IMG/VR virus record: IMGVR_UViG_3300009154_000010
Location: 1 to 39,756 of that record
Length of the DNA: 39,756 bases
Source: a virus
Strand: one strand, 5' to 3'
Shown: positions 1-39,756 of the stretch, one piece after another
How the letters are laid out: every line of letters begins with the position of its first letter
Position numbering within the stretch: the stretch's first letter is position 1
Position numbers and translations under genes: made by a program
The notes under the pieces: model-generated
What the model saw: only the letters and a program-made list of their open reading frames with translations
Database searches by the model: none
Told to the model about the DNA's origin: nothing

Positions 1-123
1 AACTGTTGGTCCGTTTAAACGATACCAGTCAGTGTCGTTAATCATTTGAGCAATTATGTCTGCTGTATATTTAAATGAACCATCGGGCTTGCGAACACTT
101 TGGTAAAGAGCATTTAATTCAGG
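1..123. repeat. Left copy of 123-bp terminal direct repeat
   Basis: Positions 1-123 are identical to 39634-39756. The repeat lies inside one open reading frame, and joining the copies restores an uninterrupted 307-codon gene. The simplest reading is the overlap of a circular (or circularly permuted) assembly, giving a unit length of 39633 bp. A true short direct terminal repeat cannot be excluded from sequence alone. Confidence 0.95.
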
Positions 124-189
124 GATTGTCTGCAATGCAGTAATAATCCATGTGGACATAGGTGCATCGGGTTTAGTTGTGTCTGCCAT
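1..189 (-). CDS. N-terminal part of a 307-aa virion protein (gene continues at 38899-39756)
   Basis: The ATG at 189 begins MADTTKPDAPMSTW and the frame stays open to position 1, giving 63 codons. The same frame continues in the right-end copy of the repeat and ends at 38899. The full protein is therefore 307 aa, 48 residues longer at the N-terminus than if it began at the Met encoded at 45 (39678 in the other copy). The start overlaps the upstream gene's stop as TAATG, typical of translational coupling in this late operon. It sits between two internal virion protein genes. No known domain is recognised; a role as an internal or ejection protein is inferred from position only. Confidence 0.85.
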   Translation of the reverse strand, partial: MADTTKPDAPMSTWIITALQTIPELNALYQSVRKPDGSFKYTADIIAQMINDTDWYRLNGPTV

Positions 190-1538
190 TATGCTTTAAG
201 TCCTAACGCTTTAGTCAATGCATTTCCAAATACATCTGCTGTTTGGAAGTCGCTATATCGTGGGTCTTGTTTTGCGTAAGCCTCAACATCGGCAAGCACA
301 TCTGACTGTCCATAACCTGGTGTAGTTTTAACCCTTGTTGTATTGCCAGTAGTTGTGCGTATTGTTTTGCTTGGGTTCTTGGCTTCGTTCTTACGAACAA
401 TTTTAAGAATATCTTGAAACATTTTATCATCAACATTAGCCAATCCAAGCGATTGAGCCAGTTGACGCTTTGTTAAAGTTTTAACATCAGACTCAGCCAT
501 TGGGCTTGTATCAATGGTTGTGCTGGTTTGGCTTCCGCCACTACCGCTTATACCTTTTGTTAAATTAAGAATATCCCATGGTGTCATCTTTGCTCCAGCC
601 TTGCTGTAAGCCTGAGATTGTTCACCGTAATAAGTCCAAGCAGCATGGAGTTGTTTATCTTGTTCCATTGCATTACCAGTAAACATAATGCCAGCACTTT
701 GAAACTTATTTCTTATGTCTTTAATTCCTTCGGCAGTAGTAGGAAACATCTTTTCCCAATTACCTGTGCTAACAACTTCTGGCTTTAATGTATCTGGTGT
801 TTTTGTTCCTGGTTTTAAAGGAGCCATCCAAGAACCTGGAACCGTAACTTGCTTTCCAGTGTAAACGCCAAAGTTACCTAAACCACTAATAGCAGCATCT
901 TGCCCATATTGTAATTTAAGCCCAGGCAAGTCTGCAATTTTAAGTCCAAGTTGTTTATTCAATGGTGAGTTAACTAAAGCATTTGGGTCAGCACCATTGG
1001 CAAGGGCAGCAACGATTGCTTGTTCATCTGCTTGAATACCAAGTTGTGCAGCAGATGTTTGGTCTTGATTATTGCCACCCATTGCTTTGCCAATACTGCC
1101 AGCAGCCTGAGCGCCACCATAAATTCCAACTGCGCCAATTAAGGCTTTCTTTTTTAAACTCATTTTGGCTTTTGTTGTAATAGCCTCACCAACAACTTCG
1201 CCTGTAGTTTCTGCACCTTTTTTAGCAAACTTGGCAGCAATTAACCTACCTATGGATGACTTGCCTAATGCTTGTGCAATACCGCCACCTACTACAGCAG
1301 CACCACCAAGTGGATGTTCCATCCAAAATGCTTGAGGTAGGTCAGCCTTCTTAGCAATACCTTTAAGGTTGCGTTGCCAAAATGCTTGATTAGGTAGCAC
1401 ACCTTCATTGTCAATAATATACTGCACATCTTTTGCAGTTTTAATATATGGAAGGTCTGCAGCAATGGCTTTGTCATCAATACCAGGAAACGCTTGTTTT
1501 AGAAGCGCTGTCTTTTCTATATCTGTTAGTTCTGCCAT
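189..1538 (-). CDS. Putative internal virion (ejection) protein, 449 aa
   Basis: A 449-aa protein in the late operon, directly after the 2027-aa gene. I do not recognise a family. Two Gly/Ala-rich hydrophobic stretches stand out, around residues 78-90 (AAVVGGGIAQALG) and about 132-150 (ALIGAVGIYGGAQAAGSIG), each next to lysine-rich sequence. These could be membrane-active segments. The remainder is polar and helical looking, and the C-terminus has a Lys/Thr-rich patch. Podoviruses commonly encode several large internal proteins that leave the head with the DNA, and this gene lies where such genes cluster (portal, internal proteins, scaffold, coat). That role is inferred. Confidence 0.7.
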   Translation of the reverse strand: MAELTDIEKTALLKQAFPGIDDKAIAADLPYIKTAKDVQYIIDNEGVLPNQAFWQRNLKGIAKKADLPQAFWMEHPLGGAAVVGGGIAQALGKSSIGRLIAAKFAKKGAETTGEVVGEAITTKAKMSLKKKALIGAVGIYGGAQAAGSIGKAMGGNNQDQTSAAQLGIQADEQAIVAALANGADPNALVNSPLNKQLGLKIADLPGLKLQYGQDAAISGLGNFGVYTGKQVTVPGSWMAPLKPGTKTPDTLKPEVVSTGNWEKMFPTTAEGIKDIRNKFQSAGIMFTGNAMEQDKQLHAAWTYYGEQSQAYSKAGAKMTPWDILNLTKGISGSGGSQTSTTIDTSPMAESDVKTLTKRQLAQSLGLANVDDKMFQDILKIVRKNEAKNPSKTIRTTTGNTTRVKTTPGYGQSDVLADVEAYAKQDPRYSDFQTADVFGNALTKALGLKA

Positions 1539-1542
1539 AGTC

Positions 1543-4500
1543 CTATCCCAAGGTTACAGGGTCATTTTGCAAGAATCGTTGGTAGAAACCATCAAACTCT
1601 CCACCAGATTCATGCCGTAATGCCGCTATTGTGTTGTCCCACAGTTGCTTTAAATCTTCGTTGTCTTTTGCATCAAGCGAGCCAGCACTGCCTTCTGCTT
1701 TTCTGCTTGCTAACTCACGAGCAATCTGTGTGCGAGTGCTGTAGTAAATTGCTATCTGAGTAACAACAGGTCGGCTGCCATTATCTTTTAGCCATTGTGG
1801 GTCGGTAAGTATTGTTTTAATTGTTTGCATACGATAAATCCATTTGCCTTTATCTACACTGTAGAAATCAGCAGCCCAGTCTGGATTAGATTTTGCAAGT
1901 TGAGTGGTAAACATTTGCTTTGCAAGTAGCAAATCTTCCGCTCCACGCTGTGTGTATTGGTCATAACCTTGAGCAGCAAGTTGCGTATCAAGATAATCTA
2001 TAGCCTTACGATAATCAATCCAACCCATTTTTTTATTAGCCTCTTGTTTAAGAAGCGCTGGGTTGCGTTGACCACGGAAATTTTCAGTTGAACCAGGAAC
2101 TGGTGAATTACTCATTTGCCACTGGTATGCAGCCTGGCTAAAGTCATATTTACCGCTTGGGTCGTTTACTATAAAGCCAATCATTTCAGGAGAAGTTGCA
2201 CCAATTTTTGAAATAAGTGGCTTATACTTTTGAATATTTGCATTAGCCTGTTGAGATGCATTAACACCAGTATTATTTAAAGAAGCAGAGATTGTAGCCT
2301 CAGCCATTTCTGGATACATCTGCAAGAACAATGCATCTGCATCGCCCTTATATGTTTGTTGCAACTTACGGTATTGCTGTGTATACCAGTTCAAAGGCGA
2401 GTCATATTGTGCAGCAAATGGAAGTATAAGGTTAGAAAACATTTTAACCCTATACATGTTGTTTGTAAGATTTGATACTTCTTCAAATGTTGGTTCTGTG
2501 TTTCTATCACCAAGACGATATTTGATTAACTCGTAGCGATAAACAGTATTAAATGTTCTTGACCATTGACCATCACGGGTGGCTGACCAAGTTTCTGCAG
2601 CCTTTTGTGCAGCAGGTGGCAAAATAGATTTAGCAGTTGCTTGAAGTAAATTGCCTTCTTGTGGACCAAAAGGAATAATTGGCTTAAGGATGCTTTCCAA
2701 ATCTGGGCGCATCTTTTCCAATTCACCTGCAGGTATAGCAACGATTGGTCCAAAACCAGCAGTTGCTTCACCTTGAAACATAACATCCATAGACCTAATT
2801 GGAATACTTATTTGACTTCCCGCACTGCGAATAGCAGCAGCAAGTCCAGAAGCACCAGGTATTTTTTCCATGGTTTGCATAAAAGATTCAGGCATAGGCA
2901 AAACAATTACATTGTCATAACTAAACTTATTTGTAGGGTTTCCATTGGAATCTACAACATTGTTTTGATTGCTAAGAGAGGCAGTAATTTGCCCAGCCTT
3001 AGCAACTGCCACTGGGTTATCTGATGACAGTGTTGCCCAACGGCGAACTGTGTTTTCCCATGCGCTAAAGAACGGCATAATGTAACGCATTTTTTCGCCA
3101 GCGTATGACTTACGCATAATTGTAAAGAGAGTTTTATTTACTTCTTTACGAGTTGATTCAATGGCATCTTTGCGAAGCCCATTGATTTCATCAACGGTAA
3201 GTTCAGCATTGGCATCACCAATTTGTGAGCGCTTTAAAGATAACGCAATGTTTGCACGCTGTTGCATTTCGCTACGGTATACAGCACGAGCCAATGGGTG
3301 ACGAGCAAGTGTAGTTTCAGGTAATGAACCAAGGAAATAGAATAGTTTATTTACTACAGCCTGGGTTCCATCTTGCCATCCGCTAATCTTTGGACCAACT
3401 GGAACAACGCTACCAATAATGTCTGGCATTGTTGGGTTGTCTTTAAAGTGTTCACGAAGCCATATTTCATTAACTTGCTTATTACGGAAAGCCTCTTGAA
3501 TACTAGAATCTGGAAGATAACGCTGGTATGCACTATGTAGGTTTCCTACAAAGTCCTCAGCACTTGTTCCAACATTAAGGTTTTCGCTTGCCACCTTAAA
3601 TGCTTGGTCATCAATGTTCATTTTAGATGCGTAGGTTTTACCCTCTGGACTACGCAACCATTTGATTACAGACTCAGGAGTTTTTCCATTTAAAAATTGC
3701 TCAATGATTGGGTCAATTTTATTCTCCGTAGGTGAACGAAAAAAGTTATTAAGGAAGTTTGCATAGCCAGTAAAATATCGTGGGTCTTTAGTGCTTAAGC
3801 GAACTTCGTTCATATTGCCATAGCGTGCTGCAAATAATTGAGATGGTGAATCTGCAAGTAACTTGTAAGTATCAGCGTTGTCTGTGCGTTGTGCAAGAAT
3901 CTGACCAAGTTCGCCATGGAAAGCATCTGGATATTCAATAACAGTGCCATCGTAAAGTTTTGCTTTACGCATACCTGTGCCAACAAGTTTTTTAGAGGTA
4001 GTTAAACGATTTTCCTCAGCAACACGAGCATCAAGTTTTACCAACATCTTTTCGTGTTTTGCTCTAGCAATAGCATCTCTATCTGCTAAATCACGAATTA
4101 AAGATGTTATGCCATCGGTTGGGTATTTACCGCTTCCGAGGTGGTTGGCGAGGTCGTTAAGGCTTGCTGCACGATTTGGTTGGCTAAGTTCTGGGCGAAC
4201 GCCTTGCGTTCCTCTGGTGACATCTGACCGAAAGGCTTTGGTGCCTTGACCCAATGCAAACCCTGCGCTTGCTCCTTCATCGCCTGTTCCTCCTGTTGAA
4301 ATAAATCCATCTTCACCTCGTGCGTATGCATCAAGGTCTGCTATGCCCTGTTGATTTCTTTCTTTACCAAGTTTAATAGCCTGCGCTTTATCCTTGATAA
4401 CATTTACTGGGTCAGCCCAGATGTGCATACTACCATCTTCGGCAGGTGCAACCCAAAATCCAAAGTGGTCAGCCTGTGCAAACTTATCAACAGTGTTTTC

Positions 4501-7500
4501 AATGTGCTCGGTTAAGTGCTGAGCCATGGCTTCTGGGTTAGCCTTAGCAGCATCAAGGCTGTATTGGAAGGTTCCGCCACGAACTGCCACGGCAAGACCG
4601 CCATCAGGAACATCGCCTGTCATAAACTTAAATGTGCCACCATTGTTTTCAATGGTTTGTTGAATCATTTGAATAATTTTAGTTTGGTTACTTGTTACTG
4701 TGCGAGTATTACGAATAGCATCAAGTTGGCGTTTGGCAAGAATCTGTGCTGGTTTATTAGTTCCAGTTTCAACCATTGTTGGGTCAACCAAAACAGTAGC
4801 ACGACCATTAGCCTTAACATCTGGAAGCGTTACTTTGCCAATACCATTGGCACGCATCCAATCAAAGATTTCTTTTTCTTTACCCTTCCAGGAATCTGGT
4901 TTACGGGCATCAAGACCAAGAGCCTTAAGTTCTGGATAATCGTTTAAACCAAGTTTTACTCTTGTGCCATTATTAGTGCGAAGGTCAACATGAGTTCCAA
5001 ATACTTTGGATGAAATAACTTGTCCCTGATTGCCAGGTTTACGAACTCGGAAAGTTCCTTCAACAAGCATCTTTTGTGAAACGCTATCTGGGTCAACAGC
5101 ACGCCATGTTCCAGATTGTGGATTGTAAAGTTCTACTTGGTTACCTTTGGCAACACTGTTACGGAATCCATCTTTCATATCTGCAGCAATAGTTTGCATT
5201 GCAAGTGAAGGTTTGCGTATGCCACCTTCTTTAATAAGAGCGCCAGTTTCTGCGCTGCGAAGGTTCTTTGGCATAGCATAAGCACGACCAGTAGTGCGCT
5301 TGTAAATCTCAGATGCTGAGATTGTTGGCATGCCTTTTTCTGCATAACGCCCAGCAATATCATCTGAATAAGTCATAGCCAATGGGCGATTAGGATTAAA
5401 TCCACGAAGTGCTGTAGGTGAACCATGATACAAATACTCACCACTACGGTATGAGGAAATGTTTAAAAACTCCATGGTTTGTTCTTCTGTAAGTTGACCT
5501 CGTTTAAACGCAAGTTCAACTGCTGCCATGTGGTCATCAATTTCTTGATTTAATTTAGCAATTTGTGCACGCTCTAGTTGAACCTGAGCCATTGCACTAC
5601 GAAGTTTTACTGAATCTTCACGCAAACCTTTAGCAACAAGGCTTCTATCTGTCATACGGTCCATGCCGATTTGACGATGTTCCCACCAGTTTTTAAAACC
5701 ATCTTTGCTTAGGTCTGATGCAGCAACTAAACCGTATCCCTTTGCAAGAATAGACATTGTGGCTTCGCCAACATTTCGCACAGTGTAACCAAGGCGCAAA
5801 AGAACTGATGCTTTCCATGCATCATTAAGTATTCCATAAAGATATTGGTCCCTATCAGGGTCAACAATGCCATGGCTACCTTCAATAGCCTTAATCAAAC
5901 CACTGTTTTCTTTAAGGATACGAGCATAGTTTTCTAAGTCAACCATAGGCAAAGCATTGGCACCTTGGCGTTCAAGATAAGGAATTTTAAGGATGGTGTC
6001 ATCATTGGTCATTAAAAACTTACGGTCTTTAATTGAATCCATTGCTGTTTTACGGCGACCCTTGTATGCGTTCCAAATAAACTTGGCTGTTTCGTCTGAG
6101 ATGCCAAGTCCTTCATGGATTGCAGTTGTTGCAAAATCTTCAAATGACTGCGCTACACGAGTGCGGTTTTCTGGAATATCTCCAGCCCTAAGAAAGTCAT
6201 CATAGTGGCGTTCAATAATTGGAGCAGCCTTTTCGTTACCAACAATACGGCGAAGCATGCCAGCAAATGCTTGCATTTCTTTAAATGAATCTGAATCGTT
6301 AGCATTAAAATAACCAGCAGGGCGTTCTTCTGCCCACTTTTCTGCAAAGTTAATTACCGCTACAACTGGATGATACTTAGTTGGTTGGAAAATACCAAAG
6401 GTTGGATAAGCAGTCATCTCGTCTGCCTTGATACCCATTGCACGAGCGTACTTACGCTCAGCCTGTTGTACTGCTAACTTTTCAAATGCAGATGTACCAA
6501 ATGTACGCTTGCTTAGGTCTGCACCCTTTTCAGTTAACTTAGTTAAGTAATCAAAGTAAGGGTCTTTTGCTAGTTGCGCTACATGTTCTGCTGCTGCATC
6601 AAGCATATTGACATCTTCTGTAATTCCATTGGTTGGAATATTGTTAAGGATGTCCTCATCCATTTTAGATACTGGCTTTAATTTGTCATAAACAAAAGCC
6701 AAATCTTTGCGCTTATCAACAAGACGACCCATTGCTACTGTGTCTTTATTGGAAAGAGCAAGAAGTGTATCTGCTACATCGTCAACAGTTTTTACTTCAC
6801 CAAGAAGCCATGACATAGTTGGGGCATCATTAGATGCTTGAACTGCTGGGTGGTTAATGATTTTAGTTGCATCATTTTTAGCAAACCACTCCATTGTGTT
6901 ATACAAACTACCGTCAGCATTGCGACCTTCGTTAATTTTTGCAGCCAATGTTTCTGGTGAAATAATGGTTGCTTTACGAACGGCATTTGGTTTAAACAAA
7001 AATTCTCTGCCCAAAGAACCAAGAGTTGCATCAGTGCCACCCATTGGGCGAGTAACTAATGCTGCTTTGGCTAAGCCTAGTCCTTTACCAACCTTACCTA
7101 GTGGGTCAGTTACTGTTGTAAAAAATGTGTCATAGGCACCAGATAAAGTTTTATAGCGCCAATTTGTGTCAAAAATTTCACGGTCTTTAGGGTCAAAAAT
7201 ATTAAAGTTGCCATGCAATTCAGTGGCAGTTGGGTCTAGGCTTGATTGCAAATATGCAATAGATTGCCCAATAGAAATGTCGCTACGCTGATTCCATGCT
7301 TCTTGAAAATTACCAGTGGCAATACCAGTTGCTAAAGCAGACACTGGTTGACGAGCATATTTGCCACCAACATCGTAAATAAAACGAGAAGCAGGAAGCA
7401 ATACATCATTAAATGTTGCGCCTAAAGCCTTGCGTGGTAGGTAAGTAGTGCCAGCAAGAGAAGCCTTAAATGTATCTCCTGCTAATTGGAAAGCATCACC

Positions 7501-7626
7501 CATCCATGATTTGTCATTGGTTGCAACAGATGCAACATCATGTAACAATATTGGTAATCCAATTTCATTACCAAAGTTTGATATTTGCTTTCCAGCCCAA
7601 TTACCTAAATTATTTACAAATGTCAT
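1543..7626 (-). CDS. Giant internal virion protein, 2027 aa, with a possible ADP-ribosyltransferase-like segment
   Basis: This is the largest gene of the genome and takes up 15 percent of it. It starts at the ATG at 7626, overlapping the previous stop as TAATG. Most of the protein is not recognisable. Around residues 731-766 it reads YLYHGSPTALRGFNP followed by SDDIAGRYAEKG. This resembles the first strand and following helix of phage ADP-ribosyltransferase domains (a Y-H-G-S/T motif, then D-x-A-x-x-YA). A later stretch with WVAPAEDGSMHIWADP and a Gln-Ala helix resembles accessory domains seen in giant phage head or ejection proteins. Its position after portal and before scaffold fits a protein injected into the host with the DNA. 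The catalytic Glu of the transferase was not located, so that part is tentative. Confidence 0.8.
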   Translation of the reverse strand: MTFVNNLGNWAGKQISNFGNEIGLPILLHDVASVATNDKSWMGDAFQLAGDTFKASLAGTTYLPRKALGATFNDVLLPASRFIYDVGGKYARQPVSALATGIATGNFQEAWNQRSDISIGQSIAYLQSSLDPTATELHGNFNIFDPKDREIFDTNWRYKTLSGAYDTFFTTVTDPLGKVGKGLGLAKAALVTRPMGGTDATLGSLGREFLFKPNAVRKATIISPETLAAKINEGRNADGSLYNTMEWFAKNDATKIINHPAVQASNDAPTMSWLLGEVKTVDDVADTLLALSNKDTVAMGRLVDKRKDLAFVYDKLKPVSKMDEDILNNIPTNGITEDVNMLDAAAEHVAQLAKDPYFDYLTKLTEKGADLSKRTFGTSAFEKLAVQQAERKYARAMGIKADEMTAYPTFGIFQPTKYHPVVAVINFAEKWAEERPAGYFNANDSDSFKEMQAFAGMLRRIVGNEKAAPIIERHYDDFLRAGDIPENRTRVAQSFEDFATTAIHEGLGISDETAKFIWNAYKGRRKTAMDSIKDRKFLMTNDDTILKIPYLERQGANALPMVDLENYARILKENSGLIKAIEGSHGIVDPDRDQYLYGILNDAWKASVLLRLGYTVRNVGEATMSILAKGYGLVAASDLSKDGFKNWWEHRQIGMDRMTDRSLVAKGLREDSVKLRSAMAQVQLERAQIAKLNQEIDDHMAAVELAFKRGQLTEEQTMEFLNISSYRSGEYLYHGSPTALRGFNPNRPLAMTYSDDIAGRYAEKGMPTISASEIYKRTTGRAYAMPKNLRSAETGALIKEGGIRKPSLAMQTIAADMKDGFRNSVAKGNQVELYNPQSGTWRAVDPDSVSQKMLVEGTFRVRKPGNQGQVISSKVFGTHVDLRTNNGTRVKLGLNDYPELKALGLDARKPDSWKGKEKEIFDWMRANGIGKVTLPDVKANGRATVLVDPTMVETGTNKPAQILAKRQLDAIRNTRTVTSNQTKIIQMIQQTIENNGGTFKFMTGDVPDGGLAVAVRGGTFQYSLDAAKANPEAMAQHLTEHIENTVDKFAQADHFGFWVAPAEDGSMHIWADPVNVIKDKAQAIKLGKERNQQGIADLDAYARGEDGFISTGGTGDEGASAGFALGQGTKAFRSDVTRGTQGVRPELSQPNRAASLNDLANHLGSGKYPTDGITSLIRDLADRDAIARAKHEKMLVKLDARVAEENRLTTSKKLVGTGMRKAKLYDGTVIEYPDAFHGELGQILAQRTDNADTYKLLADSPSQLFAARYGNMNEVRLSTKDPRYFTGYANFLNNFFRSPTENKIDPIIEQFLNGKTPESVIKWLRSPEGKTYASKMNIDDQAFKVASENLNVGTSAEDFVGNLHSAYQRYLPDSSIQEAFRNKQVNEIWLREHFKDNPTMPDIIGSVVPVGPKISGWQDGTQAVVNKLFYFLGSLPETTLARHPLARAVYRSEMQQRANIALSLKRSQIGDANAELTVDEINGLRKDAIESTRKEVNKTLFTIMRKSYAGEKMRYIMPFFSAWENTVRRWATLSSDNPVAVAKAGQITASLSNQNNVVDSNGNPTNKFSYDNVIVLPMPESFMQTMEKIPGASGLAAAIRSAGSQISIPIRSMDVMFQGEATAGFGPIVAIPAGELEKMRPDLESILKPIIPFGPQEGNLLQATAKSILPPAAQKAAETWSATRDGQWSRTFNTVYRYELIKYRLGDRNTEPTFEEVSNLTNNMYRVKMFSNLILPFAAQYDSPLNWYTQQYRKLQQTYKGDADALFLQMYPEMAEATISASLNNTGVNASQQANANIQKYKPLISKIGATSPEMIGFIVNDPSGKYDFSQAAYQWQMSNSPVPGSTENFRGQRNPALLKQEANKKMGWIDYRKAIDYLDTQLAAQGYDQYTQRGAEDLLLAKQMFTTQLAKSNPDWAADFYSVDKGKWIYRMQTIKTILTDPQWLKDNGSRPVVTQIAIYYSTRTQIARELASRKAEGSAGSLDAKDNEDLKQLWDNTIAALRHESGGEFDGFYQRFLQNDPVTLG

Positions 7627-8087
7627 TAAAGAACGCTCCGCAAATAACGAACATAAGTGCGGAAGGCGTTAGAAGCGGAAGGAGATTCTGCAAGAAGTGA
7701 AAGCGTTGGCAATGCTGTAAGCATGCGCTTACGGTCCTCAGTTGCAAGAGTCTGGTCATTTGCATACATAACTTCGCTACCAGCACCAGGACCTGTATCA
7801 ACACCAGTAGTAACTGGCTCATCAGGGCGTTGTGTTGGTGCATCTAACGGAACAATTTGCTGTCCGACTGGTGCTGTTTGTGGGCGACCCATTGAAGGAG
7901 TTGCTGCAAAAGTTGGAGAAGCGTTCATTGGAGCAGATGTCTGTAGTTCTTGCATGGCTTGATTTTCGCCATAAGCCCCACCAGTCATTGCTTGCGCTGC
8001 TTGTGTTCCGCCATTACCACTGCCACCTGTTGCTGAAACAGAATAGTTATTCTGCGGTGCAGTTGGGCGATTGCCTCCTGATGCCAT
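7626..8087 (-). CDS. Low-complexity virion-associated protein, 153 aa
   Basis: The N-terminal two thirds is rich in Gly, Ala, Asn, Pro and Gln (SATGGSGNGG and APTQRPDEPVTTG, for example) and is probably disordered. The C-terminal 40 residues look helical (EDRKRMLTALPTLSLLAESPS). The frame also has an ATG at 8093. I chose 8087 because AAAGGAG lies at a better distance from it. It sits between a small basic protein gene and the 2027-aa gene, and its stop overlaps the next ATG. Similar disordered proteins occur next to portal genes in actinophage-like genomes. Function unknown. Confidence 0.75.
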   Translation of the reverse strand: MASGGNRPTAPQNNYSVSATGGSGNGGTQAAQAMTGGAYGENQAMQELQTSAPMNASPTFAATPSMGRPQTAPVGQQIVPLDAPTQRPDEPVTTGVDTGPGAGSEVMYANDQTLATEDRKRMLTALPTLSLLAESPSASNAFRTYVRYLRSVL

Positions 8088-8127
8088 GTGCATCTCCTTT
8101 CCAATTAAGGTCAGTATTTAAAAGTAG

Positions 8128-8150
8128 TGAGCAGTTTTTAAACTTACTCA
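8128..8150 (-). promoter_or_regulatory. Late intergenic hairpin, copy 1
   Basis: On the minus strand an arm TGAGTA is separated by 11 bases from TGCTCA, an imperfect 6-bp inverted repeat. It lies in a short gap upstream of the gene starting at 8087. A closely related element with perfect arms is at 28164-28186. Both share CCTGAG and a run close to TTAAAACTGCTCA. It could be a late promoter element, an intra-operon attenuator or a processing site. Confidence 0.5.
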
Positions 8151-8160
8151 GGTTTAATAC

Positions 8161-8352
8161 TTACTTTGAGCCTCTTGTGCCCTTAGGTGCCTTTGTTAAC
8201 ATTGTTGTTGATGCGCTAGGCTTTGAAGCCTTAGGCATACCAGCGTTTGTAGGCTGTTGAACATTTGCCTTTCCAGCGCCACCCTGATTAGCAGGCTTTG
8301 ATGCTTTGCCAGGTTGGTTGTTTGGATACTTTGCTGTGCTTGTGTTTGCCAT
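8161..8352 (-). CDS. Small basic low-complexity protein, 63 aa
   Basis: The protein is rich in Lys, Ala, Pro, Gly, Asn and Thr (KASKPANQGGAGKANVQQP, for example), strongly basic and without hydrophobic segments. A very strong ribosome-binding site (GGGGGGAGGG) precedes the ATG at 8352. It sits between the portal gene and a disordered-protein gene, so it may be a head-internal or DNA-binding peptide. No family recognised. Confidence 0.7.
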   Translation of the reverse strand: MANTSTAKYPNNQPGKASKPANQGGAGKANVQQPTNAGMPKASKPSASTTMLTKAPKGTRGSK

Positions 8353-8368
8353 GGTTACCCTCCCCCCT

Positions 8369-10183
8369 TTAGATAGGTTGTCGCCGTGCGACTGTTGCTT
8401 GTAGGTTTGCTTCGCCTCGGTTGTTTAAACCAGCGAGAAGTGAAGAAACATCTGGGCGACCACCTGGAGCAATTTGTCCAGGAGCAATACCCTGCATACG
8501 ACCAGTTTCGCCTAAGCCCATTGGAAGTTGCCCGCCACCTGCTGCGCTCTCACTTGGCATGCCCATAGATTCGGGACTTACTGAGCCTGGGGCTGCAGCA
8601 GGTGCGGGATTCTGCGGTTGGAACGCCTCTTGGATTGCTATTTCAATAGCAGTTCCTTTTTGGCGAGCACTGATTACATACGAAAGTTTGCGTAGGATGT
8701 CGGATGGGTCTTGTCCTTGACTTGCAAGGGCTGGAATTGCCTGTGCGTATGAAGCAATCGCTTGTTTCATAGCATCACGCAGTTCTTCTGTTTCAACCTT
8801 TTCTTCTTCTTGTGTTGCATTAAAGGAGAAAGGCATTTGACGGCGTAGGAAGTCACGAGAAATCAACTTGTCACCTCGTGCTTGTAGTCCAAAGACCAGT
8901 GCACGGTTAGGGTCAAGTCCTGCCATCAAGCCATACTGCACATCAACGGTGTAATCACCATCAATGTCACGGGCTGGCTTGTATTTAATGTTGTAAGGGG
9001 TGCCATTGTAAACACCTTTTAGTTCTTTTTCCATTTTGCCAAAGATTTTTTCATCTACTCGTAGCGCTAACGCTAACAATTCTGTAAATGTACGGGCAAA
9101 CATTGCATGTGCTGTCTTGATTTGTGTATCAAAACCACCCATAAGAGCCTTAACACCCTGACCAGTAATGATTGAAGCATCAATATTACCTGTTCGGGCA
9201 TCTGGAAAACGGCTACCTAGACGGAGTTCTTGCTCAAGAACCTGTGACTGTGCGAACACATTGCTAGGAAGTTCAAGTGGGACTCGGCGAATCTCATTAG
9301 GCTTACTGGAGCGCATAATTGCATCAGGTCCAAGGGCTAACTCCTGACTATCCAAAGGCATCGCAATCGGTGCCTGAACTGATTTAGTTGCTGCTTCAAG
9401 GGAAAGTAACGCATAGCGTGCTTTAGCAACTTGAATAGCAAGTACATCATCAAACTGACCACGAGATTGGTCGTCTAATGAAGGTCGTTGTACAACACGA
9501 ATTAAGCACTCACCCATTGGGTTAGGTGCACGGTCTAATACAAGATTGTTTTTCTGTGGCATGAATAGAACATCTTGGTCCTTATCATGAAAACGAACAA
9601 TCTCAGATACTGTTGTTGTGTTGTTCTTGTCGTAAATTAAATGTGCTACTTCTGGATACTTAGCCATTAGTTCTTCTGTTGGCTTCATCATGCGCTGGAA
9701 GAACATAGTTACACGACCATAGCGGTCAATAACTGGGTAACTTCCTAGTGCATCAAAGAACTTAATGCGAGGCATGTTCTCGTCAATATCAATTTCAACC
9801 TGTGCAGGTACAAATCCGTAGGTTACATAACGGTCTGCAGCATTAAACATTTGTGATTGTAGGTCTGAAAAGTTAACAATACCGTTGACAATTTCGCCAC
9901 GCTTATCAGCCTTCTTACGGGCTGCCTCTGAAACCATAGATGTAGAAGTACATCCAAATGACGGTAGAGGTGCAATAACTTCTGCAATGTCACGAGCAGC
10001 AATATCCACCATATTAGCCACGATAGGATTCTCAAAAGGACCATCGGGAAAAAGGTCTGGGTAAACATCACGCATCTTGCCTTGACGAACTTGGAGAACC
10101 TGATTCATGCGTTGGTCGCGGTCATCGTACATACGGCGGTATCTGTCGTAGTAGTTCTTAATCTCATCTATGGAAAGTGCCAT
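8369..10183 (-). CDS. Portal protein, 604 aa
   Basis: The portal forms the dodecameric ring at one head vertex through which DNA is packaged and ejected. The call rests on position directly after the terminase gene, a typical size of about 600 aa, and portal-like sequence. The N-terminal region starts IDEIKNYYDRYRRMYDDR, the middle is a mixed alpha/beta body, and the C-terminal tail is Pro/Gly/Gln-rich. The start at 10183 has GGAGGTGAAC just upstream; an in-frame GTG at 10189 is less likely. The terminase stop is only 14 bp upstream. The C-terminal low complexity may face the capsid interior. Confidence 0.88.
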   Translation of the reverse strand: MALSIDEIKNYYDRYRRMYDDRDQRMNQVLQVRQGKMRDVYPDLFPDGPFENPIVANMVDIAARDIAEVIAPLPSFGCTSTSMVSEAARKKADKRGEIVNGIVNFSDLQSQMFNAADRYVTYGFVPAQVEIDIDENMPRIKFFDALGSYPVIDRYGRVTMFFQRMMKPTEELMAKYPEVAHLIYDKNNTTTVSEIVRFHDKDQDVLFMPQKNNLVLDRAPNPMGECLIRVVQRPSLDDQSRGQFDDVLAIQVAKARYALLSLEAATKSVQAPIAMPLDSQELALGPDAIMRSSKPNEIRRVPLELPSNVFAQSQVLEQELRLGSRFPDARTGNIDASIITGQGVKALMGGFDTQIKTAHAMFARTFTELLALALRVDEKIFGKMEKELKGVYNGTPYNIKYKPARDIDGDYTVDVQYGLMAGLDPNRALVFGLQARGDKLISRDFLRRQMPFSFNATQEEEKVETEELRDAMKQAIASYAQAIPALASQGQDPSDILRKLSYVISARQKGTAIEIAIQEAFQPQNPAPAAAPGSVSPESMGMPSESAAGGGQLPMGLGETGRMQGIAPGQIAPGGRPDVSSLLAGLNNRGEANLQATVARRQPI

Positions 10184-10197
10184 GTTCACCTCCTATC

Positions 10198-12060
10198 TTA
10201 GTTGTATGCATAGTCACTTAAATTAACAGTGAACTGTTGGCTTTTGTCGTATCTTGTCTGAAACATATTTGTATAACTATGATTGCGAGCAAAGTTGCTT
10301 GCAGTTGAAACTCTATCTCGCACAGCAAGTTCGGTAAACCAAAATGCCATAACACAGTCTGTCTTTTGACTTCGTGGTGCCTCTGGGTACCAAGTAATCA
10401 GTTGTTCAATAAGAGCCTTTAATCCTTCGGATTGATGCGTTGAGGGGAACTCAATAAGGTTTAATCCTTCATCCCAACCATGAAACAATGTAGTAAGGGA
10501 TGCGACACCGAAATCTGTATCCCATTTATTGTTTCCAGTATGGTGTTCCTTTAGTATCGCACCCCTCGCTTGTAGGTATTCTCGTACCTCACGGTCCTGA
10601 GTTAACATCGCTTGAAATGCATTTTTTTCAACACGCCACTCAGAAATTGCGTACTTATCTGTCCAGTCTTTAATCAGTTCTCTAATCTCATCAGGCTTCA
10701 TGCCCTGTTTGTTAGACACATCCAGCACATATCTTTTTTGAGTAGCAACATCCACACCAATACAAACAGCAGCGGTATGCCCAGCCATGGCGGGGTCAAG
10801 CCCAGCAACCACAATAAGCCCATCCATCCCAGCAAGTCTGTTGCCAGCCTTATTCTTGGGGATGATGCCAATGTTGCGAGCGCCGTTAATAACGCCTTTA
10901 ACCGCATCCTGTGGGAAAGCGCTATCTTCATGAACTTGTTGTTGCTGATAAACCATCGCCCACAAGTTGGGTGACATGCGACTTCGTTTACGATTGAGCG
11001 CCGAGCCTGTCCACTTGTCGTAGAGTCCGTCAGAATCTGGAGTACCATTACCAGACACTGGGGGCATATTCGTCTTTGCCCAAAGAGTAACCCAATCATC
11101 AGGGTCATCGGCAAACTCCAATACCGCAGGTTGAGCAAAGTAAGTCCAAGGAGAAGTTTCATCGGGGTATCGCATCGGGTCACGAAGTTCTGAATATAAA
11201 TCTTTAGGGCGTAATCTTGTGCCCACTACCAGTAACTTTCCGCCATCGTTGTCAATACGGGACATAACTTCTGATTGAATCCAGTCAATCTGTTTTTCAT
11301 ATTCATGGGCGTTGGTATGGTCAACACAGTCATCCATGATGATTAGGTCAGCACGGGCACCGTAGATATGTCCACGAATACCAATAGCCTGAACCGTTGG
11401 GTCCTTTTCACCAGAGTCACGAGATTCTGATGATAGGTAAATTAAGTCCTGCTTCCACGAATCAGAGTTCTTTTCAAATCCGCCTGGAGGTCCAAAGGCG
11501 AGGTGTAAGTCCTGATAACGAGGATGGGTGAGTCTGTTCTTTATGGAGAGCAGGAACTTTTGCGCCATAGCCTGGGTCTTAGATACGACCATGATTCTTA
11601 TGTTAGGGTTTTGGCAAATCCGATAGACAGCATAGTTGACCGTAATAGTCGTAGACTTTGCGTGTTCAGGGGGAGTGTTAACAATGAGCAGGTCTTTATC
11701 GCCTGGCTCGTAAATGATTGAAGGGTGAACATCCGTAGGCACTCTGGACTCTAAAAGGTCAATCCAATGGCGTTGATGTTCAAATACTTGTACCCCTAGA
11801 TATTTTTCCGAGAACTCAGGAAATGGGGGCACCTCTTGGGTCGGACCGCCTATTTCACCTCTAGCGGTCAATGCACGCAGTTTGTCTATGCCTAGGGCAA
11901 AGTCAGGGTCTGTCTTGCGGTAATACTCATAAGTCTTGACACTTCTGCCCACGGCATCCATGGCTTTCTGGACTGAGTATCCCTGCATTAAAAAATCAAT
12001 AATCTGCTTCTTGATGGCATCCGACTTATGGGATGCAGCAGTAGTTCTTTTTCTTTCCAT
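10198..12060 (-). CDS. terL: Terminase large subunit, 620 aa, with N-terminal HTH-like domain
   Basis: This is the ATP-driven DNA packaging motor and headful or end-cutting nuclease. Visible motifs are a Walker A-like PPEHAKST at residues 130-137, Walker B LIIMDD at 239-244, and the nuclease-domain start VVAGLDPAMAGH with Asp422. Residues 1-65 form an extra helical, HTH-like segment (a QGYSVQKAMDAVGRSVKTYEYYR pattern interrupted by short turns) resembling small-terminase DNA-binding domains. No separate small terminase gene is seen nearby. It is the first gene of the leftward late unit, faces the 896-bp control region, and has no strong ribosome-binding site. Function is well supported; the HTH reading is an inference. 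Confidence 0.93.
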   Translation of the reverse strand: MERKRTTAASHKSDAIKKQIIDFLMQGYSVQKAMDAVGRSVKTYEYYRKTDPDFALGIDKLRALTARGEIGGPTQEVPPFPEFSEKYLGVQVFEHQRHWIDLLESRVPTDVHPSIIYEPGDKDLLIVNTPPEHAKSTTITVNYAVYRICQNPNIRIMVVSKTQAMAQKFLLSIKNRLTHPRYQDLHLAFGPPGGFEKNSDSWKQDLIYLSSESRDSGEKDPTVQAIGIRGHIYGARADLIIMDDCVDHTNAHEYEKQIDWIQSEVMSRIDNDGGKLLVVGTRLRPKDLYSELRDPMRYPDETSPWTYFAQPAVLEFADDPDDWVTLWAKTNMPPVSGNGTPDSDGLYDKWTGSALNRKRSRMSPNLWAMVYQQQQVHEDSAFPQDAVKGVINGARNIGIIPKNKAGNRLAGMDGLIVVAGLDPAMAGHTAAVCIGVDVATQKRYVLDVSNKQGMKPDEIRELIKDWTDKYAISEWRVEKNAFQAMLTQDREVREYLQARGAILKEHHTGNNKWDTDFGVASLTTLFHGWDEGLNLIEFPSTHQSEGLKALIEQLITWYPEAPRSQKTDCVMAFWFTELAVRDRVSTASNFARNHSYTNMFQTRYDKSQQFTVNLSDYAYN

Positions 12061-12070
12061 AGGCGTAGTA

Positions 12071-12268
12071 GCAATGCGACATTAAGGGAGCATTGCAGTT
12101 AATCCTTTCCTAACCGTAGGCTGTAGCCCCAAGGCGGAAGCCGAAGGTTAGGGCAATTACTAGGGAGGCTGCCTCAGGGCAGCCAGTGTGCTTTGCCGTA
12201 GGGCACAGATTATTTTGCCCTACATATACTATTAGGTGTCCAATGGACACTTCTTGGACATTTTTTTT
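12071..12268 (+). ncRNA. Candidate structured non-coding RNA ending in a T8 terminator
   Basis: Four structures follow one another on the plus strand. The main hairpin (12109-12152) has 7, 4 and 3 base pairs separated by two symmetric 3x3 internal loops (GTA/GAA and GTA/GGA) and a CCAA loop; all 14 pairs are Watson-Crick. The internal loops can form tandem G.A pairs on the plus strand but only U.C mismatches on the minus strand. Next come GGCTGCC/GGCAGCC (12167-12184) and GTAGGGCA/TGCCCTAC (12198-12223). A terminator hairpin then precedes eight T residues. The transcript start is unknown. A leader for the leftward terminase gene is the alternative, but only the plus strand has the U-tract. 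Confidence 0.5.
12237..12268 (+). terminator. Intrinsic terminator (or attenuator) with T8 tract
   Basis: TGTCCAA (12237-12243) pairs perfectly with TTGGACA (12254-12260) and is followed at once by eight T residues (12261-12268). An alternative hairpin, GTGTCC with GGACAC (12236-12250), uses part of the same sequence. Such mutually exclusive pairing is the layout of an attenuator. No plus-strand gene precedes it, which supports a short upstream RNA as its substrate. Confidence 0.65.
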
Positions 12269-12325
12269 GTAACTTTTTTATTACATTGCTACTGACCGCT
12301 ATAACCGCAGGTCAGAGCCTATTTA

Positions 12326-12408
12326 GACCCCAGGGCTATCAAAGTTATGTGGCTGTATACACAGACACACAGACACACAGATATTTAAAAACCTGGGGTC
12401 AAACTTTG
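12326..12408. promoter_or_regulatory. Interlocked inverted repeats (pseudoknot topology) around a CA-rich direct repeat
   Basis: GACCCCAGG (12326-12334) is complementary to CCTGGGGTC (12392-12400). CAAAGTT (12340-12346) is complementary to AACTTTG (12402-12408). The arms are ordered a-b-a'-b', which as RNA is an H-type pseudoknot rather than a nested hairpin. Between them a CACAGACA unit repeats about three times (about 12359-12382). As DNA the arms could be paired protein-binding sites. Confidence 0.4.
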
Positions 12409-12655
12409 CAGCCTGCTTTGCTCAGTTTAAACGCATGCTCGCATTGCATGCTGGCAGTGCAGCGCTAGGGCAGGGCAGGACTAGGCGCTGGCTTGGCGCT
12501 GACTCGCTCGGCGCATCAATAGCGCCCCGACCTAGCAATCGCAGCAGCAATCGCAGCGCATGTTTAAACTGGTTGAACTTTCAACTACTTTCCAGTGGCT
12601 CAGCCTGCATGCGTGGCATCTCACTATGTGAGATTCTCAGGATTGGCTTCATAAG

Positions 12656-12876
12656 TTACTCGCTGGTAACTCTCTAAAGTCAGTTGTTTAATATCACTTT
12701 AGAGCATCGCAACATTTCAACATCGCTAAAGTCAGCCAAAATCAATGGTTTTAGAGCCTTACTCGCCAGTAACTTATTTTTTTACACCCACCGCAGCATC
12801 ATCAATCGGAGGCAATCGCATCAACATCAACATCGGCAAAGTGCCCTAAAGTCAGTATAAATCAATGGTTTTAGAG
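12656..12876. repeat. Three 31-bp repeats and two 16-bp palindromes, possible iterons or operators
   Basis: The 31-bp elements are at 12674-12704, 12726-12756 and 12846-12876. All begin CTAAAGTCAG and end TTTAGAG or TTAGAG. The second and third share AAATCAATGGTTTTAGAG exactly and lie exactly 120 bp apart. In the first copy the arms CTCTAAAGT and ACTTTAGAG form a perfect 9-bp inverted repeat. Two related palindromes, TTACTCGCTGGTAACT (12656-12671) and TTACTCGCCAGTAACT (12759-12774), are interleaved with them. Repeated spaced palindromes between divergent units suggest an origin or a set of regulator sites. Confidence 0.6.
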
Positions 12877-12956
12877 GGTGCTTGTAATTTTTTTAAATCT
12901 CGTTTACCTTTATCCCAGTGGAACAATCCACTACCGACTGGAAAGGTTTAAACATC

Positions 12957-13484
12957 ATGAGAAATCGTGAACAATGGCTTGCAGCGTTTGCTACTGCTGC
13001 TCGCCGACCAATCGCATCATCAATCCAAGGTGGAGGTGACGAGGAGGCAGCAATCCGCCTATCTTGTGGCTTCCCTCCAAAAGTGGGTCGCAAGGCTTCC
13101 ACTGCTGCAATCGTGCCACCAACCGCATCTCAGGACTTCACTGCCGAGATTTTCGTGGCTCCTACCGTTGACTCATCATCCGAGGTTGCCAAGGCAATCC
13201 TCCCACTGCTCCGCATCGCTCAATCAGGCAACTGGCGCTCAGCAGCGCCAAGCGTTGCCAAGCCACTGGACACGCTCCCAGTGTGGGCTGAATCAATCAT
13301 CCTCACACTCGGCGAGTATCCACACGCCAAAATTGAAATTGCGCCAGCAATCAAGCAAACAACTCGCCTCATCAAGGTTGCGTGTTTAAACGACAACTAC
13401 ATCGCACGAGTATCTCGCTCAACTCTTGAGAATCTCGGCGCTCCAATCTGCCCAGCATGCAATCAATCACTCGTGGAGGCTTAA
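12957..13484 (+). CDS. SprT-like family protein lacking the HExxH metalloprotease motif, 175 aa
   Basis: The order IRLSCGFP (residues 33-40), TAEIFVAPTVDSSSEVAKAIL (62-82), a LGEYPHAKIE segment (118-127) and a C-terminal Zn-ribbon-like end match a family of putative phage metallopeptidases. Its members read RVSCGWPS, EIFISP, VLxHELVHAAVG, LGxYPHA and CPECGYIAR. Here the HELVH position reads ILPLLRIAQSG, so the zinc-protease motif is gone. The ribbon keeps Cys143, Cys165 and Cys168 but has lost the fourth cysteine (CLNDNYIAR). The start at 12957 follows GGAAAGG; GTTTAAAC fills the spacer between that site and the ATG. It is the first gene of the early operon. It is probably non-catalytic, perhaps a binding or regulatory relic. 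Confidence 0.7.
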   Translation: MRNREQWLAAFATAARRPIASSIQGGGDEEAAIRLSCGFPPKVGRKASTAAIVPPTASQDFTAEIFVAPTVDSSSEVAKAILPLLRIAQSGNWRSAAPSVAKPLDTLPVWAESIILTLGEYPHAKIEIAPAIKQTTRLIKVACLNDNYIARVSRSTLENLGAPICPACNQSLVEA

Positions 13485-13486
13485 TC

Positions 13487-14230
13487 ATGACTACTTTCGG
13501 ACTAGAGTTTGAGGTCGCTGGACTCTCAACATCAGCAGCATCAGCAGCGCTCAATCGTGGCGGAATCGCTTGCGAGGAGCCACGCAATCAGCACATCGTC
13601 AACGAGAAGTGGACATCGGTCTATGACGGCTCAGTTCGTGGAGCCGAGGTCGTGTCACCAATCCTTGACCCAATCCGTTTAAACGAGGCTTCAACCGTTG
13701 CTCGCTTGCTCCTCGGAGCAGGTGGCAAGGTTGACCGCACAACTGGCTTCCATGTCCACATCGGAGCAGCAGAATTGACCCACGAGCACATCGCCCAGTG
13801 GTACATCAACTGGAATCTGCACCATGATGCAATCGGTGTGCTCGTTGCGCCAAGCCGTTTAAACAACCGTTTCTGCTCAGCGCTTGACCAAGCAGCAACC
13901 AATCGCAACGCCGAAAGAATCCGCAACGGCAACATCTCGGACTTCAACGGTGACCGCTACCACTCTTTCAATCTCCAATCCTTCCAACGCCATGGCACGC
14001 TGGAAATCCGCCTACATCAAGGCACACTTAACGGAGCAAAAGCCGTTGCGTGGGCAAAGTTCATTGATGCGTTTAAACAACTCAGCGAGAGCCGAATCAT
14101 CGGTGACCTCGGCACTGGCACCAACCTCCAAAAGTGCGAGAATCTCCTAGACCTGCTCCGCATCAACGGAAATCTTGACGAGCGCACCGCCAACTATCTC
14201 AAAGACCGAGCAGCATCCCTCAACGGATAG
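13487..14230 (+). CDS. Amidoligase family enzyme (glutamine synthetase-like fold), 247 aa
   Basis: Amidoligases of this class use ATP to join a carboxylate to an amine, forming an amide or peptide-like bond. Visible family features are GLEFEV at residues 5-10, DGS at 47-49, EVVSP at 54-58, GFHVHIG at 87-93 and TLEIRLHQGTL at 171-181. Together these give the acidic and His residues expected of the metal/ATP site of the GS fold. GGAGG precedes the ATG at 13487, two bases after the previous stop. A stand-alone glutamine amidotransferase follows 400 bp downstream and could supply ammonia or a glutamyl group. The substrate is unknown. Three GTTTAAAC copies lie within the gene. Confidence 0.8.
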   Translation: MTTFGLEFEVAGLSTSAASAALNRGGIACEEPRNQHIVNEKWTSVYDGSVRGAEVVSPILDPIRLNEASTVARLLLGAGGKVDRTTGFHVHIGAAELTHEHIAQWYINWNLHHDAIGVLVAPSRLNNRFCSALDQAATNRNAERIRNGNISDFNGDRYHSFNLQSFQRHGTLEIRLHQGTLNGAKAVAWAKFIDAFKQLSESRIIGDLGTGTNLQKCENLLDLLRINGNLDERTANYLKDRAASLNG

Positions 14231-14239
14231 CAGCAGGCA

Positions 14240-14284
14240 GCCTGCCCCAAGTGGGTAAGCGAGGGAGCGTTACCCTCGGCAGGC
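14240..14284 (+). other. Two-stem RNA hairpin in the gap after the amidoligase gene
   Basis: GCCTGCC (14240-14246) pairs with GGCAGGC (14278-14284), and inside it GGGTAA (14253-14258) pairs with TTACCC (14270-14275). No T-tract follows, so it is not a standard terminator. It lies between the amidoligase and a tiny membrane-protein gene and may stabilise, process or attenuate the transcript. Confidence 0.5.
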
Positions 14285-14336
14285 ACAAACGGAATCGGGA
14301 AATCCTCGGTACCGTTTAAACGAAAGGACTGGAATC

Positions 14337-14450
14337 ATGAACAGCATCAACTACTGGTCAATCATTGATGGTCGTGTGCTTCTACTGCTGGCAATCATTG
14401 CTGGCGTGTGGGTTCATTACCTACTGACAGGTAACAATCATGGCGAATAA
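14337..14450 (+). CDS. Small single-pass membrane protein, 37 aa
   Basis: The reading frame begins MNSINYWSIIDGR and continues with a hydrophobic stretch (VLLLLAIIAGVWVHYLL, residues 14-30), so it should span the membrane once with a short polar tail. AAAGGACTGGAATC precedes the ATG, a reasonable ribosome-binding site. It overlaps the next gene by 11 nt. No family is recognised. Small early membrane proteins in phages often alter host envelope or division functions, but nothing here shows that. Confidence 0.55.
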   Translation: MNSINYWSIIDGRVLLLLAIIAGVWVHYLLTGNNHGE

Positions 14451-14616
14451 TAACAAAAAGTTATACATCGTTGAAGGTGTAGATTTCTATGGGCGAAAGT
14501 TCACTGGACTATACACAGAAACAGAGGCTCGGTACCTCGCAGCCACTGACCGTTTAAACACAGTGTATGACCGCACAACACAGGTTGTGGTACACTTCAC
14601 TCAACAGACCAACTAA
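14440..14616 (+). CDS. Hypothetical protein, 58 aa
   Basis: The protein starts MANNNKKLYIVEGVDFYGRKFTGLY and reads as a small alternating beta-strand domain (LYIVEGVD, VVVHFTQQTN). It begins inside the preceding gene and ends 28 bp before the glutamine amidotransferase. One GTTTAAAC at 14552 is read as Leu-Asn. No family is recognised. Confidence 0.6.
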   Translation: MANNNKKLYIVEGVDFYGRKFTGLYTETEARYLAATDRLNTVYDRTTQVVVHFTQQTN

Positions 14617-14644
14617 CAACTAACACAGACTGGAGAAATAAATT

Positions 14645-15451
14645 ATGTGTGGAATCGCAGGCTTCTGCCTTAACCCAAAGCACAACAACAATCAGGTTGA
14701 CCTTGCATCGCAGATGCTCATGGACATTGAACATCGTGGCTATCACGCCACAGGTGCAGCATGGATTAACCCAAAGACTGGGCATCGTGTAATCACCAAA
14801 GCGCCAGTGGCTGCAACCAAGTTCATCACGACAGATGCAGGCAAGCGAATCTGTTTAAACGCACAGACCGCTATCTTGCACACTCGTTGGGCAACTCAAG
14901 GTGACCCAAAGGTTAACGACAACAACCACCCAATCCCTCGTGGCAAGATTGTGTTGACACACAACGGACACATCAGCAACGATGACCAACTGTTTAAACA
15001 ACTCAAGGTCAAGCGCCATGGTCAGGTAGATAGCGAGGCAGTCGCAGCACTGATTGCATTTACATCAGCGCCCATTGCCGAGGTGCTCTCTCGTGTACAA
15101 GGCACTGCTGCCTTGGCTTGGATTGAACAGAACAAGGGCAACACATTGCACCTTGCTCGTATTAACTCATCGCCATTGTGGATTGGTCAGACCAAGACAG
15201 GCTCGCTCGTCTATGGTTCAACCGAGGACACCATTGAGAACGCATCTATCATGCTTGATTCAGTGCTTGACTGGGCATACGCAGCAGCCGAGGGTGAATA
15301 CTTCAAGGTTAAAGACGGCAAGATTGTGGAGCATCAGAACTTCACACCGTTTAAACAAGTGTATGCCAACAACTGGCGCAAGTATTCTTCTAGTAACTGG
15401 GATGATGAGCACGAGTACGCATCTAGTTATTACGACAAGCACCTGTTCTAA
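14645..15451 (+). CDS. Stand-alone class II glutamine amidotransferase, 268 aa
   Basis: Class II glutaminase domains release ammonia from glutamine with an N-terminal cysteine. The protein begins MCGIAGF, so Cys2 becomes the nucleophile after Met removal. HRGYHATG at 30-37, LHTRWATQGD and THNGHISND match the glutamine-binding and oxyanion motifs (compare HRGxDxxG, RWAT and HNG in GlmS/PurF-type enzymes). No synthetase, isomerase or transferase domain follows, so it probably works with a partner. The amidoligase upstream in the same operon is the obvious candidate. GGAGAAATAAATT precedes the start, and a strong terminator lies 40 bp after the stop. Confidence 0.85.
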   Translation: MCGIAGFCLNPKHNNNQVDLASQMLMDIEHRGYHATGAAWINPKTGHRVITKAPVAATKFITTDAGKRICLNAQTAILHTRWATQGDPKVNDNNHPIPRGKIVLTHNGHISNDDQLFKQLKVKRHGQVDSEAVAALIAFTSAPIAEVLSRVQGTAALAWIEQNKGNTLHLARINSSPLWIGQTKTGSLVYGSTEDTIENASIMLDSVLDWAYAAAEGEYFKVKDGKIVEHQNFTPFKQVYANNWRKYSSSNWDDEHEYASSYYDKHLF

Positions 15452-15490
15452 GTTTCGGTTGGTCGCGCACCTGCATCATCCGATAAAGAT

Positions 15491-15520
15491 AGCCCCCGCT
15501 TCGGCGGGGGTTTTTCTTTT
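15491..15520 (+). terminator. Strong intrinsic terminator
   Basis: CCCCCGC (15493-15499), a TTCG tetraloop and GCGGGGG (15504-15510) are followed by TTTTTCTTTT. This closes the transcript that carries the amidoligase and amidotransferase genes. Confidence 0.92.
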
Positions 15521-15886
15521 ATCCATCATACTAATTCCAGGTACATCTGGAAAGTGTTAACTGTTTAAACAACAAAAACAAATCTTCCCTGGGACTCTGG
15601 AATACACAAGCGTTTAAACAATGGTGGTGGGTCTGGTGGTGGTGGTGGTGGTGGTGGGTCTGGCACTCACAGCACCAGACTGCTAACGACATGCGTTTAA
15701 ACAGTAGGTTTGCATGTCATGATAGGATGGTTTTATCCACCTCAAGGTGGATAAAACTAAAGAAACATGCAGTCTTGTTTAAACAAAAAAACTTTTTTAA
15801 ATCTGCATGTAAATCCTTGACTTATGCATACCGAACTGGAATCCTAGGACATGTAGCAACTCGGCTACATAGAACAAAGGACTGGT
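15521..15886. promoter_or_regulatory. 366-bp intergenic control region with four GTTTAAAC copies
   Basis: No convincing gene. Between the terminator and the next operon lie GTTTAAAC copies at 15563, 15612, 15695 and 15777, and a (GGT)n tract at about 15622-15658. There is a perfect 12-bp inverted repeat at 15730-15757 and a 7-bp hairpin ATGTAGC/GCTACAT (15851-15870). TTGACT at 15817-15822 is a plausible -35 box, with AATCCT after 17 bases as a weak -10. The region probably holds the promoter and operators of the second early operon. The 21-codon frame in the GGT tract is discussed separately. Confidence 0.6.
15730..15757. repeat. Perfect 12-bp inverted repeat with TCAA loop
   Basis: The left arm is G plus TTTTATCCACC (15730-15741), the loop TCAA (15742-15745), and the right arm is its exact complement (15746-15757). 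No T-run follows beyond the arm itself, so an operator, or a terminator using the arm's own T-rich 3' end on either strand, are both possible. Confidence 0.65.
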
Positions 15887-16063
15887 ATGTATCTAACAAC
15901 AGGCGACATCATCGCCACAATCATCGCCCTATTGGGTGCGCTCACAGTGGTGGGCTTAGCAATTAAAGAAAACATCCGACTCAACGGTGAGAACGCATGG
16001 CTACGCCACCGCAATCGCCAACTCAATAAGGTGGTGGAAGCACATGACCTCAGCAACTTCTAA
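15887..16063 (+). CDS. Small membrane protein with polar tail, 58 aa
   Basis: The frame reads MYLTTGDII followed by a hydrophobic stretch to about residue 26 (ATIIALLGALTVVGLAI), then a charged helical tail (RLNGENAWLRHRNRQLNKVV). One membrane span with a cytoplasmic coiled segment is likely. AAAGGACTGGT precedes the ATG. It overlaps the following gene by 20 nt and opens the second early operon. No family is recognised; a spanin, holin or signalling role cannot be decided. Confidence 0.65.
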   Translation: MYLTTGDIIATIIALLGALTVVGLAIKENIRLNGENAWLRHRNRQLNKVVEAHDLSNF

Positions 16064-16304
16064 GACATACGAGGGTTGGAAAAACTACAACACATGGAAC
16101 ATTGCGCTATGGATTAACAACGACTATCCGTTATACCTAAGCGCCTGCCTATTCATGAAAGATTACAAAGGCGCAAAGCCTTATCGTGATTGGCTCAAGG
16201 TTACAGGGCTTGAGGATAAAGCAACCATTGACGGATGCAAGTACAACTCAAGCGACCTTGCATACGCCGAACTCAACGACATGATGAAAGGACTGGTGCT
16301 CTAA
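16044..16304 (+). CDS. Conserved actinophage-type small protein, 86 aa
   Basis: The start is placed at the ATG at 16044, so the protein begins MTSATSKTYEGWKNYNTWNI. The motif GWKNYNTWNIALWINND is typical of a widespread family of small phage proteins of unknown function (GWxNYxTWNVALWIxND). The remainder is an alpha-helical domain (YRDWLKVTGLEDKATIDG, then SDLAYAELNDMMKG). The stop overlaps the next start as TAATG, so the two are translationally coupled. Confidence 0.75.
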   Translation: MTSATSKTYEGWKNYNTWNIALWINNDYPLYLSACLFMKDYKGAKPYRDWLKVTGLEDKATIDGCKYNSSDLAYAELNDMMKGLVL

Positions 16305-16429
16305 TGAAATGCAGTTTCTGTGGCGCAACTAATGTAAAACTTGATGCCATAAATTATGGTGGCAAACTCGTCATGCGATGCATCACATGTAAGGTTCTTG
16401 ACGGAGTAAAAGGAGATAACAATGATTGA
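16304..16429 (+). CDS. Zinc-ribbon miniprotein, 41 aa
   Basis: Two CxxC knuckles (CSFC at residues 3-6, CITC at 26-29) flank a short beta hairpin, the minimal pattern of a zinc ribbon. The start overlaps the previous stop as TAATG and its end overlaps the next gene by 8 nt. It could bind nucleic acid or a host RNA polymerase subunit, as several phage zinc ribbons do, but no partner is shown. Confidence 0.7.
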   Translation: MKCSFCGATNVKLDAINYGGKLVMRCITCKVLDGVKGDNND

Positions 16430-16619
16430 TGAAACGAAACCAATAGATAGAATCGTGTGGCGTTGTGATGTAACAGATAAGATGCTGACCCATTTAAACG
16501 ATGAGGAACGCAGAACATTTATCAATCGCCTTAGCGATGCAGTAAACCAACTCGGTCAACTATACAAAGTGGGCAGAGAATATGAGAACGGCAAACTAAA
16601 GGAGAATAACTATGCCTAA
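16422..16619 (+). CDS. Hypothetical protein, 65 aa
   Basis: A small charged helical protein (residues 24-50 read HLNDEERRTFINRLSDAVNQ and onward). AAAGGAGATAACA precedes the ATG, a strong ribosome-binding site. It overlaps both neighbours by 8 nt within a tightly packed early operon. The gene contains a one-mismatch form of the iterated palindrome (ATTTAAAC). No family is recognised. Confidence 0.7.
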   Translation: MIDETKPIDRIVWRCDVTDKMLTHLNDEERRTFINRLSDAVNQLGQLYKVGREYENGKLKENNYA

Positions 16620-16974
16620 AGGTGCAGTGCTATACACAGATGGAACATACGAGGAGAAAGAGTTTAAACAACTCTCCGATATGCAAGCAGCAGTGGATGG
16701 ATTGATTGAACCCATCGGCATGCATGATTACTATGGTGCTGGCGTATGCCAAGGCTATGTAAACGAGGAGGGATTGCTCAAACAACTACCTCTCAACTCG
16801 GTAGCCAGTGCGCTCTCGTTCATGTTCGGTAACGCACCTACGATTGTGGGCAACATGATTGTCTTGGGCTTAACCGATAGCCATGGCAATGACACTGACA
16901 TCCCTGCTGACATACTTACTTTCATTAGCCGAGTGTGTGGTAACCGTGCGAAACTGGAGGCTGAGTATGTTTAA
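16612..16974 (+). CDS. DUF3846-like protein, 120 aa
   Basis: The pattern of an N-terminal strand pair (AVLYTDGTYEEKEF), a helix with AAVDGLIEPI, then YVNEEGLLKQLPLNSVAS and PTIVGNMIVLGLTD resembles DUF3846. That domain is common in phages and plasmids of Actinobacteria (conserved GGxIE, NEEGK, LPxN and IVG motifs). Function is unknown. Its GTTTAA end forms part of a GTTTAAAC site that also encodes the start of the next gene, giving an 8-nt overlap. Confidence 0.75.
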   Translation: MPKGAVLYTDGTYEEKEFKQLSDMQAAVDGLIEPIGMHDYYGAGVCQGYVNEEGLLKQLPLNSVASALSFMFGNAPTIVGNMIVLGLTDSHGNDTDIPADILTFISRVCGNRAKLEAEYV

Positions 16975-17404
16975 ACGCATCCACCCGCATGCCCGACTGT
17001 GGATGGCAACAACTCTTGTACTCGGAATCTTTCTCGTGTTTAATCCACGAGTGCAGATGGTTGCACATCCACCGCAAGGTACTCTCATTGCTTACTATCA
17101 CAACGACTACCAACGCTTCGCAGTGGAGCAACTAATCAAGCAAGATAAGATTGAACAGTACCCATGCCTCTATGAATTGTGGATGCGTGAGTCAAACTGG
17201 CGACCACAATCACACAACAATCGTGGTGGCGCACATGGAATCGCACAACTCAAACCTGAAACATGGAAACTTATCGGCATACATCAAACCGATGATGGAT
17301 ATACACAGGTAATTGCTGGGCTACGCTACATAGACAGGCACTACGGCAAGACTGGTGGTATCTGCAAGGCATACGCTCATCACTTAGCAGTGGGGTGGTA
17401 TTAA
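16967..17404 (+). CDS. Membrane-anchored lysozyme/transglycosylase-like protein, 145 aa
   Basis: Residues 11-25 (LWMATTLVLGIFLVF) form a signal anchor after a basic start (MFKRIHPHAR). The rest matches the lytic-transglycosylase/Rpf-like fold: LWMRESNW with probable catalytic Glu75, AHGIAQLKPETW at 89-100, GLRYIDRHYG at 118-127 and a VGWY end. The start at 16967 was chosen for its signal sequence; an upstream in-frame ATG at 16883 lies inside the previous gene. Peptidoglycan cleavage at the outer face of the membrane is predicted. Its place in an early operon, away from the lysis genes, suggests wall remodelling or superinfection control rather than final lysis. Confidence 0.75.
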   Translation: MFKRIHPHARLWMATTLVLGIFLVFNPRVQMVAHPPQGTLIAYYHNDYQRFAVEQLIKQDKIEQYPCLYELWMRESNWRPQSHNNRGGAHGIAQLKPETWKLIGIHQTDDGYTQVIAGLRYIDRHYGKTGGICKAYAHHLAVGWY

Positions 17405-17748
17405 TGGAAATTAAACACCACAAAGTTATAGAAAAGCGAGAGGTTCGCAACCGAGGTAAGGATGTGCAAGCGTTTAAACTACGGTGGAATCGTAGGCTTA
17501 CCGAGGAGGCTGCATGTAAGGGGTTAGATGTTGAATTGTTTTACCCTGACAAAGACATCTTTACCCCCGATGAGGAAAAGGTATTCGCTCGCATGTGTGT
17601 GGAGTGTCCAGTCATGGAGATGTGCCTAGAGTGGGGGCTAGTCCATGAACGCAGTGGCGTATGGGGTGGAACTACCCCATTTCGTAGGCACGCAGCAAGA
17701 AAAGCCCTCAACTTGCAGGTGTCTGACCCACGAGGCATGAACATGTGA
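17404..17748 (+). CDS. whiB: WhiB-family iron-sulfur transcription regulator, 114 aa
   Basis: WhiB proteins bind a 4Fe-4S cluster and the main sigma factor and occur in Actinobacteria and their phages. The four cysteines are Cys38, then Cys65-x2-Cys68-x5-Cys74 (CVECPVMEMC), followed by the turn GVWGG at 85-89 and a basic segment (FRRHAARK). The ATG at 17404 overlaps the previous stop as TAATG; a GTG three codons upstream is less likely. It ends the rightward early operon. It probably redirects host transcription and is the best single indicator of an actinobacterial host. Confidence 0.92.
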   Translation: MEIKHHKVIEKREVRNRGKDVQAFKLRWNRRLTEEAACKGLDVELFYPDKDIFTPDEEKVFARMCVECPVMEMCLEWGLVHERSGVWGGTTPFRRHAARKALNLQVSDPRGMNM

Positions 17749-17810
17749 TAGGTTGTATTCATTGGGCATCTCCTATGTGAAGGGGAAGCATGTAGTAGGT
17801 GCCCATACAA

Positions 17811-17848
17811 AAGCCCCCTTGCGGATTCCAGTCTTTGCGAGGGGGCTT
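17811..17848. terminator. Bidirectional terminator between convergent early operons
   Basis: AAGCCCCCTTGC (17811-17822) pairs with GCGAGGGGGCTT (17837-17848) with one G.T wobble and a 14-nt loop. Short T-runs follow on both strands. It sits between the WhiB gene and the converging dNMP kinase gene. A further inverted repeat, TGGGCA/TGCCCA (17763-17805), lies just upstream. Confidence 0.8.
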
Positions 17849-17855
17849 CTGTATT

Positions 17856-18386
17856 TTACAAACTTAATTGTTTAGCAAGCATAAACACTTCATCAGACAA
17901 ATCATCAAGCGTGCCATCGTTATAGATAACATGTTTAAACATAAAGTTATCCATCGCATGTTCGCTCTTGTGTCCATTAACTGGTGGATGATTGTGTCTG
18001 TTTACACGCCACACTTGACCGCCATACTGCATGATTTCATTAGCCTCATTAGGGAAACGAACATCAGCAAATACAATCTTGGTTGATTCCATTTTATCAA
18101 AGGCTTGTTGCACCCAAAAGTTATCACCAAATTGCTTGCGACCCACATCAGTACCAAAGACTTGAAGTAATCTGCGTACCTCAGGGTTAGCCTTGGCTAC
18201 ATCCCATCCATACTCATCAACTAAATCAGCAACACGATTGCCACCTTCAACAAAAGGATTCAATGTATAGATTGCATCACGCATCGGGTCAGCAAATGCC
18301 ATCCGTGTATAGCCATAGTTTAAACACAACAGTTCAGCAACTGTGTCTTTACCTGACTGTGCATACCCACTCAAACCAATAATCAT
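17856..18386 (-). CDS. Deoxynucleoside monophosphate kinase, 176 aa
   Basis: The P-loop GYAQSGKDT is at residues 7-15, after a hydrophobic strand (MIIGLS). FADPMRDAIYTLNP and VFADVRFPNEANEI match the phage dNMP kinase family (T4 gp1-like and actinophage enzymes). It phosphorylates dNMPs to feed phage DNA synthesis. Its ATG overlaps the previous stop as ATGA. It is the last gene of the leftward replication operon, ending at a bidirectional terminator. Confidence 0.9.
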   Translation of the reverse strand: MIIGLSGYAQSGKDTVAELLCLNYGYTRMAFADPMRDAIYTLNPFVEGGNRVADLVDEYGWDVAKANPEVRRLLQVFGTDVGRKQFGDNFWVQQAFDKMESTKIVFADVRFPNEANEIMQYGGQVWRVNRHNHPPVNGHKSEHAMDNFMFKHVIYNDGTLDDLSDEVFMLAKQLSL

Positions 18387-18544
18387 TTCTTTATGTATCC
18401 AATCTGCTTGCGTTTAAACCACACTATCTTATCTCCAGCCAGGTAAATGTAATAACCTATGTCGTTTAAACAGATGCCTACATAATACAACGGCAGTCCC
18501 AACCAGTTCCATGGTTTCATGCGTTGGTATTTAGGTCTAATCAT
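18383..18544 (-). CDS. Small membrane-associated protein, 53 aa
   Basis: The protein begins MIRPKYQRMKPWNWLGLPLYY, with an aromatic, hydrophobic middle (LYYVGICLNDIGYYIYLAG) between basic ends. It may lie in or across the membrane. An ATG further upstream in frame (18592) lies inside the sigma-like gene; 18544 gives an 8-nt overlap like other pairs here. Two GTTTAAAC copies (18412, 18464) lie within 60 bp. No family is recognised. Confidence 0.6.
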   Translation of the reverse strand: MIRPKYQRMKPWNWLGLPLYYVGICLNDIGYYIYLAGDKIVWFKRKQIGYIKK

Positions 18545-19187
18545 TATCGGGTTTCCTGTATCTACGATTGTTCCATTGAGGTTGTTCTCCACCTAGCCTG
18601 TCTTGCAACTTGGTAAGCGCACGACTAACACGCTTACGCAAAGCCTCCTCACTCACGGAGTATTCAATGGCAAGCGCATCAAAGTCTGTGCCACCGCCAT
18701 CAAATCTGCGTTGAAGAAGAAGATTATCTTGTTCGTTTAAACGCTTAAGCGCACCGCTAACATCAGACAACATAGCCTCACGATTCATGCCCTCGCTTGG
18801 CTTGCTTGATTTACTAATGAACTCATCACCTTTAGGTGTTGCGCTCTCTACCCACTGGTCATAGCGCCACACATCTTTAAGCAACTCTTGTAGTACCTCG
18901 TGTGTGTAATAGAAAGCATCTGATGGTGATGACTTACTCTTGTATGCACGCTCACGAGCAGCAAACTTCTGTGACTCATTGTTAAATGTGCGCCGAAGTT
19001 TAAACACTAATGAGTCTTGTTCCTCCCACTCCTCAATTTTGTGCCAGTGTTCTACTGCCCACAGAAGTAAGTGTTGGTACACATCATCAACGGACACAAG
19101 ATTGCGATGGATGCGAGCGCATCGTGTTGCACTGTAGCGTGCCACTTTGTATACGCTTTCCCATAACGGTGCGTTATTCATGTCCAT
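18537..19187 (-). CDS. Sigma-factor-like protein, 216 aa
   Basis: Residues 33-58 (VDDVYQHLLLWAVEHW and onward) resemble sigma region 2. Residues 150-196 form a region-4-like HTH (LNEQDNLLLQRRF, DFDALAIEYSVSEEALRKRV). The C-terminus has a basic tail. This is the layout of short ECF-like or sigma-K-like factors in actinophages. It probably steers host RNA polymerase to phage promoters, perhaps with WhiB. Its start overlaps the upstream gene by 14 nt; ATG at 19181 is an alternative. One GTTTAAAC codes Phe-Lys, another Leu-Asn. Confidence 0.75.
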   Translation of the reverse strand: MDMNNAPLWESVYKVARYSATRCARIHRNLVSVDDVYQHLLLWAVEHWHKIEEWEEQDSLVFKLRRTFNNESQKFAARERAYKSKSSPSDAFYYTHEVLQELLKDVWRYDQWVESATPKGDEFISKSSKPSEGMNREAMLSDVSGALKRLNEQDNLLLQRRFDGGGTDFDALAIEYSVSEEALRKRVSRALTKLQDRLGGEQPQWNNRRYRKPDND

Positions 19188-19569
19188 GTTTAAGTTCCTT
19201 CATTGTTGTTAGTAAGTCCTCAATCGTAATTAAAAAACCTTTACTCCAGTTCGGTGGTATCTCGCAAGTAATCTCTCTGCCAAACTCCCTGATTGCATAA
19301 TGCACATGGTCTGTTGGCACCATGACAACGCCACGCTCAAGGACAAACGCCCAATACTCGGCAGTAGTAACCATCAAACCCGATGGCTCCCACGATTTAC
19401 TCTTGTTAAACCAACACTCAACTTCTATGTAAATGTTGTTCGTATTCCACCACTTACGGTCACGCTTGACCTCAATAGTCTTGCCTTCTGTTAGTAAATC
19501 CTCAACTAATTGTTCGCCCTTACGACCATAGCCAAAGTCCAAATCAAATGATGAGTTCTTTACCATCAT
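19174..19569 (-). CDS. PD-(D/E)xK nuclease-like protein, 131 aa
   Basis: A helix with GRKGEQLVEDLL (Glu19, Glu23) precedes TIEVKRDRKWW (Glu33-x-Lys35) and IYIEVEC (Glu49). This is the strand order and acid/Lys spacing of the restriction-endonuclease fold. The protein is too small for an added specificity domain. Its ATG follows the primase stop directly; that stop is itself part of a GTTTAAAC at 19570. Likely roles are trimming or resolving DNA, or attack on host DNA. Confidence 0.65.
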   Translation of the reverse strand: MMVKNSSFDLDFGYGRKGEQLVEDLLTEGKTIEVKRDRKWWNTNNIYIEVECWFNKSKSWEPSGLMVTTAEYWAFVLERGVVMVPTDHVHYAIREFGREITCEIPPNWSKGFLITIEDLLTTMKELKHGHE

Positions 19570-19571
19570 GT

Positions 19572-20189
19572 TTAAACGCCCGCCCTCTTACGCAAACCAT
19601 CTGCGCCTTCCATTAGGTAGACATCGTTAACATCCTGACCCTCAGGCATGAACACAGGGAATACATTGTCTAGTTCTCTACTTAAATGTTTAGCCATCTC
19701 ACGCCCTGCGTTGTCACCATCGCACAGCAAGATAACCTTTGACCAATCAGCAAGCACACGAGAATAAAAAGATTTCCAGTTGTTAGCCCCAGGCAAACCA
19801 ACCGCACTGAACCCTGCTTGTGTAGCAACAACAGTATCAAGTTCACCTTCACAGATAGCAAGCACTTCGGAGTCATCACCCAGTGCGCCGATGTTAAAGA
19901 TGTGTGTCGTAGCCCCTGGTCTACTCATGTATTTCGGACCTGTATCTGCGTTTAAACTACGGAAGCGGATGTCAATGACTCCTGTTGGTGTGATGTATGG
20001 GATTGCTAACTTGCCAGTGTAAGGCTCGTGTCCAATCTCAGGCTCTCTTACGAAGCCGAGGCGAAATGTACGAGCGGTCTGTTCTGTGATACCTCTGCTC
20101 GTCAGGTACGGAAGTATCTCCGCTAGGTTTCTTTCGTAGTTCTCCGTTGCTCTCGCCAGTAATTCTTTCTGCGATTTGCTTAGCCTCAT
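19572..20189 (-). CDS. DnaG-like primase, TOPRIM catalytic half, 205 aa
   Basis: The TOPRIM motifs are clear: AICEGELDTV with Glu115, then ILLCDGDNAGREMAKHL with Asp157 and Asp159. The N-terminal part (YLTSRGITEQTARTF, LAIPYITPTGVIDIRFR, GPKYM) is the usual region before TOPRIM. There is no zinc domain; that is encoded by the overlapping upstream gene in another frame. The ATG at 20189 (or a TTG at 20198) lies 150 nt before the upstream stop. It makes RNA primers for phage DNA replication. A frameshifted fusion with the zinc half is possible. Confidence 0.88.
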   Translation of the reverse strand: MRLSKSQKELLARATENYERNLAEILPYLTSRGITEQTARTFRLGFVREPEIGHEPYTGKLAIPYITPTGVIDIRFRSLNADTGPKYMSRPGATTHIFNIGALGDDSEVLAICEGELDTVVATQAGFSAVGLPGANNWKSFYSRVLADWSKVILLCDGDNAGREMAKHLSRELDNVFPVFMPEGQDVNDVYLMEGADGLRKRAGV

Positions 20190-20415
20190 TAAACCCAACT
20201 CCTTCTCGTTTCATAATAAGTGAATACACATCACCAGCCATCTCACAACCAAAGCAACGGAAGCCACCGTTGTCTATGTTTAAACGGGCTGACTTAACTC
20301 TATCACCATGGAAAGCGCAGCGCAGTGTGAACCAGCCACGCCTACCATGTGGTATCTTAAATCCATAGTGCTCAAGAACTTTAACGATGTCATGTTTAGA
20401 GTTTTGCAAGGACAT
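20038..20415 (-). CDS. Primase zinc-binding half (CHC2-like), 125 aa
   Basis: CAFHGD (Cys33-x2-His36) and FRCFGCEMAGD (Cys54-x2-Cys57) form the CHC2 zinc finger of DnaG primases, followed by the conserved helix (NEAKQIAERI). After residue about 88 the sequence turns into an Arg/Ser/Pro-rich tail (ELRKKPSGDTSVPDEQRYH). That tail is the out-of-frame reading of the start of the TOPRIM gene, so it may be unstructured or bypassed by frameshifting. The start overlaps the resolvase end by 20 nt. Confidence 0.85.
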   Translation of the reverse strand: MSLQNSKHDIVKVLEHYGFKIPHGRRGWFTLRCAFHGDRVKSARLNIDNGGFRCFGCEMAGDVYSLIMKREGVGFNEAKQIAERITGESNGELRKKPSGDTSVPDEQRYHRTDRSYISPRLRKRA

Positions 20416-20761
20416 CACCCAGTCGTTGAACTACATAGGCATCCTCAATTCCTTTGTTAGATGCCTTGATAATTACCAATGGTGTTGGTGTTACCTTCAT
20501 GTTCTTAGACTTACGATAGTTCTCTGCTTCAACATACGCTTCACGCAACCAACCCGACAGGTCAACCTTGCCGTCACGCCTTGGTGCCTTGGCTTCAACC
20601 ACATAGATGTCGTTGGTTGCTGGTAGAAATACATCACCAATGTCATTGCGACCAGCACGAGGTAAGCGTTGTGCGTTTAAACCCTGTTGCATAAACCAAT
20701 CAGCAAGGTCAATCTCAAATGCTGCACCTCTACGCTTGTTACTCTGCTGTTGCGTTGCCAT
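20396..20761 (-). CDS. Holliday-junction resolvase-like nuclease, 121 aa
   Basis: Hjc-type PD-(D/E)xK signature: RRGAAFEIDLADWF with Glu16, RLPRAGRNDIGDVFLP with Asp43, and YVVEAKAP with Glu57-x-Lys59. It cleaves branched DNA during phage recombination or before packaging. I set the start at 20761, where AAAGGAG precedes the ATG; a longer frame upstream lies inside the glycosyltransferase gene. It overlaps genes on both sides. Confidence 0.82.
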   Translation of the reverse strand: MATQQQSNKRRGAAFEIDLADWFMQQGLNAQRLPRAGRNDIGDVFLPATNDIYVVEAKAPRRDGKVDLSGWLREAYVEAENYRKSKNMKVTPTPLVIIKASNKGIEDAYVVQRLGDVLAKL

Positions 20762-21485
20762 TGGCTTGCTCCTTTGTCTGTCTTTCTGCTGCTTGGGCAG
20801 CCTGCCAGTACAGTGCATAGTAGTTATCGTCATAGGCAAAGCGCTTCATGTGTTTAACACGAGCACCTGTATGTGCATAAACATCAACGCCTGCCTTCTT
20901 AAGATTGCGGAAGAACACAATGTCCTCGCCAACAAACTTATCTCCAATGTTTTCTTGTTCGGCAAACACTGAATAGTCAGGGGATAAAGCACGCAACTTA
21001 GGCACAACGCTGCGATGCATGAGTGTTAAACCCAAGCCAGCGCAGTCAACCTTAATGACTTCACTTGCTGGTAGTGGGTGAACATAACGGATACTAAACT
21101 CCTCGCCTGTTTCATTAAACAAAGCAGGCATAGGTTGCATTAGTGATGACTCCATCTGTTTAGAGATAAAGTAAACGCCACTAACAACTGGCTTGGTGTT
21201 CTTGTCTGCTATTTTCCATAGCATCTCAAGCACATCAACGGTTAACACAATGTCTGAGTCAACCCATAACAACCAATCTGTTTTAACTTGGTCATACCAC
21301 ATGTCTAGTAACGCTTGGCGTTGTCTGCCAATCTGATTACCTTGCACACGGATAGCATTGTTGACTGCCAATTTGCGAGTAGGCGCAGTGATGGTGGTAT
21401 ACATAATGCCTTCGGCAAACTTGCCATCAACCATACCGTTGTCACACCAACCAATAGATAATGTTTCGTTAGAACTGTGACTCAC
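20739..21485 (-). CDS. GT-A glycosyltransferase-like protein, about 248 aa
   Basis: WLLWVDSDIVL carries a DxD motif (Asp76, Asp78 from the GTG start), the metal/nucleotide-sugar site of GT-A transferases. FVGEDIVFFRNLKKAGVDVY matches the later acceptor-side motif, and the end is Ala/Glu-rich. GGGAG before a GTG at 21485 suggests that start; an ATG at 21506 is an alternative. Phages use such enzymes to glycosylate DNA bases, virion proteins or host surface polymers; which of these cannot be told. It lies among replication genes, which slightly favours DNA or regulation. Confidence 0.75.
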   Translation of the reverse strand: MSHSSNETLSIGWCDNGMVDGKFAEGIMYTTITAPTRKLAVNNAIRVQGNQIGRQRQALLDMWYDQVKTDWLLWVDSDIVLTVDVLEMLWKIADKNTKPVVSGVYFISKQMESSLMQPMPALFNETGEEFSIRYVHPLPASEVIKVDCAGLGLTLMHRSVVPKLRALSPDYSVFAEQENIGDKFVGEDIVFFRNLKKAGVDVYAHTGARVKHMKRFAYDDNYYALYWQAAQAAERQTKEQANGNATAE

Positions 21486-21834
21486 TAATCTCCCTTTCCG
21501 ATTCATCAAGAACTTGGAGAGCGTTCTCTCCCATTTGTTTAAACGAGTTAGACATGTTAGCCAACTGTTCTGCTATCTCTTTGGTGCACTCAAACCCATG
21601 GTCATCGTTTAAATGTTCTGCTAACTGTGTTACATAGTCAGCAAACTGCATTGACTCTAACCAAATCTGATGTGGGTCATAAATCTTTTTAGCGACATCC
21701 TCCATCCGTTCAAGGACTTGTGGTATCTCCGATTTCAGTGCTTCCTTTATCTCCATTGGCAGGTTCAGTTTCTGTACCATCTGTTCCATCTGTTGGGGTG
21801 AGATTGATAGTGCCAGTCCTAATGTATTCGTCAT
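21469..21834 (-). CDS. Hypothetical helical protein, 121 aa
   Basis: The protein starts MTNTLGLALSISPQQMEQM and is almost wholly helical and charged, with long amphipathic segments (EIKEALKSEIPQVLERMED; EIAEQLANMSNSF). The start is placed at 21834. This leaves a 125-nt out-of-frame overlap with the preceding gene; a longer frame from 21903 would overlap even more. No family is recognised. Its place between the ATPase and the glycosyltransferase suggests a replication accessory role. Confidence 0.6.
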   Translation of the reverse strand: MTNTLGLALSISPQQMEQMVQKLNLPMEIKEALKSEIPQVLERMEDVAKKIYDPHQIWLESMQFADYVTQLAEHLNDDHGFECTKEIAEQLANMSNSFKQMGENALQVLDESEREISESQF

Positions 21835-22051
21835 GTTCTTTGTCTGTGATGTCTTTGAACTGACCAGTTTCTTTATTTTGCCAAACAAGTGCCCTCCAAC
21901 CAACGGTGTATACGAGTGTCTTAGGCATCAGCATTAACTGCGCCTTGATGTCTATGAGGAGAGGTCTTGTTTCAACTGCAATCTCGTCTTTGACTTTTGA
22001 TGCTGGGATTTCTCCTGCATTTTCAACTACTGTAAGTTCCCACTTACTCAT
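21710..22051 (-). CDS. Hypothetical protein, 113 aa
   Basis: Residues 1-78 look folded (MSKWELTVVENAGEI, VETRPLLIDIKAQLMLMP, YTVGWRALVWQNKETG). The last 35 residues are low complexity (PTDGTDGTETEPANGDKG). That tail is the segment overlapping the next gene in another frame, which suggests it tolerates change. AGGAGAACAC precedes the ATG. No family is recognised. Confidence 0.65.
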   Translation of the reverse strand: MSKWELTVVENAGEIPASKVKDEIAVETRPLLIDIKAQLMLMPKTLVYTVGWRALVWQNKETGQFKDITDKEHDEYIRTGTINLTPTDGTDGTETEPANGDKGSTEIGDTTSP

Positions 22052-22059
22052 GTGTTCTC

Positions 22060-22857
22060 CTAAATTAACTGCATTGGTTCGTATGAAATAACATCATTGA
22101 TTTGCATTGATGCTGGTTCATACGATAACCACACTGGTGTACCACCAGTTGCATCTGCTGGACCGTATCGGTTCTTAACTGCACAGACTCCCATTGTAGA
22201 AATCTGATTATGTACGGTAAGAATTAAACTCGGAGTCTGCGCCACCTTTCCATGCAGCGCTTTCTGTGGGGGACATGGGTTTCCTGGCACGCCTTCGCTA
22301 GTGTGGTGACACACAACTACTGCTGCTCCAGTTTCTCTAGCCCACCACTTAAGTTCTTTCATTAAGGTACGCAATCCGCCCCACTCATCTTGTGAATCCA
22401 TCGTTACATCTACTGCGTTATCTAAAACGATTAAACGCACATCCTCACCTAGTCGCTCACGAGCAGCAAGGACTGCATCCTCAATGTCCTTAAGCGTTGG
22501 TGATGAATCAAACTCCCACATGATGTGGTCAGCAGGCTTGAGCATTTGTGCTGCCCAATCTCTATCTGCTTCCATCAATGGCTCAACATCTTGTTGCTGT
22601 TTACCCGTAAGTAATGCAAGTAGACGAAGGCTCATGGTGTGTGAGTGTGTATCTGCTGAGATGTAAAGTGTTGGAACTTTTGCACGGACTGCCAAGGACA
22701 GAGCAAGCGTTGACTTGCCTGCCCCTGGCGGTCCAGCAATCATGCTTACCTCGCCGTAACGGATTGCTATTTGTTGAGCAGCAAGTGATTGCCACACAAC
22801 AGGAAGCGTGGCACCACCCTGTGATGCTGTTCTAATAGCACGGCTGAGTAGGCGCAT
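22060..22857 (-). CDS. RecA/DnaB-like ATPase, probable replicative helicase, 265 aa
   Basis: Walker A is GPPGAGKST at residues 42-50 and Walker B is LIVLDN at 142-147. WWARETGAAVVVCHHTSEG resembles the motif before the DNA-binding loops, and KNRYGPADATGGTPVWLSYEP matches the DnaB-type arginine-finger end. There is no N-terminal DnaB domain, so it is a compact RecA-fold motor as in many actinophages. It lies in one operon with the primase halves, SSB-like protein and Cas4-like nuclease. A RecA/Sak4-type recombinase is the alternative. Confidence 0.78.
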   Translation of the reverse strand: MRLLSRAIRTASQGGATLPVVWQSLAAQQIAIRYGEVSMIAGPPGAGKSTLALSLAVRAKVPTLYISADTHSHTMSLRLLALLTGKQQQDVEPLMEADRDWAAQMLKPADHIMWEFDSSPTLKDIEDAVLAARERLGEDVRLIVLDNAVDVTMDSQDEWGGLRTLMKELKWWARETGAAVVVCHHTSEGVPGNPCPPQKALHGKVAQTPSLILTVHNQISTMGVCAVKNRYGPADATGGTPVWLSYEPASMQINDVISYEPMQLI

Positions 22858-22860
22858 GGG

Positions 22861-23277
22861 TTATGCAGGCACCTTGTTTTGGCAAGCCTGTCCCTGAGGC
22901 TGAGGGCATGCATAGAATCCCTTGTATGGGCGACCAGTTGCTTTAGCGATACCTGCTGGAACCAAACGCATTGGTCCTGCACCGCATGTGCACTGTGGTT
23001 GTGGTCCACCTGCTGGCTTGTAACCTGCAACTGGAGCCTGTGCTACTACCTGTGCATTAGGAAATGCTGCAGCAATGGTTGCTGCTGGGGATGGTGCTGC
23101 TGATGGGGTAGCCATACCTTCAACGGTTTGTTCAAGGTCAATCAACGCAGCAAGGCGTTCGGTAAGTGCATCTAGCAAACCATCTAGTTCAATGGCATCG
23201 TTGGCACGAAGGTTAATCAACATGCCATCTTTCTTTGTCTTGAAGTTAATTTGAATTGCTGCTTCGGTAGTGCTCAT
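22861..23277 (-). CDS. Zinc-finger protein, possible ssDNA-binding, 138 aa
   Basis: The N-terminal 50 residues form a small alpha/beta domain (AIQINFKTKKDGMLINLRAND). An Ala/Pro-rich linker follows (residues 57-90). The C-terminus is a GRF-type zinc finger: Cys96-x-Cys98, then GRPYKGFYAC with Cys124, and Cys132. GRF fingers bind single-stranded DNA. The stop is 3 nt before the ATPase start, and the start overlaps the Cas4-like stop as ATGA. It could act as the phage SSB or a helicase/nuclease accessory. Confidence 0.65.
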   Translation of the reverse strand: MSTTEAAIQINFKTKKDGMLINLRANDAIELDGLLDALTERLAALIDLEQTVEGMATPSAAPSPAATIAAAFPNAQVVAQAPVAGYKPAGGPQPQCTCGAGPMRLVPAGIAKATGRPYKGFYACPQPQGQACQNKVPA

Positions 23278-24128
23278 TTGTTTTCTCCTATAGGTATTTC
23301 AGGGTAGAGGTGAGAATCTTTACCACCAACTGCATAGCACGCACTGTTAACTGAGCATGTGCCACACATGAATCCAACTGATGGGATAAAGATTTTATTT
23401 TCCATAGCCAACTCAAATCCTTTAGCCCATGAACCAAGTCGTGACTCGGTATAACGGTCTAAGTTTTCAGGTTGTGTGAGTTCACCAGTTCGCGCCATAA
23501 AGTACGAGCCAAGTGAAGGGCGAACACCAAAGGTTTTCTCCACAAGAATTGCGTAGATACCTAGTTGAGTTAGATCAGCAGGTGGTTTACTACCTGTCTT
23601 GATGTCCACAATAACTAACTCGCCTGTTGGTGCAACCATCAATCGGTCAAGGAACGCCTTAATAGGCACGCCTCCAACCTCCTGATTAAGTTCTGTTTCA
23701 ATAGCCTCACTGCCATCAGGTAACTGATACATGTTGAAGCCACTGTCCTGACGGAACTGTGTCCAAAAGTTAACCATCTTAGGACCATTATCAAACCACC
23801 AACTTGTATCCTCTTTGTTTGGATACGCCTTGGTAGCCCGACCACCTGCACGCCAAGGCATACCGTTGTCGGTGTCCTTGTAATTGACATCCCAAAAATG
23901 CGAGAAGGCTGCAATCTCTGAGAAGTCATCTTGATTAGGTTGACCATGGTATAAGCGGTCATAGTTTTCGGTTGCCTCATGCACCGCCTTACCCCCTGCT
24001 AACCAGTAGGATGGGGCTTCGGGCACATGCTGGATTCGTGATAGGTAGAACTGCCAACCACAACTGAGCCATGTATTTAGGGCTGAGTGGCTGACATAAT
24101 TCTTGCCTGTTACTTGTTCAAGTGTCAT
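23274..24128 (-). CDS. Cas4/RecB-like exonuclease with putative Fe-S cysteines, 284 aa
   Basis: The PD-(D/E)xK nuclease motifs are GKAVHEATE (His50), AFLDRL (Asp161), LVIVDIKTG (Asp175-x-Lys177) and the QLGIYA helix. One N-terminal cysteine (Cys23) and three C-terminal ones (Cys255-x2-Cys258-x5-Cys264) match the 4Fe-4S arrangement of Cas4 and AddB. It is the first gene of the leftward replication operon. Such phage nucleases resect DNA ends for recombination. No CRISPR genes or repeats are present, so a CRISPR role is not implied. Confidence 0.85.
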   Translation of the reverse strand: MTLEQVTGKNYVSHSALNTWLSCGWQFYLSRIQHVPEAPSYWLAGGKAVHEATENYDRLYHGQPNQDDFSEIAAFSHFWDVNYKDTDNGMPWRAGGRATKAYPNKEDTSWWFDNGPKMVNFWTQFRQDSGFNMYQLPDGSEAIETELNQEVGGVPIKAFLDRLMVAPTGELVIVDIKTGSKPPADLTQLGIYAILVEKTFGVRPSLGSYFMARTGELTQPENLDRYTESRLGSWAKGFELAMENKIFIPSVGFMCGTCSVNSACYAVGGKDSHLYPEIPIGENK

Positions 24129-24139
24129 TTATCTTCCTT

Positions 24140-24211
24140 TCAATAGGGGAGATTACTACACAAAGTCTGCTCTATTGAACGACACGCCGAAGGCGAATTA
24201 CACACATGTAA
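24140..24211. promoter_or_regulatory. Divergent promoter/operator region
   Basis: This gap lies between the leftward replication operon and the small rightward cluster. TCAATAG (24140-24146) pairs with CTATTGA (24172-24178). CGCC-GAA-GGCG and ATTACA-CACA-TGTAAT are further palindromes, and ATTTAAAC is a near copy of the iterated octamer. These suggest operators. A clear -35/-10 pair could not be assigned. Confidence 0.45.
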
Positions 24212-24219
24212 TTTAAACA

Positions 24220-24495
24220 GTGGTTACACTCCTGTTCGTGCAGCGAAAGGGTGTAATAGCGAGGCTCCTCAAGAGCCGAGCGAAGCCACCGCTAATTGTA
24301 AACTTGCGTGGTATTCCCTCAAGTGTGTGCCTTAATTGTGGGCACCTTGTCTTTCAAGTGGGATGCATGTTTGAAGATAATGATATTAGCCTATGGTTTA
24401 CCGATGCAAAATGCGCCGATTGTGGAGCGCTGGTAACCGTACCTACACCAGCGGATGATAATGAAAATAATTTTAATACTGATTGTTTTGACTGA
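24220..24495 (+). CDS. Zinc-ribbon protein, up to 91 aa, start uncertain
   Basis: The reliable part is the C-terminal 60 residues: CLNCGHLVFQVG, a DISLWFTD strand and CADCGALVTVPTP. These give two CxxC knuckles about 30 residues apart, a pattern frequent in small actinophage proteins. GTG at 24220 or 24238 and TTG at 24304 are all possible starts. A hairpin GGCTC-CTCAA-GAGCC lies inside the 5' part, which may mean translation begins after it. The Asp/Asn-rich C-terminus overlaps the next gene. Confidence 0.6.
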   Translation: MVTLLFVQRKGVIARLLKSRAKPPLIVNLRGIPSSVCLNCGHLVFQVGCMFEDNDISLWFTDAKCADCGALVTVPTPADDNENNFNTDCFD

Positions 24496-24604
24496 ACACT
24501 ATGCACTATACAAAGTTGCGTTTAAACTTGGTGTAGTGCAAGAGCAGCAAGCCAGACTTAGGCGTTTAAACGCATTGAAGAAGGTTTTGCGTACTCGTGA
24601 GTAA
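24455..24604 (+). CDS. Small membrane-anchored basic protein, 49 aa
   Basis: The frame reads MIMKIILILIVLTEHYALYKVA and ends in a basic helix (QARLRRLNALKKVLRTRE). The N-terminus is a short hydrophobic anchor. It overlaps the zinc-ribbon gene by 41 nt and the next gene by 8 nt. Two GTTTAAAC copies (24530, 24564) lie only 34 bp apart within it, read as Phe-Lys and Leu-Asn. No family is recognised. Confidence 0.5.
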   Translation: MIMKIILILIVLTEHYALYKVAFKLGVVQEQQARLRRLNALKKVLRTRE

Positions 24605-24776
24605 CTATGACTACCGATGCCCCAAGTGTGGTGTTGTTTACACAGTGGAGCGTTCTATACATGCAGAGGCTGACGCACCTATGTGTTCAGCCAACTGCAA
24701 TACATTGATGGAAAGAATCTGGACTGCACCGCCAGTAAAGTTTAATGCCTCAGGGTTCTATTCAACAGGGGGATAA
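24597..24776 (+). CDS. FmdB-like zinc-ribbon protein, 59 aa, GTG start
   Basis: YDYRCPKCGVVYTVERSI with a second knuckle (CSANC), then LMERIWTAPPVKFNASGFYSTGG, matches the FmdB-type zinc ribbon family (YDYxCxxCG and a terminal FxGxGFYxTD-like motif). The GTG at 24597 overlaps the previous stop. Function is unknown; such ribbons may bind nucleic acid or polymerase. Confidence 0.75.
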   Translation: MSNYDYRCPKCGVVYTVERSIHAEADAPMCSANCNTLMERIWTAPPVKFNASGFYSTGG

Positions 24777-25113
24777 GCCCAAGCAGCATCGTCTGCTACT
24801 CAAGCACCCTGAGAAAAGGTGGGGTGTTTGTGCAGTGTGTGGACCAACAAGACTTAAGTTAAAGCAGCGTGGTTATTGGTCATGCCGAACCAAGTCCAAC
24901 ATGAATCGTGTCAAGTTAGCCAAGTATAAAAAAGATTACTGCGAGGAGTGTGGCTTTATACCACTACACCGTAGCCAGTTAGACATAGACCACATAGATG
25001 GCAACCATCAGAATAATGACATGACAAATCTACAGACACTATGTGCTAACTGCCACCGATTAAAAACTCAAGACAATAAAGATTGGGAAAGCAAAAAAGC
25101 CCCCCGCATTTAA
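24745..25113 (+). CDS. HNH endonuclease, 122 aa
   Basis: The core LDIDHIDGNHQNN (Asp82-His83), TNLQTLC (Asn95) and CANCHR (His104) form the beta-beta-alpha metal site. Cys66-x2-Cys69 and Cys100-x2-Cys103 bind structural zinc. An additional pair (Cys29-x2-Cys32) lies near the N-terminus. It may be a free-standing homing nuclease or a packaging/recombination nuclease. The stop lies in the loop of the following terminator. Confidence 0.88.
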   Translation: MPQGSIQQGDKPKQHRLLLKHPEKRWGVCAVCGPTRLKLKQRGYWSCRTKSNMNRVKLAKYKKDYCEECGFIPLHRSQLDIDHIDGNHQNNDMTNLQTLCANCHRLKTQDNKDWESKKAPRI

Positions 25114-25126
25114 GCGAGGGGCTTTT
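25095..25126. terminator. Bidirectional terminator between HNH and lysis genes
   Basis: AAAAGCCCCCCGC (25095-25107) pairs with GCGAGGGGCTTTT (25114-25126) with one mismatch and a 6-nt loop. T-runs lie on both strands. It ends both the rightward cluster and the whole leftward late unit. GTTTAAAC follows at 25129. Confidence 0.9.
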
Positions 25127-25141
25127 CTGTTTAAACTATTA

Positions 25142-25336
25142 CTATGCTTTCTTTGGGAAAGAATCTTTTGGATTTGCCCAACGCATAATGATTGGGATGA
25201 TTGCTGCTAAACCAGCAGCAAAAAAGTCTTTAGGGTCTGTCTTACCTAGTGTGTAGGCTGTGACTGCGCCAGTGATGAAAGCACGAAGGTATGTACCACC
25301 AATGCTTGTTAGTTGTTCTTTGAGTTTTGCACTCAT
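25142..25336 (-). CDS. Probable holin, 64 aa
   Basis: Two hydrophobic segments (residues 15-30, TYLRAFITGAVTAYTL, and 37-51, DFFAAGLAAIIPIIMRW) are separated by a short charged turn. The N-terminus is polar and the C-terminus lysine-rich. It starts directly at the end of the endolysin gene and is the last late gene. Holins form the membrane lesions that let endolysin reach peptidoglycan. Confidence 0.7.
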   Translation of the reverse strand: MSAKLKEQLTSIGGTYLRAFITGAVTAYTLGKTDPKDFFAAGLAAIIPIIMRWANPKDSFPKKA

Positions 25337-25836
25337 TACTTACTCCATTTCGGTCTGCCAAAGCCCACGATGTAAGGCGTGAGTTTGCGCTTATTGTTTT
25401 TTTTATAGGCACGGATACGCTCCGCCACTTCACCACCATTGGCTTGTGAACCTTTGGCTTTTTTTTCAGGGCTAGTGTTGCCTTCATAGGTTGTAACAGT
25501 GCCATCAAGATTATCCTTAACGACAATACCTACATGCTCTACAGGTGCACCACCTTCAACAAAGTCAAAGAACACAATGTCACCAGGCTTAGGCGATGCG
25601 GTTTCTGCATTGCTCCAAGCACCAGTTCCTTTGAACGCTTCAACTCCGCCAGGAGTCCACACCACATTGGGCATCTTGTATTTAACTTGGGCTGCACACC
25701 ACATAACAAATGAGCCACACCATGGCTGGAAGTTATGCTTAGTAAAAGCACCATACTTTGTTTCGTTATCTTTTGGACCTTCAACAGTCCCAACCTCAGC
25801 CTTGGCTACGGCTAGGAAATCATCTACTTGGCTCAT
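25336..25836 (-). CDS. CHAP-domain endolysin, 166 aa
   Basis: Cys40 in PWCGSFVMWC and His101 in VEHVGIVV are the CHAP nucleophile and base; PGDIVFFDF (85-92) and TTYEGN (115-120) complete the site. The C-terminal tail is basic (YKKNNKRKLTPYI). It cleaves peptide or amide bonds of peptidoglycan. There is no separate wall-binding domain. It overlaps the upstream small membrane-protein gene as ATGA and lies before the holin, forming a compact lysis cassette. Confidence 0.9.
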   Translation of the reverse strand: MSQVDDFLAVAKAEVGTVEGPKDNETKYGAFTKHNFQPWCGSFVMWCAAQVKYKMPNVVWTPGGVEAFKGTGAWSNAETASPKPGDIVFFDFVEGGAPVEHVGIVVKDNLDGTVTTYEGNTSPEKKAKGSQANGGEVAERIRAYKKNNKRKLTPYIVGFGRPKWSK

Positions 25837-26087
25837 GATTCTGCTCTTGCTTTCATAACTTCAACATCAATCTTAATAATGTTTTGGTTTTCAATTAACT
25901 GGTCCACCTTGTTAATCAATCCAGTGTGCCCATCGTTATAGAGTGCATACTCAATTCTATTTAATTTGTCTTTTAATTCCTCTGTATGCTTCTGAATACT
26001 ATGCTTGGCAATGATGCCAACGCCAGCAAGAACTGCTGCAGTAACAAAGAAATAGGAATAGACGATGGTTGCGACATCGGATGACAT
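25833..26087 (-). CDS. Membrane-anchored coiled-coil protein, holin-like, 84 aa
   Basis: One membrane segment near residues 8-26 (IVYSYFFVTAAVLAGVGII) is followed by a charged heptad-rich helix (HTEELKDKLNRIEYALY, DQLIENQNIIKIDVEVM). This resembles small phage proteins next to endolysins that act as holin, antiholin or spanin-like factors. It is translationally coupled to the endolysin. Confidence 0.65.
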   Translation of the reverse strand: MSSDVATIVYSYFFVTAAVLAGVGIIAKHSIQKHTEELKDKLNRIEYALYNDGHTGLINKVDQLIENQNIIKIDVEVMKARAES

Positions 26088-26101
26088 TTGCAGGATTCTC
26101 C

Positions 26102-28132
26102 TTATACGACAGTACGGGCAACTAGGGTGATGATTCCACCAAAGCCTGAGTAGTTACGGTTTGCGGGGGTAGAGCGAGTGAAGGTAACCTGTTCAATGAT
26201 GCACTCAACTGGGTCACCTCCTGCGTTAAAGTCTTGAATTACAATGGTGTCACCTTTTGCTTCGGTGGTTTCAAGGATTGTTAAACGCTCCTTGGCATAA
26301 CCTTCGTAACCAATCATGTTGCCAGTCTTGTCTGTTTCTTTGTCATAGCAGAACAAAGGAATCTGCAGGATGCGAGCACGAGTAGGGGTAGGCAAAGCCT
26401 TTACCGCTATACCACTAACGATTGCACCAGTAGTTGAATCAGTTGCATTACGATACATCTCTAGTTTAAACGCAGCCTCTGGAGTAATGTCTGGATATGT
26501 GGTTGTTAAATCATAATCAAGTGAAGTATCTTCACCCTCATCAATAGTGGTAATAACTGTATCTGTATCTTGTGCATGTTTAAACACTTCAATTTCGCCA
26601 TTGGCTGTATTGCTTGGTGTTCTTACACGAATACGCTTCCATGCTTTGTTTTCTAAAGTGTCATAGCGAATAAAGCCAGTAATAATTTCACCTTGTGCAA
26701 CTAATTCTGTAGCACTTTCAAGCCATACTCCAGATGAGTCAATGGCAAAAGCGGTTTGATTATCGGCACCAATGATACGAACTGCACGAACTGTTCCAGT
26801 AGTAGCATCAGCAAAAACATCATTAGCACGGGCATACACACCTGTGGATATAGGCTGTGCATAACCTGAAAGAGTAATAGGTTGACCAAGGTTCATACGC
26901 TTAGTACCTGAGTTAGAGTTAACACCGTTGGTGTTGGCTGCCCAGATATAGGAGTCACGACCTTCAAAGTCGTAGACACCGTTCTCATTGTGGAATACCA
27001 ATGGTCCGTATGTCATGTCACCGTTTTGGTCTAGTGTTGCAATGCGAGCGCCTTTGTTTGTACCAACCATAAGGTATGTACCAAGGTATGTATAAAGAGA
27101 TAAAATGATTTCGCCTCGTGGCATAACAGCAGCAGTAACAATAGTACCTAATGCACCAGTAGCATCTACTACTAGTTTAAAAATATTAGAGTGTTCTCCA
27201 GCATACCCACCAAAGTAGATTGCGTTAGAACCTTCGGCTACTGCAGTCCATGTCCATGAAACTGGCATATTAGTTGAGCCGTTAATTTGAGTTCCATGTG
27301 TTGAAGCCATTGTCTTTTTAATATCAGTTGCAGCGCCAGCGCCCTTATCGGGAAACAATAATTCATAGGCTGCGTAGGTACCGTTAGTAAACTTAAGCCC
27401 AGCAACAACGCGACTTTTTACATACTTAAGTGCTGCATGTTCTAGTGTTAAACTATTGTATGTATATTGTTTATGTGTTGTGCCATCAGATAATTTAATG
27501 TCATACATGCCAGCAGTTGTAGCAACATACATATATGTGCCATCAGATGTGGTGCCAAGGATTGTTTCATTACTGATAGAAGAATAATTAACAAGGGCAG
27601 TAGATGTACCAGCAGTTGTAATCTTGTACATTGCAGTGGTTTGTGTGGTGCGTGGTGCCAGGTCAGTAGCAATAAGGAAAGGAACGCCAGCGCTACTAGC
27701 ACCAGTATCTATCTTGCATGCACCAGTAAAAGCCTGAACTTTAGTTGTGTTTCTAAGAAGGGTTAATTGCCCTGGAGTCCATGGGTTAACGCCATAGGAT
27801 GAGTTGTAACGAAAGCGAACTTCATTATCGTTACCTTCCATTGGCTCAGTAAATTGGATGCCTTCACCATAATGAAAAGAAGATTGGCTTCGTGTCCAGT
27901 AGCCTGAACCAGCCAGGGTATGTTCACCTGGGTCACGCATCTGGTCTACACGCTGAGCACGGAACTCTGCAGTCTGTCGCTTGTATGGGGTACTGTCTGT
28001 TACTGCCATAATAAATGGCAAACCAGCAATAGCCACATCAAAGGCGTTACCGTTAAGGTCATAGTATGTAGAGAGGCGACCTGATAAATCAATTATCGTG
28101 CGCTCGGAAATATCTGGCGACTTTGATGCCAC
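26102..28132 (-). CDS. Large beta-rich tail protein, 676 aa
   Basis: The middle of the protein is a series of four-stranded-looking units with GTYMYVATTAGMYDI, NAIYFGGYAG, GTYLMVGTNKG and DSYIWAANTNG. This repeats like blades of a beta propeller. The N-terminus (ISERTIIDLSGRLSTYYDLN) looks like a virion docking segment. Length, position after the fibre genes and the propeller pattern fit a tail nozzle or hub protein of a podovirus (T7 gp12-like role). That is an inference from architecture, not recognised homology. Confidence 0.7.
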   Translation of the reverse strand: MASKSPDISERTIIDLSGRLSTYYDLNGNAFDVAIAGLPFIMAVTDSTPYKRQTAEFRAQRVDQMRDPGEHTLAGSGYWTRSQSSFHYGEGIQFTEPMEGNDNEVRFRYNSSYGVNPWTPGQLTLLRNTTKVQAFTGACKIDTGASSAGVPFLIATDLAPRTTQTTAMYKITTAGTSTALVNYSSISNETILGTTSDGTYMYVATTAGMYDIKLSDGTTHKQYTYNSLTLEHAALKYVKSRVVAGLKFTNGTYAAYELLFPDKGAGAATDIKKTMASTHGTQINGSTNMPVSWTWTAVAEGSNAIYFGGYAGEHSNIFKLVVDATGALGTIVTAAVMPRGEIILSLYTYLGTYLMVGTNKGARIATLDQNGDMTYGPLVFHNENGVYDFEGRDSYIWAANTNGVNSNSGTKRMNLGQPITLSGYAQPISTGVYARANDVFADATTGTVRAVRIIGADNQTAFAIDSSGVWLESATELVAQGEIITGFIRYDTLENKAWKRIRVRTPSNTANGEIEVFKHAQDTDTVITTIDEGEDTSLDYDLTTTYPDITPEAAFKLEMYRNATDSTTGAIVSGIAVKALPTPTRARILQIPLFCYDKETDKTGNMIGYEGYAKERLTILETTEAKGDTIVIQDFNAGGDPVECIIEQVTFTRSTPANRNYSGFGGIITLVARTVV

Positions 28133-28163
28133 TGCTTCTCCTTATGTTTTAATAAATAATAGA

Positions 28164-28186
28164 TGAGCAGTTTTAACCCATGCTCA
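28164..28186 (-). promoter_or_regulatory. Late intergenic hairpin, copy 2
   Basis: TGAGCA (28164-28169) pairs perfectly with TGCTCA (28181-28186) around an 11-nt AT-rich loop. On the minus strand an AU-rich stretch and then AAGGAG and the ATG at 28132 follow. It shares sequence and layout with 8128-8150. Confidence 0.5.
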
Positions 28187-28196
28187 GGGGTATAAA

Positions 28197-28574
28197 TTAA
28201 TTTAAGTCTGGAATTTTTGGAAACTTAACCCACTCTTGGTTTAATTCAAACCAACTCCAACCAAATCCATTAATGTCGTTTGGTCTAGGGGTAGGTGCTT
28301 CCCACTCAAGAGTAGTAGTATTTAATTTCCATGACTGGAAAGGTTTAGGTGGAAGGAATACATTGAAGGCTTCATTGTAACTTCCTCCTATTGTTGCAAA
28401 GTTTTTACGAAAACTTTTATTGTAAGATGTTTGTCTCCAGTTATTATGTCCATAAAGTTCTGTTAAAAAAGTAATACCAGATGCTTCTTCATTTGCAGAA
28501 TCAAGAGTATTATTATTTACAACAAGAACCTCAAGAACATTATTGTCTTTATCTAATTTAGCAAAGTGTGCCAT
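28197..28574 (-). CDS. Conserved phage protein with FxPPKPFxSW motif, 125 aa
   Basis: MAHFAKLDKDNNVLEVLVVNN, NWRQTSYN, FLPPKPFQSWKLN and a final W-rich segment match a family frequent in marine and freshwater phage virions near tail fibre genes. Its function is unknown; it may be a small fibre or adhesin subunit. Stop-start overlap with the adhesin gene upstream indicates coupled translation. Confidence 0.75.
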   Translation of the reverse strand: MAHFAKLDKDNNVLEVLVVNNNTLDSANEEASGITFLTELYGHNNWRQTSYNKSFRKNFATIGGSYNEAFNVFLPPKPFQSWKLNTTTLEWEAPTPRPNDINGFGWSWFELNQEWVKFPKIPDLN

Positions 28575-30217
28575 TATGCTGTTATACTCCCGCTTCCTGT
28601 AAATGTGTAATATGTATTACCACCGCTAACTGTTCGGGTTGGAGAACCAGTAGTTGCACTAGCAGTATATGTTCCAGATACTCTTAAAATAATAACTCCA
28701 GAACCACCAGCGCCACCGTAATTACTTGTATTGGCACCATTTGCTCCACCACCACCACCGCCTGTGTTTGCGGTTCCTGCGCCTCCTGATGAAGTGGTCG
28801 TAGTTCCAGCGCCAGCACCAGCAGCAGCGCCACCGCCAAGTCCACCAGCACCTGCTGGTCTACTATTGCCTCCAGCACCGCCACCGCCTGCGTAGTAATA
28901 ATTACCACCAGATAATTGACCAGTAGTAGTTGCAGCACCAATGTTATTGGTTGTTGAATCGTAATAACCAACGCCACCGTAGCCAGGTGTTCCGCTTCCG
29001 CTTGCACTACCGCTTGCCCCAGCGCCACCAGCACCACCACCGCCACCGCCAGCATCATAAGTAGCGCCATCTGTAGAACCACTGCCACCAGCATAACCTT
29101 CTACTGGAGAATAAGAACCTGCGTTACCAGCACCACCGCCAGCAGAAGAACCACCAGTTCCACCGCCACCGCCACCAGAACCGCCTGCTGTGCCTGCTTT
29201 GTTATTAGTTCCATTGCAACCACCTTGACCACCACCAGATGCGGTTATGGTTGAAAATCCACTTCCAGAAATAGATGAGTTAACTCCACTATTGCCTGTT
29301 GTGGTTGTTGATTGCGCTCCACCTGCTCCAACGGTAACAGTGTATGCAGTGCCAGGAGTCATTGTTCGAGAAGTTATTAATCTAAATCCTCCAGCACCAC
29401 CACCTGCTCCACCGTTTGATGAATTTGACTGCAGTCCAGAACCACCAGAACCACCACCTGCAACAACCATAATGTCTGCTGTAATTGTAGATGGAACGGT
29501 TATAGAGTTAGTTGCAGAACTTTCTGGGCTGTCACCATTAGCGTTAGTTGTTTTAACTTTAAATGTGTAGTTAGCACCAGCGGTAAGTCCAGTAACTACA
29601 AGAGATGTGTCACTTGTGGTTGCTGCTGTGCGTGCTGTTTGAGCAGTGGTTCCATTAAGATATGGGATAACACTAATAGATGTTAGTACTTTTCCACCTG
29701 TTGCGCCAAGTGTCCAAGTTACGGTAGCACTAGCACCTGTACCTGCTGTTGCAGTACCAATAGTAGGTACTTGAGGCTTTGTTGTTGCAGTTACAGCACC
29801 AGCATTTGATGTATTAATACTTGTACCAAAATTATTTTGAGCATTAGCATAAGCAATATAAGATGTTCCTGGTACAAGACCATTTATTGCAATAGTTGTA
29901 GTTGCGCTATAACCACTAAATCCACCAACAGTTGTGTATGCATTGTACTGAGATGGTGTACCACCACCGCTTCCAGCAGCAACTACAACAGTAAGTGAAC
30001 CATTAGAAGTATAATCATTAGTGCCAACATCTGTTACAGAAACAATAGAAGGAGTTGTTGGAGGAGCAGAACATGCAACCCACGATGTGCCATCCCAGAT
30101 TTCAAGGATGCTTAAAGTACCGTTGTAATAAGTATCACCAATAACAGGACCTGATGGACGAGCAGCAGTGTTACCTGATGGGATACCACCCTTTTGAGGA
30201 AATTGGTTAAATGCCAT
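28574..30217 (-). CDS. FN3 plus glycine-rich tail adhesin, 547 aa
   Basis: An N-terminal tip (residues 1-50, with a GDTYYNGTLSILEIWDGTSW strand pair) is followed by two fibronectin type III-like domains (about 53-143 and 150-242). A long glycine-rich domain (about 250-510) contains many GGGG and GGAGG loops between short strands, and a final beta segment ends VIILRVSGTY and YTFTGSGSITA. Glycine-rich sandwich domains with variable loops are known from T2-type gp38 receptor-binding adhesins. It is thus a good receptor-binding candidate. Its start and stop both touch neighbouring genes. Confidence 0.72.
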   Translation of the reverse strand: MAFNQFPQKGGIPSGNTAARPSGPVIGDTYYNGTLSILEIWDGTSWVACSAPPTTPSIVSVTDVGTNDYTSNGSLTVVVAAGSGGGTPSQYNAYTTVGGFSGYSATTTIAINGLVPGTSYIAYANAQNNFGTSINTSNAGAVTATTKPQVPTIGTATAGTGASATVTWTLGATGGKVLTSISVIPYLNGTTAQTARTAATTSDTSLVVTGLTAGANYTFKVKTTNANGDSPESSATNSITVPSTITADIMVVAGGGSGGSGLQSNSSNGGAGGGAGGFRLITSRTMTPGTAYTVTVGAGGAQSTTTTGNSGVNSSISGSGFSTITASGGGQGGCNGTNNKAGTAGGSGGGGGGTGGSSAGGGAGNAGSYSPVEGYAGGSGSTDGATYDAGGGGGGAGGAGASGSASGSGTPGYGGVGYYDSTTNNIGAATTTGQLSGGNYYYAGGGGAGGNSRPAGAGGLGGGAAAGAGAGTTTTSSGGAGTANTGGGGGGANGANTSNYGGAGGSGVIILRVSGTYTASATTGSPTRTVSGGNTYYTFTGSGSITA

Positions 30218-30531
30218 TATGAAATCTCCACTCCACTGATGTGGATTGACACAGCAGTTGTAGATGCAAACCCAGTAATTATCTTAGGTGTTGCGTTGGC
30301 AGGAATAACCTGCTTCATATCAAAGCCAACTACAGAGTTAGCAGGTATAGATACAGCAGGAACAATCGTTACGCCATCAAAAGCAATGGTTGCTGTTGAG
30401 GCTGATGTTGCTGCATTAGATAGCACAATGTTTGAAACAACAGTTATAGTTGTTGTTGTAGGCACTGTGTATAGTGTTGCACTTGATGTGGCTGCTGCTG
30501 TACGAGCAATAGCCTTTGTTACTGTAGCCAT
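30217..30531 (-). CDS. Small beta-rich virion protein, 104 aa
   Basis: Ala/Thr/Val/Ile-rich with alternating strand pattern (TLYTVPTTTTITVVSNIVLSN, TIAFDGVTIVPAVSI). It resembles small jelly-roll-like accessory proteins encoded between phage fibre genes. No cysteine or charge clusters. A fibre-tip or trimerisation role is plausible by position only. Confidence 0.6.
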   Translation of the reverse strand: MATVTKAIARTAAATSSATLYTVPTTTTITVVSNIVLSNAATSASTATIAFDGVTIVPAVSIPANSVVGFDMKQVIPANATPKIITGFASTTAVSIHISGVEIS

Positions 30532-30550
30532 TAGTTACTACCTTTCTTTC

Positions 30551-32332
30551 TTAGAGTGCGCCCATGAGATTGAGCGTTTGATAATCTTTAATACTTCCAA
30601 AAGCACCAGATGCTGATAAAGTAATATCGCCACTGGCTGTTACTGTTCCAGTTAATGTTGGTGCTGTTAGCGTTAGACCAGCAACTGTTGAAACCGTTGT
30701 TCCAGATGGAAGAATTGTTGAACCAAGGGTAGGTGCAGAGTAAGTGCTAGATGAAGATATTGCACTCCATGCTGAGCCAGTCCATGCATACATGGTGTTG
30801 GTAGCAGAGTTCCAATATGTGGCACCAGTAATAAGAGCATTGCCTAAGTTATCTACTGTAGGAGCAGATGACTTAGAACCAAGGTAACGCTGGTCATAGT
30901 TAGTATATGTAGTAGCAGCACTTGTAGCAGAAGTAGCAGCACTTGTAGCGGATGTTGCTGCAGATGCCGCACTTGTTGATGCTGCTGTCTGTGAAGTCAA
31001 AGCAGAAGCAGCGCTTGTTGCAGCAGCAGTTTGTGATGTTAATGCAGATGATGCTGAAGTAGCAGCCGAAGTAGCAGATGTTGCTGCTGCAGTTGCACTT
31101 GTTGCTGCGCTTGTTGCACTTGTAGCAGCAGCCGTTGCACTTGCTGCTGCAGCAGTTTGAGATGCAGATGCAGATGTAGCCGAAGTTGCTGCGCTTGTAG
31201 CGCTAGTTGCAGCAGCAGCAGCAGATGCTGATGCTGTAGTTGAATACCCAGCAATAGTTGCAACTGAATTAGCAGCAGAAGTAGCACTGGCAGCAGCAGA
31301 AGTTGCTGATGTTGCTGCAGATGTAGCAGAAGTTGCAGCAGCAGTGGCTGATGCAGCAGCGCTAGTAGCACTGGTAGCAGCAGCGGTTTGAGATGTAAGA
31401 GCAGAGGCTGCACTTGTGGCTGCAGCAGTTACGCTTGCGCCCATTGTGCTTGCAGAAGTAGCAGCACTAGCAGCAGAGGTAGCAGCAGCCGTTGCAGATG
31501 CTGCAGCAGATGTTGCACTGGTAGCAGCAGCAGAAGCAGAAGAAGCAGCAGTCGCTGCAGAAGCAGCAGCAGCGGTTGCAGATGCTGCAGCACTGGTGGC
31601 GCTAGTAGCAGCAGCGGTTGCACTTGCTGCAGCAGATGTTGCAGAAGTAGCAGCGCTTGTTGCTGATGTAGCAGCAGCGGTTTGGCTTGCAGTCTGTAAA
31701 ACAAGGATTGCATCTACATAAGATTTAGGTGTAGCAGATGATGTAGACATGCCAGCAGATGAAAGACCAGTGATAACTGGGCTACCTGAAATAGTAGGGC
31801 TAGTAATGGTTGGGCTTGCAAAGGTAGCAGCACTAGCAGTAAATGAACCAGTAAAAGTACCAGCGCTATAAGTTTTATTAGTAAGGGTTTGAGCCTTGGC
31901 TGTACCAACTATGTCACCTTCACCAGTGGCAATACCGTGAACATGTGTATCTACACCTGAAAGGATTGCTGAATCTGTATCATAACCACGAGCAGAGATG
32001 TGAGTCTGTAGTTCCTTAAACTCACGAGCAGATACGCCGTGGCGTACTGCGGTACCAGCAGCATGAGCAAAGGCAGTTGTGTTATCTTGTCCACGAGTAA
32101 TTACAATAGTAGTAGATGAACCCGATGTAACCGTTACTACTTCTTCTTTAGAAGTATCTGGGTCAAGAATAAGTGTGTATGGAAAAGTGGTTGGGAAACC
32201 GCTGATTGAGTTAAGAAGAACTCCAGTGGTTGTATCTCCCTGTGCTGCTGCTGCGATAGATGCAAGTAGTTTTGTTTCAATCGCTGTTGCGGAGTAGTTC
32301 CGCTTTCTAGTACCTGGGTCGCCTGCTGCCAT
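30551..32332 (-). CDS. Tail fibre with long Ala/Ser/Thr repeat shaft, 593 aa
   Basis: The N-terminal 70 residues include EEVVTVTSGSSTTIVITRG and HGVSAREFKELQTHI, typical of virion attachment segments. A beta-rich stretch (TSPTISGSPVITG) follows. Residues about 215-458 are an almost pure Ala/Ser/Thr region repeating units such as ATSATSAA and ALTSQTAA, probably a long alpha-helical coiled-coil shaft. The C-terminus (GATYWNSATNTMYAWTGSAW) is a small beta tip common in fibres. The repeat DNA gives long shadow frames on other strands, which are not genes. Confidence 0.8.
   Translation of the reverse strand: MAAGDPGTRKRNYSATAIETKLLASIAAAAQGDTTTGVLLNSISGFPTTFPYTLILDPDTSKEEVVTVTSGSSTTIVITRGQDNTTAFAHAAGTAVRHGVSAREFKELQTHISARGYDTDSAILSGVDTHVHGIATGEGDIVGTAKAQTLTNKTYSAGTFTGSFTASAATFASPTITSPTISGSPVITGLSSAGMSTSSATPKSYVDAILVLQTASQTAAATSATSAATSATSAAASATAAATSATSAAASATAAAASAATAASSASAAATSATSAAASATAAATSAASAATSASTMGASVTAAATSAASALTSQTAAATSATSAAASATAAATSATSAATSATSAAASATSAANSVATIAGYSTTASASAAAAATSATSAATSATSASASQTAAAASATAAATSATSAATSATAAATSATSAATSASSALTSQTAAATSAASALTSQTAASTSAASAATSATSAATSATSAATTYTNYDQRYLGSKSSAPTVDNLGNALITGATYWNSATNTMYAWTGSAWSAISSSSTYSAPTLGSTILPSGTTVSTVAGLTLTAPTLTGTVTASGDITLSASGAFGSIKDYQTLNLMGAL
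30957..31690 (-). repeat. Imperfect short-period repeats encoding the fibre shaft
   Basis: The DNA consists of GCAGCAGC, GTAGCAGAAG and TTGCAGATGC-like words in tandem, on a period of 9 to 21 bases. The codon-level repetition makes this segment prone to length change by slippage. Copy number may differ among related phages and may be wrong in short-read assembly. Confidence 0.75.
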
Positions 32333-32342
32333 GGTTTACCTG

Positions 32343-33260
32343 CTATCTCTGGTAGTGTGAACGAATTGGGAATTGACGGCGTTGGTTCTCCGCCACTTCG
32401 TTTAAACGAGTGTTGTAAACATTGAACAAGAAGCGTGCTGCGTTTTCACCACTTCGTGCTCCACGCTGATTGTCAAGAACATCTGCTTCTGCAGATAGTG
32501 CACCCAAGCGTGATGGGTCAAGAAAGGAAATCATACGGAAGGCAGCGCCATAAACAACTACATCTTCTGAGTAATCAGGCATGCCAGTTACTGTTGAGTA
32601 TTCTTGGCTTGTTGCTGTTGTTAAATCAAATATAGTTGGGCGTTGTGAGTAAGCCACATTGACGGTACGCCCTGGCACTACTGCTGAGTAGATACCCAAT
32701 GAGTGTCCAAAGTTTGTGCCATCGCCAAAGGCTGTTGGGTTTGCTGTTCTATCTAACTGCCAAGCACGAACTGGTAGCCACTCTTTGGTTGGTCCAATAA
32801 CTTGGTGTGATACTGCAAGAATATTTTGTACGGCATCTGGAATATCGTAAGTTGTGCGAGCAGCAATAAAAGAGAATTGATACTGACCAACGGCAAAGAC
32901 TGATGGATACATTGCATTGATAGTGTCATTGATAGCACGCTTAATCTCATAGCGTGGGAATAGTGGGGCAACCAATACTTTGGCTGAGTTGCTATGTGTA
33001 GCAGCAACTGTGCCACGCTGCCCACGACCCCAAGGTGCGATGGTTAGGGTGTTATCAATGTTGTTTGTTGAATTGACATACATAATTTCATCATCAATTT
33101 GAATAAAGCCACGGCTTACAACATTAGCATCATTAACTGAAATGCTTGTAGTTGTTGTGCTTGTTACAGCAGCAGTTAGCCATGTAGTTGATTCCATGTT
33201 TAAACTGTATCCATGCAATAGTGTATCTACACGGTCAGTAATCTGTTCAAGAGTAGCCAT
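32343..33260 (-). CDS. Virion protein, probable neck/adaptor, 305 aa
   Basis: IQIDDEIMYVNSTNNIDNTLTI with RGQRGTVAATH resembles a small N-terminal beta domain found in several phage connector and fibre proteins. RYEIKRAINDTINAMYPSVF begins a helical region like podoviral tail adaptors. The C-terminus has a helix with ARSGENAARFLFNVYNTRLNEV. Position between coat-region genes and fibres fits a head-tail adaptor. Not recognised with certainty. Confidence 0.6.
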   Translation of the reverse strand: MATLEQITDRVDTLLHGYSLNMESTTWLTAAVTSTTTTSISVNDANVVSRGFIQIDDEIMYVNSTNNIDNTLTIAPWGRGQRGTVAATHSNSAKVLVAPLFPRYEIKRAINDTINAMYPSVFAVGQYQFSFIAARTTYDIPDAVQNILAVSHQVIGPTKEWLPVRAWQLDRTANPTAFGDGTNFGHSLGIYSAVVPGRTVNVAYSQRPTIFDLTTATSQEYSTVTGMPDYSEDVVVYGAAFRMISFLDPSRLGALSAEADVLDNQRGARSGENAARFLFNVYNTRLNEVAENQRRQFPIRSHYQR

Positions 33261-33535
33261 TAGAGATTGATGCTCCTTAACGCTGATACGGCAGACTTGC
33301 CAGTTGTTCCAGCAATCTCATTACACACTGCGTTTAAATCTTTAAAGTTATCTCTAGTGCGAGTAGAACTAGCCTTGTAATTAAGCGCAGCCAACAAACC
33401 TAGATTGGTAGTTCCAGCCCATTTGTTTGCTGCCCCTACTTCTTCTAGAAAAGCAGTGCGTGCTGGGTATGTGCCAGCATTAGCAAGCCGATTTAATTCA
33501 GCAACAAATGTTGAACCATCATAACCTGTAGCCAT
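33260..33535 (-). CDS. Hypothetical virion-region protein, 91 aa
   Basis: The protein starts MATGYDGSTFVAELNRLANAG and reads as a small helical domain (AFLEEVGAANKWAGTTNLGLLAALNY; NFKDLNAVCNEIAG). It is coupled to both neighbours (2-nt gap upstream, 1-nt overlap downstream). Similar small proteins occur beside phage neck genes, but no family is named here. Confidence 0.65.
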   Translation of the reverse strand: MATGYDGSTFVAELNRLANAGTYPARTAFLEEVGAANKWAGTTNLGLLAALNYKASSTRTRDNFKDLNAVCNEIAGTTGKSAVSALRSINL

Positions 33536-33537
33536 AG

Positions 33538-33699
33538 TTACTTGCCTTTCTTCTGTGCTGCTCTCATGTTGTCCACAAGATTAGGATATTTTCTGCTAGC
33601 CTTTTTAGCAGCAGCCTTGGCTGATGCTTTAGCAGCAGGTGAAAGAGGTGTAGATTTTTTATTAGGATTTGGTTTATCCCATACTTCTTTTTTAGCCAT
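33538..33699 (-). CDS. Small basic protein with YPNLVDNM motif, 53 aa
   Basis: The frame begins MAKKEVWDKPNPNKK, then SPAAKASAKAAAKKASRKYPNL, VDNMRAAQ and a KKGK end. The WDKPNP and YPNLVDNM motifs recur in small basic proteins of many phages and large DNA viruses. It is strongly basic and probably binds nucleic acid. Its last codons also contain AAAGG, which serves as ribosome-binding site for the next gene. Confidence 0.7.
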   Translation of the reverse strand: MAKKEVWDKPNPNKKSTPLSPAAKASAKAAAKKASRKYPNLVDNMRAAQKKGK

Positions 33700-33956
33700 T
33701 ACCATTTAACCTTATCTGCCCAATACGCTGCGCTCATTTTGCCTTTGGCAATGTTTGCTGCATGGCGAGCCTTAAATGATTTTTGTCTTGCCGTTGGCGT
33801 ATGGTCGCCAGTAACACCCTGTTGACCAAAGCGAATAGTTTTAACCTGGTCACCAGATTTTGCTACAACTACATGTGATTTTGTTGGGTGGCTAGGTGTA
33901 CGCTTAGGCTTATTAAAACCTGACACTCCTGCTCGCTTTAGTCTTGGGTCTGTCAT
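33699..33956 (-). CDS. Small basic conserved phage protein, 85 aa
   Basis: Motifs include GVSGFNKPKRTPSHPTKSH, VKTIRFGQQGV, KSFKARHAANIAKGKMS and AYWADKVKW. These mark a family of small lysine-rich proteins found in many phages and in giant viruses. Function is unknown; composition suggests nucleic-acid binding, possibly inside the capsid. Start and stop overlap or abut the adjacent genes. Confidence 0.75.
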   Translation of the reverse strand: MTDPRLKRAGVSGFNKPKRTPSHPTKSHVVVAKSGDQVKTIRFGQQGVTGDHTPTARQKSFKARHAANIAKGKMSAAYWADKVKW

Positions 33957-34136
33957 TTACTTGCCTTTCTTGGCTGGCAATACTTTCTTTAGATTTGGAT
34001 TTGCTTTCTTAGCAGCAGGGCTTGCCTTGCGTGCTCCCGCAGCAAGAATCGCTCCCGCATTTTTCATTGGGATTCCTTGCTTCTTTGCAATCGCAGACTG
34101 TGCTGCTGCAAAGCCCATCCCTTTCTTGGCTGCCAT
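33957..34136 (-). CDS. Small Lys/Ala-rich protein, 59 aa
   Basis: The frame reads MAAKKGMGFAAAQSAIAKKQG, then GAILAAGARKASPAAKKANP and LKKVLPAKKGK. It is very basic and Ala-rich, like histone H1-type or DNA-condensing peptides. The start overlaps the previous stop as TAATG. It ends KKGK like two neighbours; the codons also supply AAAGG before the next ATG. Confidence 0.65.
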   Translation of the reverse strand: MAAKKGMGFAAAQSAIAKKQGIPMKNAGAILAAGARKASPAAKKANPNLKKVLPAKKGK

Positions 34137-34258
34137 TACTTTTCACCAAGAGTAGTCGGATTATTGACCGCAGGGGCAGGGATGCCGTAAGGGTTAATTG
34201 TTCCATAATTGTCATCTGCGTTGACGGTGTTAGTCCCACATCCACATGTTGTACACAT
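34136..34258 (-). CDS. Small Cys-rich protein, 40 aa
   Basis: The protein begins MCTTCGCGTNTVNADDNYG and then has a Pro-rich tail (INPYGIPAPAVNNP). The CxxCxC start could bind a metal. It is coupled on both sides (TAATG downstream; AAGGG of the upstream gene before its ATG). No family is recognised. Confidence 0.6.
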   Translation of the reverse strand: MCTTCGCGTNTVNADDNYGTINPYGIPAPAVNNPTTLGEK

Positions 34259-34260
34259 AA

Positions 34261-34428
34261 TTACTTGCCCTTCTTTTTCATAAGCATTGACATGCCTACT
34301 TTAGTTTCTCTAGACTTTTCAGCCTTTGATTCTCCAGTTTTCTTTTCTTTTGCCTTAATAGCCTTAGGCTCTTTCTTTTCGTACGCTGCGTACGCTGCTG
34401 CCTTTGACGGCTTTTTTGCTGCTGCCAT
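34261..34428 (-). CDS. Small Lys/Ala/Glu-rich protein, 55 aa
   Basis: The frame reads MAAAKKPSKAAAYAAYEKKE, continues with alternating Lys and Glu, and ends GMSMLMKKKGK. GGGGAAACACAA precedes the ATG at 34428. Its first 65 nt overlap the end of the protease-like gene in another frame; both readings are Lys/Ser/Ala-rich there. It is probably a disordered or helical DNA-binding or capsid-internal peptide. Confidence 0.6.
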   Translation of the reverse strand: MAAAKKPSKAAAYAAYEKKEPKAIKAKEKKTGESKAEKSRETKVGMSMLMKKKGK

Positions 34429-34987
34429 TTGTGTTTCCCCTTTGTGTGATTACTTTGACATCTCCACCAACACTTATGCAGTAATCGGCAGAAATCTTGA
34501 TTGCTCTGCGAGCAGCAAACTCTGCTGCTTTCATAGAGTTCTTACTGAACCCAGTGGCTAGTGCACCTAGTGCAAGTGAGCCACCGCTACCTACGGCATA
34601 CAATCCACGGTCATCTTTAGACCAGAGGTAGTCTTGGTCTATTTCATAAATGATTCCGTTTAAACAAATAAGAGCATCAAATCCTGCTTCTTTATCTGCC
34701 GTGTCTGGCGTATAGCCATTGTCTTTCATTGCTTCACGCAGGGAAGGTAATACTTTTGTTTGCATGAATACATCTGTTGGTGTTGTCTTAATAACCTTGG
34801 GTGGTATCCAAAGAAAGTTTGCTATGTTGCCAGCAATGGCATCGCCTGAGAAGGCAAATACATAATCACCCTTGCGTACTACCTTGTCAATACTTTTTGT
34901 ATAGTAAGGCTTGTCATCATAGGTAGTCATGGAATCTGCTGCTATTACCGCCCAGCCTTTTCCCTGAATACCTACGATGGCAGTCAT
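34364..34987 (-). CDS. Proteasome beta/HslV-like Ntn-hydrolase protease, 207 aa
   Basis: The protein begins MTAIVGIQGKGWAVIAADSM. With Met removed, Thr1 is the nucleophile, Asp17 lies in AADS, and the Lys33-equivalent lies in SIDKVV (one position shifted). FAFSGD, LYAVGSGGSLALGAL and KISADYCISVGGDV match the HslV/proteasome strands (compare AGFAGG, AIGSGG and IAGDICIYT). All catalytic positions seem present. The C-terminus has a basic 25-residue tail. It lies two genes after the coat gene, where head maturation proteases often sit. Assembly as a ring, and its substrates, are unknown. Confidence 0.85.
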   Translation of the reverse strand: MTAIVGIQGKGWAVIAADSMTTYDDKPYYTKSIDKVVRKGDYVFAFSGDAIAGNIANFLWIPPKVIKTTPTDVFMQTKVLPSLREAMKDNGYTPDTADKEAGFDALICLNGIIYEIDQDYLWSKDDRGLYAVGSGGSLALGALATGFSKNSMKAAEFAARRAIKISADYCISVGGDVKVITQRGNTNGSSKKAVKGSSVRSVRKERA

Positions 34988-34989
34988 GA

Positions 34990-35427
34990 TTACCCCTTAA
35001 AACTATTAGTGTTTGCATCGTAGGCTTTGCCCACTTTGTTTGAATCATCTATTGCTTTTTGAACCTGCTTGGTAGAAGTACCTGCTGGTTGTATGCCTTG
35101 TTCACGAGCAGATTTGTAGAGTTTTAACTCTGCATCCCACTTCTTTCCTGACATAGCCTTATTGCCTGCTGCATCTCCTGGGGATAATTGGAGAGTGCGA
35201 GCCTTGCAACCAAAGCATGAGCAAAACTCTGAATCAATATGGTCTGGGTTTTCTTTTGTTGTGCCCCAGTCTGACCATGGTTCTGGTGAGGTGGCATCGC
35301 ACTTAGTGCAGCCAAACAACTCAACTTTAAAAATCATTTGACCATCTATTAGGTCATAACCTTCTTTTACTATCTTGCCAATGTGTCCATCAACTGAGCA
35401 ATTATATTGCTGTGATGTAGTCACCAT
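34990..35427 (-). CDS. Zn-binding actinophage-type protein, 145 aa
   Basis: Cys/His positions (FGCTKC, ENPDHID, CSCFGCKARTLQ) suggest one or two zinc sites. KKWDAELKLYKSAREQGIQPAG is a helical segment typical of a conserved family in phages of Actinobacteria. The start at 35427 follows GGGGGAACTT; longer frames upstream overlap the neighbour more. It lies directly before the protease-like gene. Function is unknown. Confidence 0.7.
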   Translation of the reverse strand: MVTTSQQYNCSVDGHIGKIVKEGYDLIDGQMIFKVELFGCTKCDATSPEPWSDWGTTKENPDHIDSEFCSCFGCKARTLQLSPGDAAGNKAMSGKKWDAELKLYKSAREQGIQPAGTSTKQVQKAIDDSNKVGKAYDANTNSFKG

Positions 35428-35674
35428 AAGTTCCCCCAATAGAAGCATCTGTTAGACGAGTCTTAGTTGCTTCGTCAATAACATATTGATGTCCACCCAT
35501 ATAAACCTCTTGGGCTTGTAATGTTTCTGTCTGTGAAGGGAAGCGATATGAGGAGTAAGTTCCGTCAATCATCATTACTGTCACGCCACGGTGAATTGAG
35601 TAGCGGGCAAAGAGGCGGTGCCAACCTGCAGGTGTTTCTGCAACTGATGGTGTTGTGAATAAATACTGTGCCAT
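35402..35674 (-). CDS. Hypothetical virion-region protein, 90 aa
   Basis: Contains GWHRLFARYSIHRGVTVMM, a YRFPSQTETLQAQEVYMGGH segment and DASIGGTYGDYI. Similar small beta-rich proteins lie after coat genes in many actinophages. AAGGAGGAACA precedes the ATG, a strong ribosome-binding site. It may be a head-completion or decoration protein; no direct evidence. Confidence 0.68.
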   Translation of the reverse strand: MAQYLFTTPSVAETPAGWHRLFARYSIHRGVTVMMIDGTYSSYRFPSQTETLQAQEVYMGGHQYVIDEATKTRLTDASIGGTYGDYITAI

Positions 35675-35696
35675 TGTTCCTCCTTGTTGATGTAGA

Positions 35697-35722
35697 GAGA
35701 GGGCGAGTTGCCCCGCCCCCTC
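35697..35722 (-). promoter_or_regulatory. GC-rich hairpin after the coat gene
   Basis: GAGAGGGCG (35697-35705) pairs with CGCCCCCTC (35714-35722) with one mismatch and an 8-nt loop. No U-tract follows on the minus strand. It lies just downstream of the coat gene, and may protect its mRNA 3' end or cause partial termination so that coat is made in excess. Confidence 0.6.
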
Positions 35723-35735
35723 AACTACAAATTAA

Positions 35736-36917
35736 CTATGCCTGGATTGAAGAAGAAGATTCAATACGGTACATAGCAGCCTCACGGTAACGAGCGAAGC
35801 CAAGTACGCCGTACCAACCGATTGGTCGGAAACGAAGCAAACGGTCAGTAACTGGTCCGATTACAACATTTGGCTCTTGTGCTACTGCCTCAGCAAGTGC
35901 TTGCTTACCAGCAACGATTGTGCGGTAAACAGCAGTTAATGGTGTAACTGTTACTACTGTTGTTGCAGATACTGCACCTGTGTTGGCTGTATCTACAGTG
36001 ATTGTGGTTGTTGAACCTGATGTAACCAAAGATGAAATCTTTGCACCAGTTGCAATACCTGTACCTGAAATCTTATCTCCTGCTTCTGCAGAAGTAGCGA
36101 TAACAGATGAAGAAGCAACACCAAAGGTGTAGCCTGATGAAGTACCTGCGACTGTTACTGCAGTTGTAGCAAGTGCTGACTGGTCAGCGCCATCTACACC
36201 ACGGTACATACGAGGAGTTTCAATGAACATTGCACCTTCGTAGGTTCCAATGTTTCCAGCCCAGAACTGTCCCTGACCTGTTTCTGCATACTTGTGCATG
36301 TCCATCCAGCCACCAGCACCAGTTTCAGCACGAAGGTCGTGTGAGATTTCTGGGTGGATACCTGTCCAGTAAAGGCTTCCCTCACGAGGAACAGCCTTGT
36401 TAGCACGAAGTTTTGCAACTGCTCTACGGATGTTAGCAGCAGTGATTGTGTCAGTTGCTGTAACTGTAGCAGTTGAAGTACGAGCGGTTGAAGATGCTGA
36501 GTAAATAACATTTGTTCCGCCACGCAATGTTTCCATAGCCAACTTATCTAGTGAGTCTGCCATGTTGTAAGCGATGATGTCTGCAACTGCAGGGTCAACA
36601 TCTGATAGTGAGAATAGTTGCAACTTACGAGTTACAAGTGAAGCATTACCGTATTCGGCAAGTGTCACTGAAACTGTTGTTACATCTGATAGTGCTACTG
36701 CATCTGGGTCAGTTGTTTCTGACGATAGAGCAGAAGTAACTGCTGCCAAGTCATTGTAAATTGAGAATACAACGCTTGAACCTGGCATCGCTTGCTGAGC
36801 AGGGCGCTTGTCAGCCACTGAACGAATCAGTGGTTGTGAACGAAGCGCGAACTCTACATAGCGGTCATAAGCAGTTTTGATTAACCCCGCAAGAGCGGTG
36901 GTATCTGTATATGCCAT
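35736..36917 (-). CDS. Major capsid protein with C-terminal insertion domain, 393 aa
   Basis: The N-terminal part (residues 1-135) resembles N4 gp56/P22-type coats: RSQPLIRSVADKR, MPGSSVVFSIYNDL, SVTLAEYGNASLVTRKLQ and NMADSLDKLAME. Residues about 242-328 are a Thr/Ser/Val/Gly-rich beta segment (TSSGYTFGVASSS, STTTITVDTANTG) absent from simple coats. The conserved end follows (AVYRTIVAGKQALAEAV, then RPIGWYGVLGFARY). The insertion is probably a surface domain. It is preceded by the scaffold gene and followed by a hairpin. Confidence 0.88.
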   Translation of the reverse strand: MAYTDTTALAGLIKTAYDRYVEFALRSQPLIRSVADKRPAQQAMPGSSVVFSIYNDLAAVTSALSSETTDPDAVALSDVTTVSVTLAEYGNASLVTRKLQLFSLSDVDPAVADIIAYNMADSLDKLAMETLRGGTNVIYSASSTARTSTATVTATDTITAANIRRAVAKLRANKAVPREGSLYWTGIHPEISHDLRAETGAGGWMDMHKYAETGQGQFWAGNIGTYEGAMFIETPRMYRGVDGADQSALATTAVTVAGTSSGYTFGVASSSVIATSAEAGDKISGTGIATGAKISSLVTSGSTTTITVDTANTGAVSATTVVTVTPLTAVYRTIVAGKQALAEAVAQEPNVVIGPVTDRLLRFRPIGWYGVLGFARYREAAMYRIESSSSIQA

Positions 36918-36948
36918 TAGTTCACCTCCTGGTGATTGGTAGTTTTAG

Positions 36949-37416
36949 TTATTGAACTGAAACACCGAGTAATGCACTGAGTTCTGCAGCACTTTTAGCG
37001 CCTAATATCTTTGACATTGAATCTTCATCTACTCCTGGAGGAGTACCTGTTGATACGACATCATTGATGCGCTTCTGTGCTTGTAGTGCAGGGTTCTGAG
37101 CCTGGCTCTCGCCTTTATTTGACTCTTGCTGAACACCAAAGACATCGCCATATTCATTGAGCCATGTTGCCACGGCTTCCTCAGTAACATCAATGTCCTG
37201 TGGAATAAACGCTGCGACCTTTGGGTTGATACCCTTTGCTGTCAGTACATCCTTTACGGTGCGCTGACGAGTTTGATTCTTTAGAGTTGTTGCTTCTGCT
37301 TCAATTTCTTTCAAACGCTTTTCAAGCGTGCGATTTACTTTACGCAGTTGCTTAACGACATCCTGAGGCTCATTGTCCTCATCAAAGAAGTCATCTTCAT
37401 CATAATTGGTAGCCAT
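36949..37416 (-). CDS. Scaffolding protein, 155 aa
   Basis: An acidic start (YDEDDFFDEDNEPQD), a coiled coil at residues 19-50 (QLRKVNRTLEKRLKEIEAE), then a helical domain (VLTAKGINPKVAAFIPQDID) and a C-terminal helix. Size, composition and position directly upstream of the coat gene are typical of phage scaffolds, which guide procapsid assembly and are then lost or degraded. The protease-like protein encoded 2 kb downstream is a possible processing enzyme. Confidence 0.85.
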   Translation of the reverse strand: MATNYDEDDFFDEDNEPQDVVKQLRKVNRTLEKRLKEIEAEATTLKNQTRQRTVKDVLTAKGINPKVAAFIPQDIDVTEEAVATWLNEYGDVFGVQQESNKGESQAQNPALQAQKRINDVVSTGTPPGVDEDSMSKILGAKSAAELSALLGVSVQ

Positions 37417-37537
37417 CTACCTATCTCCCTTTTGTTAGTTGTATTCGCAATCCACAAACATGATTCGGGGAAACCATGTTGGCTATTGCTACCAGACTTT
37501 TACGCCCCCCTGGGCTGGTCTATCAGAGTGGGGATTC

Positions 37538-38899
37538 TTATATTCTGCTTTCGCTGCCAGTCTTAAGTGATGCAGCACCTAATCCACTGCTACCGCCAAA
37601 GCGTGCAGTTTCACGGCTTGCTCTCCTCTGAGATGCAAGGATTGCTTGCTGGTCAGATTCAATGGTTGCCTTGAGTGCTTCTCTGTCTGAGTAAGTTCCT
37701 TGTTCAAGATAAGCAAGTCTGCGCTGTGTATCTGCAAGTGTGCCAGATTTACCAATGGCAGTAGTCAAATCAGTTAGGTTCATGTTCTTGTAAACATCTT
37801 GTTCTGCAAGAGTTGCTGCTTCTATACCACCAAATGCATTGAAGCCCGCTGTCTTTGCAACGCCAGCAATTTCTGCTGCTCGTGCTTGCTTAAGAAGCAA
37901 TGGTCCAGCCAAATCACCGTTGAGGAAGTGAGCAGTAATGTCGCCCTCACCAATGTTATAGAACTCTTTAAGGGCTGTGCGAATCTCAGGGTTAGTTGTC
38001 TTAGCCAAATCTTGTGCAGCCTGCGCTCTATCTTGCACTTCTTTTGGTGATACTTCATTGCCAATGATTGAACCAAGCATGGTGCGGTTGTCATAAAAAC
38101 CAACTGGTAAGTCAAAGAATCTTAAAGTTTCAACTATTTGATTTTCAAGTTTAATATAAGCATCTTCTGTAATTGTGCGGTTCTTACCACGCAATGCAGC
38201 CATACCAGGAAAGCGTGCTTTGTATGATGGTTGGTCATACAACTTAAGAAGCGTATCTTCGGTAGACACATCTCCAAGAATCTGAGAACTAATAAACTCT
38301 GAAAATGCTGGGTCATCAATACCATTGGCTTTGAAGGTAGCAATCAACTTGTCAGAAGCCTTGACTTTAACGGCATAGGCATTATCTGCTGCAACTTTTG
38401 CTGCTGCATCTTGACCTGATTTAAAAGCCTTATCAATATCAGCCTGTGAAAAACCACCAGAGAATCCCGTAGCGCCTCCTGGCATAGTGCCAGTGGCTCC
38501 TCCACCATCTACCTGAGTAGGGCTTACTGTAGGAAATGTAGTAGTAGGAGTAGTCGTAGTTGGCTCTGTGGTTGTAGGTGTTGTTGTAGTTGGTGTTGTA
38601 GTTGTAGGTTCTGTAGTTGTAGGCGCAGAAGTTGCTGGAGCGCTTGTAGCGGGTGCAGAAGTAGCAGGTGCGCTAGTTGCTGGAGCGGAAGTTGCAGCCT
38701 TTGCAACAGGTGGTTCAACATAAACTTTAGTGTTTGACCAAATCATGCTGCCACCCTGATACTTAGGGTTGCTAGTAATTGTTGGGTTATATGAAAGAAG
38801 TTGTTTAAGTGTTAAACCATTGTCTTTTGCAATTTGACTAAGGGTATCACCAGATTCAACTCTAACGGCACGGTCATCTTTTGGGTCTGCTACTGCCAC
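37538..38899 (-). CDS. Virion protein with LysM domain and Thr/Pro linker, 453 aa
   Basis: Residues 13-62 form a LysM domain (VESGDTLSQIAKDNGLTLKQ, LLSYNPTI), which binds glycan chains of peptidoglycan. Residues about 65-128 are a linker of ATSAP and TTTEPTTTTP repeats. The remainder is a helical domain of unknown type, with a C-terminal Arg-rich end. It lies among internal or ejection protein genes upstream of the scaffold, so it may be an ejected protein that meets the cell wall. A 121-bp gap follows upstream of the scaffold gene's start, with an ACCAG/CTGGT repeat but no clear promoter. Confidence 0.78.
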   Translation of the reverse strand: MAVADPKDDRAVRVESGDTLSQIAKDNGLTLKQLLSYNPTITSNPKYQGGSMIWSNTKVYVEPPVAKAATSAPATSAPATSAPATSAPATSAPTTTEPTTTTPTTTTPTTTEPTTTTPTTTFPTVSPTQVDGGGATGTMPGGATGFSGGFSQADIDKAFKSGQDAAAKVAADNAYAVKVKASDKLIATFKANGIDDPAFSEFISSQILGDVSTEDTLLKLYDQPSYKARFPGMAALRGKNRTITEDAYIKLENQIVETLRFFDLPVGFYDNRTMLGSIIGNEVSPKEVQDRAQAAQDLAKTTNPEIRTALKEFYNIGEGDITAHFLNGDLAGPLLLKQARAAEIAGVAKTAGFNAFGGIEAATLAEQDVYKNMNLTDLTTAIGKSGTLADTQRRLAYLEQGTYSDREALKATIESDQQAILASQRRASRETARFGGSSGLGAASLKTGSESRI

Positions 38900-39756
38900 T
38901 ATGCCACCATCCCAAACTTCTGTAGAATTGAATACGCATACTTGTCGTATTGGTCATTAGCGTTCTTTGTATACTGCCAACGCTCATCGCCACGAATCAT
39001 CTTGTCTGCTTCCCACAATGGGCGAGCAACAATTTTGCTTGGGTCTTTAGGGTCAACTGATTGAAAAATCTTTCCATCTTTAAACAATGGGTCATCCCAT
39101 TTAATAGTGTCAGGGTCAACCTCAAGTAAATCTGCAGCCTTCTGACGGTAGTTAGATGTTAAATCCCAAAGGCTTACGCCAGCGTTAATCTGGTCAGCAA
39201 AAACACCATACTTAGTAGCAGTGTTCTTACGAATTTCAGCCTTAATATCATCTTCGGTGGAACGAACACGCACACCATTTTTATCTACTAAACCAACAAG
39301 GCGTTGTGTGTAATTAGTTCTATCTCCAGCAGAAACAGTAACTCCCATTGTGTTGGCATAATCTGCAACATTTTGAACTTGTGCTGAATAAAGTCCACCT
39401 TTAATTTTTTTAACAATATCAGGGTTGCTTGTAATAACACCTTCAATTTGTGTTGTTGTCCAACCATGAAGGTAAGCATTTTCACCTAAAGCAGAAAGAT
39501 AATTAGATACCGATGGGTCAGATGCATCAAGCCCAAGGTCTGTGGCAACCTTGGATGCCGATAAGCGAAATTCATTAACGCCTTCACGGTATGCGTTTTC
39601 GCCACCTTTAACACGGTCAATAAGTTTTTGAGCAACTGTTGGTCCGTTTAAACGATACCAGTCAGTGTCGTTAATCATTTGAGCAATTATGTCTGCTGTA
39701 TATTTAAATGAACCATCGGGCTTGCGAACACTTTGGTAAAGAGCATTTAATTCAGG
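38899..39756 (-). CDS. C-terminal part of the 307-aa virion protein spanning the window ends
   Basis: The frame is open from the window end to the stop at 38899. It continues the ATG at position 189 across the repeat. A Met at 39678 (MINDTDWYRLNGP) is internal once the ends are joined. The protein is helical and mostly charged (AQKLIDRVKGGENAY, DPSVSNYLSALGENAY), with a W/D-rich end. The stop overlaps the start of the LysM gene. No family is recognised; it lies in the ejection-protein cluster. Confidence 0.85.
   Translation of the reverse strand, partial: PELNALYQSVRKPDGSFKYTADIIAQMINDTDWYRLNGPTVAQKLIDRVKGGENAYREGVNEFRLSASKVATDLGLDASDPSVSNYLSALGENAYLHGWTTTQIEGVITSNPDIVKKIKGGLYSAQVQNVADYANTMGVTVSAGDRTNYTQRLVGLVDKNGVRVRSTEDDIKAEIRKNTATKYGVFADQINAGVSLWDLTSNYRQKAADLLEVDPDTIKWDDPLFKDGKIFQSVDPKDPSKIVARPLWEADKMIRGDERWQYTKNANDQYDKYAYSILQKFGMVA
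39634..39756. repeat. Right copy of 123-bp terminal direct repeat
   Basis: Identical to positions 1-123. It includes GTTTAAAC at 39646, the same site as at 13, so one copy should be dropped when counting features on the circular unit. Confidence 0.95.

Follow-up and report, generated by a model that had tools for sequence, protein, structure and literature searches.

A conserved hairpin array next to the terminase gene of putative freshwater actinophages, possibly a DNA element of the genome end

What occupies the gene-free interval beside the large terminase gene of this virus, and does it act as RNA or as DNA? The window, that is, the whole stretch of DNA analyzed, is a 39,756-base IMG/VR virus record that codes for a WhiB protein, a sigma-70 region 4 protein, and a large terminase. 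An earlier note had read positions 12071 to 12268 as a novel structured RNA closed by a T8 terminator, with the profile of an abundant small phage RNA. The interval lies between terL, on the minus strand, and plus-strand open reading frames, the first starting at 12918. It adjoins the terminase gene and holds no open reading frame of 60 or more amino acids, in agreement with that note. The features of the region are as follows (clades A and B are defined below).

10198 to 12060, minus strand: terL, large terminase subunit (Terminase_6C; phrog_38, 5.5e-66), reading away from the element
12071 to 12096, unstranded: P1, perfect 7-bp stem (GCAATGC/GCATTGC) with the 12-nt loop GACATTAAGGGA; module consensus G.AATTATGGGA
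12109 to 12152, plus strand: P2, 7+4+3 = 14 Watson-Crick pairs with two 3x3 purine loops (GNA/GNA on the plus strand)
12167 to 12184, unstranded: P3, 7-bp stem (GGCTGCC/GGCAGCC) with the loop TCAG
12198 to 12223, unstranded: P4, 8-bp stem in the window (GTAGGGCA/TGCCCTAC)
12224 to 12235, unstranded: conserved TATA-like stretch, ATATACTATTAG (ATATAAGATAACC in clade B), a candidate -10 element for terL on the minus strand
12236 to 12261, unstranded: P5, dyad GTGTCCA-N12-TGGACAT, with conserved arms and a spacer that varies in sequence and is fixed in length
12261 to 12268, plus strand: T8 tract, not conserved
12392 to 12403, unstranded: CCTGGGGTCAAA motif, placed inside the terminal repeat by analogy; the inner repeat boundary would lie shortly leftward

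The hairpin at 12109-12152 has the 14 pairs in three helices and the two 3x3 loops previously described, and the two further hairpins at 12167-12184 and 12198-12223 are also present; P1, at 12071-12096, had no separate entry before and is added here. Folded as RNA, the plus strand reaches -81.3 kcal/mol, compared to a shuffle mean of -58.5 (z -5.0; 0 of 200 shuffles that low), and the minus strand gives z -3.7; with DNA energies the scores are z -5.4 for the plus strand and z -4.6 for the minus strand. Both strands fold well, and so fold energy picks neither. A scan of the window against Rfam 15 returned no match at gathering thresholds, and relaxed thresholds gave insignificant matches only, the best at E 0.21 and below threshold.

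An exact 20-mer search placed the element in at least 67 contigs. A terL search combined with a looser pattern then yielded at least 133 distinct parsed elements, which form clade A, and a search with the terL of locus L152, again with a pattern, yielded at least 111 distinct elements of clade B, whose terL is about 47% identical to that of clade A. The order of parts is the same in clade B: hairpins, a GNA-type P2, P4, the TATA-like stretch, and the dyad with a spacer of about 14 nt. The position is fixed as well. Among the matches listed, terL lies antisense and 41 to 54 nt off in each of the 216 clade A occurrences whose flank is long enough, and likewise in 161 of 168 clade B occurrences, 6 of the 7 exceptions having <600 nt of flank. 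A pattern scan of bacterial genomes gave 15 scattered matches in unrelated organisms, which we judged to be chance.

The Nanopelagicales are one of the most abundant groups of freshwater bacteria, and to our knowledge their phages have hardly been studied so far. Locus L152 is an isolated phage, Planktophila phage LanE43AprE7 (phage E7; OX376640), whose isolation host is given as a member of ‘Ca. Nanopelagicales’ in PMC10202952; the parts read of that paper, which covers the isolated relatives, do not mention the element. Since the relatives of the window include this isolate, an acI-type host is likely for the window phage too, and the element, judged by these sequence relatives, is strongly conserved in a freshwater family of actinobacterial viruses that is very common. 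A DNA similarity search of the window against named phages gave no match. Other genes of the window deserve mention in their own right. A Proteasome-subunit/HslV-like protein (34364-34987, minus strand; PF00227, 3e-7; phrog_1040, 6e-24) is flanked by structural genes and is possibly a prohead protease of unusual type. At 13457-15451 on the plus strand lie an Amidoligase_2 protein and, after it, a protein with a class II glutamine amidotransferase domain; as a pair, the two may modify cell walls or peptides. A DnaG-type primase (CHC2 zinc finger and toprim) is spread across two overlapping open reading frames at 19572-20418 on the minus strand, which may reflect a true split, a frameshift, or a sequencing error.

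Covariation in relatives, the check that the earlier note had proposed, came out strongly. Using a parser that retains fully paired stems only, and that found P1, P3, and P4 in 131, 133, and 133 of the 133 clade A elements, we obtained 17 different arm pairs for P1, 19 for P3 (6-bp arms), and 7 for P4; among the matches listed, pairing was 100% Watson-Crick, compared to 55%, 56%, and 75% for P1, P3, and P4 with shuffled partners. The P2 arms also covary: clade B has GGATTAACC, GAACTTGC, GGAGTCGC, CGTCGC, and others, each with its complement, and CTAACC is also found among the P2 arms. Because these compensatory changes are so strong, a selected, structured, and uncatalogued noncoding element is supported, and this much of the earlier proposal of a novel structured RNA stands. 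Its identity as a plus-strand RNA does not fare as well, for the stems lack G-U pairs and conserved loops occur on either strand. A mismatch-tolerant parser, applied to distinct clade A arms (about 308 stem cells), found 0 G-U pairs and one C-A, the latter at an outer stem edge where the stem is probably one pair shorter. For comparison, the 11 tRNAs in the collected loci have G-U in 26 of 233 pairs (Fisher p 1e-10 against the element stems), tRNAs being an imperfect control for wobble frequency.

The loops of P1 and P4 bear on the choice of strand. The P1 loop consensus reads GAAATTATGGGA on the plus strand, and the P4 loop consensus reads GAAATAATTGGA on the minus strand. In relatives, P4 has 7 bp and a 12-nt loop and corresponds to the P1 module, in most cases turned to the other strand. 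Scored against a profile derived from the P1 loops themselves, P4 loops give -2.3 on the minus strand, -4.9 on the plus strand, and -9.1 (sd 0.9) when shuffled. A single 7-bp/12-nt module (7-12-7) thus seems to be present twice, as P1 and as P4, usually in mutually inverted orientation. Some window-like P4 loops score poorly, including the window's own AAAATAATCTGT at -5.8, so that the module is looser in P4; the P1 loop module occurs as a single copy within the window. Over 116 loci, P4 is in the minus orientation in 75 and in the plus orientation in 17. Mapping the plus state of P4 on a tree of terL DNA (116 rows) requires 4 changes, with well-supported branches forcing at least 2 of them. 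In two loci (L163 and L173) the P1 loop matches on the minus strand only, at 8.9 and 13.8 bits, against a random 99th percentile of 2.75. In clade B, the H1 hairpin, CCTAC-NNN-GTAGG, has GAA 20 times and TTC 6 times.

Cruciform or duplex DNA can accommodate a conserved loop that sits on either strand, which is not what an RNA read from one strand would show; a cruciform is indifferent to the inversion of a loop, and the flips of P1, P4, and H1 thus count for DNA. Our preferred but tentative reading, on which we stop just short of an even call, is that the element would act in cis at the DNA level, in replication or in the processing of genome ends, and be recognized in the form of extruded hairpins. 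Some observations speak against a DNA element: P2 never flips, its purine loops being fixed to the plus strand; the P4 stems of clade B are short and AT-rich; and the element lies in the presumed 5' leader of terL. Perfect stems and loop inversions can also arise through template switching in DNA synthesis, even where function is at the RNA level.

The shared 7-12-7 geometry of P1, P4, and P5, with its rigid spacing, would also suit an array of double-stranded operator sites in which dimeric regulators bind half-sites about 19 to 20 bp apart. P5, with its conserved arms and variable spacer, has that character, and an operator may well be the right reading for P5 alone. For the array as a whole we think it quite improbable, because the arms of P1, P3, and P4 vary freely while remaining paired, unlike what is expected when a half-site sequence is recognized.

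P2 behaves differently from the other hairpins. Its 3x3 loops in the window are GUA/GAA and GUA/GGA on the plus strand, where sheared G-A pairs are possible, and UNC/UNC on the minus strand, where they are not; the plus-only tandem sheared pairs of the earlier note are therefore a sound observation, and a conserved one. In both clades GNA/GNA is kept on the plus strand while the arms change compensatorily, and P2 was never flipped in the set, for which the clade A search patterns covered the plus orientation only. On present sequences, these purine loops are the strongest remaining evidence for what would be a strand-specific plus-strand fold. Single-stranded DNA can form them too, so P2 does not separate RNA from single-stranded DNA. 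Phage N4 has DNA hairpins that extrude at physiological supercoiling, driven by C-GNA-G loops in which G and A form a sheared pair (PMC4496689). In clade B, the apical loop of P2 can pair with sequence just downstream, with covariation (ATCAAAG/CTTTGAT and ATTAAAG/CTTTAAT; loci L299, L304, and L320), a possible pseudoknot or switch. The ATCAAAG/CTTTGAT pairing occurs in L299 and L320, another alternative pairing of the P2 loop is GCCCTAA/TTAGGGC, and the strand signals of these pairings conflict.

For a discrete plus-strand small RNA of about 190 nt, serving packaging, anti-host, or regulatory roles, the conserved P2 loops are one argument. Of 36 clade A representatives, 35 also have the better fold on the plus strand, the minus strand being worse by 9 kcal/mol on average, and the gene geometry, directed to the genome end, resembles that of phi29 pRNA. 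Clade B has no fold advantage for the plus strand, and the minimum-energy comparison of strands is ambiguous between the clades. We consider such an RNA improbable. The stems have 0 G-U, the loops flip strands, and no Rfam family was recovered at gathering score, the relaxed matches being insignificant. By analogy with Streptomyces phages that have 276- and 263-bp repeats, the transcript would run toward the genome end. Its promoter would be expected within the start of terL, where variation at synonymous sites is not suppressed in codons 6 to 60: diversity over codons 1 to 60 is 0.38 to 0.46, compared to about 0.35 to 0.56 over most other codons, and strong constraint is limited to a few codons at the very beginning. 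No plus-strand promoter is therefore indicated there.

The T8 tract, which had been taken as the terminator of such an RNA, is not a feature of the element. Among the matches listed, 5 of the 133 distinct elements in clade A, one being a copy of the window, and 0 of 111 from clade B have at least seven T residues in a row after P5. What is conserved at this site is the dyad GTGTCC-N14-GGACA, with a spacing of 14 in 133 of 133 parsed elements among the matches listed; it is the only full match in the window, where no further copies beyond chance are found. With promoter constraint lacking, no G-U, loops on either strand, and T8 not conserved, the abundant plus-strand phage RNA of the earlier note is not supported. 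T-rich sequence after P5 (58 of 133 clade A elements, among the matches listed) and the strong GC hairpins might instead suggest a terminator cluster or an insulator between divergent transcription units. This we regard as very improbable: the flanking units are divergent rather than convergent, and neither P1 to P4 nor clade B has T tracts.

The main rival to the DNA element is a structured 5' leader RNA of the terL operon, read from the minus strand and starting near the base of P4, with a role such as antitermination of a long late operon or control of terL translation. The element is always directly upstream of terL and in the same place, and the TATA-like stretch and the fixed dyad stand at its far side, on the correct side for a terL promoter and at a constant distance from P4. 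The region at 12224-12261 probably contains this promoter, P5 being operator- or -35-like as well as a weak hairpin. No sigma-70 consensus promoter was found in the region, that consensus being uninformative for this host. Three clade B loci have tRNA genes for Trp, Arg, and Ser in the terL sense between the element and terL (L294, 1757-1829; L309, 1518-1591; L311, 324-410), which makes minus-strand transcription through the region likely, and the element is probably also transcribed as part of the presumed terL leader. One clade B lineage (L273/L279) has a strand-informative change, A-C on the plus strand and G-U on the minus strand, that favors the leader. It is nevertheless rather doubtful that the structure serves as leader RNA, given stems without G-U, conserved loops that flip strands, P2 internal loops that read UNC/UNC on the minus strand, and a minus strand that in clade A folds worse by the 9 kcal/mol given above. 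Among the matches listed, 18 of 124 elements in clade A and 2 of 113 in clade B have CRP/GlxR-like palindromes (TGTGAN6TCACA), set at a constant distance upstream of the TATA when read in the terL sense. They lie between the dyad and the terminal repeat (loci L106, L108, L116, L150, and L465 among others), and Streptomyces Beephvirinae have two copies. We rejected them as a defining part, as few elements carry them and none is found beside the window element.

The ends of the window phage are placed by analogy. The Streptomyces phages Manuel and Stella have direct terminal repeats of 276 and 263 bp, and in Streptomyces relatives with known ends the hairpin region lies beside terL, just inside the repeat. 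The order in nine Beephvirinae is terL, covarying hairpins, TATATATA, a GTC...GGGAC dyad, two GTGTGA-type boxes, and a conserved GGGACTCACTCC at the repeat boundary; the 276-bp repeat of Manuel carries CCTGGGGTCC near its inner edge. Hairpins, a TATA, the dyad, and the boundary thus come in the order proposed for the window, a point in favor of the DNA element. The window element would by this comparison lie just inside the left terminal repeat. An inverted repeat, TTAGACCCCAGG/CCTGGGGTCAAA, spans 12323-12403 near the presumed inner edge, and a TGGGGTC motif recurs in the Streptomyces relatives. Farther along, at 12651-12777 in the presumed terminal-repeat region, there are a 52-nt imperfect inverted repeat and CTAAAGTCAG direct repeats. 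A 344-bp, 95% identical overlap between the ends of one contig (G001) was set aside as proof of a terminal repeat, an assembly overlap being conceivable.

As a DNA element, the region would work as follows. A linear genome of 40 kb would carry several perfect palindromes in the interval from terL to the left terminal repeat, beside the TATA-plus-dyad region. When the phage DNA is supercoiled or replicating, these palindromes would extrude as hairpins or cruciforms, and their conserved loops, i.e., the 12-nt module of P1 and P4 and the C-GNA-G motifs of P2, would be recognized by a protein of the phage or of the host. This recognition would mark the junction, either for the start of replication or for the processing of concatemers into direct-repeat ends, and might also tune the terL promoter. 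The full combination, in which a strictly Watson-Crick hairpin array with an either-strand protein-recognition loop motif is a new genome-end element, read as cruciform DNA for replication start or terminal-repeat formation in a globally abundant actinophage family, is possible, and we put it forward with considerable reserve. For the signal that directs replication or packaging in this family, an end-proximal element present in every complete clade A copy examined would be a prime candidate. Stems with zero wobble and strand-flipped loops also provide a worked example of how genome scans, in which such DNA elements are easily mislabeled as noncoding RNA, can tell a DNA hairpin from a structured RNA.

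Among known systems, phi29 pRNA is likewise short and structured and located at one end of a podovirus genome, and a plus-strand transcript here would point endward. It differs in that the window phage has a conventional two-domain TerL (620 aa, with ATPase and RNase H-like parts), the loops flip, and no plus-strand promoter was found; the partner of the phi29 type, a small gp16-type packaging ATPase in a terminal-protein phage, is not what these phages have, the Streptomyces relatives having direct terminal repeats. The put antitermination RNA of HK022 is a further hairpin structure, likewise placed where a long phage operon begins. The present loops, unlike put, are strand-flipped and the stems lack G-U, and the terL leader transcript is putative. 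DNA hairpins as cis signals are already known from N4, and the present element is without an Rfam family. The early-promoter hairpins of N4 are recognized by the virion RNA polymerase. They resemble our element in having conserved inverted repeats with free arms and a conserved loop; the C-GNA-G loop recurs in H1 of clade B (CCTAC-GAA-GTAGG), and the P2 internal loops have the same flanks, GNA being found in the window in P2 only. Unlike N4, the P1 and P4 loops are 12 nt, there is a single site, beside terL, and no virion RNA polymerase is recognized here: the proteins scanned by Pfam/PDB sequence search included no RNA polymerase, a 2027-aa protein being without a Pfam or PDB match. In T7 and T3, processing of the terminal repeats involves pacB and hairpin-ended concatemer intermediates, and cis DNA is needed for the repeat ends. 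The present element differs in being a multi-hairpin array next to terL and agrees with the T7/T3 processing region in being, on our reading, cis-acting DNA with palindromes just inside the left terminal repeat.

Follow-up and report, generated by a model that had tools for sequence, protein, structure and literature searches.

The octamer GTTTAAAC, which is present in 44 exact copies in the window (the whole stretch of DNA that was analysed, 39,756 nucleotides from a virus of lake bacteria), is probably recognised by a SprT-like protein that the phage itself encodes, a putative autoregulated transcription regulator with dispersed operators. The word co-occurs with this one zinc-ribbon viral protein across many unrelated viruses, which suggests that it is probably the docking site of a gene-control protein.

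Copy number and selection

Under an order-2 Markov model, 1.3 copies of GTTTAAAC are expected in the window. As the window has a direct terminal repeat of 123 bp (1-123 = 39634-39756), 43 copies remain on the 39,633-bp circle; these counts reproduce those made by hand in an earlier note on this DNA, which had put the random expectation at about one. The expected number is 0.9 (order 0), 1.0 (order 1), 2.3 (order 3) and 6.4 (order 4), the higher-order models taking in the word itself, and GTTTAAAC is the top-ranked 8-mer of the genome. This Markov check, which the earlier note had proposed, rules out compositional bias as the cause of the excess.

Other claims of the note also held. Thirty-three copies are found in 12425-25136 and ten in the remaining circle, in agreement with the stated early concentration; the exact word is more frequent than its one-mismatch variants (0-7 copies each, both strands summed); and the flank YGTTTAAACR is borne out, because position -1 is C or T in 71 of 88 half-sites. 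Copies occur both in gaps and in genes, as had been noted: 13 of the 43 sites touch non-coding DNA (3.6 expected, p 3e-5), and the coding copies are in the two reading frames without an in-frame TAA (16 and 14). Many sites are within coding DNA, a point against the proposed reading as operators. The proposed selection on the octamer is supported by its conservation, since the sites are kept in 156 of 199 comparisons (78%) with five close relatives, versus 29% when every octamer of those alignments is counted. Literature searches combining GTTTAAAC with phage returned cloning and primer contexts only, and those combining GTGTAAAC with phage returned nothing.

Sites in the early half (no strand assigned):
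12425..12432, GTTTAAAC, exact word, non-coding
12562..12569, GTTTAAAC, exact word, non-coding
12946..12953, GTTTAAAC, between the ribosome-binding site of the SprT-like gene and its ATG, possibly autoregulatory
13384..13391, GTTTAAAC
13677..13684, GTTTAAAC
13857..13864, GTTTAAAC
14071..14078, GTTTAAAC
14314..14321, GTTTAAAC, 5' of the ATG at 14337
14552..14559, GTTTAAAC
14853..14860, GTTTAAAC
14992..14999, GTTTAAAC
15349..15356, GTTTAAAC
15563..15570, GTTTAAAC, intergenic cluster 15451-15887
15612..15619, GTTTAAAC, same cluster
15695..15702, GTTTAAAC, same cluster
15777..15784, GTTTAAAC, same cluster
16662..16669, GTTTAAAC
16969..16976, GTTTAAAC, overlaps start codon (ATGTTTAAAC)
17472..17479, GTTTAAAC
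17933..17940, GTTTAAAC
18318..18325, GTTTAAAC
18412..18419, GTTTAAAC
18464..18471, GTTTAAAC
18735..18742, GTTTAAAC
18998..19005, GTTTAAAC
19570..19577, GTTTAAAC, immediately upstream of the start codon of leftward gene 19174-19569
19950..19957, GTTTAAAC
20278..20285, GTTTAAAC
20675..20682, GTTTAAAC
21537..21544, GTTTAAAC
24520..24527, GTTTAAAC, intergenic
24564..24571, GTTTAAAC, intergenic
25129..25136, GTTTAAAC, intergenic

Sites in the late unit and terminal repeat (no strand assigned):
13..20 = 39646..39653, GTTTAAAC, terminal repeat, one site on the circle
4942..4949, GTTTAAAC, late unit
5502..5509, GTTTAAAC, late unit
6990..6997, GTTTAAAC, late unit
8423..8430, GTTTAAAC, late unit
26464..26471, GTTTAAAC, late unit
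26578..26585, GTTTAAAC, late unit
32400..32407, GTTTAAAC, late unit
33198..33205, GTTTAAAC, late unit
34658..34665, GTTTAAAC, late unit

Association of the word with SprT-like proteins

Three unrelated groups of phages with GTNTAAAC, namely the window group, freshwater phages of 30-65 kb with 37-54 copies, and the Arthrobacter/Microbacterium AZ/EH phages, have one gene family in common, the SprT-like family (E about 1e-17 to 1e-41). The member in the window opens the rightward early operon. The tie between GTTTAAAC and this gene, which is inside the region flagged by the earlier note, had been overlooked there.

12957..13484, + strand, SprT-like protein of 175 aa, putative regulator with site-specific DNA binding (the only family common to the three groups)
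13353..13484, + strand, C-terminal zinc-ribbon segment KQTTRLIKVACLNDNYIARVSRSTLENLGAPICPACN, proposed recognition element
13487..15451, + strand, amidoligase (13487-14230) and glutamine amidotransferase (14645-15451), in the operon of the SprT-like gene

In a blind reciprocal test, contigs were chosen solely by codons for KKQxTRM (three of the 80 were not SprT). GTNTAAAC was enriched at p<1e-3 in 59 of the 80 and in none of 26 controls, and no other 8-mer was enriched as often as GTTTAAAC among 74 viral contigs chosen in this way (46/74 at p<1e-5). Eighteen of 77 SprT contigs, many of them short, fell short of p<1e-3 for GTNTAAAC, and contigs L521 and L553 encode KKQGTRM proteins with no excess of the word. 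Among 15 cultured phages, GTNTAAAC was found in all 12 that keep QxTR and was absent from the three that have lost it (Quenya, Coltrane and MW2). Percival carries the word while Quenya and Coltrane, which infect the same host strain, do not, in line with their SprT-like proteins. The association crosses host phyla, the carriers comprising Dinoroseobacter, Streptomyces, Arthrobacter and Planktophila-type phages.

Related phages with the same gene order may have different words. In the search of relatives, which the earlier note had suggested, five close relatives keep most of the sites, and other relatives have GTCTAAAC or TTAAGACA in place of GTTTAAAC. Relatives whose SprT-like protein reads GRNTN have TTAAGACA (61 of 67 contigs), and phages of different word types freely exchange structural genes by recombination. 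A Cys (T-type) versus Val (G-type) difference at one alignment column hints at a base-to-residue code, confounded by kinship. Both orientations of GTCTAAAC and GTGTAAAC occur; the ratio is 20:13 for GTCTAAAC in one genome (G017) and 153:39 for the sister word TTAAGACA.

Other candidate readers of the word were rejected. The sigma factor is 84% identical, with a nearly unchanged recognition helix, across phages with different words, and WhiB does not divide cleanly by word type. The amidoligase/amidotransferase module stands beside the SprT-like gene and tracks the word in the window phage family; since it is absent from unrelated carriers, it is probably not part of the system.

The zinc ribbon and the protease domain

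By alignment, the window protein retains a C-terminal KQTTR zinc ribbon and has lost HExxH, the position of which reads PLLRI. Its AF2 model has a pLDDT of 90.9, and a PDB search gave no significant match by fold or by sequence. A scan with Pfam PF10263 also gave no match for this protein, while intact relatives score 13.7-20.3 bits, below the gathering score of 25.6. The profile of its family matches the AZ/EH SprT-like proteins at E 1e-21 to 6e-28, the C-terminal zinc ribbon being part of the homology; a viral scan with the single protein found 2 loci.

Among word-selected phages, [KTS]Q[TSG]TR is present in 55 of 55 and HExxH in six of 56. In other phages (G016, L253, L271, L276, L304 and more) a short ribbon protein of 50-70 aa stands alone with 15-47 sites. 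The protease motif, or the entire protease domain, is thus dispensable: it is often gone, with a zinc ribbon of about 50 residues left and the word retained.

These proteins belong to a group annotated in phages as SprT-like protease or 'transcription elongation protein SprT' (PF10263), whose intact members have both HExxH and the zinc ribbon, whereas those studied here often have a dead motif or lack the domain. Protease or elongation protein is the usual annotation of phage SprT-like proteins, and in the literature on them we found no description of a site, an operator or a dispersed word.

Position of the sites

Sites are enriched upstream of the SprT gene itself. The copy at 12946 is indeed, as previously noted, between a ribosome-binding site (GGAAAG) and the ATG at 12957, and a site is found within 120 bp upstream of 49 of 103 SprT genes (14.6 expected, p 6e-16), including 13/13 in the window group and 8/10 in cultured phages; in an unselected IMG/VR set the enrichment is mild (11 versus 6.3 expected).

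In cluster EH phages, 15 promoters carry a site within the spacer, its offset being almost constant (nine in Zeta1847, four in IAmGroot and two in Percival; expected at most 0.04), as in the Zeta1847 promoter TTGCGC, spacer containing GTTTACAC, TATGAT. A strict promoter scan gives almost no matches because the EH-phage -35 element is TTGCGC. No window site is in a recognisable sigma-70 promoter spacer (0.45 expected), and inspection of the window's translated genes showed no integrase, while the AZ/EH carriers have serine integrases. For the window phage, repression is therefore extrapolated from the other phages.

Proposed mechanism and alternatives

The SprT-like protein (12957-13484) would contact DNA via its C-terminal QxTR zinc ribbon. 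At promoter sites it would block initiation, and at sites within and between early genes it would probably be a silencer or roadblock, much as at stoperators. Variants of the protein would read GTGTAAAC, GTCTAAAC or TTAAGACA, the phage genome following its protein. Phages without an integrase would probably use it to shut off early genes, and temperate ones for immunity. We infer direct binding, repression rather than activation, and this role in the phage cycle.

It is unlikely that the protein binds the sites for a job other than transcription, either as a nucleoid-like architectural binder or as a DNA-dependent protease guarding the genome at GTNTAAAC and removing silencers, stalled polymerase or crosslinks from phage DNA. 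SprT-like/SPRTN proteins are DNA-dependent metalloproteases (PMC5127644), the cultured carriers have HExxH intact, and sites are found throughout coding DNA too, but HExxH is gone in 50 of the 56 word-selected phages, several lack the whole domain and keep the sites, and the promoter-spacer geometry and the sites upstream of the SprT gene indicate gene control. Association is not binding, and profile searches can miss small ORFs, so that the word might be read by a small phage protein that escaped detection, or by one of the host, SprT-like genes merely co-occurring; however, the three groups share no other family, and the association spans host phyla and fails exactly where QxTR is lost, which makes such a factor quite improbable.

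The earlier note had considered both dispersed sites of the stoperator type and a host-wide word like HIP1; the former is supported, now with a candidate protein, and the latter is not. Many carriers come from similar freshwater samples, as might be expected of a genome-wide host word carried into phages, but same-host phages differ (Percival versus Quenya and Coltrane), and close relatives swap words while their structural genes recombine freely. GTTTAAAC is hardly a host word, because it is replaced by GTCTAAAC or TTAAGACA in relatives with the same gene order and is shared by unrelated phages, whose hosts are actinobacterial or alphaproteobacterial and thus span phyla. A host search of genome contigs produced nothing but a 47% terminase, in a beta-proteobacterial MAG and probably mis-binned. 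The site is often found between the Shine-Dalgarno sequence and the ATG, and TTAAGACAGGAGA of the sister group abuts Shine-Dalgarno sequences, as would suit a translational or decay signal in RNA; yet the EH sites precede the RNA start, being within promoter spacers, and GTCTAAAC and GTGTAAAC are used in both orientations, so that action in RNA is very improbable.

Comparison with known systems

The proposed dispersed operators resemble the stoperators of cluster A mycobacteriophages (L5, TipsytheTRex), which are bound by an immunity repressor (PMC9283540, PMC6550527). Common to both are at least 20 near-identical dispersed sites in one phage genome, sites in short intergenic gaps and, here in the EH phages, in promoters, a regulator of about 180 aa encoded by the phage, and a word that varies among related phages along with its regulator. 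The present site differs in being an 8-bp, often palindromic word and not an asymmetric 13-mer; GTTTAAAC is palindromic, and only the TTAAGACA class has a clear orientation bias like that of the oriented cluster A sites. The regulator would be a SprT-derived zinc ribbon instead of an HTH repressor, and PHROGs/Pfam scans of the early genes gave no HTH (Rep) repressor. Moreover, many sites are in coding DNA, and several unrelated phage groups and host phyla are involved. A partition system (parS/ParB) finds no counterpart, as scans of the early proteins gave no ParB-like protein.

Planktophila phages E7 and F5, which infect Ca. Nanopelagicales (PMC10202952; OX376640/1), are relatives of the window phage type with WhiB, a sigma factor and a glycosyltransferase. 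They lack GTTTAAAC, and their enriched words (GTCTTAAGA, GACAGGAGA) resemble those of the sister group. The cluster AZ/EH Arthrobacter and Microbacterium phages carry 14-27 copies of GTGTAAAC, and their SprT-like gene is close to the serine integrase; no repressor has been identified for Powerpuff, a temperate and homoimmune phage, and neither a repeated operator nor a repressor is described in that study (PMC8758107).

Implications

The SprT-like protein is a prime repressor candidate for cluster AZ phages, which are temperate and immune with no known repressor, and this zinc-ribbon protein may supply the repressor that is missing from some well-studied soil phages. More broadly, there is a nearly even chance that a QxTR ribbon descended from a DNA-dependent SprT-type protease, sometimes of about 50 residues, defines a widespread and so far unrecognised class of phage master regulators that reads GTNTAAAC, or TTAAGACA in a sister class, at dozens of scattered sites and serves as the AZ/EH immunity repressor. 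A protein family labelled just protease or elongation protein in many phages would thereby gain a testable function and a candidate binding site, and a repressor candidate would be available for temperate actinophages whose immunity has none known. The correspondence between zinc-ribbon residues and word would represent a sequence code whose specificity has switched several times, and GTTTAAAC flags carriers among uncultured phages from sequence alone.

Enrichment of the palindrome in the window

The window, a complete phage record from IMG/VR, has a GC content of 44.6% and a terminal repeat of 123 bp; it contains genes for WhiB, a sigma factor, a primase pair, terminase and a deoxynucleotide kinase. 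The earlier note had described the palindrome GTTTAAAC as massively iterated in the early half, and recounting has borne this out: 44 copies are present (1.3 expected under an order-2 model), 33 of them within 12425-25136, it is the most enriched 8-mer of the window in the Markov-model check, and its one-mismatch neighbours are indeed scarce. Non-coding DNA is touched by 13 of the 43 sites on the circle (3.6 expected). In alignments with five close relatives, the word is retained in 156 of 199 site comparisons, compared with 29% for all octamers. The pattern is real and under selection. Features of the early region are as follows.

12680-12890, non-coding leader ahead of the early operon, with repeats of type AAAGTCAG..AATCAATGGTTTTAGAG
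12957-13484 (+), SprT-like protein, 175 aa, first gene of the operon
13487-15451, amidoligase and class II glutamine amidotransferase, with a glycosyltransferase and dNMP kinase close by; these genes might serve nucleotide or cell-wall modification
15736-15759, hairpin TTATCCACCTCAAGGTGGATAA amid four GTTTAAAC sites, a possible origin-like element
19174-19569, 131-aa protein with a PD-(D/E)xK-like EVK motif, kept across the family

A protein family accompanying the word

A scan for three close copies of GTTTAAAC recovered relatives of the window and unrelated phages, including 63-65 kb records with 46-54 copies and 30-38 kb records with 37-45. All gene families of the window group (the window phage and its relatives carrying GTTTAAAC) were run as profiles against the unrelated carriers; distant terminase and primase matches aside, the 188-aa ORF 12918-13484, whose true start is probably 12957, was alone common to all of them. 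Its product, a relative of phage SprT-like proteins, lacks their defining protease motif (HExxH), and this family is the only one common to three unrelated groups, cultured phages included.

AF2 gives a confident model of the window protein (pLDDT 90.9); a PDB search with this model gave zero significant matches, no Pfam match was found for the protein, and an HExxH-bearing relative weakly resembles minigluzincin peptidases. Among word-selected phages, all 55 retain the motif QxTR in the C-terminal zinc ribbon and 6 of 56 retain HExxH, while several phages, one with 47 sites (G016), carry a short ribbon-only protein; the word thus accompanies the ribbon, not the protease.

A reciprocal scan by codons of the ribbon motif KKQxTRM, in which the word was not used, yielded 79 contigs (GC 29-70%). 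With L233, also matched by the scan, 80 were tested, three of them not SprT. GTNTAAAC was in excess (p<1e-3) in 59 of these 80, which partly share ancestry, versus 0 of 26 controls; of all 8-mers, GTTTAAAC was the one enriched in the most KKQxTRM contigs (46/74 at p<1e-5). The sister motif GRNTNxIK found 67 contigs with that SprT type, many of them close kin; TTAAGACA was in excess in 61, and none had more than three GTTTAAAC. The word is absent from a few carriers of the motif. At the sequence level, this link is best regarded as an association, distinct from binding.

Exchange of the word among relatives and in cultured phages

Among 25 near-complete phage records gathered by terminase and ATPase searches, 12 have 28-58 copies of GTTTAAAC, the count of 58 (G004; L171, L173) including duplicates because the record ends repeat ~2.5 kb, with SprT and amidoligase genes present twice. 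Twelve others, with identical gene order, have 0-10 GTTTAAAC, yet an asymmetric word with the core TTAAGACA, whose orientation follows transcription (153:39), occurs in them 27-45 times; the remaining record, G017, has zero GTTTAAAC and 36 GTCTAAAC. In the sister group that carries the asymmetric word (records G006-G025, e.g. L194, L183), TTAAGACA occurs about once per early gene, often directly followed by a Shine-Dalgarno sequence (TTAAGACAGGAGA). Contig L225, from a beta-proteobacterial MAG and with a 47% identical terminase, is probably a mis-binned phage.

Trees of structural genes mostly require 5-8 changes of word type and those of early genes mostly 1-2, which indicates that the word moves with the early region, not with the virion or host. 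A host-wide word, the alternative raised earlier, is further opposed by INPHARED phages with the nearest SprT-like proteins, since phages of one host species occur both with and without the word. In Arthrobacter and Microbacterium phages of clusters AZ/EH, GTGTAAAC ranks among the top 8-mers, with 14-27 copies where 0.1-0.7 are expected; Streptomyces phage Crosby carries 38 (<0.1 expected) and Dinoroseobacter phage R5C 10 of GTTTAAAC (~0 expected). At most one copy is present in Quenya, Coltrane and Bordetella phage MW2, and in the alignment exactly these three word-negative phages have lost K-Q-x-T-R, while Q-x-T-R is present in 12 of 12 word-positive ones.

Arthrobacter phage VroomVroom (L499) carries, besides 18 GTGTAAAC, 12 copies of GTTTCACGTGAA, the core sequence of canonical parS sites in bacteria. 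Individual 12-bp repeats with 6-9 copies in four AZ/EH phages (L493, L494, L496, L497; AGAAGGTTGCCC, CTGGCCATCTTC, AGAAGACCGCCT, AGGAGTGCGCCT) are possibly start-associated sequences.

Site placement and proposed regulation

Of 103 SprT genes, 49 have a site in the 120 bp upstream (14.6 expected), including 13/13 in the window group and 8/10 in cultured phages, which points to autoregulation. Fifteen promoters of Zeta1847, IAmGroot and Percival have a site in the spacer, 4-5 bp past a TTG-type -35 (mostly TTGCGC), with at most 0.04 expected by chance per phage; this position suggests operator geometry. Outside those promoters, the site recurs between the Shine-Dalgarno sequence and ATG. The SprT-like protein would act as a repressor or roadblock at dispersed operators.

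Cluster A mycobacteriophages have a stoperator system (PMC9283540) that this proposed mode of working resembles. The window system does not belong to it: the site is shorter and for the most part lacks orientation, and the protein associated with it is of another kind than an HTH repressor.

For Powerpuff, a temperate and homoimmune phage of cluster AZ, no repressor has been identified (PMC8758107). Its 27 GTGTAAAC, a site 44 bp upstream of the SprT-like gene and the proximity of this gene to the integrase, with just two small genes between them, make the protein a strong candidate for the missing repressor. In the window, no integrase was seen and no promoter overlapping a GTTTAAAC site was recognised, and the role of the SprT-like protein there may therefore be early-gene shut-off during lytic growth.

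Follow-up and report, generated by a model that had tools for sequence, protein, structure and literature searches.

In the parts of the published descriptions consulted here, the LUZ24-like phage UFV-P2 has genes for COOH-NH2_lig, Amidoligase_2, a glutamine amidotransferase, an ATP-grasp protein and AIG2/GGCT clustered together (PMC3890496), and the RIO-1-like phages carry a seven-gene 'peptidoglycan modification cassette', which is kept in phiEco32, 7-11, LUZ24, PaP3 and others and in which the glutaminase and GGCT are counted among the degradation genes (PMC5498523). The OM43 phages MEP401 and MEP402, together with more than 30 metagenomic relatives, combine PF12224 with PF13522, and their authors take up again the idea on superinfection put forward by Iyer et al. 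2009 (PMC10580990); for the Arthrobacter phages of cluster AL, an AIG2-like protein and an amidoligase are named (PMC5513430). The same parts of these papers report no experimental function for the UFV-P2, RIO-1-like, OM43 or Arthrobacter AL cassettes, and no product of a phage amidoligase cassette was found in the sections of the literature consulted here.

The gene pair described in this work represents the phiEco32/LUZ24/RIO-1 amidoligase cassette in a form with two genes, so the system is not new. It is found on a viral record of 39,756 bases, the whole of which was analysed and is called the window below; an identical 123-bp direct repeat at both ends (1-123 and 39634-39756) makes it probable that this record is the entire genome of a phage. 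The features of the locus are collected in Table 1. The two small ORFs between the amidoligase and the glutaminase, both on the plus strand, have no Pfam match. The initial annotation had placed the two enzymes in one operon closed by a strong terminator: the shared strand and the single downstream hairpin, with a 9-bp stem containing 7 G-C pairs, a loop of 4 and a TTTCTTTTAT tail, support this arrangement, whereas a promoter-like match (10/12) lies inside the unit, between the two genes at 14424-14451, in a scan that returned 9 such matches vs 5.6 expected by chance. A GGT-rich low-complexity tract is present at 15625-15665, just past the terminator region.

Table 1. Features of the amidoligase-glutaminase locus, in window coordinates
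Feature	Coordinates	Strand	Basis or remark
188-aa protein, zinc-ribbon-like C-terminal domain	12918..13484	+	stop 2 bp before amidoligase
Amidoligase_2 (PF12224), GS-fold carboxylate-amine ligase, 247 aa	13487..14230	+	Pfam, fold, conserved residues
Small ORF, 37 aa, hydrophobic stretch	14337..14450	+	present in close relatives only
Small ORF, 58 aa	14440..14616	+	relatives in part of loci only
Free-standing class II glutamine amidotransferase (glutaminase), 268 aa	14645..15451	+	GATase_6, GlmS 1xff, invariant residues
Intrinsic-terminator-like hairpin, T tail	15491..15512	+	directly 3' of glutaminase stop

The first enzyme matches the Pfam family PF12224, Amidoligase_2, with an E-value of 2.8e-21 and 77 bits vs a cut-off of 22, and a PHROG annotated as 'amidoligase enzyme' (E 1.8e-30); its relatives use the ATG at 13487 as start and not the in-frame ATG at 13457. 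Its AlphaFold model has a pLDDT of 91.5 and finds as top fold match YbdK (Z 14.4 over 213 residues, rmsd 3.3), followed by glutamine synthetases at Z about 12-13.4, including the M. tuberculosis enzyme (Z 13.4, 209 residues, rmsd 3.7), by plant glutamate-cysteine ligase (Z 12.8) and by Dop (Z 12.4; E 2.9e-4 in a second fold comparison). The GS fold assigned to this protein in the initial annotation is thus confirmed by the family score and by the model. Comparison of the sequence with solved structures gave no link, the best hit being an unrelated protein at E 0.094, and profile comparison with E. coli GshA (hhalign) was not significant (E 0.23). Residues G5, E7, E9, W42, E54, H89 and H91 are invariant among 14 diverse members, and D47, R124, N162, E173 and R175 are kept in at least 90% of them; the 21 aligned amidoligases from the lineage and from Arthrobacter phages keep both sets, as well as R157. 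In E. coli GshA we take E27/E29, D60/E67 and E328/R330 to be the metal- and ATP-binding residues, and these residues were confirmed to be present in its sequence; the viral E7-x-E9, D47-x6-E54 and E173-x-R175 have the same spacing. The putative metal/ATP-site residues are therefore kept, and the fold and these residues together suggest that the enzyme is ATP-dependent.

The second enzyme was proposed to be a class II glutaminase devoid of a synthetase domain, and the searches bear this out: it matches GATase_6 (E 3.3e-21, Pfam) and a PHROG for 'glutamine amidotransferase' (E 3.7e-48), the solved structure closest to it in sequence is the glutaminase domain of GlmS (1xff, E 2.4e-20), and no synthetase domain was found in it. 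Among NCBIfam profiles GlmS scores 77 bits, PurF 44, AsnB 43 and EgtC 23 (E 3.5e-5). The structural model is weak, with a pLDDT of 61 and a tail of low confidence at residues 240-268; GlmS is still the first fold match, and EgtC (4zfk) is in the list at E 3e-6. C2, R81, N107, G108 and D129 are invariant in 18 diverse cassette members and align with the glutaminase site of GlmS, where C2 is presumably the nucleophile and the others glutamine-binding residues. Judged from their residues, both active sites of the pair look intact. No recognisable synthetase domain was detected in any of the 10 cassette glutaminases scanned, so a partner acting in trans is to be expected. Acquisition of a bacterial GlmS by the phage was also considered and discarded, since the sequence ends after its glutaminase domain, without the isomerase domain.

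The locus shares with the phiEco32-, LUZ24- and RIO-1-like cassettes an Amidoligase_2 protein and a class II glutaminase on one strand, but it differs in having neither GGCT nor COOH-NH2_lig, and its glutaminase is short, 268 aa vs 392-846 aa in the eight long cassette glutaminases scanned. GGCT (PF06094) and COOH-NH2_lig (PF14395) were searched in 26 records, ten of the lineage (the window and nine others) and 16 others. Neither was found in the ten lineage records; GGCT is present in 12 of the 16 other phage records, among them three of the five amidoligase-only ones of the first set, and COOH-NH2_lig in seven of the 16, once below the cut-off. Since GGCT is missing from the window and from all nine further lineage records, the pair is a reduced relative and not a full cassette. 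The closest annotated relatives are the Arthrobacter phages of Laroyevirus/cluster AL type (Edmundo gp97/gp98) and Ottawa/Kharcho, in which the amidoligase directly precedes the glutaminase; Edmundo and window proteins are 33% identical for the amidoligase and 38% for the glutaminase. In the Arthrobacter phages GGCT lies just upstream of the pair, while in the window lineage a zinc-ribbon protein occupies that place. The OM43 phages have the same PF12224 and PF13522 pair, as far as the consulted parts of their description show, but belong to a different phage group.

IMG/VR scans yielded 192 loci of one phage lineage, many of which overlap on the same contig. Both genes are present in 175 of these overlapping loci, corresponding to 104 distinct DNA pairs, and in all 175 the amidoligase is upstream, on the same strand and 213-1280 bp away. 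The 17 unpaired loci are all cut by a contig end: 15 contain the glutaminase only, with 1-534 bp left upstream of the gene, and two the amidoligase only, with 82 and 437 bp left downstream. Thus the co-occurrence and adjacency that the initial annotation proposed to check in related phages hold throughout the lineage, where the two genes are strictly co-inherited. No Rosetta-stone fusion of the two proteins was found among the 175 paired loci. Since all 192 loci represent one lineage, adjacency among them is not independent.

Evidence beyond the lineage comes from 25 other phage records, a non-random sample picked from the matches of both queries. Both families occur in 16 of them, and one more has an amidoligase with a sub-threshold glutaminase match; the pair is seen in unrelated phages of Arthrobacter, Pseudomonas (LUZ24), Proteus, Salmonella, Pseudoalteromonas, Vibrio and Alcaligenes and in spring-water phages, with differing gene orders. 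Six records have the amidoligase only (Porphyromonas, Bacillus, Geobacillus, Faecalibacterium, C75C1 and Christensenellales), and two, both unannotated, the glutaminase only (MT835749.1, L211, and MG065686.1, L212), in frames of 641 and 652 aa that have the size of a complete GlmS; these two 'phage' records are possibly bacterial contamination. Neither gene is therefore found alone as often as the pair, and no clear phage genome with a glutaminase and no amidoligase was seen among the records examined. Because the amidoligase stands alone in six of the 25 records, and the glutaminase alone only in GlmS-sized frames, the glutaminase is taken to depend on the amidoligase, and not vice versa.

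In genome contigs, the lineage profile detected a single locus (L210), on a contig of a MAG described as gammaproteobacterial, where open frames place an amidoligase and a class II GAT 4 bp apart; this contig may possibly be phage DNA. PF12224 is present in 17 of 274 genomes of the class of this MAG, at 18 loci, and a class II GAT is nearby in just one of the 18 (L221, in the same genome as L210), the loci being short, 2.6-3.8 kb. Eight of the 18 were scanned as chromosomal amidoligase loci, and Peptidase C26 is the neighbour in seven of the eight; the neighbour scan at L227 gave no family match. These chromosomal pairs resemble the viral one in having a ligase of the same family and a GAT-related neighbour, but the neighbour has a class I fold and the amidoligase belongs to a distinct subfamily. 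The partner of the Amidoligase_2 family thus varies between class II GAT, GGCT and Peptidase C26.

Protein distances of the amidoligase and the glutaminase are correlated (Pearson 0.79, Spearman 0.57), though the correlation is no stronger than in other gene pairs from these phages, such as glutaminase and WhiB (Pearson 0.83) or zinc-ribbon protein and glutaminase (Spearman 0.71). For 126 pairs of relatives, similarity is above 80% in the glutaminase and below 55% in the amidoligase; for example, at six loci (L011-L015 and L019) the amidoligase is 44-45% identical to that of the window and the glutaminase 83-89%. From these identities, a divergent allele has taken the place of the amidoligase alone, the adjacent glutaminase having changed little; this favours a modular choice of substrate and mildly disfavours a tight complex.

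A functional coupling of some kind between the two enzymes is very probable, and this part of the earlier proposal of a split ligase is well supported; that the ligase channels ammonia is just one of two good readings. The simplest is that of a split glutamine-dependent ligase with ammonia hand-over, which we prefer tentatively, at a little short of an even chance. We infer catalysis, ammonia hand-over, an acceptor and a benefit to the phage along these lines: the glutaminase, with Cys2 as nucleophile, would hydrolyse glutamine, the freed ammonia would be taken up in trans by the GS-fold enzyme, and this amidoligase would convert an ATP-activated carboxylate into its amide, the two proteins working like MurT/GatD. 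The acceptor would most plausibly be a peptide of the cell envelope or a small metabolite of gamma-glutamyl type that is altered in the course of infection; the peptide tag or protein target suggested initially found no support in the analysis. Ammonia hand-over is favoured because the glutaminase is nearer to the ammonia-delivering enzymes GlmS, PurF and AsnB than to the amidohydrolase EgtC, and the GS fold of the amidoligase counts in the same direction because the parent reaction of this fold uses ammonia. It is weakened by the six of 25 other phage records having the amidoligase but not this glutaminase and by the chromosomal amidoligases, which adjoin Peptidase C26 and not a class II glutaminase. 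Class II GAT, GGCT and Peptidase C26 can all act on a gamma-glutamyl C-N bond, and it is mainly because all three swapped partners fit this chemistry that ammonia hand-over is kept below an even chance. A tightly co-adapted complex is disfavoured by the unexceptional distance correlation together with the 126 discordant pairs.

The variable partners (C26 in 7/8 loci, GGCT in 3/5, or class II GAT), all from families of gamma-glutamyl chemistry, also sustain an alternative that is almost as good as ammonia hand-over, and that we consider a real if somewhat doubtful possibility: the amidoligase would link an amine to a gamma-glutamyl group, and the protein of class II GAT fold would later remove the glutamyl group, or free the amine, in a manner similar to EgtA and EgtC. 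In ergothioneine synthesis these two are a glutamate ligase and an amidohydrolase of class II GAT fold (PMC9103826), and a comparable action on gamma-glutamylmethylamide is ascribed to GMAS together with MgsA, a GlxB-type class II GAT, in the parts of the literature consulted. The window pair resembles EgtA/EgtC in combining a ligase with an enzyme of class II GAT fold, and EgtC is found in the fold list and as a weak family match; however, the window glutaminase is far nearer to GlmS than to EgtC, at 77 vs 23 bits and also by fold, and several cassettes hold GGCT and the glutaminase together, so that these are not simple alternatives. It is improbable that the pair is unlinked cargo, or that the glutaminase serves a host enzyme, the adjacency being derived from one ancestor: such an origin agrees with the single lineage behind the 192 loci and with the lack of special co-variation, but the same association recurs in unrelated phages with differing orders, and a glutaminase lacking the amidoligase was seen in no clear phage. 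A protein-tagging ligase of PafA/Dop type, with the glutaminase as accessory, is quite improbable, as Dop ranks below YbdK and level with many glutamine synthetases, no Pup-like protein was identified, and the small conserved zinc-ribbon protein encoded upstream, which could be the carrier, does not consistently end in Glu/Gln; the presence of Dop among the fold matches is the other point in its favour.

This zinc-ribbon protein is linked to the pair by position only. Its last ~45 residues are zinc-ribbon-like, C...C-P-x-C (KQTTRL...C...YIARxSR...GxPxCPxC), and in the window protein they are joined to a variable N-terminal part, while in some relatives (e.g. L175 and L187) the domain is a separate protein of ~55 aa directly before the amidoligase. 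The domain is found at a coverage of at least 80% in 133 loci; five members scanned have no Pfam match at the curated cut-off. It may resemble SprT-type zinc ribbons and LysW. That it could be a carrier or acceptor loaded by the amidoligase, with the glutaminase supplying nitrogen, in a three-part pathway analogous to that of LysW, is a highly unlikely reading; if true, an amidated or gamma-glutamyl product would be built on a protein carrier.

Other features of the window concern its host and gene content. A WhiB-like regulator (17395-17748, +) suggests an actinobacterial host, and a sigma-factor-like protein is encoded at 18537-19187 (-). A glycosyltransferase at 20739-21509 (-) matches PHROG 34859 (E 1.8e-121), of the class 'moron, auxiliary metabolic gene and host takeover', and the frame at 30551-32332 (-) codes for a long Ala/Ser/Thr repeat protein (SAATSATSAAASATAAATS...) that looks like a tail fibre. 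None of the PADLOC-DB families of known anti-phage defence systems matched the three proteins searched. A 7-deazaguanine (Gat-QueC) DNA modification pathway was considered and set aside, as no matching gene was found among the scanned subset of window ORFs.

The exact 8-bp palindrome GTTTAAAC is present in 44 copies in the window vs 0.86 expected, most densely at 12425-21544, with few one-mismatch variants and with flanks that are not shared. It occurs in all 192 lineage loci, at 0.76-4.4 copies per kb, whereas a check of 26 other loci found a single copy, and codon 117 of the glutaminase gene retains it in 108 of 114 distinct sequences. A binding, methylation or packaging signal is possible, and no similar repeat in a phage genome was found in the literature searched by title and abstract. 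This palindrome may be more surprising than the enzyme pair itself.

Amidoligase cassettes are found repeatedly in phages whose hosts are unrelated, and the swapping of partners beside one ligase family yields a sharp, testable pair of hypotheses. The locus of this lineage, with one ligase and one glutaminase, is among the smallest versions of the cassette, and it is therefore a handy system in which to test whether the glutaminase feeds the ligase or undoes its work.

Follow-up and report, generated by a model that had tools for sequence, protein, structure and literature searches.

A proteasome-fold peptidase in the structural operon of freshwater actinophages and its alternation with a small unrelated protein

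The peptidase gene, its active site and its place among the head genes

The window, by which we mean the whole 39.8-kb virus record analysed here, carries a WhiB gene and, on its minus strand, an ATG-started ORF of 207 amino acids placed by ORF calling at 34364-34987. This gene lies downstream of the scaffold and coat genes, as the preliminary description had stated, and on the same strand. The features to which the argument refers are the following.

36949-37416, minus strand: scaffold, weakly DUF4355 / Gp46-like (phrog_7813)
35736-36917, minus strand: major capsid protein (coat; phrog_1357, PF13252), without a long N-terminal propeptide-like region
34990-35448, minus strand: u152, of unknown function (phrog_10483), left border of slot 1
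33957-34987, minus strand: slot 1, between u152 and u85, holding the peptidase or s83 in relatives, then small Lys-rich/Cys-rich ORFs
34364-34987, minus strand: proteasome/HslV-fold Ntn peptidase, 207 aa, catalytic core at residues 1-185
34261-34428, minus strand: Lys/Ala-rich ORF of 55 aa with a KKKGK terminus, in a different frame from the peptidase gene, whose 3' end it overlaps
33699-33956, minus strand: u85, which bounds slot 1 on the right (phrog_7595, weak DUF5754); its identity within the group is about 90%
32343-33260, minus strand: head-tail adaptor-like protein (SU10_adaptor, just under the cut-off)
17395-17748, plus strand: WhiB-like regulator, a marker of actinobacterial phages
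8369-10189, minus strand: portal protein; other members of the group have slot 2 on its 3' side
8094-8368, minus strand: slot 2 of this phage, with neither peptidase nor s83 and only a low-complexity ORF of about 60 aa
7626-8093, minus strand: protein of 155 aa (phrog_8200) that bounds slot 2 on the right and is homologous to u147 of the Planktophila phages

The product of 34364-34987 is a protein of the proteasome/HslV (Ntn-hydrolase) fold, as had been proposed from a first reading. The family match is well above chance, since a profile search assigns the protein to phrog_1040 ('peptidase HslV family') with an E value of 5.8e-24 and it scores 30.7 bits against PF00227 (Proteasome), for which the cut-off is 22.4. 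The closest PDB sequence is that of the bacterial proteasome homolog BPH (E 3.7e-4). An AlphaFold model computed from 21 relatives, with a moderate pLDDT of 73, presents the β-sheet sandwich with the flanking H1-H4. The structure prediction and fold search suggested at the outset returned the Ntn fold: Foldseek retrieved BPH, HslV, Anbu and 20S subunits with this model (E 4e-9 to BPH), and VIA-align superposed it on BPH with a Z score of 17.6 and an rmsd of 3.0 over 175 residues, Anbu and the 20S β chains being tied. The same fold is common to many phage proteins. The last 20 or so residues do not belong to the enzyme, because they overlap the Lys-rich ORF in the other frame and their length differs among relatives; among 87 distinct slot-1 peptidases, about one third or more have the counterpart of this ORF joined in frame to their C-terminus. 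It is the first of several short ORFs rich in Lys and Ala, with KKGK at their ends, that come after the peptidase gene (34261-34428 and 33540-34136, minus strand).

When the initial Met is not counted, Thr1, Asp17, Lys34, Gly47 and the GSGG motif are all there, and Lys34 aligns to the proteasome Lys33, a one-residue loop insertion accounting for the shift. All 81 close relatives start with MTAIV and keep the Thr, the Asp, the Lys and the GSGG. Among 204 full-length, distinct relatives belonging to both sites described below (one further ORF is truncated), T1, D17, K33 and the oxyanion glycine G47 never change, and in GSGG the Ser may give way to Thr, Gly or Ala. The Thr1 following the Met, the Asp17, the Lys33 equivalent and the SGG turn noticed earlier are confirmed; the 'late Asp' listed with them does not hold as a family feature, being an Asp in just 71 of the aligned rows. 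Divergent peptidases (L166, L191, L197 and L218) have GAGG or GGGG instead of GSGG and an intact catalytic triad. The median pairwise dN/dS is 0.12, versus 0.16 for the coat gene, and the peptidase gene is under purifying selection as strong as that acting on the coat gene. The invariance of the active site indicates that catalysis matters, and the intact site most likely predicts a catalytically competent peptidase. It need not mean general proteolysis, since BPH is inert on standard peptides and casein (PMC5777263).

The host of the phage is likely a freshwater actinobacterium: a WhiB gene is found in 32 of the 35 long records of the phage group; the coat and the terminase are about 50-53% identical to those of Streptomyces phages, e.g. 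Immanuel3; and the coat is 67% identical to that of OX376640.1 and OX376641.1, the Planktophila phages LanE43AprE7 and F5, the first phages of 'Ca. Nanopelagicales' to be brought into culture (PMC10202952). The claim that no ATPase partner is encoded holds within the window, where no AAA+ unfoldase is found and the single Walker-A ORF of more than 100 aa is a RecA/DnaB-like ATPase. Together with the fact that Table 1 of Fuchs et al. 2021 (PMC8665760) lists no HslV for Actinobacteria, this makes a cognate HslU unlikely. Scans of bacterial and archaeal genomes found no genome with the peptidase gene.

In freshwater actinophages, the peptidase gene is found at either of two sites in the structural operon, namely behind the coat gene, as in the window, or immediately behind that of the portal. 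In the case of slot 1, 80 of 80 close loci retrieved with the peptidase protein as the query show, within the reach of each contig, the order scaffold, coat, u90, u152, peptidase, (u85), u91, adaptor. In the case of slot 2, the portal gene of the Planktophila phage E7 ends at 7482 and its peptidase gene follows at 7500-8036; loci retrieved with the E7 peptidase have it in this slot, as judged by the neighbour, in 79 cases out of 80, and the last one is a fragment with no portal in view. Both OX376640.1 and OX376641.1 were deposited without gene annotation, and their peptidase is easily overlooked. More distant phage homologues lie away from the head genes, in nucleotide-metabolism or early-type regions.

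Two other features deserve mention. An ORF of 40-60 aa starting with MCxxCxCxGT/GS and carrying a PYG motif, perhaps a small metal-binding protein, is present in the slot of both peptidase and s83 phages (34136-34258, minus strand, in the window; 8325 in L166, 7264 in L178 and 3475 in L189). A protein of 2027 aa (1543-7626, minus strand), which has no Pfam match, is encoded where related phages have the gene of their large internal virion protein.

Alternation of the peptidase with s83

When relatives are retrieved with the coat protein as the query and the peptidase is disregarded, about half of them have no peptidase, and in all but one of these (L203) a small protein, s83, is encoded instead between u152 and u85. 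This coat-driven survey gave 37 loci with the peptidase, 34 with s83 and 9 with neither, eight of the latter being fragments that do not extend across the slot; L203, a 10.8-kb fragment, is the sole apparently empty slot of the set. A search with s83 revealed its second home directly behind the portal, in 43 loci. A portal-driven survey, blind to both genes, returned 65 loci with the peptidase, 10 with s83 and 5 that are cut off, so that 75 of 75 complete loci are filled. The 492 pooled loci, which are partly overlapping metagenome contigs of ungraded completeness, comprise 364 with the peptidase, 113 with s83, none with both and 15 with neither, mostly short fragments. Searched over their whole length, 39 of 40 records contain exactly one of the two genes and L203 contains neither. 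The record studied here agrees, with the peptidase in slot 1 and neither gene in slot 2. The two genes were found together in none of the loci and long records surveyed.

The s83 protein has about 83 residues, with a basic tail, a helical core (L..Y.I.LNEYY..L..AGF....SYP.W) and an acidic tail, and its AlphaFold model, computed from an alignment of 29 rows, consists of three short helices with loose tails. Comparison with PHROGs, Pfam, PDB sequences and PDB folds gave nothing credible, and a search of 50,697 phage records returned no s83. The possibility that s83 and the peptidase are homologous was considered and rejected (hhalign probability 0.2%). The Streptomyces phages related by their coat (about 53%) seemingly have neither gene; the function is therefore not universal, even among close kin.

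The exchange of one gene for the other has occurred repeatedly. On the coat tree, the state of slot 1 switches 7 times, at least 4 of these switches being forced by well-supported branches; on the portal tree, that of slot 2 switches 6 times, with at least 5 forced by supported branches. The exchange is seen most cleanly in pairs of phages that differ in little but the slot: L182, which has s83, and L177/L166, which have the peptidase, share 97.4% identity in the coat, 96% in the scaffold and about 90% in the flanking DNA, and differ by a segment of about 330 bp versus about 590 bp, respectively. Similarly, L443 (s83) and L441 (peptidase) have portals that are 97.6% identical and flanks that are 94% and 91% identical. 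The N-termini of the coat proteins are alike with and without the peptidase.

The idea that the peptidase is simply dispensable was dropped once s83 had been seen in nearly every relative that lacks it. Since s83 phages with a near-identical coat and scaffold exist, the peptidase itself appears not to be indispensable for the assembly of this head; since almost every slot is filled, one or the other product is apparently required.

Across 21 long records, the peptidase/s83 state is followed by no other genuine gene family, and a second 'peptidase-linked' ORF family proved to run antisense to the portal gene. In roughly half of the slot-2 loci, another small protein, u84 (about 84 aa, acidic, of no known family), is encoded directly behind the peptidase (e.g. 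L086 8033-8287, L366 6534-6788 and L424 6543-6785); it was not observed next to s83. It was exchanged along with the peptidase in the L441/L443 swap and is a possible partner. An Amidoligase_2 gene and a class-II glutamine amidotransferase, which is also an Ntn hydrolase, lie near each other in the window (13457-14230 and 14645-15451, plus strand). A link of the amidoligase and glutamine amidotransferase to the peptidase through a Pup-like tagging was discarded, the amidoligase being present in about half of 35 records whatever the state of the slot.

Possible roles of the pair

The model that we put forward, tentatively and with somewhat less than even confidence, is that of an ATP-independent proteasome/HslV-fold peptidase, produced from the late structural operon and serving one late step of infection that s83 also serves. 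The most likely prediction for the enzyme itself is that it is ATP-independent and acts late in infection. The clipping of the Met would expose Thr1, and the subunits would form a ring as in BPH or HslV. This ring would degrade an unfolded or disordered protein that otherwise hinders late infection or the assembly of the particle, the candidate substrates being a host factor or, among phage proteins, the scaffold and the Lys-rich proteins of the head. The s83 protein would reach the same end with no protease of its own, either by binding the target or by handing it to a host protease. That the two proteins do the same job is suggested, in a correlative way, by their mutual exclusion: either one or the other is found in the same place, and never both. 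The balance tips slightly towards a substrate from phage assembly, given that neither gene leaves the head operon and that one of the sites is right behind the portal; a host target is nearly as likely. The narrower proposal, in which the late step is carried out by two interchangeable means, the phage's own proteasome-like peptidase or an s83 that delivers the same substrate to a host protease, is an unlikely one in our estimation; if true, it would define a proteolysis step of the head operon that exists in interchangeable versions.

A doubtful but substantial alternative is that the action is directed against the host. The peptidase would cleave or remove a host defence, stress or regulatory factor, possibly after injection with the DNA, s83 would neutralise the same factor by binding, and the swaps would reflect an arms race with host variants. 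The fast reciprocal replacement at a fixed site in DNA that is about 90% identical is indeed typical of host-range or counter-defence genes, the distant phage homologues are found in non-structural regions, and a target confined to freshwater hosts would account for the apparent absence of both genes from the Streptomyces phages. However, counter-defence sites usually hold many different genes, whereas the surveys made with neither gene as the query showed two alternatives only and almost no empty slot, and both sites are in the head operon.

The preliminary description had also raised the possibility of a head maturation protease, and we consider it improbable that the enzyme is a true prohead protease cleaving the coat or the scaffold. 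The part of this proposal that stands is the location in the head module: the gene is placed behind the coat or, in other phages, behind the portal, which is the usual place of a prohead protease, its catalytic residues are invariant, and the proteins scanned include no other recognisable prohead protease. An obligatory role is argued against, since phages with a 97% identical coat and a 96% identical scaffold, all of them with s83, manage without the peptidase. Moreover, the two groups do not differ in their coat N-termini, which show no long propeptide-like stretch, and s83 matches no known family or fold.

Neutral cargo at a recombination hot spot, with selection on neither gene, would account for the precise replacement between conserved flanks; it is very improbable in view of the dN/dS value, of the absence of a third occupant and of any empty slot in the complete portal-driven loci, and of a coat-driven set in which the one apparently empty slot is in a fragment, so that the present surveys count against it. 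Least probable of all is a structural or decoy role devoid of catalysis, in which the ring would be a part of the virion or a poison of the host proteasome: the place in the head operon would suit it, and a structural role could be shared with a small protein like s83, but catalytic residues that never vary in 204 proteins across both sites are not required for a non-enzymatic role and, together with the purifying selection, disfavour the simple decoy envisaged earlier.

The late step shared by the peptidase and s83, which remains our preferred reading, would, if true, assign a function to a viral proteasome-like protease for the first time and point to an unknown step of protein turnover in the phages of a bacterial group that ranks among the most abundant in freshwater. 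The presence in two sites of the structural operon and the repeated trade with one unrelated small protein lead to a specific hypothesis of shared function. Furthermore, the swaps constitute a natural set of near-isogenic pairs, and cultivated phages with a known host carry the peptidase gene (PMC10202952).

Comparison with known systems

The phage gene family is already known, as PHROG 1040 and from the work of Fuchs et al. 2021 (PMC8665760), and the novelty lies in the context and in the stand-in s83, not in the fold. The peptidase is a member of phrog_1040 by profile, but the library gives only a name and the category 'other', with no link to head genes and no alternation. The closest solved relative, BPH (e.g. 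that of Thiobacillus denitrificans, 5ovs/5ovt), resembles the peptidase in having neither a propeptide nor an AAA+ partner (PMC5777263); it is about 21% identical to it, forms a tetradecameric double ring and is the product of a bacterial housekeeping gene, whereas the peptidase belongs to a phage structural operon. HslV (ClpQ) shares the fold, the Met-Thr start, the Thr1/Asp17/Lys33 set and the GSGG. However, the peptidase is not HslV proper: it scores 27.7 and 26.3 bits against the HslV equivalogs of NCBIfam, for which 137 and 157.75 bits are needed, and HslV has its HslU partner, which is missing from the window. In the case of the 20S β subunit (PrcB), the peptidase has no match to the bacterial equivalog at E<=1, and it starts with Met-Thr, whereas PrcB is made with an N-terminal propeptide.

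The phage-borne proteasome homologues PPH and AAH, described by Fuchs, Alva and Lupas (PMC8665760), are, like the peptidase, compact group-I type proteins of tailed phages. They have so far been orphan genes, for which neither a gene context suggesting a function nor an AAA+ partner was found. The peptidase is not a PPH, since PPH has about 140 aa and no helix H2, whereas the peptidase is longer, with a core of 185 residues in which the model places H2 at 71-89. AAH was named for α-proteobacteria and Actinobacteria and was not found in actinobacterial phages, nor did it have a telling context; here, the gene is found in actinobacterial phages and in a strict context. Homologues of the peptidase were found on Rhizobium and Streptomyces plasmids, and in a tree built with the homologues from phage DSL-LC01, from other phages and from these plasmids the peptidases form their own clade beside them. 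Finally, the cultivated Planktophila phages LanE43AprE7 and F5 (OX376640.1 and OX376641.1; PMC10202952) possess a homologous peptidase, which in E7 is encoded in slot 2, whereas that of the window is encoded in slot 1.
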